Shown: piece after piece, positions 1 to 62,761 of the stretch
Layout of the letters: each line of letters opens with the position of its first letter
Numbering within the stretch: position 1 is the stretch's first letter
Source: Chrysochromulina tobinii
Lineage: Eukaryota > Haptophyta > Prymnesiales > Chrysochromulinaceae
Assembly: GCA_001275005.1 (NCBI GenBank)
Contig: JWZX01002709.1
Location: 1 to 62,761 of the forward strand
Reading direction: 5' to 3'
DNA: 62,761 nt
The notes under the pieces: model-generated
The model's database searches: none
Seen by the model: the letters and a program-made list of their open reading frames with translations, nothing else
What the model was told of the DNA's origin: nothing
Position numbers and translations under genes: made by a program

Positions 1-294
1 CAAACTGAGTGATTTACCCAAGGGGGTAGGGGAGGGATTAATATCTGGATTTGCACCCCTTCCTCATACCCTGATTTCAAACTGAGTGCGTGTGTGTCCC
101 GGTTCCCCCCGGTGTCTTTTTACCGGTATCTGTGGAAGAGTGAGTTGTGAACGTGATCACTCTCCCCACCACCGTCCCCATCGCCCATGGCAGACACCAC
201 ACGCACCGTCCCCGCCGTCCTGCCGCAGCCCGCGGGCGAGGACGACCGCTCGCGCTCTCCTTGCTTCCAGTGCTTCCATACCCATCACACTCAC

Positions 295-597
295 GTTGTA
301 TCGTTGTGTCGTTGTATCTCGTTGTATCTCGTTGTATCGTGGTGTCGTTGTATCTCCGTGTATCTCGCCGTCCTGTTGTATCGTTGTGTCGTTGTATCTC
401 GTTTGTCCTGTTGTATCGTTGTATCGTTGTTTATCTCCTTGTATCTCGCCGTCCTGTTGTATCGTTGTGTCGTTGTATCTCGTTTGTCCTGTTGTATCGT
501 TGTATCGTTGTTTATCTCCTTGTATCTCGTTGTCCTGTTGTATCGTTGTGTCGTTGTATCTCGCCGTCTCGTTGTATCGTTGTGTCGTTGTATAACG
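295..597. repeat. 81-bp minisatellite of GTTGTATC-type units
   Basis: The stretch is built from short variants of TCGTTGTATCTCGTTGTATC. A higher-order unit of about 81 bp, starting CTCGCCGTCCTGTTG, begins near 364 and again near 445, followed by a partial third copy. All six frames are open for long stretches only because the unit is short and repetitive, so I do not read it as coding. The first 290 bases show no gene; CAAACTGAGTG occurs at position 1 and again near 79. Confidence 0.85.
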
Positions 598-618
598 TCC
601 GACCGACATGACTGTGGC

Positions 619-1509
619 TCACCACGCGATCTGCGACGAGCCAGCGGCGATCTGCGACGAGCCAGATGCGATCTGCGACGAGCCCGCGGCGCGGGCCGCC
701 TCCTCTGCTGCCGCCTCGAAGGCATTTTCGGGCTTGGAGACGGGATTCGTGTCCGTGTGCACGACGGGAAGCTTATCTTGCGGCGCGCCACACGCCACCT
801 CGTCGCGCTGGTATGGGTTGCTCATCTGGAAACGCTGGTATAGGTCGCTCATCTGCGCGGCGCAAGACGTCTCGCCTGCACGCCGGTAGCCTGCTGCTGC
901 GGGAGAGGGCGCCTGAGCGTTGCGCAGCCCCTTGATCTCCCATGGCAGCGGCGCAGGAGGACCCGCGAGCGGCTCGAGTGCAGACTCGATGGCGAAGACG
1001 GCATCGATGGTCTCTTCGTAGACCAAGCTGAAGGCATCGCGGGCCCGCGAGGTCGTGCCTGCATCCAAGGCCACTTCCGAGCCCGCCGTCGAGCTGCCGC
1101 CACCACCGTGACCAGCATCGCTTCCAGCACCACCGCCATTGCCATTCTGCCCGACTCTTGACTCTTGCCTTGGATGCAGGCACGGCCTCGCGTGGCTGCC
1201 TCCAAGGTCGTGCCCGAGTCTGAGACGATTTTCGGGCTGCGATGAAGTATGTTCCTTTCGTAGCAGATCAGTGAAAATCATCGCTGCGTGTGCCGTGCCT
1301 CGATCGATGATCCTAGGAGCACGGCTCACGGTGGAGACGACGAACGAATCCACATGAGGCGGCCCTCCCGCTTGCATTGCAAAGCGGCGAGCGGCGAGGG
1401 GTCGCAGACGCGGTGCGGGAACGGGGCCAGCAGCAGCTGTACGGCACCATGACCTGCCGCGACTCTGCGATCCGGAAAAATAATCTCCGAGATTCTGTGG
1501 ACTTTGCAC
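619..1509 (-). CDS. hypothetical protein, open frame with C-terminal GSSQIA repeats
   Basis: This minus-strand frame is open for 296 codons. Its C-terminal two thirds look protein-like: a stretch around ARDAFSLVYEETIDAVFAIE, then a YQRFQMSNPYQR motif and three copies of GSSQIA before the stop. The N-terminal third is Arg/Ser-rich and low in complexity, so the true start is probably internal or in another exon. I recognise no family. The minisatellite lies directly downstream. The reading frame may be partly spurious, so I keep the call weak. Confidence 0.35.
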   Translation of the reverse strand: MQSPQNLGDYFSGSQSRGRSWCRTAAAGPVPAPRLRPLAARRFAMQAGGPPHVDSFVVSTVSRAPRIIDRGTAHAAMIFTDLLRKEHTSSQPENRLRLGHDLGGSHARPCLHPRQESRVGQNGNGGGAGSDAGHGGGGSSTAGSEVALDAGTTSRARDAFSLVYEETIDAVFAIESALEPLAGPPAPLPWEIKGLRNAQAPSPAAAGYRRAGETSCAAQMSDLYQRFQMSNPYQRDEVACGAPQDKLPVVHTDTNPVSKPENAFEAAAEEAARAAGSSQIASGSSQIAAGSSQIAW

Positions 1510-1686
1510 CGCGGTGCGTCCCCGTGGTTGGCTGGGGGACCGTGGGGGGCACGCTTTAGCCTCTCATGTTCTCTTACATGTACCGTATACAATCATGGCA
1601 CCGCGCGCATCTTATCCGGGCGTGGTTTTGGTCTTTCGTCTTTGTACAAGTATTCAACGTCTTCCGCTGCGTCTTCTCCTTGCGTT

Positions 1687-2364
1687 TCAAAAGGGCATCT
1701 CTTGACGGGCGTAGTAGCACATTGCCGTGATGAAAAAGAGGATGAGGAAGACGGTGAAGTTACTCAGCGGCTGTCGCTCATCATCCTCAAAATCCGCGAG
1801 ATAAATCTCGAGCTCCACATGCGAGTCGCCCGGCACGTCATTCATCCCTCTCTCCCGGAAAGCGTAGCAAGGGAGGGACGTGACGGTGCAGAGCTCTCCT
1901 GCCTGCATCGTGGCGACTGTACTGTCGAACATGATGGGGCATCGCAACGGGACATCACCCAGGTTGAAGGCCTGACGCAGAGCGAGCCGACCTGCAGGCT
2001 CACGCTTCACAAGCTGGCGCTGGCCGATGATGTTGAAGATCATGCCAGCGCCGGCCTGAGCTCCGTTTGTCACTCGGACCTCGTATTCGATTCGGACGAG
2101 CTGCCCTGCCGTAGGCGTCGGCCCGCGGCCTTGCCGCATGATGGTCTTCGTGAGGCCAGGTAGAATCTGAACGGTCTGGCCTTCCTTCGATGGCGCTTCC
2201 TCGGAGGACGAGTCCTTTAGGACTTGCTTGCGCTGCGTGAGGACGGAACGCTCGACATTCAGAGCGGCGCGCTCGGCAGCGACGGCGGCGCGCTCGGCAG
2301 CGAGCACGGCGCGCTCGTCCTCGATACTGGTTGACATAATTGGCAAATTGGCCTCGTGGCTCAT
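1687..2364 (-). CDS. tail-anchored FKBP-type peptidyl-prolyl isomerase-like protein
   Basis: The predicted protein is about 225 aa. An N-terminal Ala/Glu/Arg-rich helix (LAAERAAVAAERAALNVER) leads to an FKBP_C-like domain with VRIEYEVRV, FNLGDVPLRCPIMFDSTVATM, YAFRERG and HVELEIYLADFE. It ends in one hydrophobic segment (FTVFLILFFITAMCYY) and six further residues, typical of a tail anchor facing the cytosol from ER or mitochondrial membrane. FKBPs isomerise X-Pro bonds or act as chaperones. Several usual FKBP active-site aromatics are not obvious, so activity is uncertain. I chose the start at MSHEANLPIM because upstream codons look unlike protein; the frame stays open to 2610. It starts head to head with the next gene, 211 bp away. 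Confidence 0.8.
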   Translation of the reverse strand: MSHEANLPIMSTSIEDERAVLAAERAAVAAERAALNVERSVLTQRKQVLKDSSSEEAPSKEGQTVQILPGLTKTIMRQGRGPTPTAGQLVRIEYEVRVTNGAQAGAGMIFNIIGQRQLVKREPAGRLALRQAFNLGDVPLRCPIMFDSTVATMQAGELCTVTSLPCYAFRERGMNDVPGDSHVELEIYLADFEDDERQPLSNFTVFLILFFITAMCYYARQEMPF

Positions 2365-2575
2365 GATCGCTTTTTGGAGAGCAGCCGTGATCGCTTTTTG
2401 TAGTGAGCAAGTGAGACGTCGCGACAATTGTTGAGCATGTTGCGGTGGGCTCGTCGAGATGCAAAATCCGTCACGCGGGCGTTTTCTGCGATTCTGACTT
2501 TCTGATACGCCCTGACTTCGTCGAAGGAATCCAGGCGTCGACCGTGGTTGGGGACCTCTCCACCGACCACACCTG
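2365..2575. promoter_or_regulatory. divergent intergenic region between FKBP-like and membrane-protein genes
   Basis: These 211 bases lie between two start codons facing away from each other, so both promoters and 5' leaders must fit here. A direct repeat containing GTGATCGCTTTTTG-like sequence occurs at about 2360-2402. No TATA box is clear. Confidence 0.4.
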
Positions 2576-3196
2576 ATGGCGAAGGGCAAATGCTTGAAAG
2601 GCTGCATCAACCCGGAGGAAGGTCTGCACCACTGGCGATGCCCGAACTATGCCGAGGCGGACAAGGTGCGAGAGAGCCTCGCATCCGTAGACGATGACGA
2701 GGTCAGAGCCGCGCACAGCGCAAAACGCGCAGCGGCGCGCGAGGCGAACTTTCGAGCTTGTAACGAGCTCAAGGCGCGAGCTTATGACGAGCAGAGTGGC
2801 CAAGTGTACCGGCCTTATGACGACGCGGGTGGCCGCAACTCCGAACCGATACCGATGGACTCTTCGAAGCCCCTTGAGTACCGAGGAGCGTTGCCCGGAA
2901 CCGGAGGCGACAAGGAGATGTACGAGCGGTTCCTGGCCGACCGGCGCTACGAGACCCGGCAGGGGTTCTGCGGATGGATGCCCATCTTGACCGTACTCGT
3001 CGCCGTGGCGTGGTGTGCTGCGACGGTGTATCTGAATGCGACGTATGGGAATCCGAGCGAGGTGCTCCTAGGGAAGCTGGTGACGATGCTGACAGGCGAG
3101 GCGTCCGATGGCGAGGTTGCGCCTGCTGACGGCGGGCCCTTGGGTTCAGACGACGTTCAGTCGGACCCAGAGGGCGTTCGGTTGGACTCAACGTAG
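2576..3196 (+). CDS. hypothetical single-pass membrane protein
   Basis: The single-exon frame encodes about 206 aa and starts MAKGKCLKGC. The N-terminal 130 residues are hydrophilic, with two short Cys motifs (CLKGC, HHWRCPNY) that could bind metal, and a conserved-looking DRRYETRQGFCGWMP just before a hydrophobic segment (ILTVLVAVAWCAATVYLNA). The C-terminal tail is acidic and Gly/Asp-rich. I do not recognise the family. It diverges from the FKBP-like gene. Codon use matches the neighbouring real genes, and there is no sign of introns. Confidence 0.6.
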   Translation: MAKGKCLKGCINPEEGLHHWRCPNYAEADKVRESLASVDDDEVRAAHSAKRAAAREANFRACNELKARAYDEQSGQVYRPYDDAGGRNSEPIPMDSSKPLEYRGALPGTGGDKEMYERFLADRRYETRQGFCGWMPILTVLVAVAWCAATVYLNATYGNPSEVLLGKLVTMLTGEASDGEVAPADGGPLGSDDVQSDPEGVRLDST

Positions 3197-4272
3197 GAGG
3201 TGCACTTGCCGAATGGCAACTGCCCGGTGACCAAACTCTTCGACATGCACATGATGGAGCCGCCGGCAGCGGGTACTGCCGCTTTACGCATTTACGGCGT
3301 TTCTTCGCTTTCACTTTGGAGATACGCGCTCACGGCCTGTGTGTGTGGCTCACGGCACACCGCGTTGATCTCTTGACATGGGATGTCAGAGGCGCACGTG
3401 AGTGACGAACACGACCGGCGGCGCGGCGGGACCACGCCCCCCTCGCCGTCACGCCGTGTGAGATAGGACATAGGTGTGCATGTTCGGGGATACAGTCTGA
3501 GCCGCTGGTCGTTTCATTTTAACGCCACACCGTTACGCTTAATACCGGCGGGGTTAGAGCGATCCGGAGAGCGCGGTGAGCGCGCGGGGCGCGGCACGCC
3601 GCGCCGCGTTCGACCGCGCGGGCCGCGGCGCGCCGCGCGGCGCGCGGGCGGGGAGCGGGACGGGCGGCCGACCCCCATATGCCGACCCCGCCGACGTACC
3701 GCTACCGTTGCGACGTACCACGCCATGTCGCGACGTACCCCGGACGCACTCCACCCGGTCCCGGGTCCGCGCTCTCCACGCTCAAAGCGCCCGGGCCCGG
3801 GCCCCGGCCGCGCCGTGCCGACCCCGTGACCGGTGCACGGCCGTAGTTAGGCGATGAGGCGTTCGCGTTCGGCCGGCTGCCGCACACGATACAGACGAGA
3901 GGCGAGGCGTGCTCTATTAACGTTACCTGTTTACTCACACGTGTACACGCACTTGTCCACAACGCTCGGCTCGGCTCAGGGTCGCCGTCTTTCGCGTGGT
4001 CCGCGCGCCGAGATTGTGATTTGCATTGTGTCGCGTCGCATCCATGTCACGACGTTTCAGACACGTCGTTTCTGCACGATTTCGTGTTCCACACGCATCG
4101 CCTGCCCATCGCGCGCCACGCCATCGTCAACGTCTCCGCACGCGCGCGCAGCGTCACCCGTTGCCCTTGGCTCCCAGTTTCCACCCTGGTAACCTACCGG
4201 TGCCCGGATTCGCTCCATCGATGAGGATGCGCCTGCTTCCAAACAGGAGCTCGCTTGCTCCAAATTAGGAGC
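3197..4272. other. intergenic region, extremely GC-rich, no gene recognised
   Basis: Several overlapping frames are open but none resembles a protein. The block 3570-3680 is almost pure G and C with many GCGCG/CGGCGC runs, which keeps frames open artificially. No tRNA, rRNA or repeat family could be recognised. The 3' ends of the flanking plus- and minus-strand genes converge on this region. Confidence 0.5.
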
Positions 4273-7200
4273 TCACTTGAAGGGAGCGCCCTGCTGGATC
4301 CACTGCTTCCATTTGGCGCCGATCCAACGGTCCGCCTCCGTGAACGTCATGCTCTCCACATCCGGTTCGGGGGAGTTTGTCAGCTGGGACAGCAGCCGCA
4401 AGTTACGCCTCTGCTTGAGGTTGGGCACCTTGACGCCCGCGCACGGAACCTGTGGGGAGATGGCGTCGTGGTGAGCAATTGCACGCTGGGCCATGCGGTG
4501 ACAGACGCAATCAGTGCTCATCAAGGGAGATCGCACCTCGGGCTCGCCGTGGATCGACGAGCAGTGCTGCGCGGGCGGCGAAGCGCTCGCCTTCTGCACC
4601 GCGCCAGCGACGCCCACCGACAGGGCGCGCCGGTGCCGGCGCCTCTCGCCGTGCTCATTGCCGTCGTCATCGCCCTCTTCAATGTCGTCGCCGTCGTCAT
4701 CGCCGTCGTCCTCGACACGATACCCTCCCTCCTGGTAGCCGTGCACGGGCGCCGTCCCGGGCGGCGGGGGGTTCCACGGCGCGGCGGGCTTCGGTGCCTC
4801 GGGCAGATGAAGAGGGCAATCAGCCTCGGGCCGAGGCTTGTCGAGCAGAAGCTCGTCGAAGGAGCCCGCCCACCTGCGCCGATGACAGACGCAATCAGAC
4901 GCAATCAGACGCAATTCGAGGTCCTCAAAGGCCATCGGAGGCCATCAGAGGCAATTTGGACGCAATCAGACGCCATCAGAGGCCATCAGTCCGCTTACGC
5001 GTCGCGCTTGGTGAGGAAGCCAGACAGGTTGAAGAGGTTCTTAACGGTCGCGGGCACCGATGTGAGCTCAAACTGCGAGATCGAAGTGACAGGCAAAAGA
5101 GACACTCATACGTAATCAGACGTAATCAGACGTAATCAGACGTAATCAGACGCAATGCGACGCCATCCGACGCGATGTGACGCCATCAGACGCGATGCGA
5201 CGCCATCCGACGCCATCCGACGCCATCAGAGGGCGTGCACCTGCGAGGTATTGTACGGGCCCTTGGGCGTTTGGAACACGCCGCCCTTGGGCACCATCGG
5301 ACCAATCAGCATAGCCGATGTGCGCAGACCGAGCCTGTGGCAAGAGAGCGGTGGTTGGGCGATCAGAGGGGGCAATCAGAGGGCCATCAGAGGGGGCATC
5401 GAAGGGGGCATCGAAGGGGGCATCAGAGGGCGATCAGAAGGGCCATTCGAGGGCCATCAGAGGGGGCAACGGAAGGCCATAGAGGGCACGCACGCACCGT
5501 CGGAAGTCGAAAGCATTGCCACCCCCCGGGCATTTGTATGGAGGATTCGTGTCCGGTCCAGTCAAGTGGCAGGGCGCCTCATCCGCAGGCACACCCTCCA
5601 TAGGGGGTACCACGTGGTCATAGTAGCCACCAGCGTCGTCGTACGCGACGAAGAGGAGAGTCTTGTTCCAGCCGGGGCCCGCACCTGCCATATTAGGAAA
5701 GCATACGAAATGAGCGTTCGATCGTCTGGCAATTAGAGGGCGATGAGAAGGCAATCAGAGGGCGATGAGAAGGCAATCAGAGGGCGATGAGCTGGTAATT
5801 TGAGGGCGATCAGCGAGTCCACGCACGCAGTGCTTCATAGACGTCCTTGAGAAGGCGCTCGCCTTTGGCAATCAGCATGCAATGAGGGAGGGCAATCAGG
5901 CTAGTCCACGCACGCAGTGCTTCATAGACGTCCTTGAGGAGGCGCTCGCCTTTGGCCACGTCATAGCACGGGTGGTCGCACGCCTGCCATCGAGGGTAAT
6001 CAGCATGCAATGACGTGCCATCGAGGGCAATCATAGTGCCATCGAGGGTGATCAGCATGCAATGACGTGCCATCGAGGGCAATCAGAGGGCAATCAGAGG
6101 GCAATCAGAGGGCAATCGCGAGAGCTGTGGAAGCGATCCGGAGGGCAATCAGAGGGCAATCAGAGGGCAATCAGAGGGCAATCAGAGGGCAATCAGAGGG
6201 CAATCGCGAGAGCTGTGGAAGCGATCCGGAGGGCAATCAGAGGGCAATCAGAGGGCAATCAGAGGGCAATCAGAGGGCAATCGCGAGAGCTGTGGAAGCG
6301 ATCCGGAGGGCAATCATAGGGCAATCAGAGGGCAATCAGTGGTCATCACCTGCAGTGGCGGGAGGAGCCACGAGAGCTGTGGAAGCGATCCGTTGGCCGC
6401 ACGCTGATAAAAGGTCGTCTGAGTGATGCAACGATTGAGCGCGGACGTGAGATCGGGGGAGATCAGGGCGCAATGAGAGGGTACTCAGAGGGTACTCAGA
6501 GGGTACTCAGAGGGTACTTAAAGGGCAATCAGAGGGTACTCCGAGGGTACTCCGAGTTACTCAAGGGAGAGCTGTCGAGCTGCGCCATCATGGACACACG
6601 AAGGCGTCATTGAGATTCTCTGTTACCTTTCTGCATTCAAAATTGGGCATGGTGGCAAGCTCCGAGGCAATCAGCATGCAATGAGGGAGGGCAATCAGGC
6701 GCACTCAGCGCGGCTCGTTCCCCACACCTGCGAGATGAAGCGGTCGATGTGGCGAGCGACACCAGCCATGGCAACGTCCGGGGTGTTGATGGCGGAGGCG
6801 GAGTCAGGGTCGTGCGGATCCTCGCCTGCATGCGATGAGGGAGGGCAATTAGCATGCAATTAGGCGGAGTCAGGGTCGTGCGGATCCTCGCCTGCATGCA
6901 ATGAGGGCAATTAGCATGCAATTAGGGAGGTTGGATCTGGCGCGAGGAGATCGAGGCTGTTGGGAGCTTCCTACCGTGGCAAGGTGTGCCGTCGAGTCCG
7001 CACGTGGAGTTGAGGTAGATCTCGAAGCTCACCTGCGGCCATCGGACGCCATCGGAAGGCAATTAGATGGCAATTAGAAGGCAATTAGATGAGGTAGATC
7101 TCGATTGCCATCGGACGCCATCGGAAGGCAATTAGACGCCATCAGACGCCAGACGTCATCAGACGAGGGAGGGTCGAGACTCACGTTGTGCAATGAGGGA

Positions 7201-8131
7201 GGGCAATCAGCATGCAATGAGGGAGGGCAATTAGCATGCACTGAGGGAGGGTCAAGACTCACGTTGTGCAGCCGCATATTGTCATAGATCGTGAATTGCG
7301 GGAACATGACCGTCGGCCCGAGGCAGTCGTTGTACAGCCCGTTGTGCTGCATGCCGCACGACGTCGCCGATTGGGTGAAGAGATGATTCGGGGACGAGGC
7401 CGACGGGACGGCGGTGTACAACTTGTTGAAGACGCCGAAGTTTTGCGCGATCGCCGATTTGATGGGAATCTGCACGGGAAATCACATCACATCGAGCTCG
7501 ATCAGAGGCGAGCGCATGCAAGCAGACCTCGTGCTCTGCCCGGAGGAGATCCCCTCCTTGAGCAGAAGCCATTCACAGTGGTCATTCACAGTGGTCATTC
7601 ACAGTGGTCATTCCGCACCTGCTCGGGCCCGTACATGGTCGTGGCGACGCCGCCCTCGGTCGCACCGTGCAGCGCGGAGTTGACGTCGCTCTGTTCGGAG
7701 TACGGGTAGATGTGGGGCATCGCGCCCGTCTTGGGGAACTTGCCAGCGAACGTGTCGTACCCCGGCCCGCCCTTGCACACGTAGTCCGCTTTGCCGCACG
7801 TCACCTCAAACGTGCCCTTGCTCGGGTCGGAAGGGTCCTTTGGGAGCTTGTGCCCCTTGATGCCGTCGAAGCCGGGCAGGTCCATGCAGCCGAAGAAGTT
7901 GTCGGCCGCGTGGTTCTCCATGTACAGCACCACGAAGTGGTCGACCTTGTTCTGGCGAGGCGGCGGCGGCCCTCGAACATTGATTTCGCCGAAGCGCATC
8001 TTGGCCTCCTCGAACGAGAGCTTGTGCAGGTCGGCCTTCAGGCGGTTGATTGGGCTGCTGGGGTCATCCTCGCCTCGCGGCTTTGCGCTTGACCAGCCGA
8101 CGAGGAGCAGGATGCTGGCTGCCTTGCGCAT
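4273..8131 (-). CDS. non-specific phospholipase C (NPC-like phosphoesterase), at least 11 exons
   Basis: Exons on the minus strand: 7619-8131, 7263-7469, 6975-7032, 6728-6825, 6350-6418, 5914-5983, 5498-5684, 5241-5334, 4999-5072, 4537-4873 and 4273-4449. All phases fit, giving about 627 aa. A signal peptide (MRKAASILLLVGWSSA) precedes the phosphoesterase core: DHFVVLYMENHAADNFFG, then HPCYDVAKGE, LLFVAYDDAGGYYDHVVPP, RLGLRTSAMLIGP and FLTKRDAWAGSFDELL, in the order known from plant NPC and bacterial phospholipase C/acid phosphatase proteins. These enzymes cleave phospholipids to diacylglycerol and a phosphorylated head group. The penultimate exon carries an Asp-rich insert. One further small exon between 6420 and 6727 cannot be excluded. 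Introns hold the 11-bp GAGGGCAATCA array and duplicated exon pieces. Confidence 0.88.
6069..6330 (-). repeat. intronic tandem array with three decoy exon pieces
   Basis: Runs of GAGGGCAATCA (11 bp) are interrupted by three near-identical copies, at about 6118, 6205 and 6283, of the block GCGAGAGCTGTGGAAGCGAT. The same block lies in the real exon at 6371-6390, where it encodes part of NGSLPQLSW on the minus strand. The array sits in the intron between exons 5 and 6 of the phospholipase gene. Confidence 0.85.
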
Positions 8132-8342
8132 CCTTGGGGCGCCGTCGGCGAAGCGACGATTTTTCAAGTCTCGAAGCGCCTCGTTCTGGGATGCCGAGAA
8201 AACACCGAAGAAGCGGTTTGGCCTCGCGGGACACCACAGGTCGCGTGTCGTGCGCGCTTGCAACTTGACGGTTCGGAATGTGGCCCATAAGGTGTTGTGA
8301 ACTCCAAAATTTGGCATAAACTATTACGAAACTGTCGTGCGA
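8132..8342. promoter_or_regulatory. divergent promoter region between NPC-like and armadillo genes
   Basis: The 211 bases separate the minus-strand phospholipase start codon from the plus-strand armadillo start codon. The minus frame stays open to 8317, so a longer phospholipase N-terminus is formally possible, but the signal peptide at 8131 argues for the shorter one. No clear core-promoter motif is seen. Confidence 0.4.
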
Positions 8343-10628
8343 ATGTCGGAGTCCTCGCTCAAGTACTACGAGCGCCACAAGACGCTGATCGAGGATGTGA
8401 TAGGGAAAAGCATTGATGAGGCTCTCTCGACACAGCCGGAGAATCCAATTGTCACCATCGCGGCCGCACTGCTCAAGCGGTGCCAGGTGGAGAGTGCAGC
8501 GGATGCCGCCTTGCTCAGGAGCGCGTTCCCGCAGCACCACGCTCGGGGGCCAGACGAGGTCACCGCCAGCTTGGCCGCCCTCGGATTGGATCGGTACGCT
8601 CCTGAGTTGAGAGAGCTCGGGTACGACGATCTGGACTACCTCAAGAATTCGCCCCAGGAGGAGCTTCTGCAGGTCGCAAAGAGGGTTCAAATGCTCGAGG
8701 GTCACGCTGCCAGGTGGGTCAGATCGCTAAGCGGGACTGCGGCGTCGCTCGAAACGGTAGCGCTGGCGCGTTCGGCCTCTAGTGTCGCGGAGCAGGTCAG
8801 AGTTATGCAATTGCAAGCGCCCCCCAACGATGATGAAGAGGGTGAGCGCATCGTTCTCTGGTTCATCAAGGCCGACAAGCTTCGGGGCTGCGATGATCGG
8901 GTGCTGCCAAGGTTCCAGGACCTGCAGAGCCAGAGGCCCGACTGGTTTGTCGAGAAGGAGATCACTCTCGAGGGCGCGTGCGCGCATGAGTACGCGGACG
9001 AAGTGCTTGCCGTCTCGCACCGCTGGGAGCAGCCAGCGGAGCCGGACACGGAGGGCAAACAGTTCGCGGCCATACGTAAGTACGTGCGGGGAAAGCCGGC
9101 CATCAAACTCGTCTGGGTCGACTTTTCGTGCGCGCCACAGAAGGAGCGTACCCCGGCCGAGGAGCTCGTCTTCAAGCGTACCCTGCGCTTCGTCAACCTG
9201 CTCTTTCTCGGCTCGCGGGTCCTCATTCTTTGCGACCTGACCTACATGACCCGCTTCTGGACGCTATTGGAAGCGTGGATCTCGATGCAGATGACGACCG
9301 ACGACGGCCTCGTGCCCGCTCCGCGCGAGAAGCGGCGTTGTGACATTGTGCCCATCCACCTCGCGAGCACAGGCACGGCATCGGAGCTCGAGACCCTGGT
9401 TGCGGACAAGAGCTTGGAGCAGATCTACGCGATGCTCGAGAGCCCGGACATTCACGTGACCAGACAGAAGGACAAGAATACGCAGCTCCCCAAGCTCTTG
9501 GGACTCGACCATCAGGTCAGACTGGTTGTGCGCAAGATGGCGCCGCCGATGCTGACGCTCGCTGGCGGAGCCCGGGGGCCATCGCGTGGTGGTGCGGGCG
9601 TGGGCACGGGCGCAGATGCGCCGGCGCCCTCGAAGGACGAGCGGCTGCAGCGGCTAGTCGAGCAGGTGCGCAGCGGCAGCGCATATGCGGCCGGTGCACT
9701 GGCTGACATGCGCGAAAACGAGTCGCGGGTGGCGATTGCGAGGGCGGGCGGAATCGAGCCGCTCGTGGCGCTGCTCACGGCCCAAGAACCAGCGGCCGGG
9801 GCGGAGGCGGCGCGTGCGCTGCGGAACCTCGCGAACAACACCGAGAACAAGGTCTTGATCGCGCAGGCTGGCGCCGTCGCGCCGCTTGTGACGCTGGTGC
9901 AGAGCGGCACGGATGGCCAAAAGGAGCAGGCGGCGGGTGCGCTGCGGAACCTCGCGGTCAAAAACGCCGAGAACCAGGAAAAGATCGCGAAGGCTGGGGC
10001 CATCACGCCGCTCGTGACGCTGGTGCAGAGCGGCACGGATGGCCAAAAGGAGTACGCGGCGGGTGCGCTGCGGAACCTCGCGTTCAACGCCGAGAACAAG
10101 GTCTTGATCGCGCAGGCTGGGGCCATCGCGCCGCTCGTGACGCTGGTGAAGAGCGGCACGGATGGCCAAAAGGAGTATGCGGCGCGTGCGCTGCGGAACC
10201 TCGCGGATAACAATGCCGAGAACCAGGTCTTGATCGCGCAGGCTGGGGCCATCGCACCGCTCGTGACGATGGTGCAGAGCGGCACCACGGATGGCCAAAA
10301 GGAGAACGCGGCGGCTGCGCTGTTTTTCCTCGCGGACATCGCCGAGAACAAGGTCTTGATCGCGCAGGCTGGGGCCATCACCGCGCCGCTCGTGACGTTG
10401 GTGAAGAGCGGCACGGATGGCCAAAAGGAGTACGCGGCGGCTGCGCTTTTCAACCTCGCTGTCAATGCCGAGAACAAGGTCTTGATCGCGCAGGCTGGCG
10501 CCATCGCGCCGCTCGTGACGCTGAAGCAGAGCGGCACGGCTGGCCAAAAGGAGAACGCGGCGGGTGCGCTGACGAGCCTCGCGCTCAACGACGAGAACAA
10601 GGTCTTGATCGCGCAGGCGGGTGGCTAA
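8343..10628 (+). CDS. DPY30-motif / SAM / effector-like / armadillo-repeat protein
   Basis: One open exon of about 761 aa. The N-terminus (KYYERHKTLIEDVIGKSIDE) resembles a DPY-30/RIIa dimerisation motif. A SAM-like domain follows (SLAALGLDRYAPELRELGYD). Next comes a region with DEVLAVSHRWEQP, IKLVWVDFSCAPQ and TRFWTLLEAW, a pattern I associate with HET/TIR-like effector domains of algal proteins. From about residue 440 there are eight armadillo-type repeats with the core ENKVLIAQAGAIAPLV. Repeats 2-8 are nearly identical at DNA level (123-126 bp). The frame stops abruptly inside the eighth repeat (VLIAQAGG then stop), so the gene is either truncated or continues through an unrecognised intron (GCGG|GTGGCT). 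Confidence 0.85.
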   Translation: MSESSLKYYERHKTLIEDVIGKSIDEALSTQPENPIVTIAAALLKRCQVESAADAALLRSAFPQHHARGPDEVTASLAALGLDRYAPELRELGYDDLDYLKNSPQEELLQVAKRVQMLEGHAARWVRSLSGTAASLETVALARSASSVAEQVRVMQLQAPPNDDEEGERIVLWFIKADKLRGCDDRVLPRFQDLQSQRPDWFVEKEITLEGACAHEYADEVLAVSHRWEQPAEPDTEGKQFAAIRKYVRGKPAIKLVWVDFSCAPQKERTPAEELVFKRTLRFVNLLFLGSRVLILCDLTYMTRFWTLLEAWISMQMTTDDGLVPAPREKRRCDIVPIHLASTGTASELETLVADKSLEQIYAMLESPDIHVTRQKDKNTQLPKLLGLDHQVRLVVRKMAPPMLTLAGGARGPSRGGAGVGTGADAPAPSKDERLQRLVEQVRSGSAYAAGALADMRENESRVAIARAGGIEPLVALLTAQEPAAGAEAARALRNLANNTENKVLIAQAGAVAPLVTLVQSGTDGQKEQAAGALRNLAVKNAENQEKIAKAGAITPLVTLVQSGTDGQKEYAAGALRNLAFNAENKVLIAQAGAIAPLVTLVKSGTDGQKEYAARALRNLADNNAENQVLIAQAGAIAPLVTMVQSGTTDGQKENAAAALFFLADIAENKVLIAQAGAITAPLVTLVKSGTDGQKEYAAAALFNLAVNAENKVLIAQAGAIAPLVTLKQSGTAGQKENAAGALTSLALNDENKVLIAQAGG
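9826..10622 (+). repeat. near-identical armadillo coding repeats
   Basis: The block GAGAACAAGGTCTTGATCGC recurs about every 123-126 bp, seven times, with only a few base changes. Single-codon insertions distinguish some units (SGTTDGQ versus SGTDGQ, AITAPLV versus AITPLV, KNAEN versus NAEN), as expected from slippage or unequal crossing over inside a coding array. Confidence 0.9.
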
Positions 10629-10730
10629 CCCCAACGCCAATTGCAAGGTGGCATGGGGGTTAGCCATCCATGCCACCTTGCCAAGGGGCGACCGCTGGTC
10701 GGTCGTGCCTCCGCCGCCGCGCACGTCCAT

Positions 10731-10810
10731 CGGCATATGGGGGCGTCGGCATATGGGAGCGTCGGCATTTGGGGGCGTCGGCATGTGGGGGCATCGGCAT
10801 GTGGGGGCGT
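10731..10810 (+). repeat. 16-bp tandem repeat, five copies
   Basis: Five copies of CGGCATATGGGGGCGT and variants stand head to tail just downstream of the armadillo reading frame. They may lie in its 3' untranslated region. Confidence 0.85.
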
Positions 10811-10968
10811 CGGCTCTTCGCGCCGCTCGAGCAGCACGTGCCTGGCTGGCCGTCGTACGTGCGGTGGAGGTCGCTGCTGTGACAGCTTCCGCGTCTCAAA
10901 TGGGGTCATGTAAGTTCTGAGCGGGCAGTAAGAGTGTCGTAGCACCCGGTTCCGCGGGGGGAAAAGTG

Positions 10969-10990
10969 GCGCTGTGAACGTTCACAGCGC
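10969..10990. promoter_or_regulatory. perfect 22-bp palindrome upstream of the PX gene
   Basis: The left half GCGCTGTGAAC is followed by its exact reverse complement, so the dyad is perfect and unspaced. It ends 22 bases before the PX start codon at 11013. A partial version (GTGAACGTTAACAC) lies at about 36854-36867, some 45 bases before the FAD monooxygenase start. A transcription-factor dimer site is plausible; this is inference. Confidence 0.5.
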
Positions 10991-11012
10991 GCTCCATCCA
11001 CCAAAAACGATC

Positions 11013-12151
11013 ATGAGCGGGCTCACGCGCCGTTGCGTCATCCCCGTGCCCGCCGGCGCGAAGCCTGGTCACACGCTGACGGTGCAGACGGATGCGGGAC
11101 TGTTCCAGCTGGCCGTGCCGGCCAAGATCGCGCGCTTGTTTGTCGCCGACCTGCCCGTGCCCGAAGGCTGCGCGCTGCCGCACCTCACGGTGGCGTGGGT
11201 GCGCGTGGGCGGAGCGGATGCACCGGATGCGCCGTGCGAGAAGCCTCCTCGCTCATTCCACGCAGACCACGCGCTTGACCGCGGCGAGGAGGAGGGCGCG
11301 GCCGACGACGGCAACGCCGAGGCCGCCGGCGCGGCGCCCTCCGCCGCGCCACTGCGCGTCACCGTGCACGGCATCCGCACCAACTCCCAAGCGGTCACCG
11401 AGTACTGCGTCAAGGTGTACCGCGAGCTGTCCCGCGGCGAGCAGCGGCCGTTGGGCGAGCACTGGCACCGCTACTCGGCGTTCTCGCAGCTGCACGATCG
11501 TCTCGGCGTCTTCCCAGGCGCCTTCCCCGTCGATAAGAAGCGCTGGGTGCACACGGACCAGGTGCGTCATGGCCGCGGATGGCCTCTCGGATGGCCTCTC
11601 GGATGGCTTCCCTGATGATGACCTCTCGGATGACCTCTCGGATGGCTTCCCTCATGACCTCCCTGATGCCCTCCCTGATTGCCTCCCTCATCAGGTGCAC
11701 GAGCATCGCGAGGCGCAACTCAATCAGTACATGGCGCGGCTGCTCGCTCGATACGAAGCTCTCGCCGCGAAGCAGCGGCTGTACGCGACCGCCGAGGCGC
11801 CCGGGACGGCGCCCCATGAGGCGGATGAGCTACCGGCTGCCCTTCGCGCCTTTTTGGGCGTCGAGGGTGACGAAGCCAAGGTGACGAAACTTGCCTGATG
11901 GCCTGCCTGATGGCCTCGCTGATGGCCTCCCTCATCAGGTGACGAAACTTGCCTGATGGTCTGCCTGATGGCCTGCCTGATTGCCTCACTGATTGCCTCC
12001 CTCATCAGGTGATGAGATGGTTCCTCTGATTGCATCTGATTGCCTCCCTCATCAGGTGATGAGATGGTTCCTCGGCGTCTCTTCGACGAGTTACGAAACC
12101 GGCGGCGGCAAACTCGGCGGTAACGGCGGCAGTCACGGCGAGGTGAAGTGA
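11013..12151 (+). CDS. PX-domain protein (N-terminal coding segment of a possible PX-TPR gene)
   Basis: Exons 11013-11561, 11695-11880 and 12056-12151 (the last ends in an in-frame TGA if read straight through). The first 100 residues include a Cys/Val-rich region (RCVIPVPAGAKPGHTLTVQT). Then comes a PX-like domain: LRVTVHGIRTNSQAVTEY, WHRYSAFSQLHDRL, FPGAFPVDKKRW, the helix HREAQLNQYMARLLARY and a terminal LRAFLGV. PX domains bind phosphoinositides and bring proteins to endosomal membranes. Alternatively exon 3 stops at 12142 and splices in phase to 12226, which would fuse this segment to the TPR segment downstream. The two introns repeat exon-edge sequence (GTGATGAGATGGTTCCTC occurs twice). 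Confidence 0.78.
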
Positions 12152-12225
12152 AGTGTGGAAGCTCATCTCATCTGATTGCCTCTGATTGCCTCACTGGTCG
12201 CCTCACTGATTGCCTCCCTCATCAG

Positions 12226-13503
12226 GTGAAGTGTGGAAGCTCATCTCATCGCAATGACGCACGAAGTGGGCTGGACTTGCCTAATAAGGTCACGTTCGAG
12301 CGTGGGCCGGACTTGCCTAATAAGGACCCTTCCGAGATCGATACGAGATCGTGGCAAGATCGCCTCTGCTGCTGCCTCCAGCCTACCCAACTGCAAGTCG
12401 CCATGGTTGCTGTGAACATGGGTGCTGTGAACATGGGTGCTGCACCTTCCGACGGCACCGCTGTCACCATCGCACCCGCAGCTACAGGCCGGAGTGCTAC
12501 AGCCAGCGGCCACGCAGGGGCTAAGGGCGGCGCGACCGCTGGTGCTGGGGCTAAGGGCGGCGCAATCGCTGGTGCTGGGGCTAAGGGCGGCGGCACCGCG
12601 GGCGCGGCCAAAGGCGAAGAGCGCGGCAGCGAAGGGCGCGGTGCCCGAGGCGGCGCGGCGCCCGTGACGGCGCCCGAAGGCCACGCGACGGCGCTCGATG
12701 CGGCGAAGCGTTGTAATGAGCGCTTCGATTGGGCGGGCGCGCGCGCCGCTCTCGCGCCATGGACGCACCAGCACGACGCTCGCACCCTCATCGAGCGCAC
12801 CATTTGCAACCTGCAGGTGACGAAACCTTCCTGATGGCCTGCCTGATTGGCCCGCCTGATTGCCTCGCTGATTGCCTCACTCATCGAGCGCACCATTTGC
12901 AACCTGCAGCTCGCCGAGGACGCTGTGGAGGAGCAGCCGCCGGATGGGCGGCGCGCCAAGGAGCGAGCGGCCGAGGCGCTCGAGACGGCGCGGCGCGCGC
13001 TCGAGACGGCGCCCGACGACGCGGCGGCCCATATTTGGTACGGGCAGGCTGTCGGCACGCATGCAAAGGTCTTCGACCCGGGGCTGGGGCAGGGGCGCGT
13101 GTGCAACGTCCTCGTGCAGCACTGGGACCGCGCCGTCGAGCTCGCCCCGCAGGACCCGTTGCCGTACCACCTGCTCGGCTCGTTTGCTTTCCACACGTCG
13201 GCGCTGCCGTGGGCGACCCAGAGCATCGTGCGCACCCTCTCCCCCGGGCTGCGCAAGTTCACAGCGGACGACGCGATGGAGCTGCTTCGTCACTCGGAGG
13301 CGCGCATGCCCTCGCCGCCGAGCCACTACGCCGTCACCAACCGCTCGATGCTGGGCCGGCTCCACCTGCGCAAGGGCCAAAAGGGCGAGGCGCGCGTGTG
13401 GCTCGACAAGGCGCTCGACACGGCGCTCGAGCTCGACAAGGCGCTCGATCGGTCCGCGCAGAAGGCGGCAGACGAGGCCCGCAAGGCGCGCGCGAAGCTG
13501 TGA
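12226..13503 (+). CDS. TPR protein, RMDN-like (regulator of microtubule dynamics family)
   Basis: Exons 12226-12816 and 12910-13503. A free-standing gene would start at ATG 12403 (MVAVNMGAVNMG); the upstream part 12226-12402 is open and in phase with the PX exon. After an Ala/Gly-rich repeat region (GAKGG units) come TPR-like helices: ALDAAKRCNERFDWAGARAA, AAHIWYGQAVGTHAKVFD, DPLPYHLLGSFAFHTSALPW and SMLGRLHLRKGQKGEARVWL. This matches the RMDN/FAM82 arrangement, proteins that bind microtubules or organelle contact sites. The intron repeats the last 30 bases of exon 1 (ending CATTTGCAACCTGCAG) at its own 3' end. The C-terminus is Ala/Lys-rich. Confidence 0.72.
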
Positions 13504-13826
13504 GACGAGAGACGTGAGACGAGCTGACGCACCAACTGTCGGCGGTCAAAATTACGGCGTTGGAGCTTGGACGATGACGATTGAAACCGCGTTTAGATGA
13601 TTGTACTGACGTGCCAAAGTAGTACAGCTGTTTAGCTTATAGGAATAGTAAAATCCGTATCGGCTATCGCGCGCACGTTCAATGCATAGCGCTTTTTGGC
13701 AATGGCTGTCCGCAGGCATGTAACCCGAAAGCAAATCCAAAATGCAAACAGGGAGGAACACAACTCCTGAACACTTCACTCTTCAGCACGGCACGCCCTA
13801 AATCTAAAATCGACGCCCGGTATGCG
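13504..13826. other. intergenic region, lower GC, no gene recognised
   Basis: The 3' ends of the plus-strand TPR segment and the minus-strand PARP-type gene face each other here. Base composition drops towards A+T. No repeat, RNA gene or credible frame was seen. Confidence 0.5.
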
Positions 13827-16688
13827 CTATGCCTGATAGGGATTGTCCGTCGTGGTGCACAGCTTCTCGCCGCCATTGCAACGGTGGTAGGCGATGACGT
13901 AGTCGATGTGCACGTACTCGGAGTGGAAGAGGACAAACTCGCGGTAGCGCACGATATCCTTGCCCAGCTCGGCGATCAATGAGTGGTGTTCGATTGGTGG
14001 CGTGACGCCCGGAACCGGCGAGAGCTCCCGAAAGCTTTTGGGGAAGATGGGTGTGAGATCGTCCATCGAGGTGGCCTTCTTACCCGTCTGCTGCGTGCGC
14101 ACGGGGTAGCCGAGGGCCGCGCGCACCACGAGAACGTAGAAGACGTCGCCCGGGTGGCGCACGGTTCTGCCGTACAGCCGCTTGTGCAGGTCACTGCTCG
14201 GGTCATACTCGCTGTCGGCTCCGACATACTGATCCGTCTTGCCAACATCCTCCGCGAGGTAGACGCCGTCGCCGAAGGCGGTGCCCGCGCCGGTGCCCGA
14301 GTAGCGCTCGTTCAGGCCCGTGGACAGCAGCCCTAGCAGCCGATCCGGGATGGTGCCATGCAGTAGGATGGCCTCGTTGGCGCCTGCCTTCATGGTGAAG
14401 CCTTCTGCGGCACGAGCCGTCGTCTTCACCGGCAGGCCGGGCACCTTGTCGACATCCTTGCCCTTCTTCTTGAGCCGATCCATCTCCTTCTGAACGCGCT
14501 TCACGCCGGCCGTGTACTTGTCCAGGTTGTCTGGATGATCTACCTTCCACGCGCAGGCAAGCTTCAGCGAGTCATACGGGCCGTACTTTTTCAACACGTC
14601 CTTGCCCTTGCCGAGCCAGCCTGGGTGCTCTGTCTCAAGTAGCGCCTCGAGCGAGCGTCGCACGCTTGCATCGGACGCGAGCAGAGGCCGAAGGGCAAAG
14701 CCGTCCTTCTCCTTCGCCCATTCAGCCCTCTCCTCCACCCAATCCTTCTGGGCTTCTGGTAGTCCAATCCAGGTCATGGCACGGCGAAGCATTGACGGAG
14801 GCCGCCTTCTTCGCTGCGCGGCCTCCTGCGCTGCGGCCTTCTCTGCGGCCGCCTTCTCATCGGCTGCTCTCTTGGCCGCCGCCTCCTTCTCAGACGTCGA
14901 CGTATTCTCCATCTTGCAGCTGGGGGCCTTGGCATACTCCTTGCCATCCCACTCCTCCCAGACCGCGGTCGACTGGTGCGGCAGACTGGCCGACGTATCC
15001 TCCAATCTCATGAAGCCTGCGTCTTTAAAGTCCACATCCTTGCCCTCCTGTACAAACCAGTTGCCATCGGAGCCAACTGCGATCCATTTGTCCGCCGTCG
15101 CATGCTTCCACACCGGCTTCCCGTTGGCTATGCGTTGCGGCCCCAGCAAGTAGGTGCCCAGGCACTCCGTCTTGTGCTCCAGCTCTCCGCAGAGGCTCAA
15201 CGAGGTGGGCACGTCCCCGAAGCACTTGCAGCTGAGGGCCTCCTGCCACTTTATTGCCGTATTATCCCACTCCCCCCAGACCGCGGTCGACTGGTGCGGA
15301 AGACTGGCCGGCGTGTCCTGCGACAAACAGTATTGATAACCGCCCAGATCCTCGCGATCCTGTACCGCCCACTTGCCAAAGGAGGCCCATGCGATCCATC
15401 TGTCCTCCGTCTCATGCTTCCACAACGGCTTCCCGTGAACGTTGTACGATTGCGGCTTCAGCAAGTAGGTGCCCAGGCACTCCGTGTGGAGCTCCAGCTC
15501 TCCGTAGAGGCGCAACGTGGTGGGCACTGGCTCCCTTGGCGCCAAGTCGTGGGCCCAGTTCGCATCGACGCGTGAGCCATAGTGTACTAGCACCACATCG
15601 AGCGGCCAGCCCTGGTACAGATCGAGCGCATGAGAGATCGCATCACGGATCCATTCGTATCGGTTGCCGAAGACGCCTCCGCCGAGCGCCGTCAGGTAGC
15701 ACTTGACGCGCGCGCCTCCAGCTTCTAGGGAGCGTACAGCTCCGACGGCGAGCGTGGCCTCGTACGCAGCGCGCAGCACGAGGCGCGCAAAGGGCTCCCA
15801 GTCGATCTCTGGCGTCCCGCGCGCGTAATTGCAGGGCAGCGCGGACGCGTACACTTGGCACACGCGGTGCTCGAGCGGCGGCGCCACCGAGGTCTCCCAG
15901 TGCACGCCGACGCGCAGTGCGGCCTCGGCCTGCTCGACCAGGTTGGGCTCCGTCCTGAGGCGTGCGGCGAGCTCGGTCAACGAGTCGCGCCCCACCGGCA
16001 TCGCGTAGCCGTTCTGCATGCCCCAGTAGCGTCCGTCGTCGTTGCCGACGGCCACGCCCACCGCCTTCAGGGTGTCAATCTGCACGGGGTGCTGCCCTGT
16101 GTTGCCCTCGTGCTGCACGAGGTAGTTGCGATACACGGTCGCGGCCGGGCACGCGAGCGCACACGCGAAGCCCTGGGTTTTGTCGTTGACATAGATGCCA
16201 ACGCCAGCAGTGGGCGACACGCTGGGGTTCGTCGTCTCGAGGCAGTTGAACTGACTGGCCGCCTGGAAGACTGCACCGGCATTACTCGGCTCGTAGTGTA
16301 GCGGTCCGACGCCCGCCGGCGCGGCAAGGTGCGCGAAACTAAGGCCAGCCGACGGCGCCGCCGCACAGGGTCCGGCGGCCAGCTTGCTGCGCAGTTCGGC
16401 GACAGACGGGCACTCGAAACGCCCAACGAACTGCCTTGGAAACTGCGGAGCGGTCCTGCACACGAGCGTATCGCCATCCATCTGGAAGTGGTTTACGTTG
16501 TCTCCCCACGTGCTGCTCTCGTCGAAGCCGAAGAGGTCACGGAACCACGCTGGCTTCTCGCGCTGCATCGGAAATGGCGAGCGCTTGCTGCCTCTCTCCG
16601 TGTGCTTCGCCCACGCTGTGGGACCTCCACACGATAGCAAGGGGATAGAACTAAAGTTCTGCATCTGTAACGGTCTGGTAACGGTCAC
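13827..16688 (-). CDS. macro-like / Trp-repeat / PARP-catalytic protein
   Basis: One exon of about 953 aa (internal starts such as MQNFSS or MQREKP are possible). Residues ~130-390 show a conserved enzyme-like region: NAGAVFQAASQFNCLE, GFACALACPAATVYRNY, LTALGGGVFGNRYEWI. I relate it loosely to macro/PARG-like ADP-ribose-binding folds found in protists. Residues ~400-560 hold two Trp-rich repeats (PVWKHATADKWIAVGSDGNW and DTPASLPHQSTAVWGEW). A Lys/Glu/Ala coiled coil follows. The last ~250 residues form a PARP-type catalytic domain: LLHGT, AFGDGVYLAEDVGKTDQY and YREFVLFHSEYVHIDYVIAY, which supply the H, Y and E expected of a transferase. This module recurs almost unchanged at 42300-43100. Confidence 0.85.
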   Translation of the reverse strand: MTVTRPLQMQNFSSIPLLSCGGPTAWAKHTERGSKRSPFPMQREKPAWFRDLFGFDESSTWGDNVNHFQMDGDTLVCRTAPQFPRQFVGRFECPSVAELRSKLAAGPCAAAPSAGLSFAHLAAPAGVGPLHYEPSNAGAVFQAASQFNCLETTNPSVSPTAGVGIYVNDKTQGFACALACPAATVYRNYLVQHEGNTGQHPVQIDTLKAVGVAVGNDDGRYWGMQNGYAMPVGRDSLTELAARLRTEPNLVEQAEAALRVGVHWETSVAPPLEHRVCQVYASALPCNYARGTPEIDWEPFARLVLRAAYEATLAVGAVRSLEAGGARVKCYLTALGGGVFGNRYEWIRDAISHALDLYQGWPLDVVLVHYGSRVDANWAHDLAPREPVPTTLRLYGELELHTECLGTYLLKPQSYNVHGKPLWKHETEDRWIAWASFGKWAVQDREDLGGYQYCLSQDTPASLPHQSTAVWGEWDNTAIKWQEALSCKCFGDVPTSLSLCGELEHKTECLGTYLLGPQRIANGKPVWKHATADKWIAVGSDGNWFVQEGKDVDFKDAGFMRLEDTSASLPHQSTAVWEEWDGKEYAKAPSCKMENTSTSEKEAAAKRAADEKAAAEKAAAQEAAQRRRRPPSMLRRAMTWIGLPEAQKDWVEERAEWAKEKDGFALRPLLASDASVRRSLEALLETEHPGWLGKGKDVLKKYGPYDSLKLACAWKVDHPDNLDKYTAGVKRVQKEMDRLKKKGKDVDKVPGLPVKTTARAAEGFTMKAGANEAILLHGTIPDRLLGLLSTGLNERYSGTGAGTAFGDGVYLAEDVGKTDQYVGADSEYDPSSDLHKRLYGRTVRHPGDVFYVLVVRAALGYPVRTQQTGKKATSMDDLTPIFPKSFRELSPVPGVTPPIEHHSLIAELGKDIVRYREFVLFHSEYVHIDYVIAYHRCNGGEKLCTTTDNPYQA

Positions 16689-16829
16689 TTCAGTCGGTCA
16701 GTTTCGTCGCTGTCCCCCCGCGCTACCAAGCTATCATTTAGCTATCATCGCAAAGACAAGGCTCTGATTTTAATCATAACACAGCCTTATTAAAACACAG
16801 CCTTCAGCGCATAGCTTTCATGCGAGATT

Positions 16830-18598
16830 TCAATCGAAAGAACCCACCTCACGCTTGGAGCGCCCGCCTCCCCAGTACTTGCCCGACGAAAGGTCGCCCG
16901 CCTCGACCGCGGCCCACTGCTTTGCATGGTCCTTGATGCTGAGGCCGCGCTCGCGCGCCGCCGCGCTCGACGCCAGCTTGCGCTCCTTCTCGCGCTCGAG
17001 CTGCTCACGCTCGCGCCCCCTCTGTGTGGCACGCTGCCGCTCGTGCTCCGCCTTGAGCTTCGAGTGCAGCACCTGCGGTGACAGTCCGCGCAATCCGCTC
17101 TCTCAGAATGCTCAACAGGAGGGCCCAGGGCTGGCGACTCGGGGCTGGCGAGTCTTTGAGTCCATGGCGAGTCTTTGAGCGCGGCACGTGCCTTCTGGCG
17201 CTGCTCAGCAATCTCGGCGGCAATCAAGAGGCAATGAACGACACTCACCTGCTGGCGCTGCTCAGCAATCTCGGCGGATGAGAGATTGAGCCGGCCGCCG
17301 CCGTCGGGCAGCTTGTCGTACGATGACGCCTCCGCCTCGCGCGGCGGGCGGATCGCATGCTCGATCGCCTCCTCGAGCTCGACTAGTGACACCATCAGCT
17401 GCGGCTTGAGGATGAGCTCTACGTCCTGCGCCGTGCGCCCGTTGCGCGCGACACACTTGACACGCTCCGTCAAGGTGACGTCGGCTCCGCTGCCGCCGCT
17501 CTCAGACTCCGACGACGCTGTCGCAGCGGCCACACGCTGCACCCGCATCTCGAAGGCGGGCACATGCGACGCAACCTGGTGCAGCCGGCCCGGCACGCAT
17601 GTCTTGACCAGGTGACCCTTGCACAGGCGGCGCAGCACGATCTGCAAGCCTTCACAGTGCGTGCTGTGGTTGAGCACAATGCGCCCGTCTCCAACTTGGC
17701 TCGCCTCTTCTGCGCCGTCTTGGGCGCCGTCTCGTGCCGGCTTCACATTCACATTCACATTCACATTCACGCTGCGAGAGGCTGACATGGCGGCGTCGGC
17801 GCTTACGCTTACGCGTGCACGCTGCTCCGCACGTGCGGCGTCGGCAATGCGTGCCTCCGCCTGCTGCGCCGCCTTGACGCGTTTCAGCCGTTCGCGCGCG
17901 GCGTCCGCTGCCAAGCGCAGCGGTATCGTATCTTGCGGATCGAGCGTATGCAGCAGCGGCATGGCCGCAAGCAGCGCCTGCCTGATCTCCTCTACAGACT
18001 CCGCAAAGTCGAGCTGAATCATGAGTAGCACGGGCGCATTCTCTGCGGTGTCCGTCAAATCCTCCGCTGCCCCCGATGCGGGCGGCACCTCAGCTGGCAC
18101 TGTCGTCCTGAGCTCCTCGTACAGAGCCCGATCATGCATGGCCTCGAGAGCTTCGATGTTCGCCTCGGGGTCGGCGAGCAGCTCAAGAAGATACTCAAGG
18201 TCGTCGCGCAACCCGTCGGCGCAGCCTGCCGGGAGCACCTCGCCATCAATCTTGTGGATGATCGTCGCAAGGCGCTCTTCGTGGAACCGGCAACGCTCAA
18301 TCATAGGATCATTATCGCCCAGTAAGGTCGCGCGATCTTGGAAACTGACCACAGTGCTCCTGAGCCACTCTGGCGCGATTCGGTGGCTCTCTTTTGCTGC
18401 CACTACTGCCGTCTTGCGCTGCTCCGCACGGGCTGCTAGCTTCTCCGCCCTAGCACGTGCCTGCTCGGACTGCGAAAGCCGCGACTTCTCGCCGCCTCCC
18501 ATAGAGGAAATGAAGGAGTCGATGATGGAAGTTTCGTAACGAAATAACGAAACATCATGTGGTTTCGAATCGAAATCCGAAGGGAGCGCTACTTTCAT
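16830..18598 (-). CDS. DUF2103-like protein with long eukaryotic extensions
   Basis: The main exon runs from 18598 to about 17247. It splices in phase at QRQQ|GTGAGT to VLHSKLKAEHERQ at about 17083, and the gene ends at 16830. The N-terminal half is helical and charged. The centre has GRIVLNHSTHCEGLQIVLRR, CVPGRLHQVASHVPAFEMRV and VKCVARNGRTAQDVELIL, which fit the pattern of DUF2103, a predicted metal-binding family known to me from cyanobacteria and archaea. The C-terminus is a basic coiled coil ending in YWGGGRSKREVGSFD. VNVNVNVN comes from a CACATT hexamer repeat. The intron holds a second copy of GAGATTGCTGAGCAGCGCC taken from the exon end, so a 54-bp alternative intron would also be in phase. 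Confidence 0.65.
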
Positions 18599-19169
18599 GA
18601 AAATGAATGCTCACAACGAAACGCGGGCACGGGGAATTCATCCCGAGCTCGAGGGTAAGTCCACTCACCGCAGTCGAACTCCTCGACCACCGTCATCGGT
18701 CATCCGCTCATTCCATTCTGGTCCCCGTCACCATCCTCCGCTCCTCGTTAGCTCCTCGTCCTCATACCTCATCCTCGCGCTCGCGCTCAGCGCCCTCTTG
18801 TCGCCGCCGCCATCGGCTGCCTCCTTGCCAATGCTCCTTGCTGCCGCCCTTACCGCCGCCACCGGCCGCGCCCTTCTTATGCTTGATCAGCGTATCCTCC
18901 TCGTCGTCGCTCTACTCCTCTTCACAGTCAGAAGGCGCCGTCCTGGGCGTCACCTTATGGCCGCTTGTGCTTCTGTCTGCGCCCACCACGGCGTTCCCTC
19001 TGCCACTGCCACCCTTGGCCTCGCCCTCGACCTCGGCGGCGCCCACACTACCCCTCACCATGGCGCTCACGACAGCGCTTTCGCGAGGGAGACGACGCCG
19101 TGGTGGGCGCTGCCTCGGTGGGGCGCACGGCATGCACATGACAGCGCGCGGCATGCCGTCGTGCTGTTC
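18599..19169. other. intergenic region, uncertain coding
   Basis: Plus-strand frames here are Ser/Leu/Pro-rich, while a minus frame around 18740-18900 reads as an Asp/Glu/Lys stretch (DDEEDTLIKHKKGA). It could be an exon of an unseen minus-strand gene, but I found no chain of exons that supports it. Confidence 0.35.
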
Positions 19170-20345
19170 TCAGACGAGTATCGATGGTCCGGAATCTGCT
19201 TTGGCACCAGACGGGGCTGGGGGGGCCTTGGCCGCGCTGTCTTGAGCAGACCCCCACCCCTCGCTGATCGGGCGTGCGAGCGCCATGCCGAGCACCACCG
19301 TAAGCAGCATTAGCATCAGGCCGGGCGCTCCCGGTGCAGCGCCGACGTCAACGAGCAGCGGGCCGGGGCACAGGCCGCTCGCGCCCCATCCGACGCCAAA
19401 GAAAACCGACCCGATCAGCAGCGAGCGATCGACAGGGGGGGGCGACGCCGCTCCCCACACGGTCGCCTCTTGAATGCCCACGCGCGCGGCGACTCGGAAG
19501 GACACGAAGGTCGTAGCGAGCGCTGTGCAGAACAGAACCCAGAGCGTGCCATCGAAGGCGGCGGGACCGAGCGCGCCTAGAACGACACTCGGGCGCACCA
19601 TGCCGCCGATAGAGAGCCCGATCGCGAAGCACCCCCCGCTCCACAGTCCCAAGAAGACCTCCCTGGCAGTCGACTTTTCCGGGAGGAGTGCGAGGCCGGC
19701 GGCGAGCGCGAGCGCCAGGCTGCCGGCGAGCTGGGCGGCAAGCCCGGTGGTCGTGGCCGCTGTAGCACCGATGGGCACGATCGCGATGGGCAGGATGGCG
19801 CCGAGCGTACCGTCACTTGTGATCGTCATGGTGACGTTGGAAATCGTCGTGGTGATGCTTGTGATCGTCATGGTGACGCTGGAAATCGTCGTGGTGATGA
19901 TGGCGGCCACCATAAAGATCGGCACAGCCACGAAAGAGCGATAGGATAGGCGAGAGAGGCCGCATAGGCCGTGGCCGCTGGTGCACCCATTCGCAAGCGC
20001 GGTGCCGATGCCGACGCAGATGCCGGAAAACGCGAGCACTAGCGAGGGAGCTGGCGGAGCCGAAAAGCTTGAAGGCAGCAGCACCTTCATGAGGGCGCCG
20101 CCTGAGAGCAGGCCGCCAGTGAAGGCAATCTTGGAGGTCTCGTGAGGGCCGAGGAGGAGGGCCTTGAGGGCGCCCGAGCAGCCGGCAATACGGCGGGAGA
20201 AGAGCATGTACACACCGCATGCAACGCCGATGAAGAGGCCGCCGATGAAGGCTTCGAGGGGTCGGAAGGTGGACATCGTGCTCGCGGTCGGCTCCCAATC
20301 GCGATGCACATCGGTGATCGTCTCGGATTCGGGGAAGGTGGACAT
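19170..20345 (-). CDS. YeeE/YedE (TsuA-like) sulfur-compound transporter
   Basis: One exon of about 391 aa; a second in-frame ATG at ~20279 (MSTFRPLEAF) would give a shorter form. Eight or more hydrophobic segments are arranged as two halves. The first half has ALANGCTSGHGLCGLSRLS and the second GWGASGLCPGPLLVDVG, the conserved Cys-containing re-entrant motifs of the YeeE/YedE family, which imports thiosulfate or similar sulfur compounds. A 14-residue block (ITTTISSVTMTITS) is tandemly duplicated between TM segments in the middle of the protein. Bacterial members are typically of similar length or shorter; a bacterial origin is possible, but GC and codon use match the neighbours. Confidence 0.88.
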   Translation of the reverse strand: MSTFPESETITDVHRDWEPTASTMSTFRPLEAFIGGLFIGVACGVYMLFSRRIAGCSGALKALLLGPHETSKIAFTGGLLSGGALMKVLLPSSFSAPPAPSLVLAFSGICVGIGTALANGCTSGHGLCGLSRLSYRSFVAVPIFMVAAIITTTISSVTMTITSITTTISNVTMTITSDGTLGAILPIAIVPIGATAATTTGLAAQLAGSLALALAAGLALLPEKSTAREVFLGLWSGGCFAIGLSIGGMVRPSVVLGALGPAAFDGTLWVLFCTALATTFVSFRVAARVGIQEATVWGAASPPPVDRSLLIGSVFFGVGWGASGLCPGPLLVDVGAAPGAPGLMLMLLTVVLGMALARPISEGWGSAQDSAAKAPPAPSGAKADSGPSILV

Positions 20346-20815
20346 CGTCCTTGCAATGTCGGTGTAGTTGTCGGTGTCCAGACGCGGCGCGGCTTTTGAC
20401 TCGGTTCGGAGAGGTTACTCTTTTTGCTGTGGAAGCCTGGAGACCAGACAAAAGTACATCATTATAGAAGGGTATACCTCATCCAAATATGTTCAAGTTC
20501 AAAGTTCAATAGGCTTCCATAATGTAGTAACTTGAACATCAAAATATAGAATGCGGCCAGATACTCACCACACCTTCATCTCCGCTGCCCCTTACAGGAC
20601 AGTCGAGTCACCGCAATCTCGAAACCACCCCACTCTCTCACACTCCTCTCCCTCGATGCATGGCCGTGACTGTGCCGTCGTACACGGTTGGTACTGCCAA
20701 AAGGTAGCTGTTTGGCTGAGCGCCAAGAATGAGATCAGTTCGATTGCGTCCAAGATGATGCGTCACAGACCTCGGCGGCCTCTGATGGCTCCTCACCACC
20801 TTTGAGCTTTGTCTC
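20346..20815. other. intergenic region with an A+T-rich block and short inverted repeat
   Basis: Bases 20450-20545 are unusually A+T-rich for this window. ATGTTCAAGTT near 20488 has its exact reverse complement AACTTGAACAT near 20529. It lies upstream of the YeeE start and downstream of the RING-VWA stop. I found no gene. Confidence 0.5.
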
Positions 20816-23302
20816 TCACCACGTCACTCTCGATCTCGATCTCGATCTCAGCTCGTAATATTGGTAGTGCGAAAGCACAGCGAGGAGCAGGGCCAGCAGA
20901 GATAGCACAGTAAGGAAGCCCCTGAAGCCCCCCTGGCGGCCGTTCCTCATCGCATGCTGGGGGGCGGGGGCGGCCACGGTCGGGAGATCAAGATGAGATC
21001 GAGATCGCGATGAGGAGGAGCAATCAGTGGTCATCAGAGGTCACCAGAGGCAATCACACCTTGAGGGCGGTGGCGTCGACGATCGGCACCAGCTTGCGAC
21101 GGCGTGCATCGAAGGCCGTGCCAGCGCGCATCGAACGGCTCGCGAGCGCGTTGACGAATTCGGCTTGCTCATACTGCGAGTCGGGAAGGGCTCGTGCAAT
21201 CAGAGGTCATCAGAGGCAATTGACGAATTCGGCTTGCTCATACTGCGAGTCGGGAAGGGCTCGTGCAATCAGAGGTAATCAGAGGCAATTGACGAATTCG
21301 GCTTGCTCATACTGCGAGTCGGGAAGGGCTCGTGCAATCAGAGGTCATCAGAGGCAATCAAGAGTAGGACTAGTGCTATCAGAGGTCGTCATGGGCGATC
21401 AGAGCCAATCAGGGTCAGTGAGAGGCAATCAAAGGACTCTCATATGCAATCATGTGGCAACCAGAGGCAACCAGAGGCAATCGGATGTGCACTCAGATGC
21501 AATTGAGAGGGAATCATATGAAATCAGATGCAATCAAGAGGCCATCAGAGGCCATCAGAGGCCATCAGAGCAACTCACCTGCCAATCAGGCAGCGCCTCG
21601 TCCCCGCCGTCGAGCAGCAGCCCCGCGAGCACCTGTGGGAAGAGGAGAGGGCGCCATGGTGAGCACTTGCATGCAAGGCGAGGTCCAGAAGAGGTTCAGC
21701 AGCCCCGCGAGCACCGCGGCTTCCCCGGGGCGTAGCTTGCGCTCGTCGAGCAGGTCGAGGAGCCCGATGGTGGTCCCAGACTCCCTTAGTAGGTGGAGCG
21801 CGGGCGAGTAAGCGAGCCAACCGTTACCTGCCATCAAGGGTCATCAAGGGTCATCAAGGGTCATCAAGGGTCATCCAGGGTCATCAGTGGGTGATACCTT
21901 TGCTGTGCACCTCAGTGGCAATCAAGGGTCATCAGTGGCAATCATGGGTCCTCAGTGGGCATTACCTTTGTTGTGCACTTCAGCTGCTTCGCCGCCGAGG
22001 TCGTCCAGCACGTCGAGGGGAAGCTCGACCTCGGCGTCCGCCTCATTCCAAAACGAGACCGCCGCCTCCTCATCCGTGCACAGGCGCACCTGATGAGGGA
22101 CGAATCATAGGCAATCAGCGGTGATCAGTGCTCATCAGGCGCACCCGAAACACGCGGCAGAGGGCCATCAGCACCCATCGCCCTCTGTCTCCAATCATTC
22201 GCGAAATCAGAGCCCTCCAATCACGTGCGTTGATTGGGTCCTTGATTGGGCCCATCCCGTTAATTGCCTCCAATCACGCGCGCAATCGCCTACCCAAAGC
22301 GCAATCAAGCCGCAATCCAGCCGCAATCAAGCCGGCCTGGTTCCATTCCTTCCCAAGACGTACCACAAGCCGCAGAGCGAACTGCTGCGTCAGTCGGCGG
22401 AGGGCGTTGAGAGCTGCAGCTGCGGCTTGAGGTGTCGGCACGCCCGAATTGGGCGGCGTGGGCGCGCCGTCCGTCATGATGATCAGAAAGCTCACATGCG
22501 CCGAGTGGGTACTAGATCGCGCCGTCGCGAGCGCCTCGAAGCGGGGCCACATTGAGCGAAGGCGCTCGGCGAGGGGCGTGACGCCCTGCGGCGTGACGCG
22601 ACGCAGGAAGATGCGGAGCCGGTCGGCGTCGGCGTCGGTGGCCGTGCACAGAAAGTCCTCGCCCTCGACCGCCGTCTCGCCGCCGCCGCCGCGTGGCGGG
22701 TTGAGGAGATGGAACTCGCACGGCACGCCAGTCGCGATGCCCAGTCGGCATGCGTCGTGGGCGCTGGCACAGATCTCCTCCCAGCGGGTAGCGCTCACGA
22801 GGTGCTCGCCCTTGAGGACGTGGCCATCGACCGAGTTTGTCGAGCCCGAGTTGTCCAGAAGAAAGATCCGGGCGGCCACCTTGTCCGCCTCGGCCATTGC
22901 GATCCGAGCGAGCCCCGGAGGCACGCCCAGTTGGGCTAGGAGAGCGGCCGACGGGTCGCGCCGGCGCCGCTCGACGTGCGGATGCACGACGGCGGGAGCC
23001 TGTGGCTGGGCCGGAGGTGGCGAAAGGGCACGGCGACGCGGCGACGCAGCGGCGCTCGACTCACGCAGGCTCCAGTTGGGCACCTGGCTGCCTGGAGTGA
23101 ACGGGCTGCGGCATAGCGGGCACTTGGCCTCGCGCACACCGTTCACACGCGCCGTAGGGAGGGCGTCGATGCACGCCCCACAGAACGAGTGGCCGCACGC
23201 GGGCAGCAGCGATGCGTCAGTGTAGCGCTCCAAGCAGATCGGGCATGCCATCGGGTCGCTCATCCGTTCCAGTGTGTTGCTCAGATTCCGAGCGCAGACC
23301 AC
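20816..23302 (-). CDS. RING finger / von Willebrand A protein with C-terminal membrane anchor
   Basis: Exons 22364-23302, 21966-22089, 21715-21827, 21579-21632, 21060-21173 and 20816-20956; phases all agree, giving about 494 aa. A RING finger ([27 protein letters not shown]) is followed by a VWA domain with a MIDAS-like DNSGS ([14 protein letters not shown]). Next come a copine-like C-terminal part ([46 protein letters not shown]) and a last exon encoding one TM helix ([15 protein letters not shown]). It is probably an E3 ubiquitin ligase on a membrane. If the final intron is retained the protein ends V-stop after exon 5. Introns contain extra copies of exon edges, including two decoy copies of the exon 5 start. 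Confidence 0.85.
21181..21360 (-). repeat. two decoy copies of an exon start in the RING-VWA intron
   Basis: The segment TTGACGAATTCGGCTTGCTC (followed by ATACTGCGAG and GCTCGTGCAATC) occurs in the real exon at 21150-21200 and twice more near 21220 and 21290. Each copy is separated by GAGGTCATCA/GAGGCAATCA units. Each contains a potential acceptor identical to the real one. Confidence 0.9.
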
Positions 23303-23667
23303 GAGCGAGCACGCGAAACATGACGGCGAATGCTCAATTTCGCGTTCGTGCAGGGCTGCCTATACCGTCGGCGCAAACTCCATAATGGGTTTTGCCGGGA
23401 TGCATACGGTAGTCAAGTCAAGTCAAGTCTATACATAAACAACAGACAACCATACAATGTACGGAAGCCTATCGAATGTGCTCCGGAAGCCAGCAGGGGA
23501 GGACGGGAGTCGATGGAGATGGCGGAGGGGAATCCATCTAGAGGTGACACGTCATAAATGCTGACATACGTGCCCTCGGAGAACAAGTAGGTTGACTTGA
23601 CTTGACTTGACTTGACATAACGTAATGGAACATTTCATCTCCGAGGCCTAGTTCAGGGAGGACCGAC
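23303..23667. other. divergent region with TCAAG pentamer repeats
   Basis: It separates the RING-VWA start (minus) from the CDF-type start (plus). Short runs of TCAAG/CTTGA lie at about 23415-23430 (AGTCAAGTCAAGTCAAGTC) and 23595-23617 (TTGACTTGACTTGACTTGAC), in opposite orientation to each other, so they could pair as a hairpin. No gene is seen. Confidence 0.6.
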
Positions 23668-24708
23668 ATGGAGACGCCCTTCATTTCCGCCGGGCCATCG
23701 CGGCGCAAATGCCTCATCTGTGGCAGTCGCGCGCTGCGCGCCCTCTGGGTCGCCTTTTGCTGCAACACCGTCTTCACCATGTCGCAAGCCTTTGGCTCCA
23801 TCATCTCGAATAGCAAGGCCTTGGGCGCCGACACGGGCACCATGTTTGTCGATTCCGGGACGTACCTCATCAACATCGCGGCCGAGTACTACCGCTCCAA
23901 GGGCGAGAGCTCGGAGCGCACTGCCGCTCTCGTCGACATCTCCGCGTCGGCCATCTCCGTGGTCGCGCTGGCCCTCGTGACCGCCTTCTTTCTTCACGAT
24001 TCCATCACCGCTCTGCAAGAGGAGGACGCCGGCAGTGGGGACGCCGGCAGTGGGGACGCCGATGATGATGTGAACGGTATGGTAGTGACTCTCTTCACCA
24101 CCGCCAACCTCATCATCGACATCACCATGATCGGCTCCATCCTGCTTCGGAACCGCGGCGGCTGGTGGGGCTTGCTCACGTGCAAGTGGCACGTGCGCGA
24201 AGCGGAGGTGACTTCATTTCAGAGCGTCGTGCCAGCCGGCGGACCACCGACTCGCGCGGGCCAGACGGTTCAAACAAATGCGCCGCAGGACGGTACCGTC
24301 GAGGAGAAGATTACCAAAACAGGCGACCTGAACGTAGTCTCGGCGCTCGCGCATGTATGTACCTCTCCGTAGCACCTCTTGATCGCACCTCTTGATTGCA
24401 CCTCTTGACTGCACCTCTGATTGCATGTCTGATTGCCCTTCCGACTGCACCTCTGATGGCCACAGGTACTTGCGGATACACTGCGCACGGTGACGGAGAT
24501 GTCGATGGGCATCCTGGTGTGGGCCGATCCGAAAGTTGACAGCGCCAAAGCGGACAACATCGCGGCCATCCTCGTGTGCACGACCATCCTGGCCATCGCC
24601 ACGTACATCGCGTACGAGACCATCGTACTCATCCGTGAGGAGATTGAGATCAGGAGCAAGCCAGTGCCGGTGCTGACCACGACCTCGATCGTGCTCAGCA
24701 CCCGCTAG
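23668..24708 (+). CDS. cation diffusion facilitator-like membrane transporter
   Basis: Exons 23668-24354 and 24466-24708, joined in phase at ALAH|VLADTL; about 309 aa. Features fit the CDF/ZnT family: a first TM with SIISNSKALGADTGTMFVD, a second region SGTYLINIAAEYY, two further TM segments (ISVVALALVTAFFL; VTLFTTANLIIDITMIGSIL), the HVLAD motif typical of the metal site, and two TM segments in exon 2 (MSMGILVWA; NIAAILVCTTILAIATYIAY). An acidic repeat (GSGDAGSGDADDD) lies in a loop. CDF proteins export Zn, Mn or related ions from the cytosol. The first-site His/Asp pattern is not canonical, so specificity is open. The intron is short and carries TGATTGC units on the coding strand. Confidence 0.68.
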
Positions 24709-24762
24709 GCGGTTAGTTCGTCGTCGATGCCGGCTGACACCGTGGCGGGACCCTGGGTCGGC

Positions 24763-24856
24763 GCGTCTTCCACAGCGCGTCTTCCACAGCGCGTCTTCCA
24801 CAGCGCGTCTTCCACAGTGCGTCTTCCACAGTGTGTCTTCCACGGTGTGTCTTCCA
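24763..24856 (+). repeat. 14-bp tandem repeat CAGCGCGTCTTCCA
   Basis: About seven copies of a 14-bp unit, drifting from GCGCGTCTTCCACA to GTGTGTCTTCCACG, start about 55 bases after the CDF stop codon. They probably lie in its 3' flank. Confidence 0.85.
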
Positions 24857-25568
24857 GGTGATCAGTGTGTCTACCGAAGACACCCGCCCCGCCGCCGTCG
24901 GACACGACAGTTGCGAGGCGCGAGCTCCACCTCTCTAGTCCGGCCCGCTCGTGCGCATCTTATAGAAGTGTGTACACCGCGTGACCACGACGGCGGCAAA
25001 ACGTACCTCGCTCCTAAACGTAAGGCCACTGTAAACGTAACACATGATGACATTCTCCCACGCGCTCGGAGCGCCACCGTAGCCGAAGGTCCGAACGGAC
25101 TAAAACCCGGGTCGGACCGTGTACACTAGAGGATGCGGTCCGCTACACGCACGAGCGTGCGGCTTTGTGCGGCTCCGCCACGGGCGGCTCCGGCCGCTCC
25201 GCGCCATGCTCCGCTTACTGAGCGCGACGAGACCCTCCACCCATCGGGCGGATAAGCGCATTAACGTATGTAGCGTACTCGGTACTGAGGGCCGCAGTGG
25301 CGGGTCAGGGCGGCGGAGAGTTCCCCCCGCGGGGGGCCCCCGGCCGCTACGTAAAAAACTAAAATTCCCGCTCCCGGCGTGCGAACATCCCATGGAACAT
25401 CCGTCGAGGAACATCTCCGCGGATTCTCGGTGCGAAACAGGACTTGCCTCTACTTGCCTACTTGCGCTAGAGGACCAAGCGCTACCGACTGCTCAAAGTG
25501 GCCCCACCAGGTGTACGACCTAGACCGCTGGACTTGACTTGACTTGACTTGACTTGACTAGGACTTGA
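24857..25568. other. intergenic region ending in a TTGAC pentamer run
   Basis: No frame looks protein-like. The run CTTGACTTGACTTGACTTGA lies at about 25532-25558, the third place in the window with this pentamer (also near 23420 and 23600). GC-rich short inverted repeats occur near 25150-25330. Confidence 0.5.
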
Positions 25569-28500
25569 CTACGGCCTGGCCCCACCATTACGACCACTCC
25601 GCGCTGCGGCGGAGGCGCGCCGACTCAGGGGACGGCTCGCGCGCACCGACGACTGACGATGAAGCGCCGCGGCGGGCGCGGGGCTGCCGTTGGCATGGGC
25701 GTGGGCGTCGTCTCGGGCACCCGTTGGATGCCTCGCGGGGCTCCCGCCGGCGGTGGCGCGCTCATCACGGCGCTCGAGGAGCCCATCACGGCGCTCTGCC
25801 TCGGCGCGTCGGTAGGAGGCGGCGATGAAGGTCAACGGCGGTGCACCCGTCACGGCGCCCACCTCACGCATCCGGATCTGCTCATCACGGCGCCCCTGCT
25901 GCTGTTGCATCTGAAAGGCGGCCGTGGTCCCAGGGGGCAGCTGGAGCACGCGGTCCACGTAATTGGAAGGGGGCGGCGAAGCAGCCCTTCCATTTTGGGC
26001 CGAGGCGTCGTACTGGGCTGGTGCGTCGTACTGGGCATTTGGTGACCGAGGAGAAGCGCCGCCAGCCGGTAGGAGCATTCGTGGGGTCACAGAGACTACA
26101 AACGTATGCGTCTGCGGCTGATGCGGATCGGGCGCGGACACGTACCTGTGGGGTTCGGGCGCCGTGGTGAGCACTTGCATGCAGGGCGGCGGCTGAGGCG
26201 GATCGGGCGCGGACACGTACGTGTGCATCTGGGGCGGCGGCAGGTAGCCACCGAGGGGTGCCGAGTACGTTTTGACGAGCGAGGGTGGATCTCGTGCCCC
26301 GACGCACCTGATGAGTGACGCAATCAGAGAGGCCATCAGAGAGGCCATCAGAGAGGCCATCAGATGCCATCACGAACACTCAGACGCACCCGAGGAGGCC
26401 GCTGATGATGCCGACACCGAAACCACCGCCGCCTCGCGTGGCGCTCTCAATCGCCGGTGGGTGAAGAAACGCCCACCCTACAGATTGCAGCTCTTTCTCG
26501 CGCTGAAAGAGCGCCGTCTTGGTCGCTGCGAGCTCTTCCGCCATCGCACTCAACCGCTCGCGTGACTCATCGAGGGCTTCTCGCACCTGATGAGGGACGC
26601 CATCAGTCGCAATCAGGCTCACTCAGGGCTTCTCGCACCTGATGAGGGACGCCATCAGTCGCAATCAGGCTCACTCAGGGCTTCTCGCACCTGATGAGGG
26701 ACGCCATCAGAGGCAATCAGAGCTCTTCCGCCATGGCATTCGCATTCAACTCAACCGCTCGCGCGCGCGCGCACCTGATGAGAGACGCCATCAGAATCAC
26801 CATCAGAGTGGCAGTCATAGGCAATCAGAGGCAATCAGAGACCATCAGAGAGGCAATCAGTGAGGCAATCAGAGACCATCAGAGAGGCAATCAGTGAGGC
26901 AATCAGAGACCATCAGAGAGGCAATCAGTGAGGCAATCAGAGACCATCAGAGAGGCAATCAGTGCGTACCCATCGGTTCTCCTCATCAGTGAGGCAATCA
27001 GAGACCATCAGAGAGGCAATCAGGGCATACCCATCGGTTCTCCTCGCCCACCTCGTGCGCCTCAGCGCGCGTCAGACGTAACTCCACCTGCGCGCATCCA
27101 AGCACGCATCCAATGCCCGGAAGTCCTCAGCCTTCTTCTTGAGCTCCCAGGCAATCAGAGGCAATCAGAGGCAATCAGAGGCAATTCGAGGCAATCAGAG
27201 GCAATCAGAGGCAATCAGAGGCAATCAGAGGCAATTCGAGGCAATCAGAGGCAATCAGAGGCAATCACCTGAATTGCCGCAAAGTCCTCAGTCTTCTTCC
27301 GAAGCTCCGCCGAGTCGAGCAGGTGCTGCAGCATCGCAGCCTCCTCCAACGGTCGCGCCGAGATGGCGGCGTCAATCATCTCGACGCCGCCGTGGGCGTG
27401 GTTCCAGTGCGTCGGGAGCGGCAGCAGGGGCGAGCGCGGCTGTGGAAGCAGCTCGGGGCTTCGCGCCATCGCGCGGCCTGTGAAGAGCGGACCATTTCGG
27501 TGTGAAGACGCCCCGAGCTGCTCGGGCGAGTGTGAATGCGCCCCGGCGTTGTGCGGTGTGAACGGCGAGTCCGGGGGCCGTGCGGGCGAGCTGCCGCCGG
27601 GCGAGCTGCCGCCGGGCGGCGCGGGTGTGAACAAGGAGCCTCCCGGTGTGAACAAGGAGCCTCCCGGTGTGAACAAGGAGCCTCCCGGTGTGAACAAGGA
27701 GCCGCCGGCTCGACGCCACGCCGTCCGGACCTGATGAGGGAGGTCATCAGAGTGGCCATCAGAGGTCATCAGAGGTCATCAGAGGTCATCAGAGGTCATC
27801 AGAGGTCATCAGAGGTCATCAGAGTGACCATTAGAGGTCATCAGAGGTCATCAGAGGTCATCAGAGGTCATCAGAGGCCAGTACCACCATCCCAGCGCGT
27901 CATCAGAGGCCATCAGAGGCCATCAGAGTGGCCATCAGAGGTCATCAGAGGCCATTACCACCATCCCAGCGCGTCGTAGCCTATGAAGCTCATGCAGCCG
28001 GGTGCCTGTGGCGTCGAGTAGCTCCATCTCAGCATGCTGCAAGTGAGACTGAGCCTCGAGACGAAACGCAAAGCCGTTGGAGCCGTTGGAGCTGCCCGCC
28101 GTCGCGCCCGAGACGGCACCTCCTCCGCCGCAGCCCGGGCTGTGGGAACTCGGTGCGCCCGTGACGGCGCCCCCCTGATGGCCTCCCTGAGTGCCTCTGA
28201 GTGCGCCCGAGACGGCGCCCCCAAGCTCGATGAGAGGCGAGTGGCTGTAGCTGTGGCCACGGTACATGGGTAGGGGATCAGAGCCAATCAGAGCCAATCA
28301 GAGCCAATCAGAGCCAATCAGAGCCAATCAGAGCCAATCAGTGGCAATCAGAGAGTGGCTGTACCTGTGGCCACGGTACATGGGTAGGGGATCCGTGCTC
28401 GTGTCTTTGCCGCGCTGCTGCTGCTGCTGCTGCTGCTGCGGCTGCGGCTGCTGCGGCTGCGAGCTGTCGTGCGCGGGTTTCCATAGGCAGACGAGGAAGA

Positions 28501-31500
28501 GGCGCTCGGAGCCGATCACGAGTCGATCTCCGTGATGAAGTGTGAACGAGCTGCCTGCATGCAGCAGGTCACCGTTGAGCATGCAGAGCGTCCCGTCATG
28601 TAACGCCTCGAGCTGCACCGCTCCTTGGGAGGAGACGGCCTGATGACGGAGGCAATTAGGGGGGCGATTGGAGAGGCAATCAGGGGAGGAGACGGCCTGA
28701 TGACGGAGGCAATTAGGGAGGCGATTAGAGAGGCAATCAGGAGGGACAATCAGGGAGGCGAGTAGGGAGGTGATGAAGCAGGCAATCAGGGAGGCCACGC
28801 ACAAGCACGGCGTGAGGGTCCGCGATGCCCTGCCCGCACAACCAAAAGCTCTCGTCGTTCGCCGGGTCGAAGGTGGCGGCGGCATCAAAGGCTGCTCTCG
28901 AGTTCACAGCTCTCGAGTTCACAAGCGCCTCGTCGCTCAAGGTACCGGTACCGGCCGGGCTACTCATGCAGCCTCCAAAGCAATCCCCCCCACCGCCGCC
29001 GCCTCCCCCTACGCCACCTCCCCCTGCACCGCCTCCCAGCCTCGCAGCGCTCAAGTCGGCGCCTCGTAACCACACGCGATGGCCGGGCAGCGGCAGCGGA
29101 AGGCGAATGGACGGCCCACCTGATGAGGGAGGCAATCAGAGCTCCTCAGACGCAATCAACCGTAGCACCAAAAGAGGAGCGCACCTGCAATCAGAGGCAA
29201 TCGGAGGCAATTAAGAGGTCATCAGAGGTCATCAGTGGCGAATGCAAAGCCCACCCGTCGCCGCGGCCGGTAGGTCGAGCAGATGGGCGTGGTCATCATG
29301 CGCATGCATGATGGACGAGGGCGGCTGCCGTTTCATGTGCACGTCGATCGCGGGACGCCCAAAGGCCGCATCGAGCGCCTCGGTCGGCAGCCCCTGCCAG
29401 CGTACCCGCAACGAAGCACGCTGCGCGAACGCGGCCGTCTGACGAAACTTGAGCTCGGGAGGGCGGCGCTCGTACGCCCAGAGTGCGGCGAGTGCTTTTA
29501 ATTCCTCACGGACGGCGAGGAGCGACACGGCATCGACTTGCACGCGCTCGTCTGCCGTGTCGCGTCGTGCGTCGTCCTGGGCGCCGGGTCGCTCGTCCGC
29601 CGCGTCGTGCCGAGCAGACGAGTCCGCGCCCGTCACTTGGGCGCCGCCCTGGGCGCCTCCCCCCCTAGGCGCCGCCTTGGGCGCCGCCTTGGCGGTGGGC
29701 GCCGTCATGGGCACGTACACGCCTCCCTTATTAGGAGCGTCCGACGCGGCCACGTGGCTGTTCAGCTGCGTGTGCAGGGCGTCGACGCGCCGGCTGGCAC
29801 GTGCGACGGCGGACCAAGCAGCCGGCCGCTGCGGGCGCGGCGCGAGTCGAGGCGCCTTGATTAGAGAGGCAATCAGAGGAGGCCATCAAGAGGAGGCAAT
29901 CAAAGGAGGCAATCAGAGGAGGCCATCAAGAGGAGGCCATCAGAGGAGGCAATCAGAGGAGGCCATCAAGAGGAGGCAATCAAAGGAGGCCATCAAGAGG
30001 CAATTGACGACACTCACCTGCGGGCGCGGCGCGAGTGGAAGCCCCTTGAGCGCGGTGAGGAATCGCAAAGCTGAAACCGCCTCTGAGGCGAGCGCCGTGG
30101 CGGGCGAGAGCGCGGCGAGCGCGACGAGCGCTGTGTTGGGCGCATCCACAGAGGATCCATCAGAGCACAATCAGAGCGCAATCAGAGCACAATCAGAGGT
30201 CATCGGTGGCCATCAGCGGCCATCAGAGGCCATCAGTGGCCATCAGTGGCCATCAGTGGCCATCAGTGGCCATCAGTGGCCATCAGTGGCCATCGATGGC
30301 CATCAGTGGCCATCGGTGGCCATCGGTGGCCATCTCACCTGCACGTCCCTCGAGCGTCTCGCGGAGCAGCTGGAGGAGCGCCGTGTTGGGCGCGCCCCAC
30401 GCGACGCGATGGGCTTCACGCCTCGCGAGGAGCGGCACCGCGCCCGCGACGGCGCTCAGGCTGGAGCCGAGAGCGAGGCCTTCCCTCAGGGAGGGGATCG
30501 AGAGGGACCCGTGGGCATCGACCCTCTCGCCGCCTCCAAGGCAGCCGAAGCAGAGGCGGCACTGCCATTCAAAGTCGCCCGGGCTCTCCTCCTCCTCCTC
30601 CTCGTCGTCGTCGTCCTCGTCCTCGTCCTCGTCGTCCTCGTCGTCGTCCTCGTCGCCGCCGCTGTGTTGGCCGTAGATGGTGCCATTGACCTTGTACGCG
30701 ATCACGCCACCGCTGCCGCCGCCGCCGCCGACGCCTCCACCGCCCCCACCGCCTTCATCGCCATCATCGCCGCCACCTCTCTCGCCGTCTCTGATTGCCT
30801 CTGATTGCCTCTTCGTCAGCCGAACATACAGGAGTGAGTGGGCGCGTGCGGCGCGCGGGTGCAGCGCCGTCGGCCGGACGCTTCGCTGCGCCTCGCCGAG
30901 CTGACGCAGCGCCTCCGCCTGCTCCCAACTGCTCACCGCATGCCAGCAGTCGGACGCAGCTGTGGAGGAGCTCGACGCACCCATTGAGGCACCTTCACCT
31001 TTGGCGAGGTACCCGGCTGCCGCGTCGGCCGCGTTGGCGTCGGCGGACGACCACCACGCGGTGCTGCCGTGCGGTCCGGTGCTGATCGTCAGCGGCACGC
31101 GCGCGTGCTCGTGGTCACGTGGCACGAGCACGTCGAACGCGTGGCCCATGTACACCTCCAGCATGCACAGCTCCACGCTCAGCGACTCGTCCTCGGCCGC
31201 CGCTGCAAAGAGTGCACGTAGCGCGCGCGGCGCGAGCCCCGGCTCGTCGGCGGTGCCATGCAGAGTGTAAGTGCGACCGCCGCCGGTCGGGCCGACCGCG
31301 AGCACCGTGGCGCTGTGGCCACGCAGCGCTGCAGCAACGAGTGGCTCGCCCACGTGCTCCCACACCTCCTCTTGGTCGCCTCGCAGCAAATGGTCGCATT
31401 GGAACTGTCGCCCGGTCGGATGCACGAAGACGCCACCGCTCTCAGTGCAGCTCAACGCCGCCGCGTCCGCTGGCTCGCGCCAGCGGGGCGGTCGCACGCG

Positions 31501-31533
31501 CGCGACCAGCGTTGGATGGTCCAAGGCCTCCAT
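25569..31533 (-). CDS. kinesin-3-like motor protein with FHA domain, divergent P-loop
   Basis: Exons: 30339-31533, 30018-30130, 29255-29828, 28803-29119, 28365-28639, 27962-28250, 27269-27730, 27031-27087, 26390-26586, 26221-26307 and 25569-26145; phases agree throughout, about 1380 aa. The motor has AVGPTGGGRTYTLHGT where kinesins have GQTGSGKT, RAARAHSLLYVRL for the switch I region, CFGCLGGGERV in place of DLAGSE, and LLRETLEGRA. An Asp/Glu-rich insert interrupts the motor. An FHA-like domain follows: SFWLCGQGIADPHAVL, MLNGDLLHAGSSFTLHHGDR and LVIGSERLFLV, with a polyQ run after it. Four SLFTPGG repeats and short coiled coils end the protein. Motor-neck-FHA order is that of kinesin-3 cargo carriers. 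Loss of the P-loop Lys suggests weak or absent ATPase activity. Confidence 0.78.
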
Positions 31534-31740
31534 GAAAAGAGAAGGTCAAAAAGTTTGGGCGCCGCGGTGAGCGCATCGTCAAAACTCAATGTACTTGATG
31601 ATCCCCTACAGACCTGCAGTGCTGCCGCCTTGGGTCAACACCGCGCACACCGCACAGCGGTACATGCCTCTGAACACATGGTACTAGTCGATACTTCTAC
31701 AACACGGCACACACTCATCACTCTCATGAACGGTCGACCT

Positions 31741-31744
31741 GCAC

Positions 31745-31784
<40 letters not shown>
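31741..31784. repeat. CCG trinucleotide run
   Basis: About thirteen CCG units stand just downstream of the SFT2 stop codon, in its presumed 3' flank. Confidence 0.9.
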
Positions 31785-31797
31785 GCATGCGGCCCTC

Positions 31798-32534
31798 TCA
31801 GAACTCGGTCGCCTTCCCGACCACCATCTTGATCATCTTCTGTCCGTATGGAATGTACGAAGCCACGTACCAGACGAGGGCGCACCACTCTGCCATGGGG
31901 GGAGGGCGAGGGAGGGTCAGATCGGCACGGGCCATGAGGGAGCGCGCCGCGCGGAGCGCCACAGGGAGAGAGAGGAGGTGCGTGCGTTCGGTCGGCCTGT
32001 CGTTGCGCGCGCACGGAAGAGGCAGCTGATGATCACGACGATGCCCGGTGCGCCCGTGAAAGCGAGCGAGAGCGTGACGATCATCGCGACGATGTAGACG
32101 CCCGTCGCCATTCGTCGATTCGCACGCGTCATGTTCCTCAACTGCCGTTTCGGCCCCATGAGGAAGCTGGTGCTGCACAACGCGACGATGTTGCCAAACG
32201 TGTAGAAGGTGCCGAACGCGGCCAAGTTGCCGGCCCAAAATGAGATGAAGCTCAGGATGCTGATGATGATGCCGACGCAGAAGCAGGCGACGCAGCCCTG
32301 AATGCGCTGTTTCAACGTCAGCCCCGGGAAGCACGTGTCCTTCCCCTGCGCAGTCTCCGCCGTCTCACGCACCGACGCGACGGTGCCGGTTATTCCCGCA
32401 GTTGCGCGCGTCACGTATTGAGGAACCGCCACGCCCGGCTTCTTGGACGTCGATGAGGAGCCGAGATCGAGGGAGGGCAACCACTCTTTCGTCTTCGGCA
32501 TCGCGCCCAGCCCCACGGTCCCCACGGCAGGCAA
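31798..32534 (-). CDS. SFT2-like vesicle transport protein
   Basis: Exons 32015-32534 and 31798-31889, joined within a Gln codon; about 203 aa. After an 85-residue hydrophilic N-terminus the family pattern is clear: LTLKQRIQGCVACFCVG, then FGTFYTFGNIVALCSTSFLM, GPKRQLRNMTRANRRMATG, two more TM segments (VYIVAMIVTLSLAFTG; GIVVIISCLF), and in exon 2 WYVASYIPYGQKM. SFT2/Got1-type proteins are four-TM Golgi proteins that help vesicles fuse with the Golgi or late endosome. The intron starts GTGCGCGC and lacks the usual repeat units. Confidence 0.85.
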
Positions 32535-33189
32535 TGCCTTCCGCTCCCTGTTCGCCTAGAAGATAGCGGCGCCATGTCGAGCTCTTCCTCTGGTAACATT
32601 TAGGTCCTCTCACCAAATCCTGTCATGCTGTGGGCGACCAGGCACTTTGTTCGGTACATGTATGTCTTCGGTCACCCCCAGATAAAGACTTCATCTAAGC
32701 TGTACACAACTGCTTCTCTACAGCTTGCTCAGAATGTCTCCTCCTGCCGCGCCACCGAAGCCACCGCAGCGCCACGTCCCTTAATCCCTGAGCGCCTTGT
32801 TGCTCTAGGCTGCAGGGCGATCCCACAGACGGGCCGCCACAGACTTCCCTCAGTCCGCCACGACGGAAGTCACGCCGCCGCCGAGCGGACCGAAGTGTGA
32901 AGCGACGCGATGTTTGTACTCGCCCGATGGGCGGCGAGCTCATCGGCATCAGCCTCACCCCCCCCCTCACCCCCTCCCAGGCATCCATGGTCTCAGGCTC
33001 GCCCTCCAGTCTCGTCACCCTCGCAATGATCTCAGCCTCACCCGCTTTTCGAAAGCTGTGGGTTTGGGCTTCATCCACACCACATGCGAGGCCAAAGGAG
33101 GCGAAGCCGCCGTGGGGGCCACGGCTGCATGATTCCCTCCGTCATCAGGCGTGCATCGAGGCAAGGCACCCAGATGCGCCGCGCATGCT
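32535..33189. other. intergenic region, possible unassigned exon
   Basis: A minus frame near 32960-33078 reads EAEIIARVTRLEGEPETMDA, which could be part of a coding exon. The sequence CCCTCCGTCATCAG at about 33136-33149 on the plus strand looks like a typical intron end of this genome and would imply a plus-strand gene. I could not join either into a gene. Confidence 0.3.
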
Positions 33190-33953
33190 TCAGACCTCGT
33201 CCTTGGCAGCCTTCATCTTCTTGGGACCTGGCGACGCCGCCTTCAGCATCTTCACCTCCGGCGCCGTCTCCTCTTTGAGCTTCTCGAGCGCGTCCTGGCT
33301 CTCCTTGAACTGCGCCTGCAGGCTCTTGAGCAGCTCATCGTGCGCCGTCTCTGCCGCCTTGAGACGGGTCGAGAGGGCGGCAATCTTGTCGGCACGCGCG
33401 GTGGCGTCCATCGCGATGTACCCGTCGAGCTTGGCCTTCTGCTCCGACGTGCAGTTCTCGATCGTGTCGACGGTGCAGCCTGGGCCGAGCTCGGACGCAA
33501 ACTTCTTGAGCGCAGCGAGGTCGCGGGAGCCCTTGTAGTCCTCGCCTTCGTCGTCGCCCGGCGTGAACGACTTGATTGTCGGAAAGCCTTGCACCCCCTT
33601 CGTGTCACAAAGCGGCTTGCCACCGGCGGTGCAATCCACGTCCGCGATGAGGACGTTGTCAGAGCCTTGGAACTCCGTTGCGAGCGCATCCCAATCTGGC
33701 TTCATCTTCTTGCAGTGTCCGCACCATGGCGCAAAGAACCTGCATGGCAGCAGACGCACAGCACCGTGGAGCAATCAGCATTTGAGTGAGAGGGGGCGCG
33801 CGTGTCTCACTTGTGGGAGCGGGCGCGCGTGTCTCACTTGATGAATGCAGACTTGCCCGAATCGGTCACCTCAGCCTGCCAGTTCTCTGGCGTGAGCTCC
33901 AGGGTGGCGGAGGCCGTGGCGACCGACGCGACGAGGCAGATGCGGGCGAGCAT
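33190..33953 (-). CDS. secreted thioredoxin/PDI-like protein with coiled-coil tail
   Basis: Exons 33838-33953 and 33190-33739, joined inside the Lys codon of FIKFFAPWCGHC; about 221 aa. The signal peptide (MLARICLVASVATASA) is followed by LELTPENWQAEV, the CGHC active site in FFAPWCGHCKKMKPDW, VLIADVDCTAGGKPLCD and VQGFPTIKSF. This is a complete a-type thioredoxin fold of the PDI family, which makes and rearranges disulfides in the ER. A C-terminal helix (LSTRLKAAETAHDELLKSLQ) leads to a KDEV terminus, close to the ER retrieval signal KDEL. The intron contains two copies of GTGAGACACGCGCGCCC, one at the donor, so two donors are available. Confidence 0.9.
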
Positions 33954-34239
33954 GTTTGCGCGAGTTCTGCGGCTTCGATCGGAAGGTTGCGTCATCAGGA
34001 AATATTCATAGAGGATGACACGTCATGAGAAGTTGAGACAGCGACCTCGCCGGTAAAAGTGTTTTTGAACCGCCCTATGTCACGGTCGGGGTCACCTCAG
34101 ACACCCCACGTTCAAAGGCAAGCCACGGCGGCAGCCCCCAGAGCTCGAGGGCGCCAAAGGGGACGCACGTCTGCAGTCACTGCTCACGTCACTCACTGCT
34201 CCCCCCCACCCCCCATCGCACAAGTCCTCCAGACCCCTT
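33954..34239. other. intergenic region, promoter side of the PDI-like gene
   Basis: It lies between the PDI-like start and the stop codon of the FAD monooxygenase, both on the minus strand. No gene is seen. Confidence 0.4.
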
Positions 34240-36810
34240 TCATGCCCGGCGCCGCTGCGCCATCCAAACGACCGCCACGGCGACCGCCACCGCGCCAAAA
34301 GCGAGCACCCGTCGACGCCCTTCCGCCCCTCGCTGCTCGGCCGCCGCTTTGGCGACGAGCTGCTCGACGTCATCGTCCTGCGGCGCGACAGGCCGCTTTC
34401 ATCAGAAGATGTGCAGCGCGCGACAGGCCGGCTTCGTCAGAATATTCAGGTTTCGTCAGCAGATGCAGCGCAGCAGTGGCGATCCAGTGGCAATCCAGTG
34501 GCAATCAAGTGGCACTGACCTGCGGCTCGACACGCCGCTGCACCTCGCGCACAAAGTCGTACGCGGCGCCCGGCTTCATGATCGGCAACGTGCCGTGACG
34601 AAACACGTCGAGCTTGATCTCGAGCTCGCGTCGGAGATTGTACCACCAGCTCTCGGCGCGCAGCTGCTGCGTGCGCCCGAGGGCGTGCGAGCTGCGCAGC
34701 ACCGGCGTGACCCTTGGGATGCGCATCTGCAATGAGGGGGGCAATCAGCATGCAATGAGGGAGGCAATCAGCATGCGAGCCACGTGACCCTCGGGATGCG
34801 CATCTGCTGGTACATGGCCGCCGTCAGAGGCAATCACGGAGCAATCATTGAGCAATCATTGAGCAATCAAGAAGCCATCGCGGAGCCATCACCTGCTGGT
34901 ACATGGCCGCCGTCGCCTGCATATTCGCATCGGACGGGTCAAACGGCTTGGTGCCCGCCGCGCAGCAGTAGTGCCGTAGGAGGCGAGAGAGCACGCCAGC
35001 ATCCTCCATGGCCATCATGGCGCCCTGCCCGATGTACGGCACCGGGGGGTGCGCTGCGACCGGAACCGGATCCAAATTAGGGACGCCATCCGGATCCAAA
35101 TTAGGGACGCAATCAGAGGGACGTCATCTGGGACGCGCTCAGAGAGGCCATCCGCGTGATGGAATCTGCGAGATGCAATCTGCGAGATGCTCTGCGAGAT
35201 GCAATCTCACCTGCGTCCCCGAGGAGGACGACGCGCCCACACAGGCTCACCCACGTGTCGAGGGGATCCCGCGAGAAGACGCCGAGCTTGATGACGGTCT
35301 CCGCCTGGCGCAGCGGCGCGAGGAAGGCTTCATGCCACCTGATGAGGGAGGCAATCAGAGGCGCACTCAGTGGCAATCAGAGGTCATCGGTGGCGAGAAG
35401 AAGGCGTGAAGAAGGCGATTAGGGAGGCAATCAGCATGCAATGAGGGAGGTAATCGAGGAATTTCGTGGCCATCAGAGTTTCACCCGTCTGCCTCGAGCT
35501 TGGCCGCGAGCGCGACGCACTCCGCTCGTCCTTCGTCCGCTGAGAGCGTGCCTGCATGCAATTAGGGAGCTCATCAGAGCTCATCCGATGCAATCAGAGG
35601 CAATCTCCGCTCGTCCTTCGTCCGCTGAGAGCGTGCCCCAAGCTTCGTCATGAGGGAGGCAATCAGCATGCAATGAGGGAGTTCGTCCGCTGAGAGCGTG
35701 CCCCAAGCTTCGTCATGAGGGAGGCAATCAGCATGCAATGAGGCAATCCGCATGCAATGAGGGAGTTCGTCCGCTGAGAGCGTGCCCCAAGCTTCGTCAT
35801 GAGGGAGGCAATCAGCATGCAATGAGGGAGTTCGTCCGCTGAGAGCGTGCCCCAAGCTTCGTCATGAGGGAGGCAATCAGCATGCAATGAGGCAATCAGC
35901 ATGCAATGAGGGAGTTCGTCCGCTGAGAGCGTGCCCCAAGCTTCGTCAGTCGTCGTGGCGGGAAAGTACAGTTGAAAGATCTGCTCCGCCTCGCCTGATG
36001 GGGGAGGCCATCCGAGGCGCACTCAGAAGCGCAAGCAATCCGTGGCGCACTCAGAAGCGCAATCCGTGGCCATCAATCGCAATCCGTGGCCATTAGTCGC
36101 AATCCGTTCAGGGTTTGACAGATCGGCTCCGCCGCCTCACCGGTGGGATAGAAGCAGCCGTGGCATTTGGTGGTGCGGGAGGAGGGGAAGCAGATGCCGC
36201 GCATTGGGCGCGGGACCTTGGCCGCGCCCATCAGGCACGTGACGCCCGTAAACTCGGCGGCCAGCTTGCCCACAACCGCCTCTCTCACCCTCGACTTGAG
36301 CCCGTCGGCGCCAAAGACGACGCGCACCGTCCGGCTCGTGCCGTCCGCAAAGGTGACGTCGACGGTGCCGTCGGCGCGAGGCTGCACGTGCTCCGTGCGC
36401 ATCTTGAAGTGCACCTTGATGCCCGCCGCCGTCGTCGCGTCGAAGAGCACCTTCTGCAGCCGCCAGCGCCGGATACCGAGGCTTTGCAGCTCGGGGTCGT
36501 CGCTCAGCTCGCTCTCGCGCGCGCATGCCACCTGGGTGCCGTCGTGCCGGTACCATCGCCGGTAGATGTAGTCGTACCCGGACGCGCGCACGGCTGCCAG
36601 CAGCTCGGGCGAAATGTCACGCAGCACGCGCAGGCCGTTGGCGTACAGCCCGACGGCGCCGCCCGCGTTGTTGGTGAACGCGGTCGCCTGCTCGAACACT
36701 TCGATGTCCGCGCCCGAGAGGCCGCAATGCTTGCGCAGCGCGAGCGCGAGGCACAGCCCGCCGATGCCAGCGCCGACAATCAGCACTCGCGGTTGCGCGT
36801 TCGCGTCCAT
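34240..36810 (-). CDS. FAD-dependent monooxygenase (aromatic hydroxylase / epoxidase type)
   Basis: Exons 36141-36810, 35935-35994, 35485-35551, 35211-35338, 34893-35053, 34520-34726 and 34240-34377; all phases agree, 476 aa. The N-terminal Rossmann motif VLIVGAGIGGLCLALALRK binds FAD. VVFGADGLKSRVRE is the DG-type motif, and GRVVLLGDAAHPPVPYIGQG with MAMEDAGVLSRLL is the second FAD motif of group A flavin monooxygenases (salicylate hydroxylase, zeaxanthin epoxidase and relatives). A C-terminal TM helix (VLAFGAVAVAVAVVWMA) with a basic tail anchors it to a membrane. The second intron uses a GC donor and carries many copies of the next exon start. Substrate cannot be told from sequence; pigment or aromatic metabolism is a guess. 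Confidence 0.9.
35551..35940 (-). repeat. multicopy exon-start repeats inside a GC-AG intron
   Basis: The block GAGTTCGTCCGCTGAGAGCG (with TGCCCCAAGCTTCGTC after it) appears about five times, separated by ATGAGGGAGGCAATCAGCAT units. On the minus strand it encodes DEAWGTLSADE, the end of exon 2 and start of exon 3 of the FAD monooxygenase. Only the outer copies can be used to keep the frame. Confidence 0.9.
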
Positions 36811-37004
36811 CCTTCCTGAGTTTCGTCAGTGCCGAAGAATCGAATCCGGCGGCGTGAACGTTAACACGACAGACGCGACAACCGTTGCTACGGCACTGTG
36901 AAGGGAGCGCACGGTGTTTCACGAATTTGCAGGTTTTCCGTATGTTTCTTCAGACACATGTGTCCCGCATACCATCACACAACTTGGCCTCTGCACAGAA
37001 GCGC

Positions 37005-40000
37005 TCAGTCCGAGTCCAAGTCGATGACATCCTCCGGCTTGGGCTTCGGCTTCGCCTTCTTCCGGGGCGCAGCCGCTGGCGCCATGACGGGCGCGGCACC
37101 GGCGGCTGACGCGGCGGCTGGCGCGGCGGCTGGCGCAGCTGCGGGTGGGGGCCTGGGCGCCGTGTCGGGCGCGGGGCGCTTGCGAGCAGCGCTCGCGGAC
37201 GCCGACGCGCCGCCCGCGCCCACGACGGCGCCCGGTCCCTCGGGCGCCAGCCCGAACGAGCCCGCGCCCACGACGGCGCCCGGTCCCTCAGGCGCCAGCC
37301 CGAGCGAGAGCCTTCGTTTGGGAAGGTCCACAGCGAGCACCTGATGAAGGAGGCAATCAGAGGTCATCAGAAGTAATCAGAGGTCATCAGAGGTCATCAG
37401 AGGTCCACAGCGAGCACCAGGAGGGATAGGGGCATGCCCACGCAGGCATGCTCGAGGGGATCAGACACGCGTCCACCGCCCGCTGTGCGCATCTGCGAGA
37501 GAGAGAGAGAGGAGCACACGGTCGTGAGAGGCCCTCAGAGCGTAATCAGAGCGTAATCAGATCGAAATCAAAGCGTAATCAAAGCGCAATCAGAGCGTAA
37601 TCAGTCACCTGCGAGACATGCAGTAGCCCATCGTCTTTGAGCCCCACGTTGACGAAACAGCCAAAGGGCGTGATATTCCGCACGACTCCCTCAAGCCTCT
37701 GCCCGAGGACCAAATCGGCCAAAGTTTGCAACGAGGAGCCCAGCAACAACGGTCCGGGCAGCTCCTCACGAGCGTCGCGTTGGGCAGCCGTCAGCGCCTC
37801 GAGGAGCTGCATGAGGGCGAGCTCGCCCACGCCGCAGGCAGCCGCCAGCGCAGTGCGACCACTTGGTGTGGCCGCGCGCCGCAGCCCTAATTGCCCTAAT
37901 TGCACTAATTGCACTAATTGCCCGGATTGCCCTGATTGCCCACTGGGGGTTACATCTCGTCCGACGAGATCGTGCCCTAATTGGGCAAGCAGCCGACGGC
38001 ACGCTTCGTATGATTCGGGATGGACGGCGGTCGCATCGAGTGGCTCTGCCGCGTCGAGGCCCAGCCGAAGGAACCCGGCCGCCTGTTCAAATGATTGGGG
38101 TCGCAATCAGAGGCAAGCAGGGGCACTCAAAAGCACTCAGGAACGGTCAAACGATTTGCACTTGAACGGCCGCCTAATGGCAATCGGGAGGTGATCGAGA
38201 GGTAATCACCTGCTCGTGTGTCCAAATGATTGGGGTCGCAATCAGGAGGTCATCAGTGGCAATCGAGAGGTGATCGAGAGGTAATCACCTGCTCGTGTGT
38301 CCAAATGATTGGGGTCGCAATCAGAGGCAAGCAAAGGCCATTAGGTCGTGAGGCTCATTTAGGGCAGCCACCTGTTCAAAGGTCTTGGGGCCGATTCCCT
38401 TGATGGACCGCAGGGAGGCGCGTGAAGTGAAACCGCCGGCAGGCCGCGCCGCGACGATGGCGGCCGCTCGGGAGGCGTTGAGGCCGCCAATGTGCATGAG
38501 GAGGCTGGTTGAGGCTGTGTTGAGGTCCACACCTACGTGGCACACCGCCGACTGCACCACCTGCGCCGGGGGTAGTGGGGGGTCGGGGGACTGAGCGGGG
38601 CGAGTCGGGGGACTGGGGGGTGGTCGTGGGACTGGGGGGGGAGTCGGGGGACTGGCGAGGTGAGGGGGGTGGAAGTGGCGAGGTGAGGGGGGTGGAAGTG
38701 GCGAGGTGAGATGGGTGGGACTGGCGAGGTGGGGGAGGCCATCAATGCTCATCAGTCGCAATCAGCATGGAAGCTCTCCTGTGCCAACTCAGCGTCGAGC
38801 AGCTTGGGCGGCAGGTCATGTTGGTACAGCCCCACTCCGAGGGATTTGGGATCAACTCGGACGAGCTCCGCCATGGGGTCCTGTGAATGTGAACGCAGGC
38901 CATCAGTGGTCATCAGAGGTCATCAGAGGTCATCAGAGGTCATCAGAGGTCATCAGGGGTCATCAAAGGTCAACAGAGGACATGAGATCGCTCACCTGCA
39001 GCCGGCGAGCGAGCGAAGCTGCGCCGATCGCCGCTGGGTCGAGTGTCGGGTCTGCCACCTGCATGCAATGAGGGAGGCAATCAGCATGCAATGAGGGAGG
39101 CCGATCGCCGCTGGGTCGAGTGTCGGGTCTGCCACCTGCATGCAATGAGGGAGGCAATCAGCATGCAATGAGGGAGGCAATCAGCATGCAATGAGGCAAT
39201 CAGCATGCAATGAGGGAGGCAATCAGCATGCAATGAGGGATGCAATCAGCATCCCACCTGGGCCGCCGCAGTCACGGACAGGACCGATGCCCCAGCCTCA
39301 TGCACCACGCTCAAGCGCACGTGCGAAAGAGAAGGGTCCGCACGTACCTGATGAGGGAGGCAATCAGACGTATTCGGAGGTCATCAGAGGCCATCAGAGC
39401 TCATCAGAGAAGGGTCCGCACGTACTGCCGCCGCCACCACCTCAACAGTCTCGTGGTTCGCAGTGAGGGAGGCAATCAGCATGCAATGAGGGAGGCAATC
39501 AGCACCTACTGCCGCCGCCACCACCTCAACAGTCTCGTGGCTCGCAGTGAGGGAGGCAATCCGCATGCAATGAGGGAGGCAATCAGCACGTACTGCCGCT
39601 GCCACCACCTCAACCGTCTCGTGGCTCGCAGTGCCATCGCCAACGGCCACCACGCTCACTCGATGCTCCTTGATCCATTCTCGTAGCGTACGCTCGGCGC
39701 TGGCTCGCTCGCCGTGCGGCGGGTGGGCCATGATCACGCCGTGGGCGCGTACCTGCATGCAATGAGGGAGCTCATCAGAGCTCATCAGAGGCCATCATTG
39801 CTCATCAGAGGCAATCAGAGCTCATCAGAGGCAATCAGAGCTCATCAGAGGCAATCAGAGCTCATCAGAGCTCATCAGAGGTCATCAGAGCTCATCAGGG
39901 GCCATCAGAGGCGCACACCCGTCCCTCGGCGTCGATGACCGCCAGCTTGCAGCCGGAGCGGTAGCCCGGGTCGACGCCCAAGATGACGCATCCACGCACG

Positions 40001-41824
40001 GGCCGTTGGAGGAGCAGTGCACGCAGATTCGATGAGAAGACCTTCGCAGCTTGCATCTCAGCTTCGTCAGTCATCCGCCGCCGAAGCTCGCGCACCTGAT
40101 GACGGAGGCCATCAGTGGCCATCAGTGGCCATCAGTGGTCATCAGTGGCAATCAGGCTCAATCAGGGCTCTCGCACCTGATGAGGGACGCCATCATTCGC
40201 CATCAGGCGCAATCAGGCTCAATCAGGACTCTCGCACCATGGCCGGCTGCAGCAGCCGAGTGAACGCGTCCGCGACCGCCGCCTCGAGGAGTGAGGCGCG
40301 CTCACCACGGCGCTCCTCCGTACGTGGGAGGGCGGCGGCCTCGAGGCAGCGAAGGGCTCGATTGCGATCTGGCACGCTCACCTGATGACGGAGGCCATCA
40401 GCGTCACTGAGCTTCGTCACTCCGAAGGCTGTGACGTGGCTTAGGCGGAGCGGACGGACCGGATGGCAATCAGAGCTCATCAGGCGGATGGCAATCAGAG
40501 CTCATCAGGCGGATGGCAATCAGAGCTCATCAGACGGATGGCAATCAGAGCTCATCAGACGGATGGCAATCAGAGCTCATCAGGGGGATGGCAATCAGGC
40601 ACTTTTATGATGAGGATGGCCATCAGGCACTCCCATTCGTACTCAGGCGCACACCCACCGTGACTCGGATGGCCTTCCGCGCCTCGTACCTGATGAGGGA
40701 GGCAATTAGACGTAATCGGAGGTCATCAGAGGCTATCAGAGCTCATCGGATGGCCTTCCGCGCCTCGTACCGATTGATGGCGAGCACGCGGTGAGCGGGC
40801 AAGCTGCTCGCGCGCACGCTCAGACCGATCAATGACGAAACCGCGTCGTCACGGGCGCTCGACGCGTTGTCGCGGGCGGTCCCGGAGGAGGGGCGTGAAG
40901 TCGTGGCGCCCGACACGGCGCCCGTCTTGCCGCCGCCGCTCGCACCGCCGCCGCCGCCACCGCCGCCGCCGCCGCCCTCAGCGGTTGCATGCTTGCTCGG
41001 CGCCCGACACGGCGCCGAAGCGGCCACGCTCAAAAGTCGCGTGGCGCCAAAAGTACTCTCGCAGCGACGCGCGGGCGGCGGGGTTCTCGCTCACCTGAGG
41101 AGGGATGCGGATCCCGTAGTACTTAGTGGCATGCACTCAGTCGCATGCACTCAGTCGCATGCACTCGGTGGCATGCACTCGGTGGCATGCACTCGGTGGC
41201 AATCAGCGTGCATCAGCATCAACAAGAGCCAATCAGCACCAATGCGCCAATCAGCGGCCATCAGAAGCAATCAGCGGCACCCAGAGGCAATCAGCGCCAA
41301 TCAGCGGCCACCAGCGCCCAGCAGTCGCTCACACGCTCGGCAAGCAAATGGATCACGCCGCCGCAAGTGCCCTGCTGGACGCGATCGCCGGCGTCGAAGG
41401 CGCTCCGAATCTCGGCGTCCGAGATCGACGAGTGCAACCAGATGCGCTCAGCGAGCGGCGCGAGGCCGCGTGCTCGCGCGGCTTCCGCCAGGGTGCCTCG
41501 CGACTGCTTGAACGGTGCGTGCAGGTCGTCTAGCGTGCACAGGTCCGACGCATCGCGCACAGCCTGCAGCGCTGCTGGCGGAGCGTCCGCCTTCTCCAAC
41601 GCACGCAGCACCGTCTGCCGCCGGTCCTCCAAGGCGGCGTGCTCACGAAGCGCGGCGCGCACGGCGTTCACCTGCCGCTCGTCCATGCCACCCGTCAAGT
41701 CAGAGCGATACCGCACGATGAATGGAACCGTCGCGTCCTCGGCCAGAAGCTGCCGCGTCGCCTCGAGCTGCTGTGGGCGTATGCCGAGCGAGGCGGCACA
41801 GCGCGCGAGCCATGCCTCTCGCAT
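37005..41824 (-). CDS. tex: Tex-like S1 RNA-binding protein, many introns
   Basis: Exons I could fix: 41333-41824, from 41094 (end near 40995), to 40771, 40659-40689, 40238-40381, 39919-40095, 39594-39752, 39258-39347, 38996-39058, 38767-38880, 38372-38560, 37609-38082, 37418-37492 and 37005-37340. Tex landmarks occur in order: ATVPFIVRYRSDLTGGMDER, LPAHRVLAINRYEA, CVILGVDPGYRSGCKLAVID (YqgF-like), VSVVAVGDGTASHETVE, VVHEAGASV, LGVGLYQHDLPPK, CHVGVDLNTAS (helix-hairpin-helix), and the S1 domain LEGVVRNITPFGCFVNVGL. Tex proteins bind RNA and act in transcription or stress responses. The C-terminus has a duplicated APEGPGAVVGAG block and a Lys/Pro tail (KKAKPKPKPEDVIDLDSD) that may be a nuclear signal. 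The intron after 38767 appears to use a GC donor. The exon 2/3 junction near 40900-41000 is unresolved. Confidence 0.92.
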
Positions 41825-42039
41825 GTTGGGCGGCGAACCCGCGCGCCTCTCTAGTGGCGGCGCGTGCGGGAGCGGCAGGCTAGGCCGACGAGCGATCAGG
41901 TGTGAATGGTTACCATTTGCTGTGAAAACGACAGCGGTCCCGCGGGTCCCCCCGCAAAAACAGTGTGGGGGAGCCGGGACACCCGTGGTCTGTGTGTCTG
42001 CGTGAAGCAAAAACGGGTCGACACACAATACGCTCATGC

Positions 42040-42295
42040 GAGCGCTAACCCTAACCCAGGCCGAGAAGTGGCGGATGTCCTTAGCGGTGATCGAGTCGAT
42101 CACGAAGAGGGAAGAGCAAGCCCTGGAGCTTGCGGCCAGGGGAGATTATTGACAAACTCGAGCGTCGCCATCTGCTTCCTTGTCGAGGACGAGAACGCCT
42201 GCCACGTGATCCGCCTGTCGGTCGCGTAGACGTCGGGGTTGAGAAGGACCTTGATGCCCCGATAGACCTTGCCCACGTGCGTCGGCAGGCTGCCC
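42040..42295 (-). pseudogene. broken fragment of an R-S-E type ADP-ribosyltransferase
   Basis: Directly downstream of the giant PARP gene, on the same strand, a frame reads VGKVYRGIKVLLN and ITWQAFSSSTRKQMATLEF. These are the Arg and Ser-Thr-Ser motifs of arginine-type mono-ADP-ribosyltransferases. Near 42115 the frame shifts by one base: the first frame meets a stop, while the next frame continues with a family-like stretch (IDSITAKDIRHFSAW). Similarity ends at about 42057, exactly where CTAACCCTAACCC, a telomere-like sequence, begins. The Glu motif needed for catalysis is missing. I therefore call it a truncated and frameshifted remnant. Confidence 0.55.
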
Positions 42296-42299
42296 AGTG

Positions 42300-45200
42300 C
42301 TATGTCGTCGGCAGCTTCTGGCCGCCATTGCAGCGGTGGTAGGCGATGACGTAGTCGATGTGCACGTACTCGGAGTGGAAGAGAACAAACTCGCGGTAGC
42401 GATCGATCACCTGGCCCAGCTCGGCGATCAGCGAATGGTGGCAGATTGGTGGCGTGACGCCCGGCACCGCCGAGAGCTCACGGAAGTTGACGGGGAAGAT
42501 GAGCGCACCATTGTCCATCGAGGTGGCCGTCTGGCCCGGTTGCTGCGTGCGCACGGGGTAGCCGAGGGCCGCGCGCACCACGAGAACGTAGAAGACGTCG
42601 CCCGGGTGGCGGAAGGTTCTGCCGTACAGCCGCTTGTGCAGGTCACTGCTCGGGTCGTACGCGCTGTCGGCACTGACGTACTGATCCGTCTTGCCAACGT
42701 CCTCCGCGAGGTAGACGCCGTCGCCGAAGGCGGTGCCCGCGCCGGTGCCCGAGTAGCGCTCGTTCAGGCCCGTGGACAGCAGGTGGAACAGCCGATCTGG
42801 GTTGGTGCCATGCAGGAGGATGACCTCATTGCAAGCCTCCGAGGGGGTGAGGCCGCGCACGCGATCGGTCTTCACGGGCAGGCCGGGAACGAAGGAGACA
42901 TTCTTGCCCTTCCTCTCGAGCAGCTCGAGCTCCTGCTGCACGCGCTTCACGCCGGTCGTGTACTTGTCCAGGTTGCGTGGATGGTCGACCTTCCACGCAC
43001 ACGCGAGCTTCAGCGAGTCGTACGGGCCGTACTTTTTCGACACGTCCTTGCCCTTGCCGAGCCACTCTGGGTACTCTGTCTGGAGCAGCGCCTCAAGGGA
43101 GCGTAGCAAGCGTGCATCGGTCTCCGGCCGGAGAGCCTGGAGGGCGAAGCCGTCCTGCTCCAGTGCGAGACGAGCCTTGTTCTCGGCGGCCGGCTGTCCG
43201 CGCAGCGACCCAACAGCAGGCGCGGCTAGAGATGGCGGGGGAGGTGGTGGGACAGGGCCGGAGATGGTGAGGCTCGCAGCGATAGCCGCAGCAAGCTGAG
43301 CGTCTTCAACCTCTTGCAGCGCCTCGGATTCCTGCTGACTCCTCTCCGCCTGCTCCTTGACACGCTGCTCCTCGAGAAAGCGCGCGCGCACCGAAGGCGC
43401 ATCGCGCAGCAGTTGCAAGACCTCATTCTGATCCTGGGCCGGCTTCTTCACCATCCCCGACGAGAAACCAACCTGGACGAGATCGAGCACGCCGCTCACG
43501 TCGGCGCCATGCTGGATGAGGAGCCGGAGCATTTTGGGCTGAGCGAGCGCGCCGAAGCGCTGCACCAGGCGGATGCCGTGATGATCGGTCGCATTAGCAC
43601 GCGCGCCTGCCTCGAGCAGCGCGGCGCTTTGGGCTTCGTCACCACGTATCATCGTGCGAATGAGCACCGGGTCACCATCGTGATCGAGCTGGTTTGGGTC
43701 CGCCTTTGCCTTGAGCAGCATCCGAAGGCACTCGACGTTGCGCGGGCTCGGGTCACAGGTGGCCAGCATCAGCGGCGTGCCGCCTTTGCCATTGGGCTGC
43801 TCCACATTCCCCTTTGCCTCAATAAGTAGCTTGAGCAGCGGAGGGTTCGCTTCCTGCGCTGCCCAGCTCATCGGGTGCGCGCCACGGTGGTCCATACGAC
43901 CGATGGTGGCCGTGGCGCCCGCCTTGAGCAGCAGCGCCGCCGCCTCGATCGATCCCTTTTTAGAGACAAACCCGAGTGGGCTCTCGCCATCGCGCGGATC
44001 GATGGCATTGACGTCGACCTTGTGCTCGATGAGGATGCGCACGCACTCGAGCTTGACATCTTTCTGGTCTTCCTCGTAACCAAGTGCAAGCATGAGAGGC
44101 GAGCCGCCTTTACCATTCTTCTTCTCGACGTCGGCCTTGGCCTTGCAGAGCAGCTCGAGGATCTTGGGGTAGGCGTCCTGGCACGCCCAGTGCATCGGAT
44201 GCGTGCCTATCCGATCCATCTTATTGATCGTCTGTGCCGCGCCGTGCTCCAACAGTATCTGGACGCACTCGAACGATCCGCCATGCGCCGCGGCATTGAG
44301 CAGCGTGGTACCATCATCTCTTGTATAATTTCCGTCGGCCTTGGCGCCGAGTAGTAGCCTGCAGCACTCGGAATGGTCGGCTATGCATGCGAGCAAGGTG
44401 GGTGGGTCGCCATCGGCGTCAGTCAAGTGGACGTTTGCGCCGTTGGCCAACAGCCACTTGATGGCATCGGTACGATCGCCGAGCACTGCGAAGGCGAGCG
44501 GTGTCATTGACCTCGCGAAGGAGGAAAATTGGTGGGTGTCCACATTGGCCCGGCCCCGGAGCAGCAGCTGAAGGATAGGCAGGTTGAGGTTGGGCTCGAC
44601 GCAGCAGAGCCAACCGAGCGGCGTGCACTCGAGCGGCTCGGTCTTGCATTCCAAGTTGGCACGCGCATTGATGAGCGCCTCGACGCAGCTGCTGTGCGCG
44701 CCACGGACCGCCGCAAATAGCGGCGTGTACCGCTCCTCGTCCACCGCCTCCAGGCTGGCGCGGTGCTCGAGGAGCAGCTGCACGCACACAACGAATCCGT
44801 TTCGCGCAGCCACACCAAGGGGGCTCAGCTCCCCTCTTGGCTGGATTTGTACGTCGGCCCCACGATCAAGGAGCAGCCGAGTGCACTCGAGCGACCCAGC
44901 ACGGCACGCGTGCCACAGCGGCGACGCCCCCGAAGCGTCCCGCACATTTGGGTTGCACTCGGGACTATTGAGTAGCGCCTCAAGTCGCGTGACTGACTTG
45001 GCCGCGGCCATGAAGATATCGTTGAGGTCGCCGGTGACGATCTCGAGCCAGCGTGCATCCAAATTCCAAATTCCAGAAGCAGCCTCGTGCGCCATGCGCG
45101 CCAACTGGAGCATCTGCAACATCGACGCCTTCTGTGCGCGCATGTGCTCTTTCTGGTTCCTGCTGCGGCCGCCGCCCGTCCTAGAACCCGTCACGCCGTC

Positions 45201-48200
45201 GTAATCCCCCTTTGCCTCCGGCGGCCGCGGCCGGGTGAGCGTGTCGTGGGGCGGGTCGGGCGCAGCCGCATCGAGAAACAGGAGCCGGCCGGCCGCCATC
45301 ACGTTCCACGGGTTGCCGTCGTGCGCGGCGGGCTTCTTATCATAGTAGACGCGCACGCATCCGTTTTTGTTCGAGCAGCCGGCGCTCGTGTCGAAGAATC
45401 GGCCCTGCGCCGTCGTCCAGCCCACCACTGTGCCGTAGACGGGGCTGTCGCTCCCGTTTTCAACATCACCGATGTCGAGCACGCGCGTGCCGAGCTCGAG
45501 CCTCGCGTGGGGTGTCTCGCTCTCGAAGATGAAGCCCACGACCCCCAGACTCTGCTGACGACGCCATACAGCCATCTCCGCCGCTGGCGGCGCCAGGTCG
45601 GACACAGAGCTGAATGCCCCGGCGTCCATGATCTGATCCACTGCAGACGCACTTTGCCGCAGGTGGGAGGCCATTTCATCAACGAGTGTCGCATCGAGCG
45701 GCACGCCGGGCAGGTACTCTTCCATGTCCTTTTGCATGCTCATGAAATTGAGCGTGTCAGGGTGCTGATCGCCGAGTGTCGCACGGCAATGCTCGACGAC
45801 CAGCGGCAGCGCTTCGTCGAGCATGCCCTGGGTCGCCAGCAGGGATCCCAGATTGTGGATGGCGGTGAGCGTCTGAGGGTGCCGATCGCCGAGCGTCGCA
45901 CGCCTCGCCTCGAGCGCCTCGCGCAGCAGCGGCTCCGCCTCATCAAGCTTGCCCTGGTCCTGCAGCAGAGTCCCCAGATTGCCAATGGAGGCAAGCGTGT
46001 GAGGGTGCCGATCGCCGAGCGTCGCACGCATCGCCTCAAGCGCCTCGCGCACCAGCGGCTCCGCCTCGTCAAGCTTGCCCTGGTCCTGCAGCAGCGTCCC
46101 AAGATTGTTGATGGAGCCAAGCGTGTCAGGGTGCCGATCGCCGAGCGTCGCACGCCTCACCTCGAGCGCCTTGCGCTTCAGCGGCTCCGCCTCATCAAGC
46201 TTGCCCTGGGCCTGCAGCAGCGTCCCCAGATTGCCAATGGAGGCAAGCGTGTGAGGGTGCCGATCGCCGAGCGTCGCACGCCTCGCCTCGAGCGCCTCGC
46301 GGTACAGCACGCCCGCCTCGTCGAGCTTGCCCTGGTCCTGCAGCAGCATCCCCAGATTATTCATCGAGTCGAGGGTGCGCGGATGCCGATCGCCGAGCGT
46401 CGCACGCCTCGCCTCGAGCGCCTCGCGGAACAGCCCGCCCGCCTCGTCGAGCTTGCCCTGGTCGTTCAGCAGCAGCCCCAGCTGGTTCTGCAGCACCGAC
46501 GTCGCCCGCTCCTCGCGCGGCATGCGCGCCAGCGCCGCGCGGCCCTCGGCCGCGAGCCACTCGCGCAGCGACGCGCACACCGTCGCTGTCACCGCGCCGA
46601 TGCCGCCCTCGAGCTGCGCCACCTCGGCCAGGATGTAGTCGCGGTCCTCGATCATGGTGATCTGCGCGTCGGCCGCGTCGATGCCCGCCACGATGCCCGC
46701 AATCTCGTCAAAGCGCCTCGTCAGCAGCTCCTCGAAGCCGTCCACGTCCGCGGGCGCGAGCACCACGTGCAGCGTCGCGCCTTTGGCGAGCGCCTTGACG
46801 AGCTCGAACATGCACCACGCGCGCGTCATCGCGCCCGGCCCGCGGCGCAACCAACCGGCGGGCGGTGCGCCGCGCTCGGGCAGCAAAAAGGGCTGGTTGG
46901 GCGCGGGCCACTCGGCCGTGAGCGGCGAGCAGTACAGGAGGAGCTCGCCGATGGCCGCCATCGCATCGGCAAACACGTGGTCCGTATCCTCCTTGCGCGC
47001 CGTGTGCTCCTCGCTGCCCCGGGGGTAGCGGCCGGCATCAAACTCGCCCGCGAGCAGCGTCTGCGAGGCCGCAAAGATGTCGATCCACACGTAGCGCGTC
47101 ACGCCGTCGGCGGCCTCGAGCTCGGCCAGCCTGCGCTCGATGGCGTCGAGCATGTCGCCCAGCTTCGTGCCCTCCCACGAGTACGAGAAGAAGGTGGTCG
47201 CGAGGCCGATGAGCGCATCCACCACCTCGCCGCGCGCCTCGGCCGTGAGCGCGAGCGACTCGATGAGCGAGAGCCCCGTCGAGCGCGTGAGCGCGCACAC
47301 GCTCCACTCGAAGCCCTCCTGCTTGATCAGGTCGCCCATCAGCATGCCGAGCGCGCCGCGCGCGCGGTAGAAGCGCCGGATGGCGCGCAGCATCGCTCGG
47401 GTGATGCCGCGCCGGCCGCTCGGCAGGCGGCGCGCGTGCGGGCGCACCGGCACGTCGAGCGTGCCCTTGGGCACGCGCGCCGCTGTGATCGCCTTGCATC
47501 GGCGAGGGAATCGGCGGTGCTGCCAATCGATGTCGCCTGATCGCTGCGGATCGATGTCGAGGAAGCGTCGCCCGCGCCGCGCAAGCGTATCACCATGGAC
47601 TTGGGCATGGCGACGGGCTTGGGCATGGGCGCGGGCGTGGGCAAAGCCACGGGCTTGGGCGTGGGCGCGGGCGCGGGCGCGGGCGTGGGTGCGCCCGCGC
47701 GGCGGGCCAGGTATAACAGAGCTGTATCGTGTGCTGTGCGGGCACTCGATTTGAAGGAACGGGCGGCGGCGAGGGACGCTGCGGAGATGGATCTGGCGAT
47801 GAGCTTGGGGATCTGGGTGCACGAGATGATGAAGATATGCACCACGGAGGTAACCACGAAGAGCCAGAGGCGAGGATTCGTGAGGATCCAATGCAGAACT
47901 ATGAGGATAGAGAGCGCGCCGTCCTTGTCGCGGTTGAACGCATTGAAGGCCATCAGCTCCTCGATGAATCTAATGGCCGGATCGATGAAATACCAGCAGA
48001 CGGTGGCACGCGGTTTCGCGCACGGGCTTTGCTTCAGGGCCCCCATCATGCCACCGAGGGAGCAGCTGTGAGAGACAAGCACCCTCGCCGTCTCGCGCGT
48101 CCACTGGGTGCCATGGGCGGTGAGCTCGGCGGGGAAAGCGCCGCCGCCGCTCACGGTGGCTGCTGCCGCAGCAAGCGACGAGTTGTCGCGCTGCGGGGCT

Positions 48201-48331
48201 GAAAAACGGGCCCGAGTCGCATCATGGTCGGCTGTGCCGATCAATGGGGTCGAGTCACTGCCTAGGTTCGAGTGTACTGAATCGAGTCGAGTGGTGACCG
48301 TGAAGATCGCGAGGAGAGAGCGGAACGCCAT
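42300..48331 (-). CDS. giant TPR / ankyrin / PARP-catalytic protein with effector-like N-terminus
   Basis: From about 47500 down to 42300 a single frame encodes some 1730 residues. Order: an effector-like domain (TTFFSYSWEGTKLGDMLDAI, TRYVWIDIFAASQ, MTRAWCMFELVKALAKG); six to seven kinesin-light-chain TPRs (RRATLGDRHPHTLASIGNLG); a SPRY-like patch (VYGTVVGWTTAQGRFFDTSA); about fifteen ankyrin repeats (SPLWHACRAGSLECTRLLLD); and a C-terminal PARP domain with LLHGT, AFGDGVYLAED and YREFVLFHSEYVHIDYVIAY (H-Y-E triad). Upstream of about 47560 the protein-like frame is a different one, starting MAFRSLLAIFTV at 48331 and containing two TM segments (ILIVLHWILTN; LWLFVVTSVVHIFIISC) and a Pro/Ala repeat. 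An unrecognised intron or a frameshift near 47480-47560 must join them. Membrane-linked sensing or immune-type signalling is inference. Confidence 0.83.
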
Positions 48332-48419
48332 TTTTTTCGCGACGGTGCTTCGCGACGGCGTGAGAAGGACCACGAGTTTTCGAACTTTGACCCTCTCCCA
48401 AATTAAACGGGCCGGTATC

Positions 48420-51400
48420 CTAATTTGGTACGCGCTCGTACACGCACAGCTCGGCGAGCGGATGGACCGCCCTTACCGGTATCCGGAGCACACAGCGCCA
48501 GCCGCGCGCGCCGTCCAGAGCGTTGGCACTCGGGTCGGTGGAGCAGTCGGGCGCCGTGTCGGGCGCAACGTCGGACGGCGCCGTACCGGGCGCGAGGTCG
48601 GGCGCCGTATCGAGCGCGGGGTCGGGCGCCGTGCCGGGCGCGCTCACGGGCTCGCCGACGATGCAGCAGAGCGGCGCCTGCGGGTGCCGCGGCGATGGTG
48701 ACGGGCTGATGGGAGCGGTAATCAAGTGGTTCGGGGCTGATGGGAGCGGTACTCAAGTAGTTCGGGGCTGATGAGAGCGGTAATCAAGTGGTCGGGGTGG
48801 AAAGATCGTAGTAAATCGGGCCTCAGGGAGGCTCATGGGGTGGGTAATGAGGGGGGGCTCAGGGGGGGGCTCACCTGCGGGTATGCGCCCAGGTACGCGC
48901 GCCAGGGCGCATTCCGCCCCCAAAAGAAGCAGATCGCACTCTGTGAGGGCTGTGGGATGTTGAAGAGGGCGTCTGGCCGCACGCGCGTCACCTGTGGAAT
49001 GTGGAAGAGGGCTGTGGGATGTGGAAGAGGGCTGTGGAAGAGGGCTGTGGAATGTGGAAGAGGGCTGTGGAATGTGGAATGTGGAAGAGGGCTGTGGAAG
49101 AGGGCTGTGGAATGTGGAAGAGGGCTGTGGATTGTGGAATGTGGAAGAGGGCTGTGGAATGTGGAAGAGGGCTGTGGATTGTGGAATGTGGAAGAGGGCT
49201 GTGGAATGGGGCTGTGGAATAGGGCGTCTGGGCGCACGCGCGGCGTCGTGGTGAGCACTTGCATGCGCGTCACCGAGGAGCAGAAGCGAGGCAGCGAGGC
49301 GTACACCTCCGGGTCGGAGATCACGTCGAGATCGATTGCATGCACGCGCAGCCCGCGCGCCTGCAGCATGGCCTCGAGCGCGCCGTCGCCGCACCTGCCC
49401 ACGGGGGAGAAGCGCCGTGGTGAGCACTTGCATGCGCGCCTGCAGCATGGCCTCGAGCGCGCCGTCGCCGCACCTGCCCACGGGGGAGAAGCGCCGTGGT
49501 GAGCACTTGCTTGCGCGCCTGCAGCATGGCCTCGAGCGCGCCGTCGCCGCATCCTATGCGGACGACCGCGCGGTGACGTGCGGTTGGGCGCCGGGTGAGC
49601 ACTTGCATGCGCATCCTATGCGGACGACCTCGAGGTGGCGTGCGGAGGGGAGGGGGCGCCGTGGTGAGCACTTGCATGCGCACCCGATGCTGACGACCTC
49701 GAGGTGCCGTGCGAGCAAGACGTTAGCGAGCACGTCGGCTTGTGTGGGCGTTGGCCATGCGCACGTACCTAAAGGGGGTGGAGGGGGGGGGGCGCGCGCC
49801 GTGGTGGGCACTTGCATGCGCGCCGAGCCGGCGATGCGCACGTACCGCCTGAGGGCCACGTGGCGGCAGTTTCGTCAAGCGCTCGGTGGGGCTGCTGTGG
49901 GAAGATGCGGCCGTTGGACAGCGACGGTTGCGGCGGCGGTTGCGGCGGTTGCGGCGGCAGCGGAGGCGATGGCGGTTGCGGAGGCGGTGGCAGCGACGGC
50001 GATAGCGGCAGCGGAGGCGATGGCAACGCTGGTGGCGACGCAGGCCAGAGCTCAACACGGCGCTCTGACGTGTCCCGTATCTCGTGGTCCGAGATCGGCC
50101 ATGGCTCAAACGGACGTGCCCAGAACGGCGCGTCCACGGGCGGCATCGCGCGCTCGTCGAATGCATGCACGCTCGTGCTGCTGAACGCGTACCTAATGAG
50201 GGAGGCAATCAGGCAGGCCATCAGTGGCAATCAGAGGCCATCAGAGGGGCTCGCGCACCTGATGAGGGAGGCAATCAGACGTCATCAGAGGGGCTCGCGT
50301 ACTCGTAATTGGACGGCTCATCAAGCCACGGATCGCAATCAGACGTCATCAGAGGGGCTCGCGCACCTGATGAGGGAGGCAATCAGACGTCATCAGAGGG
50401 GCTCGCGTACTCGTAATTGGATGGCTCATCAAGCCACGGATCGCACGGCCGCTCCCGCACGAACGATCCGCTCAACACGGCGCGCGCCACGTGGCACCAC
50501 CCGGTCGCGCCGTATTGAGCGCGCTCGGTGTGGAAGGGCGGCGCGCTCACGAGCGCTTCGAACGAGTTTCCTGATGAGGGAGGTTATGAGGGAGGTTCAT
50601 CAGGGAGGTCATCAGGGAGCTCATCAGGGAGCTCATCAGGGAGGTCATCACGAGCGCTTCGAACGAGTTCCCTGCCACGACGACGCGTCGCAGGAGTACT
50701 CAGAAGGTACTCATCCTAGGCAATCAGAGGCAATCAGAGGCAGTCAGAGGCACTCCGAGGCATACCAATGACGACCACGCGCGACAGCTGATGAGCTCCC
50801 CAATTAGCGGCGAGGAGATTCGCGTACAGCTGGCGCGTGCAGTGCGGCAGGTAGCAGAGGCAGCGGCGACCCTCGACTCGCACGCGCCCCTCGTCATTGT
50901 GTGCGGGCACGCTCCCGCCACGGCGGCGCACGCAGCGCACTTCCGCCTCCACCATCACTGGATCGTAGACCATCAACGGAAGCGGCTCGTCAGATGCCGA
51001 TGCATGCGCGGAGCCGTTGGCGGAGCTGTCGAAGGCCGCCGATGCATGCGCGGAGCCGTTGGCGGAGCTGTCGAATGCATGCGCGGAGCCGTTGGCGGAG
51101 CTGTCGAAGGCCGCCCGCTGCCTGAGCTCGTCACGGAGCAGCAGCATGAGGGCAAATTGATAGCGCGCGGCGCGGCTACTCGCAAAGTGGCCGACGCCGA
51201 GGCAGAGCAACGAGTCGATCGCCGGCGCCCCGACGGAGACGGAGCGCACGTACGCGATCAGCTGCTGGGCGAATGCGGCTGCGCGCAATTCGGCGACGGC
51301 CGCGTCGAGGCGCTGGTCTAGGATCTCATCGTCGGCCGCCGATGAGTCGCCGCTTGGAGCCGCACGAGCGTTCCCTATTAGGTTTGCACGAGCGCCATTC

Positions 51401-51597
51401 GCAGTCACGAGACCTTCCTCTCGTGGCGGCCGCGTGGGTGGACCGCGGCCGCGGCGCTTGGACACGATGGTGAATCCACCTGCGCGCATGCGGTCCTCGT
51501 GCGAGCCGGCCATCGCTCGCTCGGGCGGGTCTTCATCATGCTCGTGCTCGTGCTCGTCGTCGTCGGGGGTGGTCGCGACCTGAGTGGCTCGCGGCAT
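48420..51597 (-). CDS. SRR1-like domain fused to a class I methyltransferase-like domain
   Basis: Exons 50766-51597, 50411-50570, 49846-50192, 49684-49768, 49274-49394, 48875-48991 and 48420-48677; phases agree, about 639 aa. The first part follows SRR1: SLLCLGVGHFASSRAARYQ, LPLMVYDPVMVEAEV, RRCLCYLPHCTRQLYANLL and RVVVIGNSFEAL. SRR1-like proteins take part in circadian or heme-related regulation in plants and animals. A Pro-rich linker then leads to a methyltransferase motif I (IGCGDGALEAMLQARGLRVH, ending in an AIDLD acidic loop), AICFFWGRNAPWRAYL and CCIVGEPVSAPG. Introns here carry the second intron element (GCATGCAAGTGCTCACCACG), often with duplicated exon edges. The start is the first ATG of the frame; an Asp/Glu/His-rich N-terminus makes it uncertain. 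Confidence 0.75.
49000..49235 (-). repeat. TTCCACA/GGGCTGTGGAATGTGG tandem array in an intron
   Basis: Units of GTGGAAGAGGGCTGTGGAAT fill this intron of the SRR1-methyltransferase gene. On the minus strand each unit ends CACATTCCACAG or CCTCTTCCACAG, so many potential acceptors precede the real one at 48992. Confidence 0.9.
49392..49690 (-). repeat. tandem copies of intron element B with attached exon piece
   Basis: A 79-bp unit joins part of exon 5 (CTCGAGGCCATGCTGCAG on the minus strand), the core GCATGCAAGTGCTCACCACG and an acceptor CCCGTGGGCAG. It stands twice in tandem, followed by two diverged copies carrying the exon 4 end (CACCTCGAGGTCGTC). Confidence 0.88.
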
Positions 51598-51959
51598 TTC
51601 ACAAGGAAGGCCTGCTCAACACCAAACACAGAAGACAACGAAAGGTTCACACAGGCACGAGGCATGAGAGTCACACCAATCTTGCGTTCTGAAACACACG
51701 TGCTCATGATCATCATGGACCCTCCGATAGGACTCTTCAGACTCTGGCGCCGCCGTCCGCTGCCCTAAATGCATGTGTGAAGAGAGGTCTACTTTGGGCG
51801 CGCGATCCTCATGCGCCGTAGAGCCTCCATGTCTATCCCCATAGCGAGTCTCCTTCTCCATAGCGGAGTTGCTCCTCGCCCTCGACGTGGCCATCTCAGG
51901 GCCATCTCTCGGAGCTATCTCGCGATCTCGGAGCTATCTCGCGATCTCGGAGCTATCTC
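51598..51959. other. intergenic region, no gene recognised
   Basis: It lies upstream of the SRR1-like gene and downstream of the TLC gene, both minus strand. A short run of GATCTCGGAGCTATCTC (two to three copies) stands at 51910-51958 directly after the TLC stop codon. Nothing else is evident. Confidence 0.45.
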
Positions 51960-53014
51960 TCAGTTCGTCTCCTTCGCCATCGCTTTGGCGTCCTTCCCCT
52001 TGAGATTGCCCTTGCTGATGACCCTCACGATCTTGTACCCCCAGAAGAGCTGCAGGCCGGTCAGCACGATGGACGCGAACGCCAACCACGAGAACGCCCC
52101 AGCTGACACGCGCACGTCGCCCGACACGTACACGGCGTACAGGTCGGGCCAGAGCCTCATGATCATCAGCAGCGGGAAACAGACGCAGCGGACGAAGAGG
52201 AAGGAGAGCGCGAAGACGATGCGGCAGACCTCGTTGATCGCATTGTGCAGCGGGTCCTTGAGCAGCGACGGGAGCCCGCGGTACAGGTCCACGGCCACCA
52301 ACGGCACTGACGAAACCAAGAGGGCCTCGCATGAGTGGCAATCAGCGGTCATCAGTGGTCATCACCTGACGAAACCAAGAGGGCCTCGCAATCAGAGGTC
52401 ATCAGAGGTCATCAGTGGTCATCACCTGACGAAACCTCGACGACGGCGAAGAAGAACACGGAGTAGTACGTGCACCACGGGCCGCCGTTGGCCGCGGCGA
52501 CGAGCGCCGTAGCGAGCGCGAAGCTGTGGTGCAGCAGGTGCTCTGTCTTGCACACCTCCTTCTCGAGCGCCGTCACCGTCAGGTCATAGAGCTGGAAGCC
52601 TGCCATGAAGCGCGTCAGGTGCCACCCGATCGTCACGACGTTGTACAGCCGCTCGCTCGCGTTGGCGTGTGCGAGCTCCTGCATCTCAGCGTCAGAACAG
52701 AAGGCCACCAGACCATGGAATGCGGCGTACGTGAACGGGACGAGGATCACGAGCTGGTGCGCGACCAGCCCGGGCATCATCGCACACTTTGCCAGCGTAG
52801 ACGTCTCAGGTCGATGATGGCGAAAGCTGGTGAGAACGGCTCGTATCAAGACGTGCGCCGCGAGCAAGCCGAAGGCCCATTGGTACACCACCGGATCCTC
52901 CAGCACGCCAAGGCCGGTGGGCCCGATTGGCGGCGTCAGAGGCGGCGACGGCACCTTCTTTCCGAAATGCATCTTCGTTGCGATCTTGTCGGGCCAACAT
53001 GAAAGATTCTCCAT
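51960..53014 (-). CDS. TLC-domain (TRAM/LAG1/CLN8-like) membrane protein
   Basis: Exons 52426-53014 and 51960-52306, joined inside a Val codon (EVSS|VPLVAVDLY); about 311 aa. The start MENLSCWPDK was chosen because it leaves 147 bp to the divergent FkbM gene; the frame is open to 53359. Six to seven hydrophobic segments are visible (VVYQWAFGLLAAHVLIRAVL; CAMMPGLVAHQLVILVPFTY; LYNVVTIGWHLTRFMAGFQL; FALATALVAAANGG; IVFALSFLFVRCVCFPLL; LAFASIVLTGLQLFWGYKIV). KTEHLLHHSFALATAL matches the conserved His-containing stretch of TLC domains. Members sense, transport or make ceramide-type lipids. The intron has the exon end GGTTTCGTCAG repeated at its middle and 3' end. A Lys-rich tail resembles an ER retention signal. 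Confidence 0.75.
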
Positions 53015-53161
53015 TTTCACAATTGAGTTCACGAACGGTTCTGGCTCGTTCTCGCCGGCCCCTTCGAACACAACCCGGGCATGCAAGTCTACACGACTTT
53101 TCGAGGAAACTTGATGTAAGGGGCAGGTCCCAGCCCCTTGCTTGATGCGAGTCACCGAGAC

Positions 53162-55090
53162 ATGCGCTTCTTCGCACTTTCGGCGACGTTGGGCGCCTGT
53201 GCGCTGCTGCTCTTGAACAGCTACGGATCGGGGATCAGGATCCCTGACGGCCTCGGCAGCCCGGTCGCATGGCCAGCTGCCGTGGAGGCTCTCTCGGGGG
53301 CAGCACGCAGCAGCAGCAGCATCAGCACTGACGACATTGATCGCGGCCCTGCTCGACAACCCTCGACAGCCCTGCTCGATGCGCTGTCGCTCGAGCGATG
53401 CGACCAGCTCTTCGTAGACGGCGGCAGCAATTTGGGCGAGGCCGTCGACGCCTTCCTCGCTGGCACCTTTTTCACGTGCGCGACGACGGGCCCGGATCGG
53501 ATCTACCGCACCGACTGGCGGTCGCTGAGCAAGCCGCAGCGACAGGCGCGCATGGCGGCGCTCGCGTCTCCCCGAGGGTTCTGCATCCGGTCGTTTGAGC
53601 CCGCTCCCGCGCTGCTTCCGCCGCTCCGCTTGCGCGAAGCCACCCTACGAGCACTGGGCATCGACGTGCGATTCGTGCACGGCGCCCTGGTGGACGCGAC
53701 GACGACGGCCAGTGCCAGTGCCAGCGAGCGACGCGAGGTGGTGACTTACAGCGGCCATCCGCAAGGCGAATCGTTGACGAGCCTGTTCCGCTTCAACGAC
53801 ATCCACTTGGCCCCTGGTGGTCTCGTCAAGCCGCAGCAGCTCTCTGCGCGCATGGTCGACGTGCCCACGTAGGATGATGACACTGAGTGCCTCTCTCATC
53901 AAGCCGCAGCAGCTCTCTGATTGCCTCTCTCATCAAGCCGCAGCAGCTCTCTGCGCGATTGGTCGACGTGCCCACGTAGGATGATGACACTGAGTGCCTC
54001 TCTGATTGCCTCTCTGAGTGCCTCTCTGATTGCCTCTGTGCGCGAATGGTCGACGTGCCCACGTGCACTGATGTTCTCTGATGGCCTCTGATGGCCTCTG
54101 ATGACCTCTGATAACCTCTGATGGCCTCTGATGGCCTCTCTCATCAGGTACGATCTCGTCGAGGTCCTCGAGCGCATGCGCCGGCACAACGCGAGCGCCG
54201 TCGTGGCGGTGCGCTTGGACGTCGAGATGATGAACGCTGATGACCTCTGATGACCTCTGATGATGAGCGCTGATGATGAGCGATGATAAGCGCTGATGAG
54301 CTCTGATGACCTCATTCATCAGGTGCGCTTAGACGTCGAGGGAGCCGAATACGCGATGCTCGAGGCGTTGACGCGCCGTCCCGAGCTCCTCTGTTTCGTC
54401 AGCTTCGTCTTCGTCGAGTTCCACCACAGCGCCACGCCTGAGCAGCGCGCTCGGCTGACGCGCTATCGCCTCGACGAGCAGGTATGTGTGCCGCGGATGA
54501 CCTCTGATGACCACTGATGACCGCTGATGGCCTCTCTGATTGCCTCTGACCTCTCTAATTGCCTCTCTCATCAGGTCTTCGAGCGGCTCAAGGAGCGAGT
54601 GCATGCGGTGATGAAGCGACCGGGCTGCCGGTTACAGCTCTGATGGCGTGCTGATGGCATCTGATTGCCTCCCTCATCAGGTAATGGAGCGGCCGGGCTG
54701 CCCGCTACAGCTCTGATGGCGTGCTGATGGCATCTGATTGCCTCCCTCATCAGGTGATGGAGCGGCCGGGCTGCCCGCTACAGCTCTGATGGCGTGCTGA
54801 TGGCATCTGATTGCCTCCCTCATCAGGTGATGGAGCGGCCGGGCTGCCCGCTACAGCTCTGATGGCGTGCTGATGGCATCTGATTGCCTTCCCTCAGGTA
54901 ATGGAGCGGCCGGGCTGCCCGCTACAGCTCTGATGGCGTGCTGATGGCATCTGATTGCCTCCCTCATCAGGTGATGGAGCGGCCGGGCTGTCGGTTACAG
55001 CTCTACTGGCGCTCGTTTTGGGCATCGTGTGGCGACCAGCAGCGCTTCGAGTGGCGCGACTCCGAGCAGGCCACCCGACCAGCGCCGTGA
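53162..55090 (+). CDS. FkbM-type methyltransferase with signal anchor
   Basis: Exons 53162-53868, 54148-54208, 54323-54481, 54575-54607 and 54971-55090; all phases agree, 359 aa. A hydrophobic N-terminus (MRFFALSATLGACALLLLNS) suggests a signal anchor into the secretory pathway. The methyltransferase core has LFVDGGSNLGEAVDAFLAG (motif I), FCIRSFEPAPALLPPLR, and AVVAVRLDVEGAEYAMLEAL, the diagnostic K/R-x-D-x-E-G-x-E region of FkbM enzymes, then FVEFHHSA. FkbM-type enzymes O-methylate sugars or polyketides using S-adenosylmethionine. Each intron carries duplicated exon pieces; the last one is a six-copy tandem array. It starts head to head with the TLC gene. Confidence 0.87.
53869..54147 (+). 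repeat. intron with three copies of the exon 1 end
   Basis: The end of exon 1 (AAGCCGCAGCAGCTCTCTG, continuing to GTCGACGTGCCCACGTAGGA) is present in full once more and in part twice more inside the intron, separated by TGATTGCCTCTC units. Each full copy offers the same donor (CCCAC|GTAGGA). Confidence 0.9.
54608..54990 (+). repeat. 73-bp array of exon start plus intron, six copies
   Basis: The unit is the final exon start GTGATGGAGCGGCCGGGCTG, then CCGCTACAGCTCTGATGGCG, then a TGATTGCCTCCCTCATCAG intron end. Copies begin at about 54608, 54681, 54754, 54827, 54898 and 54971. Only the last continues into the terminal exon. The 54898 copy has lost CAT from its CCCTCATCAG, and copies 2 and 5 have GTAATG in place of GTGATG. 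Confidence 0.92.
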
Positions 55091-55599
55091 TGAGCGTCAC
55101 ATAGGAGCGCCGTGACGAGCGCGCCGCGGCCACTTGAGGGAGGAGACGCAGCACTCGGCCTCACTGGCCACTGGCACACTGCCCGCTCCCACGTCCCGGC
55201 GACTACCCATACGAATACCAGCAACTATAGGATCTTTAGTTGGCCTTGTTCTCCCACCGCTTTAAGTTTTTAGTACCGTACTGGTGTAACCATGTTCGAA
55301 ATATGTCTTTCGCGTTCCGTTCACCCGGACCGTAGAGAAGCAATCTCTAACGCCGCGGCAGCGACCATACATTCGAGATATGTGCACACGTAACCAGCAT
55401 GCCCCTCGCCCTGCTCCCCTCTTGTTACGCTTACGGCCTTGCCCCAGATCCCGAGTGTTCGAGCACCGCCGCCTTCCCCAACCCCATGCCAGAGACTTGG
55501 GAGGTTTTCCCTTCGGGGCCAGTCCTTATACTTTACTCTTAAGGAGGCAGTTACGAAGATAGGTGGCAGCTATAAGTAAGTTCTGAAGTAACTGCTTGC
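55091..55599. other. intergenic region, no gene recognised
   Basis: The part 55225-55400 is lower in GC than the surroundings and probably holds the promoter of the next gene. No frame, RNA gene or repeat stands out. Confidence 0.5.
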
Positions 55600-56637
55600 A
55601 TGCAACGTGAATATCCGTGCATGAAGAAATCCGTGCAGACGCGCGCGGCCGCGCGCGCCGCCCGCGCCGCGCCGTCCTTCTCGACATCTATGAAGGAAGA
55701 AGCACGCGATCCGCGCCACTCTGCCGCGGTGGAGCCTACCAGACTTCTGTTCTTCGAGCTCGGTGAAGACGAGCTGCTGCACATCACTCGATTTGTGCCG
55801 GCATACGAGCGCGTTCACAAGCTGCGGCTGGTCTCGCACGCGATGGCCGGCCTCGTTCGCACCGTCGGCCTGCGCCATCTGGTGCTTCAGGACACCTGTA
55901 CCGATCCCCCCCGCTGGCTGAGCGATGGGCTCGTCCTTTCGGTAGGCTGGCTCCGGAAGAAGCCGATGACGCCCACCTCCACTGCCGCCGCAAATCTCCG
56001 CTCCGGAGCGGACAAATTCGTCGACCCGCGGCTCGCGCAGTACGAGGTCTTCCGGCCGCAGGTGCTCACGCTGGCTCCCTTGCTGAGCGTGATCGAACAC
56101 CCGGCGCGTACCCTGCCCTTCGCCAAGCCCTACTCCCAGATGCTCCCCAGTGTGAAGACCATCTACTTCGCGAGCTATTCCGACGTGTCGAACTGTTCTA
56201 CACGCGTCTGCCCTTTGGGGCGCATCCCAGCCAGCTTCACGTATGCGCAAGTGCTTTCCGAGATGCGCAGCTGGACACCGCCCGAGGCCGCATTAGCACA
56301 GCTCGGGGAGCGCGCGCCACCCGATCACCTCGCCCTCATGGTACCGGTTTCCGAACTTGGCTGCCGCTGCGGCCAGCCGTCGCAGTTCAAGTGCGCGAGC
56401 GGCACATGCCTGACACAGTGCTGCGCCAAGTGCAGCCCCGCCTTTCGTGAGCTCGGCCCGTGCGGTGCATGCGAGGCGTACGTGTGCTATGGCCATAGCG
56501 CGGTATGCACCGAATGCGGCGAACGCTACTGCGTCGACTACTGCGAGGGCACGCTCTGCATGGCGAACATAGTTTTCTGCTCTTTCTGCTTGCAGCCTCT
56601 GTGCCAGGATTGCATCGCGCATCACGATTGCAAATGA
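55600..56637 (+). CDS. F-box-like protein with C-terminal Cys-rich zinc-binding domain
   Basis: One exon of about 345 aa. Residues ~45-95 resemble an F-box (LGEDELLHITRFVPAYERVH followed by KLRLVSHAMAG), the motif that links substrates to SCF ubiquitin ligases. The last 90 residues contain some twenty Cys and several His in pairs (CRCGQPSQFKCASGTC, CCAKCSP, CGACEAYVCYGHSAVCTECG, CSFCLQPLCQDCIAHHDC), probably two or more bound zinc ions of a B-box/RING-like type. Starts at MQREYP or MKKSVQ are both possible. There are no introns and no repeat units, unlike most neighbours. I do not recognise the exact family. Confidence 0.62.
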   Translation: MQREYPCMKKSVQTRAAARAARAAPSFSTSMKEEARDPRHSAAVEPTRLLFFELGEDELLHITRFVPAYERVHKLRLVSHAMAGLVRTVGLRHLVLQDTCTDPPRWLSDGLVLSVGWLRKKPMTPTSTAAANLRSGADKFVDPRLAQYEVFRPQVLTLAPLLSVIEHPARTLPFAKPYSQMLPSVKTIYFASYSDVSNCSTRVCPLGRIPASFTYAQVLSEMRSWTPPEAALAQLGERAPPDHLALMVPVSELGCRCGQPSQFKCASGTCLTQCCAKCSPAFRELGPCGACEAYVCYGHSAVCTECGERYCVDYCEGTLCMANIVFCSFCLQPLCQDCIAHHDCK

Positions 56638-57377
56638 CTGAGAGTGTCGGCAACCTACCGGTACATAAGTCCGATCTCATGGCCGGGGAGGGCGGTAGGG
56701 GGGCGGTAGGGGGGCGGCCATACTCTCCCGGTAGGGAGGCGGCCATACTCTCCCCCGCGGGGGACGTGAGGGTGGTCGTGACCAAGTGGTAGTGGCTCAT
56801 GTCGAGGTGGTGGTGCTCGTCGTGGCTGACCCTCTATGGGGGCCGGCCGCGCTCTCCCTACCTGTGGGGAAGGGTGCAGGGAGGGTTCAGTTTCGGTTCG
56901 TTGGTTCTTTGTTGCCGGTTCGTGAAAGTACATGTAGTTCGTTTAAGACATCTAGAGACAGATCATGAGCTCCGCGAGAGAGATCATGATTCATGTCTCC
57001 GATGCCGGCAGCACTCCCACCGTGGTGTCGATCCGAGCAGGACGTGATGTTGAAAAAAAGATGTGTGGGCGGCTTGCTTCTTCTTGATGTCGTCTGCCCG
57101 CGTGTGAATAGAGCGTGGCATGCGGTGTCGACCCCCCTCGTGGGTTCTGCTCCGCTGCGACTCGCGACGAAGTGCTGCGCCAGTTCAGTTCAGTTGCTGA
57201 ACTGAACTGAACTGAACTGCGCCACTTCGTTTGAGATTTTGAGCGGACTACCTCTCACTCGTCTGGAACCAAAACGGAAGCGCAAGCGCGCGCATGTACG
57301 CGCTTCAGTCCAAATTTGGTCTCAAAAACCCCGTTGCCAAATGCAGCGAATAAACCCCGCTGCGACCACACAAGAAA
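56638..57377. other. intergenic region with GGGGCGGTAG repeats
   Basis: Short repeats of GGGGGGCGGTAGG and TACTCTCCCGGTAGGGAGGC lie at 56685-56760. The rest up to the sulfotransferase-like start shows no protein-like frame. It contains the hairpin annotated separately. Confidence 0.5.
57167..57230. repeat. 64-bp imperfect inverted repeat built on AACTG pentamers
   Basis: The left arm ACGAAGTGCTGCGCCAGTTC (then AGTTCAGTT) pairs with the right arm AACTGAACTGAACTGAACTG followed by CGCCACTTCGT. A four-base loop (GCTG) separates the arms. It would form a strong hairpin in RNA or single-stranded DNA. Confidence 0.8.
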
Positions 57378-58964
57378 ATGCTGCTGCAGGTCCTGTCGCT
57401 TGTGCTGGGCGTGGCGCTTCAAGACAACGCGGCGCTGCAAACGAATGAGGCGCTCCACGCGCAGCCAGCGGCGGAGACTTCCGGCCGCGCAGAGGTCCTC
57501 GTCCTTGTCTCCGACCACGGGAGCGGCACGACCAACTTTGGGGACATTCTCAACACGCACCCGTGCATCCTGGACGTTGGCGAGCCCTTCGGTTCAGGGT
57601 ACATGCTGTGGACGACATACTCTCAACCCGCCGAATGCGCTGCGCAGAATCTAACCGATCACCCTGCCATGTTCGATGCGGACAACGGCAAGCTCGAGCA
57701 CGCCGACAATCCGAAGATGACGAGGGAGATCAACGATGTTCTCACGCGACAGGAGTGGAACAAAGGGGCGGATAAGGTCTACTATAACATTGACTCGCGC
57801 TCACTCTACGTGAACCTCACCTACAACCTCGCCGAGTACTTTGTGCGTATCCGCGACCTCGTCTGCGCCCACGTGCCCGCGTCAGCACGCGACTTGTGCC
57901 CGGCGGCAAACTGCTCGATCATGCTCAAGATGTTCCCCGTGTACGTCGACGGCGATACGGTGATCGATCACACCCCGAGTCCGGGCCACGCCGCATGCCA
58001 GGCCGCACAGAACGTCAAGGCGATGAAGGCCTGGAAGGACGCGCTGCACTCGTTTGAAATGGACCCGAAGGTGGCCACGTTGAACTTCGAGCGCAACGAG
58101 CTGGACAGGCAGTTCTCCAACTTTCACCGCTTCACATCGATTGGCACCGAGTTCGACTGCAGTTATCCACGGCCCACCCCGACGTTCGCCGTCGAGGCTC
58201 GTGGCCATACCCAACTCCAGCTGCAGGCCGAAAGCTGCTGGGCACACCCTCAAAAGTGCAGATTGCATCGATGGCCTCTGATTGCGTCTGATTGAATCTC
58301 CACCGAGCTCCTGTGATCGGGCTCTCGATGGCCTCTGATTGCGTCTGAGTGCGTCTGATTGCCTCCCTCATCAGGTGCATTAATGAGGCTCTCGATCTCA
58401 TCGGCCTCGACGCGCGGGCGATGCCTAATTCGAGTGAGTACATAGGCTTGCATGTGATTGAATTTGATTGCATGCGTGATTGCGTGCGCTGAGTGCATGA
58501 TGAGTGAATGTGCTCATCAGGTGAGTACATGGAAAAGTCGGCCTCTGAGGACGTCTGGTGGCTGCCTGATTGTGTCTGAGTGCTGCTGATTGCCTCCCTC
58601 ATCAGGTGAGTACATGGAAGAGTCGGCCACAGCTCATGCCCATCTGATTGCATGTGATTGCATGTGATTGCCTCCCTCATCAGGTGAGTACATGGAAGAG
58701 TCGGCCACAGCCCATGCCCATCTGGGCCCCGATAGCGGCAACTGCGAGACCAACCCCACAGGCACCTTCGTTCACACGAACGGCGATAACGTGGCGTTGG
58801 TCCCAGCTGATGCCACCTCGGTCCACCACCACTTGCTGCCGCCGCCTGCGCCGGCACCGCACTATTCCGCGCCGCCGCTGCCGCACCATGCTCCCCCTCC
58901 CCATGTTTTACCCCATGCTGAGGATAGCTTAGAGGATAGCGGCCTGCAGAGTCGTCATGCATAG
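57378..58964 (+). CDS. sulfotransferase-like secreted protein, paralogue A
   Basis: Exons 57378-58255, 58375-58433 and 58684-58964; phases agree, 405 aa. After a signal peptide (MLLQVLSLVLGVALQ) the mature part opens with VLVLVSDHGSGTTNFGDILN, placed where sulfotransferases carry their 5'-phosphosulfate loop, then GEPFGSGYMLW. Further conserved pieces are IMLKMFPVYVDGDTVIDHTP and LNFERNELDRQFSNFHRF, which resembles the 3'-phosphate loop. The Stf/sulfotransferase assignment is an inference from these loops. The C-terminus is Pro/His-rich (HHHLLPPPAPAPHYSAPP). Paralogue B follows 300 bp downstream in the same direction, and even the 5' flank (ACCCCGTTGCCAAATGCAGC) is shared. Confidence 0.6.
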
Positions 58965-59277
58965 CAGCATGCATACCACCAGCGCGGACGAGGGGGCGAG
59001 CAATGGTTGCGTGATGTGTTCTCTTTAGACCACTAGACGCCTCGTTGACAATTGGTTTAGGATGAACTTCTCTTTGACCGGAGCCGACCGGACGTCTCAC
59101 CCGAAGAAGCGGCGGTGGACTCTTGGGTTTGGTGGTCTCTCTTTTCGCACCCGACCTCTGACCAAGACGCAGGACGCATGCTTGCGTGGCCCTCCGTCAC
59201 GCGCAACAGTACCAAATTAGGTCACAAAAACCCCGTTGCCAAATGCAGCGAAGAAACCCCGCTGCGAGTCGAGAAAA

Positions 59278-61494
59278 ATGCTGCTGCATTTCCTGTCGCT
59301 TGTGCTGGGCGTGGCGCTTCAAGACAACGCGGCGCTGCAAACGAATGAGGCGCTCCACGCGCAGCCGCTGCTCGCACCAACGGCGGAGCTGTCGACTTCC
59401 AGCCGCGCGGAGGTCCTCGTCCTCGTCTCCGACCACGGGAGCGGCACGACCAACTTTGGGGACATTCTCAACACGCACCCATGCATCCTGGACGTTGGCG
59501 AGCCCTTCGGTTCAGGGTACATGCTGTGGTCGACCTTTGCTACACCCGCTGAATGCGAGGACAAAACCCGTCACCCTGCCATGTTCGATGCGGACAACGG
59601 CAAGCTCGAGCACGCCGACAATCCGAAGATGACGAGGGAGATCAACGATGTTCTCACGCGACAGGAGTGGAACAAAGGGGCGGACAAGAAGCACTTCGAA
59701 ATTGACTCGCGCTCGCTCTACGAGCATCTCGAGTATAACCTCGCCGAGTACTTTGTGCGCATCCGCGACCTCGTCTGCGCCCACGTGCCGACCGACGTGT
59801 GCCCGGCGGCCGAGTGCTCGATCATGCTCAAGATGTTCCCCGTGTACGTCGACGGCGATACGGTGATCGATCACACCCCGAGTCCGGGTCACGCCGCATG
59901 CCAGGACGCACGGAACGTCAAGGCGATGAAGGCCTGGAAGGACGCGCTGCACTCGTTTGAGCAGGTGTGTGATATGAACATGCTGATTGCCGAGCTGATT
60001 GCGCCAGAGGACTCGATAGCGGTGATGACGAGCTGATTGCGCCAGAGGGCTTGATTGCTGTGATGACGAGCTGATTGCGCCAGAGGACTCGATAGCGGTG
60101 ATGACGAGCTGATTGCGCCTGAGGACTTGATTGCTGTGATGACGAGCTGATTGCGCCAGAGGACTTGATTGCTGTGATGACGAGCTGATTGCGCCTGAGG
60201 ACTTGATTGCTGTGATGACGAGCTGATTGCGCCAGAGGACTTGATTGCTGTGATGACGAGCTGATTGCGCCAGAGGACTTGATTGCTGTGATGACGAGCT
60301 GATGGCCAGCTCGAGCGCCCCTGTTGATCGTAGAAAGATTGTGCGTCTGAATTGCGCGATGCTGTCCGATGTCCCTTCTTATCGAATGGCCCTTTTCATC
60401 GAATGGCCCTTCTCATCGAATGGCCCTTCTCGTCCTCTCTCTCTCAGAACCCGAAGGTGGCCACGTTGAACTTCGAGCGCAAGGAGCTGGACAGGCAGTT
60501 CTCCAACTTTCACCGCTTCACACCGATTGGCACCGAGTTCGACTGCAGCTATCCACGGCCCACCCCGACCTTCGCCGTCGAGGCCGTCAAGCATACGCAA
60601 CTCCATCTGCAGGCCGAAACCTGCTGGGCACACCCTGAAAAGTGCATCTCCTGATTGTCTCCTGATTATCTCCCGGCCGAGCTCTCGACCGACCTGTCGA
60701 CGGCGGTCTGAGGGCGTCTGGTGGCTGTCTGATTGTGTCTGGCTGTCTGATTGTGTCTAAGTGCTGCTGATTGCTTCCCTCATCATCAGGTGCGTTGACG
60801 ACGCTCTGAAGCTCCTCGGCCTCAACGAGAAAGGGATGCCGAATTTGGGTGAGTCTCTGATTGCATGTGATTGCATGTGATTGCATGCTCTGAAGCTCCT
60901 CGGCCTCGACGAGAAAGGGATGCCGAATTTGGGTGAGTCTCTGATTGCATGTGATTGCATGTGATTGCATGTGATTGCATGCTCTGAAGCTCCTCGGCCT
61001 CGACGAGAAAGGGATGCCGAATTTGGGTGAGTATCTGATTGCATGTGATTGCATGTGATTGCATGCTCGAGTGGGATGCCGAATTTGGGTGAGTAGTACA
61101 TCTGATTGCATGGAATTGCATGCTGATTGTATGCTGAGTGAGTAGTACATCAAGCGTGCACCTGATTGCATTCGGATTGCATGCTGAGTGTATGCTGAGT
61201 GCACGCGATTTCTCGCTGATTGCATGTGTGTGGCATGTGATTGCCTGCCTCATCACAGAAAAGTACCTCGACGAGGGACGGCACAACCATCTGGCCCCCG
61301 ACAGTGGCAACTGCGACACCTACCCCAAAGGCACCTTTGTTCACACGCCCGGCGACCACGTGGCGTTGGTCCCAGCACATGCCACCTCGGTCCACCACCA
61401 CCTGCTGTCACCGCCTTCGCCGGCACCGCACCACGCTGTGCAGAGCAGCCATGCGAGTGTGCAGAGCAGCCTGCATCGCAGCGGCTTCCAATAA
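59278..61494 (+). CDS. sulfotransferase-like secreted protein, paralogue B
   Basis: Exons 59278-59964, 60448-60641, 60790-60848 and 61259-61494; phases agree, 391 aa. It is very close to paralogue A over the catalytic region (VLVLVSDHGSGTTNFGDILN, GEPFGSGYMLW, IMLKMFPVYVDGDTVIDHTP). It differs by an extra intron of 483 bp splitting HSFEQ|NPKVATL, where A reads HSFEMDPKVATL without interruption. The C-terminal exon is shorter and less Pro-rich. Introns carry repeats of GGGATGCCGAATTTGGGTGA, the end of exon 3, in four copies. The shared 5' flank suggests the two genes arose by tandem duplication and are regulated alike. Confidence 0.62.
59993..60305 (+). repeat. 38-bp tandem array in the extra intron of paralogue B
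   Basis: About eight copies of a 38-bp unit containing AGCTGATTGCGCCAGAGGAC and TTGATTGCTGTGATGACG fill most of the intron. A second, shorter array (CGAATGGCCCTTCTCAT, 17 bp, about four copies) lies at 60380-60432 just before the acceptor. Confidence 0.9.
60830..61100 (+). repeat. four copies of an exon 3 end with GATTGCATGT units
   Basis: The block GAAGCTCCTCGGCCTC (A/G) ACGAGAAAGGGATGCCGAA recurs after each run of TGATTGCATG units, with the exon donor TTTGG|GTGAGT repeated each time. Only the first copy is needed to keep the reading frame of paralogue B. Confidence 0.88.
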
Positions 61495-62509
61495 GGGAGG
61501 GGAGCTGCGGGTGACGATCTCGCGCTCGATCTCGATCTCGCGTGGAGCCCCAAAGTTGGGGCGCGCCGAGATGAGCGCGAGGCGCCTGCTGTGTCGAAGC
61601 TGAATGCAGAGTCTCGACGCAACGCCCAGGGTGCCCGCGACGGCGCCATCGGTGCCAAGACGGCATCGGCCGAGATGCCCAAGACGACGCTCTCTGAGGA
61701 GGAGCTGCGGCCGCCCACCACGTGCACCAACCACCCTTTGCTACGAAGTAACTTCGGACGTCTTTGACTCGGCTGCTTGAGATCGCTCTGAGATCGCAGT
61801 TCCACACGGGCGCCACTTTGCATGTCGTTACGGGCAGCAACGAACGAACGGGAAAACGCATGGGGGTAGGGAGGGGAAGAGGCCCGAGGGCGGTGCCCGC
61901 GACGACGCGTGGTTTGGTAAGGTTTGGTAGAGTGCCGCTGTACACAGCTTCCGAGCGTTTCGCTGTACAGCTCTGTAGGTAGCGAGTCCTCCGGTGTGGT
62001 TTAGAGAATTCTTCGGTTTATTCTGAGAGGGAGTCTGGGAGTTTTTGAAAATGTACGGTTCGTATCACAACATGTTGAGTCATGAGACATGACTTTATTT
62101 CTGACGCTGCGTGATGTCTGATGACGACGGTGTTCGGTTTAAGTTCGGTTCACAGGACCGCGCTGTCTCATGCGGCGCGCTCGCGTCCCCCTGCCCCCTC
62201 TCGTCTCTGCGCTCTCAGGCCGCACTCCGCTCCCCGTGCGCCCCCTGTCCGCGATCTGAAGCACCTCCGTCCCCAAGGCCGACTACAGAGGTACAGACCC
62301 ACGATGCAGTAGCCCTCTGTCATCATCACTCCCGCCCCCCCTCCGCCACGCCCTAATGTGCACGCCCCGCCTCGCCTCTGCCGCCTGGCCGCCCTCCGCG
62401 CTCGCGCTCCGCTCCCGCTCCTGCGCGCGCCCCCTGTCCGCGCTCTCATGCACCTCCCTCCTGACTGCACCCCAGCCACACACAGCGACCCTCATCATCA
62501 GCCCCCTGC
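61495..62509. other. intergenic region, no gene recognised
   Basis: Frames between 61500 and 61950 are Arg/Pro/Ser-rich and unlike protein. Bases 62160-62480 are C/T-rich on the plus strand, with two similar pieces beginning GCGCCCCCTGTCCGCG near 62240 and 62425. It probably holds the 3' part and terminator of the gene at the right edge. Confidence 0.45.
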
Positions 62510-62761
62510 TCACGCCGTCCATCTCATCAGGTGGTGTCCATGCAGGGACCTGGCAGCATCTTCCTCCTGTGAGAGCACCACTGCGCAGCGGCGCGTCTCA
62601 GGGTGCTCCGGCCCGAGGACGGTCCTCATGCGCTCGAGGGCCGCTTGCAGCGGGCTGAGCCCTCCGCCTGCCGCGCACTCGAGCCGGGCGTGGACGGCCT
62701 CGAGCATCAGCGTCGTGTCCACCGTCGGGCCCAGCGCCGCACGCGCCGTGCTGAGCACGCG
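62510..62761 (-). CDS. partial kinesin-light-chain-type TPR protein, cut by window edge
   Basis: The minus frame from the window edge reads LEAVHARLECAAGGGLSPL and ERMRTVLGPEHPETRRC, the signature of kinesin-light-chain TPRs (LG-x-H-P-x-T), then VVLSQEEDAARSLHGHHL. The end near 62510-62540 passes into CACCTGATGAGATGG, which resembles the intron start seen elsewhere, so the last residues may be intronic. The family is abundant in this genome (compare the giant protein at 42-48 kb). Confidence 0.5.
   Translation of the reverse strand, partial: RVLSTARAALGPTVDTTLMLEAVHARLECAAGGGLSPLQAALERMRTVLGPEHPETRRCAVVLSQEEDAARSLHGHHLMRWTA

Follow-up and report, generated by a model that had tools for sequence, protein, structure and literature searches.

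How new spliceosomal introns arise has been debated for a long time, and a readable birth scar is missing from many recent gains. Introners, as treated in PMC9860276, duplicate 3–9 bp of their target, and the introner search of Gozashti et al. 2022 described there used similarity near both splice boundaries and filtered microsatellite-like cases. We have analysed a window of 62,761 nt, positions 1 to 62,761 of contig JWZX01002709.1 of the haptophyte Chrysochromulina tobinii, for which an earlier note had reported duplicated exon edges at introns and likened them to the introners of Micromonas and Aureococcus. This likeness is loose: one splice site does come from the target and the other from the element, but duplications are mostly 14–45 bp here, against the 3–9 bp of PMC9860276, and the duplicated exon constitutes much of the intron. 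Many introns of this alga look as though a very short DNA had landed in a gene and copied a neighbouring stretch, which then joined the new intron; the possible birth of introns is thereby unusually easy to follow.

Exon-edge repeats and their splice register

The contig is rich in tandem repeats. All seven edge repeats quoted in the earlier note were located, six of them as exact pairs; the pair at 54209/54323 is present with one mismatch (TTGGAC/TTAGAC), and the copies of the FAD pair, one of which had been placed at 34850, lie at 34893–34911 and 34804–34822. The two proposed classes are borne out, class i combining a GT from the target with an AG from the insert and class ii an AG from the target with a GT from the insert. 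The following introns, predicted from sequence, lie outside the Tex gene treated below:

11881..12055, plus strand: composite class-i intron made up of three modules that all end in CCTCATCAG
12148..12225, plus strand: class-i intron, copies at 12148–12172 and 12226–12250
12817..12909, plus strand: class-ii intron, insert 12817–12879 and copy 12880–12909 of the exon end 12787–12816
17192..17248, minus strand: class-ii intron of 57 nt, CGCCGAGATTGCTGAGCAGCGCCAG copies at 17252–17276 and 17195–17219
21633..21714, minus strand: class-i intron of family B (core 21650–21675), copies at 21697–21714 and 21615–21632
26146..26220, minus strand: class-i intron of family B (core 26158–26183), copies of 32 b with 1 mismatch running downward from 26220 and 26145
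34804..34892, minus strand: class-ii intron downstream of an FAD_binding_3 ORF, GACGGCGGCCATGTACCAGCAG copies at 34893–34914 (exon) and 34804–34825, directly adjoined by a further duplication
49255..49850, minus strand: cluster of family B-like cores with duplications at four of five, among them a 37-b repeat present as three side-by-side copies, one slightly changed
54209..54322, plus strand: class-i intron, copies at 54209–54226 and 54323–54340

Direct repeats flank introns of this contig far beyond chance. The bases following AG were repeated upstream at 53% of 106 non-redundant TCATCAG anchors (window of 380 b, score at least 9), as opposed to 5.3% of cross-pairings. When bases 41–100 after AG were used as a shifted control, a repeat was detected in 25.5%, a level ascribed to whole repeat-plus-insert modules reiterated in tandem. 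At a score of at least 20 the corresponding values were 32.1% observed, 8.5% shifted and 0% cross-paired, and flanking repeats of that score were observed at 61 of 172 arrays compared with 4 of 419 cross-pairings. Repeat lengths are mostly 14–45 bp, with no common length. Class-i repeats lacking an initial GT may leave in-frame exon duplications, an idea seen in a few anchor rows only.

The repeats are also in register with the splice junctions. Among 52 strict events (repeats of at least 14 b, not array-like; 25 of 77 dropped), GT..AG occupied the same register of both copies in 30, against 0–12 when the register was shifted by 1 to 6 bases; the +1 shift yielded the 12, of which 10 reflect AGT, the AG overlapping the copied GT. 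Nine further events carry only GC/GA..AG in register. GT lies inside the repeat in 13 of the 52; in several of these the element's own CATCAG is included in the repeat, and in others both splice sites seem to come from the target. A broader search for exact 12-mer pairs of any kind gave no clean signal: of 792 pairs, 89 were in register and 99 at +1, the array-insert subset alone standing out (35 in register vs 24 at +1 and 1–14 elsewhere). Combined, the excess over cross-paired controls and the register bear out the proposal of insertion with target duplication. The proposal that the target contained AG|GT was not supported, AG preceding the duplicated GT in only 7 of 26 class-i events (3/11 in family A, 4/15 in family B); the requirement on a class-i target is GT alone.

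In a Tex-family gene, introns were positioned with the help of homologues. Once the 13 predicted introns are removed, an 856-aa frame is open (N-terminus assumed). Edge repeats with a score of at least 8 accompany 6 of the 13 introns, compared with 1 of 156 cross-pairings, and 11 of the 13 junctions are ungapped by eye against homologues, the best named of which are from Prymnesium parvum (50%) and Chrysotila carterae (48%). A bias toward phase 0 (12/13 in Tex) was discarded as not general, a guess from codon composition giving 6/11 in family A and 8/15 in family B.

37005..41824, minus strand: Tex-family gene (S1 RNA-binding transcription accessory protein), 13 introns placed
37341..37417, minus strand: class-i Tex intron, copies at 37401–37417 and 37324–37340; GACCT at the repeat end doubles as a continuation of the 10-bp unit (microhomology)
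38561..38778, minus strand: Tex intron with apparent donor GA (GAGAGC..CGCAG); the alignment with homologues has no gap at its junction
39348..39425, minus strand: last module of a composite Tex intron, copies at 39406–39425 and 39328–39347, insert sharing 94.5% identity over 55 b with the one at 40690–40745
40690..40770, minus strand: class-i Tex intron with family A insert 40690–40745, GTACGAGGCGCGGAAGGCCATCCGA copies at 40746–40770 (intron 5' end) and 40665–40689 (exon), junction ungapped against homologues

Two insert families with one architecture

Two unrelated insert families occur genome-wide and share one architecture. Family A is a 10-bp array ending TGATTGCCTCCCTCATCAG, with 879 exact copies of this end, 590 of them followed by GT; no exact family A end was matched in viral contigs. 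Family B is TGCATGCAAGTGCTCACCAYGGCGCC..CCCCACAG, with 148 exact core copies. Near-identical intron sequence is therefore present at many unrelated sites, as in introners, but similarity does not extend to both splice boundaries, being exact at AG and replaced in the class-i 5' part by duplicated local exon. The pair at 21632/21714, which the earlier note had kept unseparated from the rest, is a real repeat that belongs to the unrelated family B. When 22 family B loci were picked by core alone and read, a class-i duplication was detected in 16 (null 4/420); the birth scar is thus still readable there, and the same holds in unrelated family A, in which strict repeat copies are 0.90–1.00 identical, 8 of 11 at 1.00.

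Repeat length spans 14–25 b in 11 family A events, while in 15 family B events the matched part measures 8–44 b and the distance from donor to core 23–49 b; a characteristic value, such as the short fixed target duplication of a DNA transposon, was not found. Inserts are longer in A than in B, yet median intron lengths agree, at 78 and 77. Among introns below 100 nt (9 A and 15 B; two A introns above 100 nt and L071, one of the 16 repeat-bearing B loci, were left out), insert length differs (p=0.001) and intron length does not (p=0.79), and when repeat lengths were shuffled, with donor-to-core distance taken for B, a variance in intron length as small as that observed arose in 3 of 10,000 trials. 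With intron length similar despite different inserts, the 5' splice site and the missing length both seem to come from the duplicated exon. The strength of the difference in repeat length between families varies with how B is measured: p=1e-4 with donor-to-core distance, p=8e-4 for the 9 B loci in which the match reaches within 7 b of the core, and p=0.14 when, for all 15, only strictly matched bases are counted (median 29 against 20). Within families, on the donor-to-core measure, repeat and insert length are uncorrelated (rho -0.18 in A, 0.04 in B).

Proposed mechanism and its alternatives

Intron gain very probably occurs by insertion of an acceptor-bearing fragment with target duplication. 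A short intron fragment of about 40–60 nt, containing a branch-point-like motif, pyrimidines and AG, would insert into an exon and duplicate mostly 14–45 bp of target, of which one copy would remain coding. In class i the second copy would become the intron 5' part, giving GT and enough length for splicing, and in the mirror form, class ii, the insert would give GT and the duplicated exon end AG. During repair or replication of the exon, the new strand would switch by short microhomology onto an existing intron, copy part of it and switch back upstream of its departure point, such that the target stretch is made twice. Selection would presumably retain, for the most part, events in which GT and AG are in register and the total is at least about 68 nt. 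For this architecture together with templated copying, belief and doubt are nearly in balance, with doubt slightly ahead.

Templated copying of existing introns is favoured by junction microhomology and by an insert whose origin can be traced to an intron at a distance of 0.9 kb. Among the 52 events, repeat and array share at least 3 bases at the junction in 8 of 26 evaluable left and 8 of 21 evaluable right junctions, compared with nulls of 2.2% and 2.6% and a conservative null of 7.6% (p=5e-4 and 9e-5). For the insert at 12817, the first 21 b have matches elsewhere in 53 Mb only at 11881 and 11939, 0.9 kb away (up to 1 mismatch, 2 free positions); this insert resembles the module starting at 11939, and the composite intron 11881..12055 is its likely source, judged by this match. 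Removal of 12817–12909 restores the frame, and a Pfam RMD1-3 match stops short of spanning that junction. In the intron at locus L059, 35 b of the 5' part are identical to a place on another contig, C1708, a piece with two stop-free frames. The 55 b shared by two Tex inserts, and inserts with both ends within the array, also speak for this explanation. The same architecture from two unrelated families argues that there is no dependence on one element, and widely varying repeat lengths are unlike the product of a fixed-stagger transposase. Several observations count against this combined explanation. No GT/GC/GA..AG is in register in 13 of the 52 strict events, two GT..AG events imply introns of only 57–58 nt, and 6 of the 22 family B loci lack a clear repeat. 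At 12817 the 30-bp repeats are identical and the insert is visibly diverged from its presumed source, and arrays are only marginally more similar to their near neighbours (0.141 vs 0.113, 4 of 500 permutations). The missing within-family correlation and the measure-dependent contrast between A and B also weigh against it, as does the left end of B, TGCATGCA, which is nearly fixed in most copies read, only some having a longer left part, and suggests a discrete element rather than random copying. The idea that the variable sequence to the left of the B core at 21715 is a donor exon copy was dropped; by eye this sequence is like the longer left part in L053.

An RNA route, in which a nicked target would receive a reverse transcript of intron RNA, excised or partial (target-primed reverse transcription or intron retrotransposition), is unlikely but deserves serious weight. 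The AG end would be the RNA 3' end, variable left ends would be 5' truncations and staggered nicks would yield variable duplications. Class i has these features: the right end of family A inserts is exact at AG with a variable left end, and 40 of 45 family B matches to the insert at 21633–21696 end exactly at AG while their starts vary. They are absent in class ii, the polarity of which is opposite, and in some inserts that contain neither intron end; the 35 b shared by L059 and C1708 would be absent from an excised intron RNA unless the donor intron already had it. Transposase-mobilized, non-autonomous introners, as proposed for Micromonas and Aureococcus, with the repeat as target site duplication, are a less probable source still. 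They would account for the many copies of two families, the near-constant left and exact right end of B in the loci read, and a 7-b inverted match in A, whose terminus TCATCAG is the reverse complement of the unit variant CTGATGA. However, CTGATGA recurs inside arrays and is inherent to the array unit, hence no specific terminus; several A inserts begin and end within the array, inverted ends were not seen by eye in B (TGCATGCAAG vs CCCCACAG), and a common duplication length is lacking, in contrast to the 3–9 bp of introners cited in PMC9860276.

Staggered double-strand breaks joined end to end around stray DNA, as in Daphnia and with no template switch, would leave the same footprint, an exon edge repeated beyond the new intron (4–12 bp in Daphnia as described in PMC4202315), and the mostly identical repeat copies in A fit recent events. 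This reading overlaps templated copying, the main difference being the source of the insert. The inserts read are mostly two recurrent families rather than DNA of arbitrary origin, and junction microhomology is above chance; we consider it improbable. Chance, tandem-repeat noise or misassembly is hardly credible, even with a contig rich in tandem repeats, a shifted control at 25.5% and a 12-mer scan without a clean register signal, since cross-paired controls are near zero at high scores, the register far exceeds its shifted controls and Tex junctions agree with homologues.

A further extension of templated copying is possible and is offered tentatively, with doubt clearly uppermost: the mobile units may be half-introns, 3' halves of ~40–60 nt, not long enough by themselves, that become an intron only once duplicated host exon adds the other half, the spliceosome minimum (~68 nt) selecting duplication length, shorter inserts going with longer repeats so that introns come out similar in size, and spread occurring by microhomology-guided copying of existing introns in repair or replication with no transposase.

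Comparison with known systems

Where scars are readable, transposase, reverse transcription and templated repair can be set against one another, as they predict different duplication lengths, ends and donors. The present introns resemble the introners of Gozashti et al. 2022 (PMC9860276) in that many similar introns occupy unrelated sites and splice sites are split between element and duplicated target in both polarities; codon-adding insertions are also known among those introners. They differ in that the 5' part is host exon, mostly 14–45 bp, and family A is a tandem array. The introners of Chrysochromulina sp. (PMC9860276, Fig. 2C legend) are likewise from a haptophyte and co-opt one splice site from the target, but as described there have a 4-bp duplication and an element carrying the 5' site, whereas in the main class of the present introns long duplications go with an element that brings the 3' site. 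Amoebophrya introners (PMC7789003) are also repeated introns with direct repeats at their boundaries, although the account in that source gives direct repeats of 3–5 nt, inverted repeats of 8–20 nt and non-canonical sites.

An exon edge repeated beyond the intron is shared with new introns of Daphnia pulex attributed to staggered double-strand breaks (PMC4202315), where repeats are given as 4–12 bp and inserts as mostly of unknown source, in contrast to the longer repeats and recurrent families observed here. In tandem genomic duplication of an AGGT-containing exon segment, as presented in PMC3443670, duplicated exon also forms part of the intron; there the duplicated segment itself is the intron, both sites coming from AGGT, while here the copies are separated by a foreign insert and AG before GT is the minority state in class i. 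The present introns also suggest that ordinary exon sequence can be reused in place to form part of an intron.

Exon-edge repeats at two unrelated inserts

All seven repeats quoted in the earlier note were located in the window, a complete contig (C1552) from a eukaryotic genome of 53.15 Mb, the 54209/54323 pair with one mismatch, and the FAD pair with its second copy at 34804 rather than 34850. Most inserts between repeat copies are tandem arrays of a 10-bp unit, approximately TGATKRCYTC (family A), which has 342 matches in the window, counting both strands, versus 6 for a reversed control. The quoted repeat at 21632/21714 is likewise present, but its insert, unlike that of most quoted examples, carries no array. 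Scoring of 40 among 152 candidates gave at least 45 matches to this second insert (family B), its own position counted; of the 45 listed, 40 stop exactly at AG. Its core, TGCATGCAAGTGCTCACCAYGGCGCC, occurs in 148 exact copies. At 22 family B loci selected by the core alone, duplication of the downstream exon start behind the donor (class i) reached a score of at least 8 in 16, compared with 4 of 420 in the null, and at least 12 in 13, compared with 0 of 420. The same architecture thus occurs with two unrelated insert sequences and is not tied to a single element. Loci L059 and L067, on contigs C101 and C235, have one and the same intron, flanks included (100% identical across a 69-base query), and are perhaps haplotypes or a recent duplication.

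Three control approaches agree that the repeats are not due to chance and one does not. At TCATCAG anchors (n = 106), a repeat score of at least 9 was observed in 53%, versus 5.3% when cross-paired; a shifted control gave 25.5%, a value we think is inflated by tandem modules. Arrays were flanked by repeats scoring at least 20 in 61 of 172 cases, versus 4 of 419 cross-paired. Among 52 strict events (non-array-like repeats of at least 14 bases), 30 have GT..AG at the matching place in both copies, compared with 0–12 at other shifts, the count of 12 at +1 including 10 AGT, in which AG and GT overlap. A broad scan of 12-mer pairs, in contrast, gave no clean register signal, with 89 of 792 in register and 99 at +1.

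Splice junctions and target sequence

In Tex, a gene of the S1 RNA-binding transcription accessory protein family, removal of the 13 introns placed yields an open frame of 856 amino acids. The spliced protein is closest, among named relatives, to those of Prymnesium parvum (50% identical) and Chrysotila carterae (48%), on which basis the source is taken to be a haptophyte. When it is aligned with nine relatives (these two haptophytes plus bacterial and unnamed sequences), no gap is seen by eye at 11 of the 13 junctions, placement being uncertain for the GC-rich second intron and for the seventh, at a variable spot. Edge repeats scoring at least 8 are found at 6 of the 13 introns, versus 1 of 156 cross-pairings, and the intron at 38778-38561 seems, from its sequence, to have a GA donor. 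Removal of the intron at 12817-12909, in which the upstream exon end recurs before the acceptor (class ii), produces a single 335-amino acid frame from frames broken when unspliced; the Pfam match stops short of this junction, so that homology speaks neither for nor against it.

Other open stretches in the window include one of 1889 codons on the minus strand at 42300-47969 with TPR-like, ankyrin-like and PARP-like parts by eye, and a second ORF at 13827-16697, where Pfam identifies a PARP domain. At 57354-60036 (plus strand) lie two adjoining genes, paralogous by eye and the first lacking a Pfam match, whose array introns seem to sit at about the same codon; the pair may allow shared insertion to be tested.

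The proposal that insertion duplicated an AG|GT-containing target is not supported: in class i the exon bases preceding GT are AG in only 3 of 11 family A and 4 of 15 family B cases, and AG|GT is therefore not required in the target, the AG being supplied by the insert. By register, the 52 strict events have GT at the repeat start (11), at its end (6) or inside it (13, several containing the element's own CATCAG), GC or GA only (9), or none (13). The 106 TCATCAG anchors are followed by GC in 11 and GA in 3 cases, which hints at non-GT donors.

Intron length and repeat length

Lengths were compared using 9 family A introns below 100 nt and 15 family B introns. Inserts are longer in A (median 58 in the full set of 11 A introns, 42 in B; p = 0.001), whereas intron length is equal (median 78 in the same 11 A introns, 77 in B; p = 0.79). 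Repeats, if measured in B from donor to core, are longer in B (38 versus 20, p = 1e-4), and shuffling these lengths gave an equally small intron-length variance in 3 of 10,000 trials; part of the donor-to-core stretch, however, is diverged or may be insert-derived. With strictly matched bases only, the B median is 29 (8–44) and the contrast gives p = 0.14, compared with p = 8e-4 in the nine B loci whose match extends to within 7 bases of the core. Matched length is anticorrelated with the remaining intron length (rho −0.71 pooled, −0.69 in B), a relation that is in part inherent, since the remainder equals the intron minus the match. The minimum among B introns is 68 nt, and the 34 GT..AG events below 130 nt comprise 30 of 69 nt or more, two of 67–68 nt and two of 57–58 nt. 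We read this as a size filter, in which length missing from the insert is made up by duplication. Both inserts carry a motif (CTGAT, CTCAC) resembling yUnAy, the branch-point consensus, approximately 17–24 nt before AG.

Origin of the inserts and known systems

Templated copying is favoured, but not proven, as the origin of the inserts, the strongest rival being a reverse-transcription route. Among the junctions of the 52 events that were scorable, microhomology of at least 3 bases between repeat and array occurs in 8 of 26 on the left and 8 of 21 on the right, compared with nulls of 2.2–2.6% and a conservative null of 7.6%. The initial 21-base tract of the 12817 insert (19 letters fixed) recurs with at most one mismatch in the 53.15-Mb genome only at 11881 and 11939; two mismatches add one further place, as they do for a reversed control. 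The neighbouring intron is thus very probably the template from which this insert was copied. The two Tex inserts are 94.5% identical over 55 bases, and 35 bases at locus L059 are identical to contig C1708, in a piece that is plausibly coding, given two stop-free frames in 241 bases. Repeat and insert are also reiterated together in tandem at several places, which fits local copying:

Tandem repeat-plus-insert modules
54606-54990, plus strand: five modules of ~73 bp, exon copy and array insert, within a single presumed intron
39023-39178: similar reiteration
35617-35948: similar reiteration
26573-26725: similar reiteration
21151-21358: similar reiteration

Against templated copying, however, the left end of family B is near-constant and the likeness of arrays to near neighbours is only slightly above expectation.

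Duplications as long as these that form part of an intron were not described among the matches listed by a search of freely available published papers. In those matches, duplications at introners are 3–9 bp, with 4 bp for a haptophyte introner (PMC9860276), and repeats are 3–5 nt at Amoebophrya introners (PMC7789003) and 4–12 bp at Daphnia introns (PMC4202315); tandem genomic duplication is described as an intron source (PMC3443670), and microhomology-mediated end joining has been proposed for fungal stwintrons (PMC8469720).
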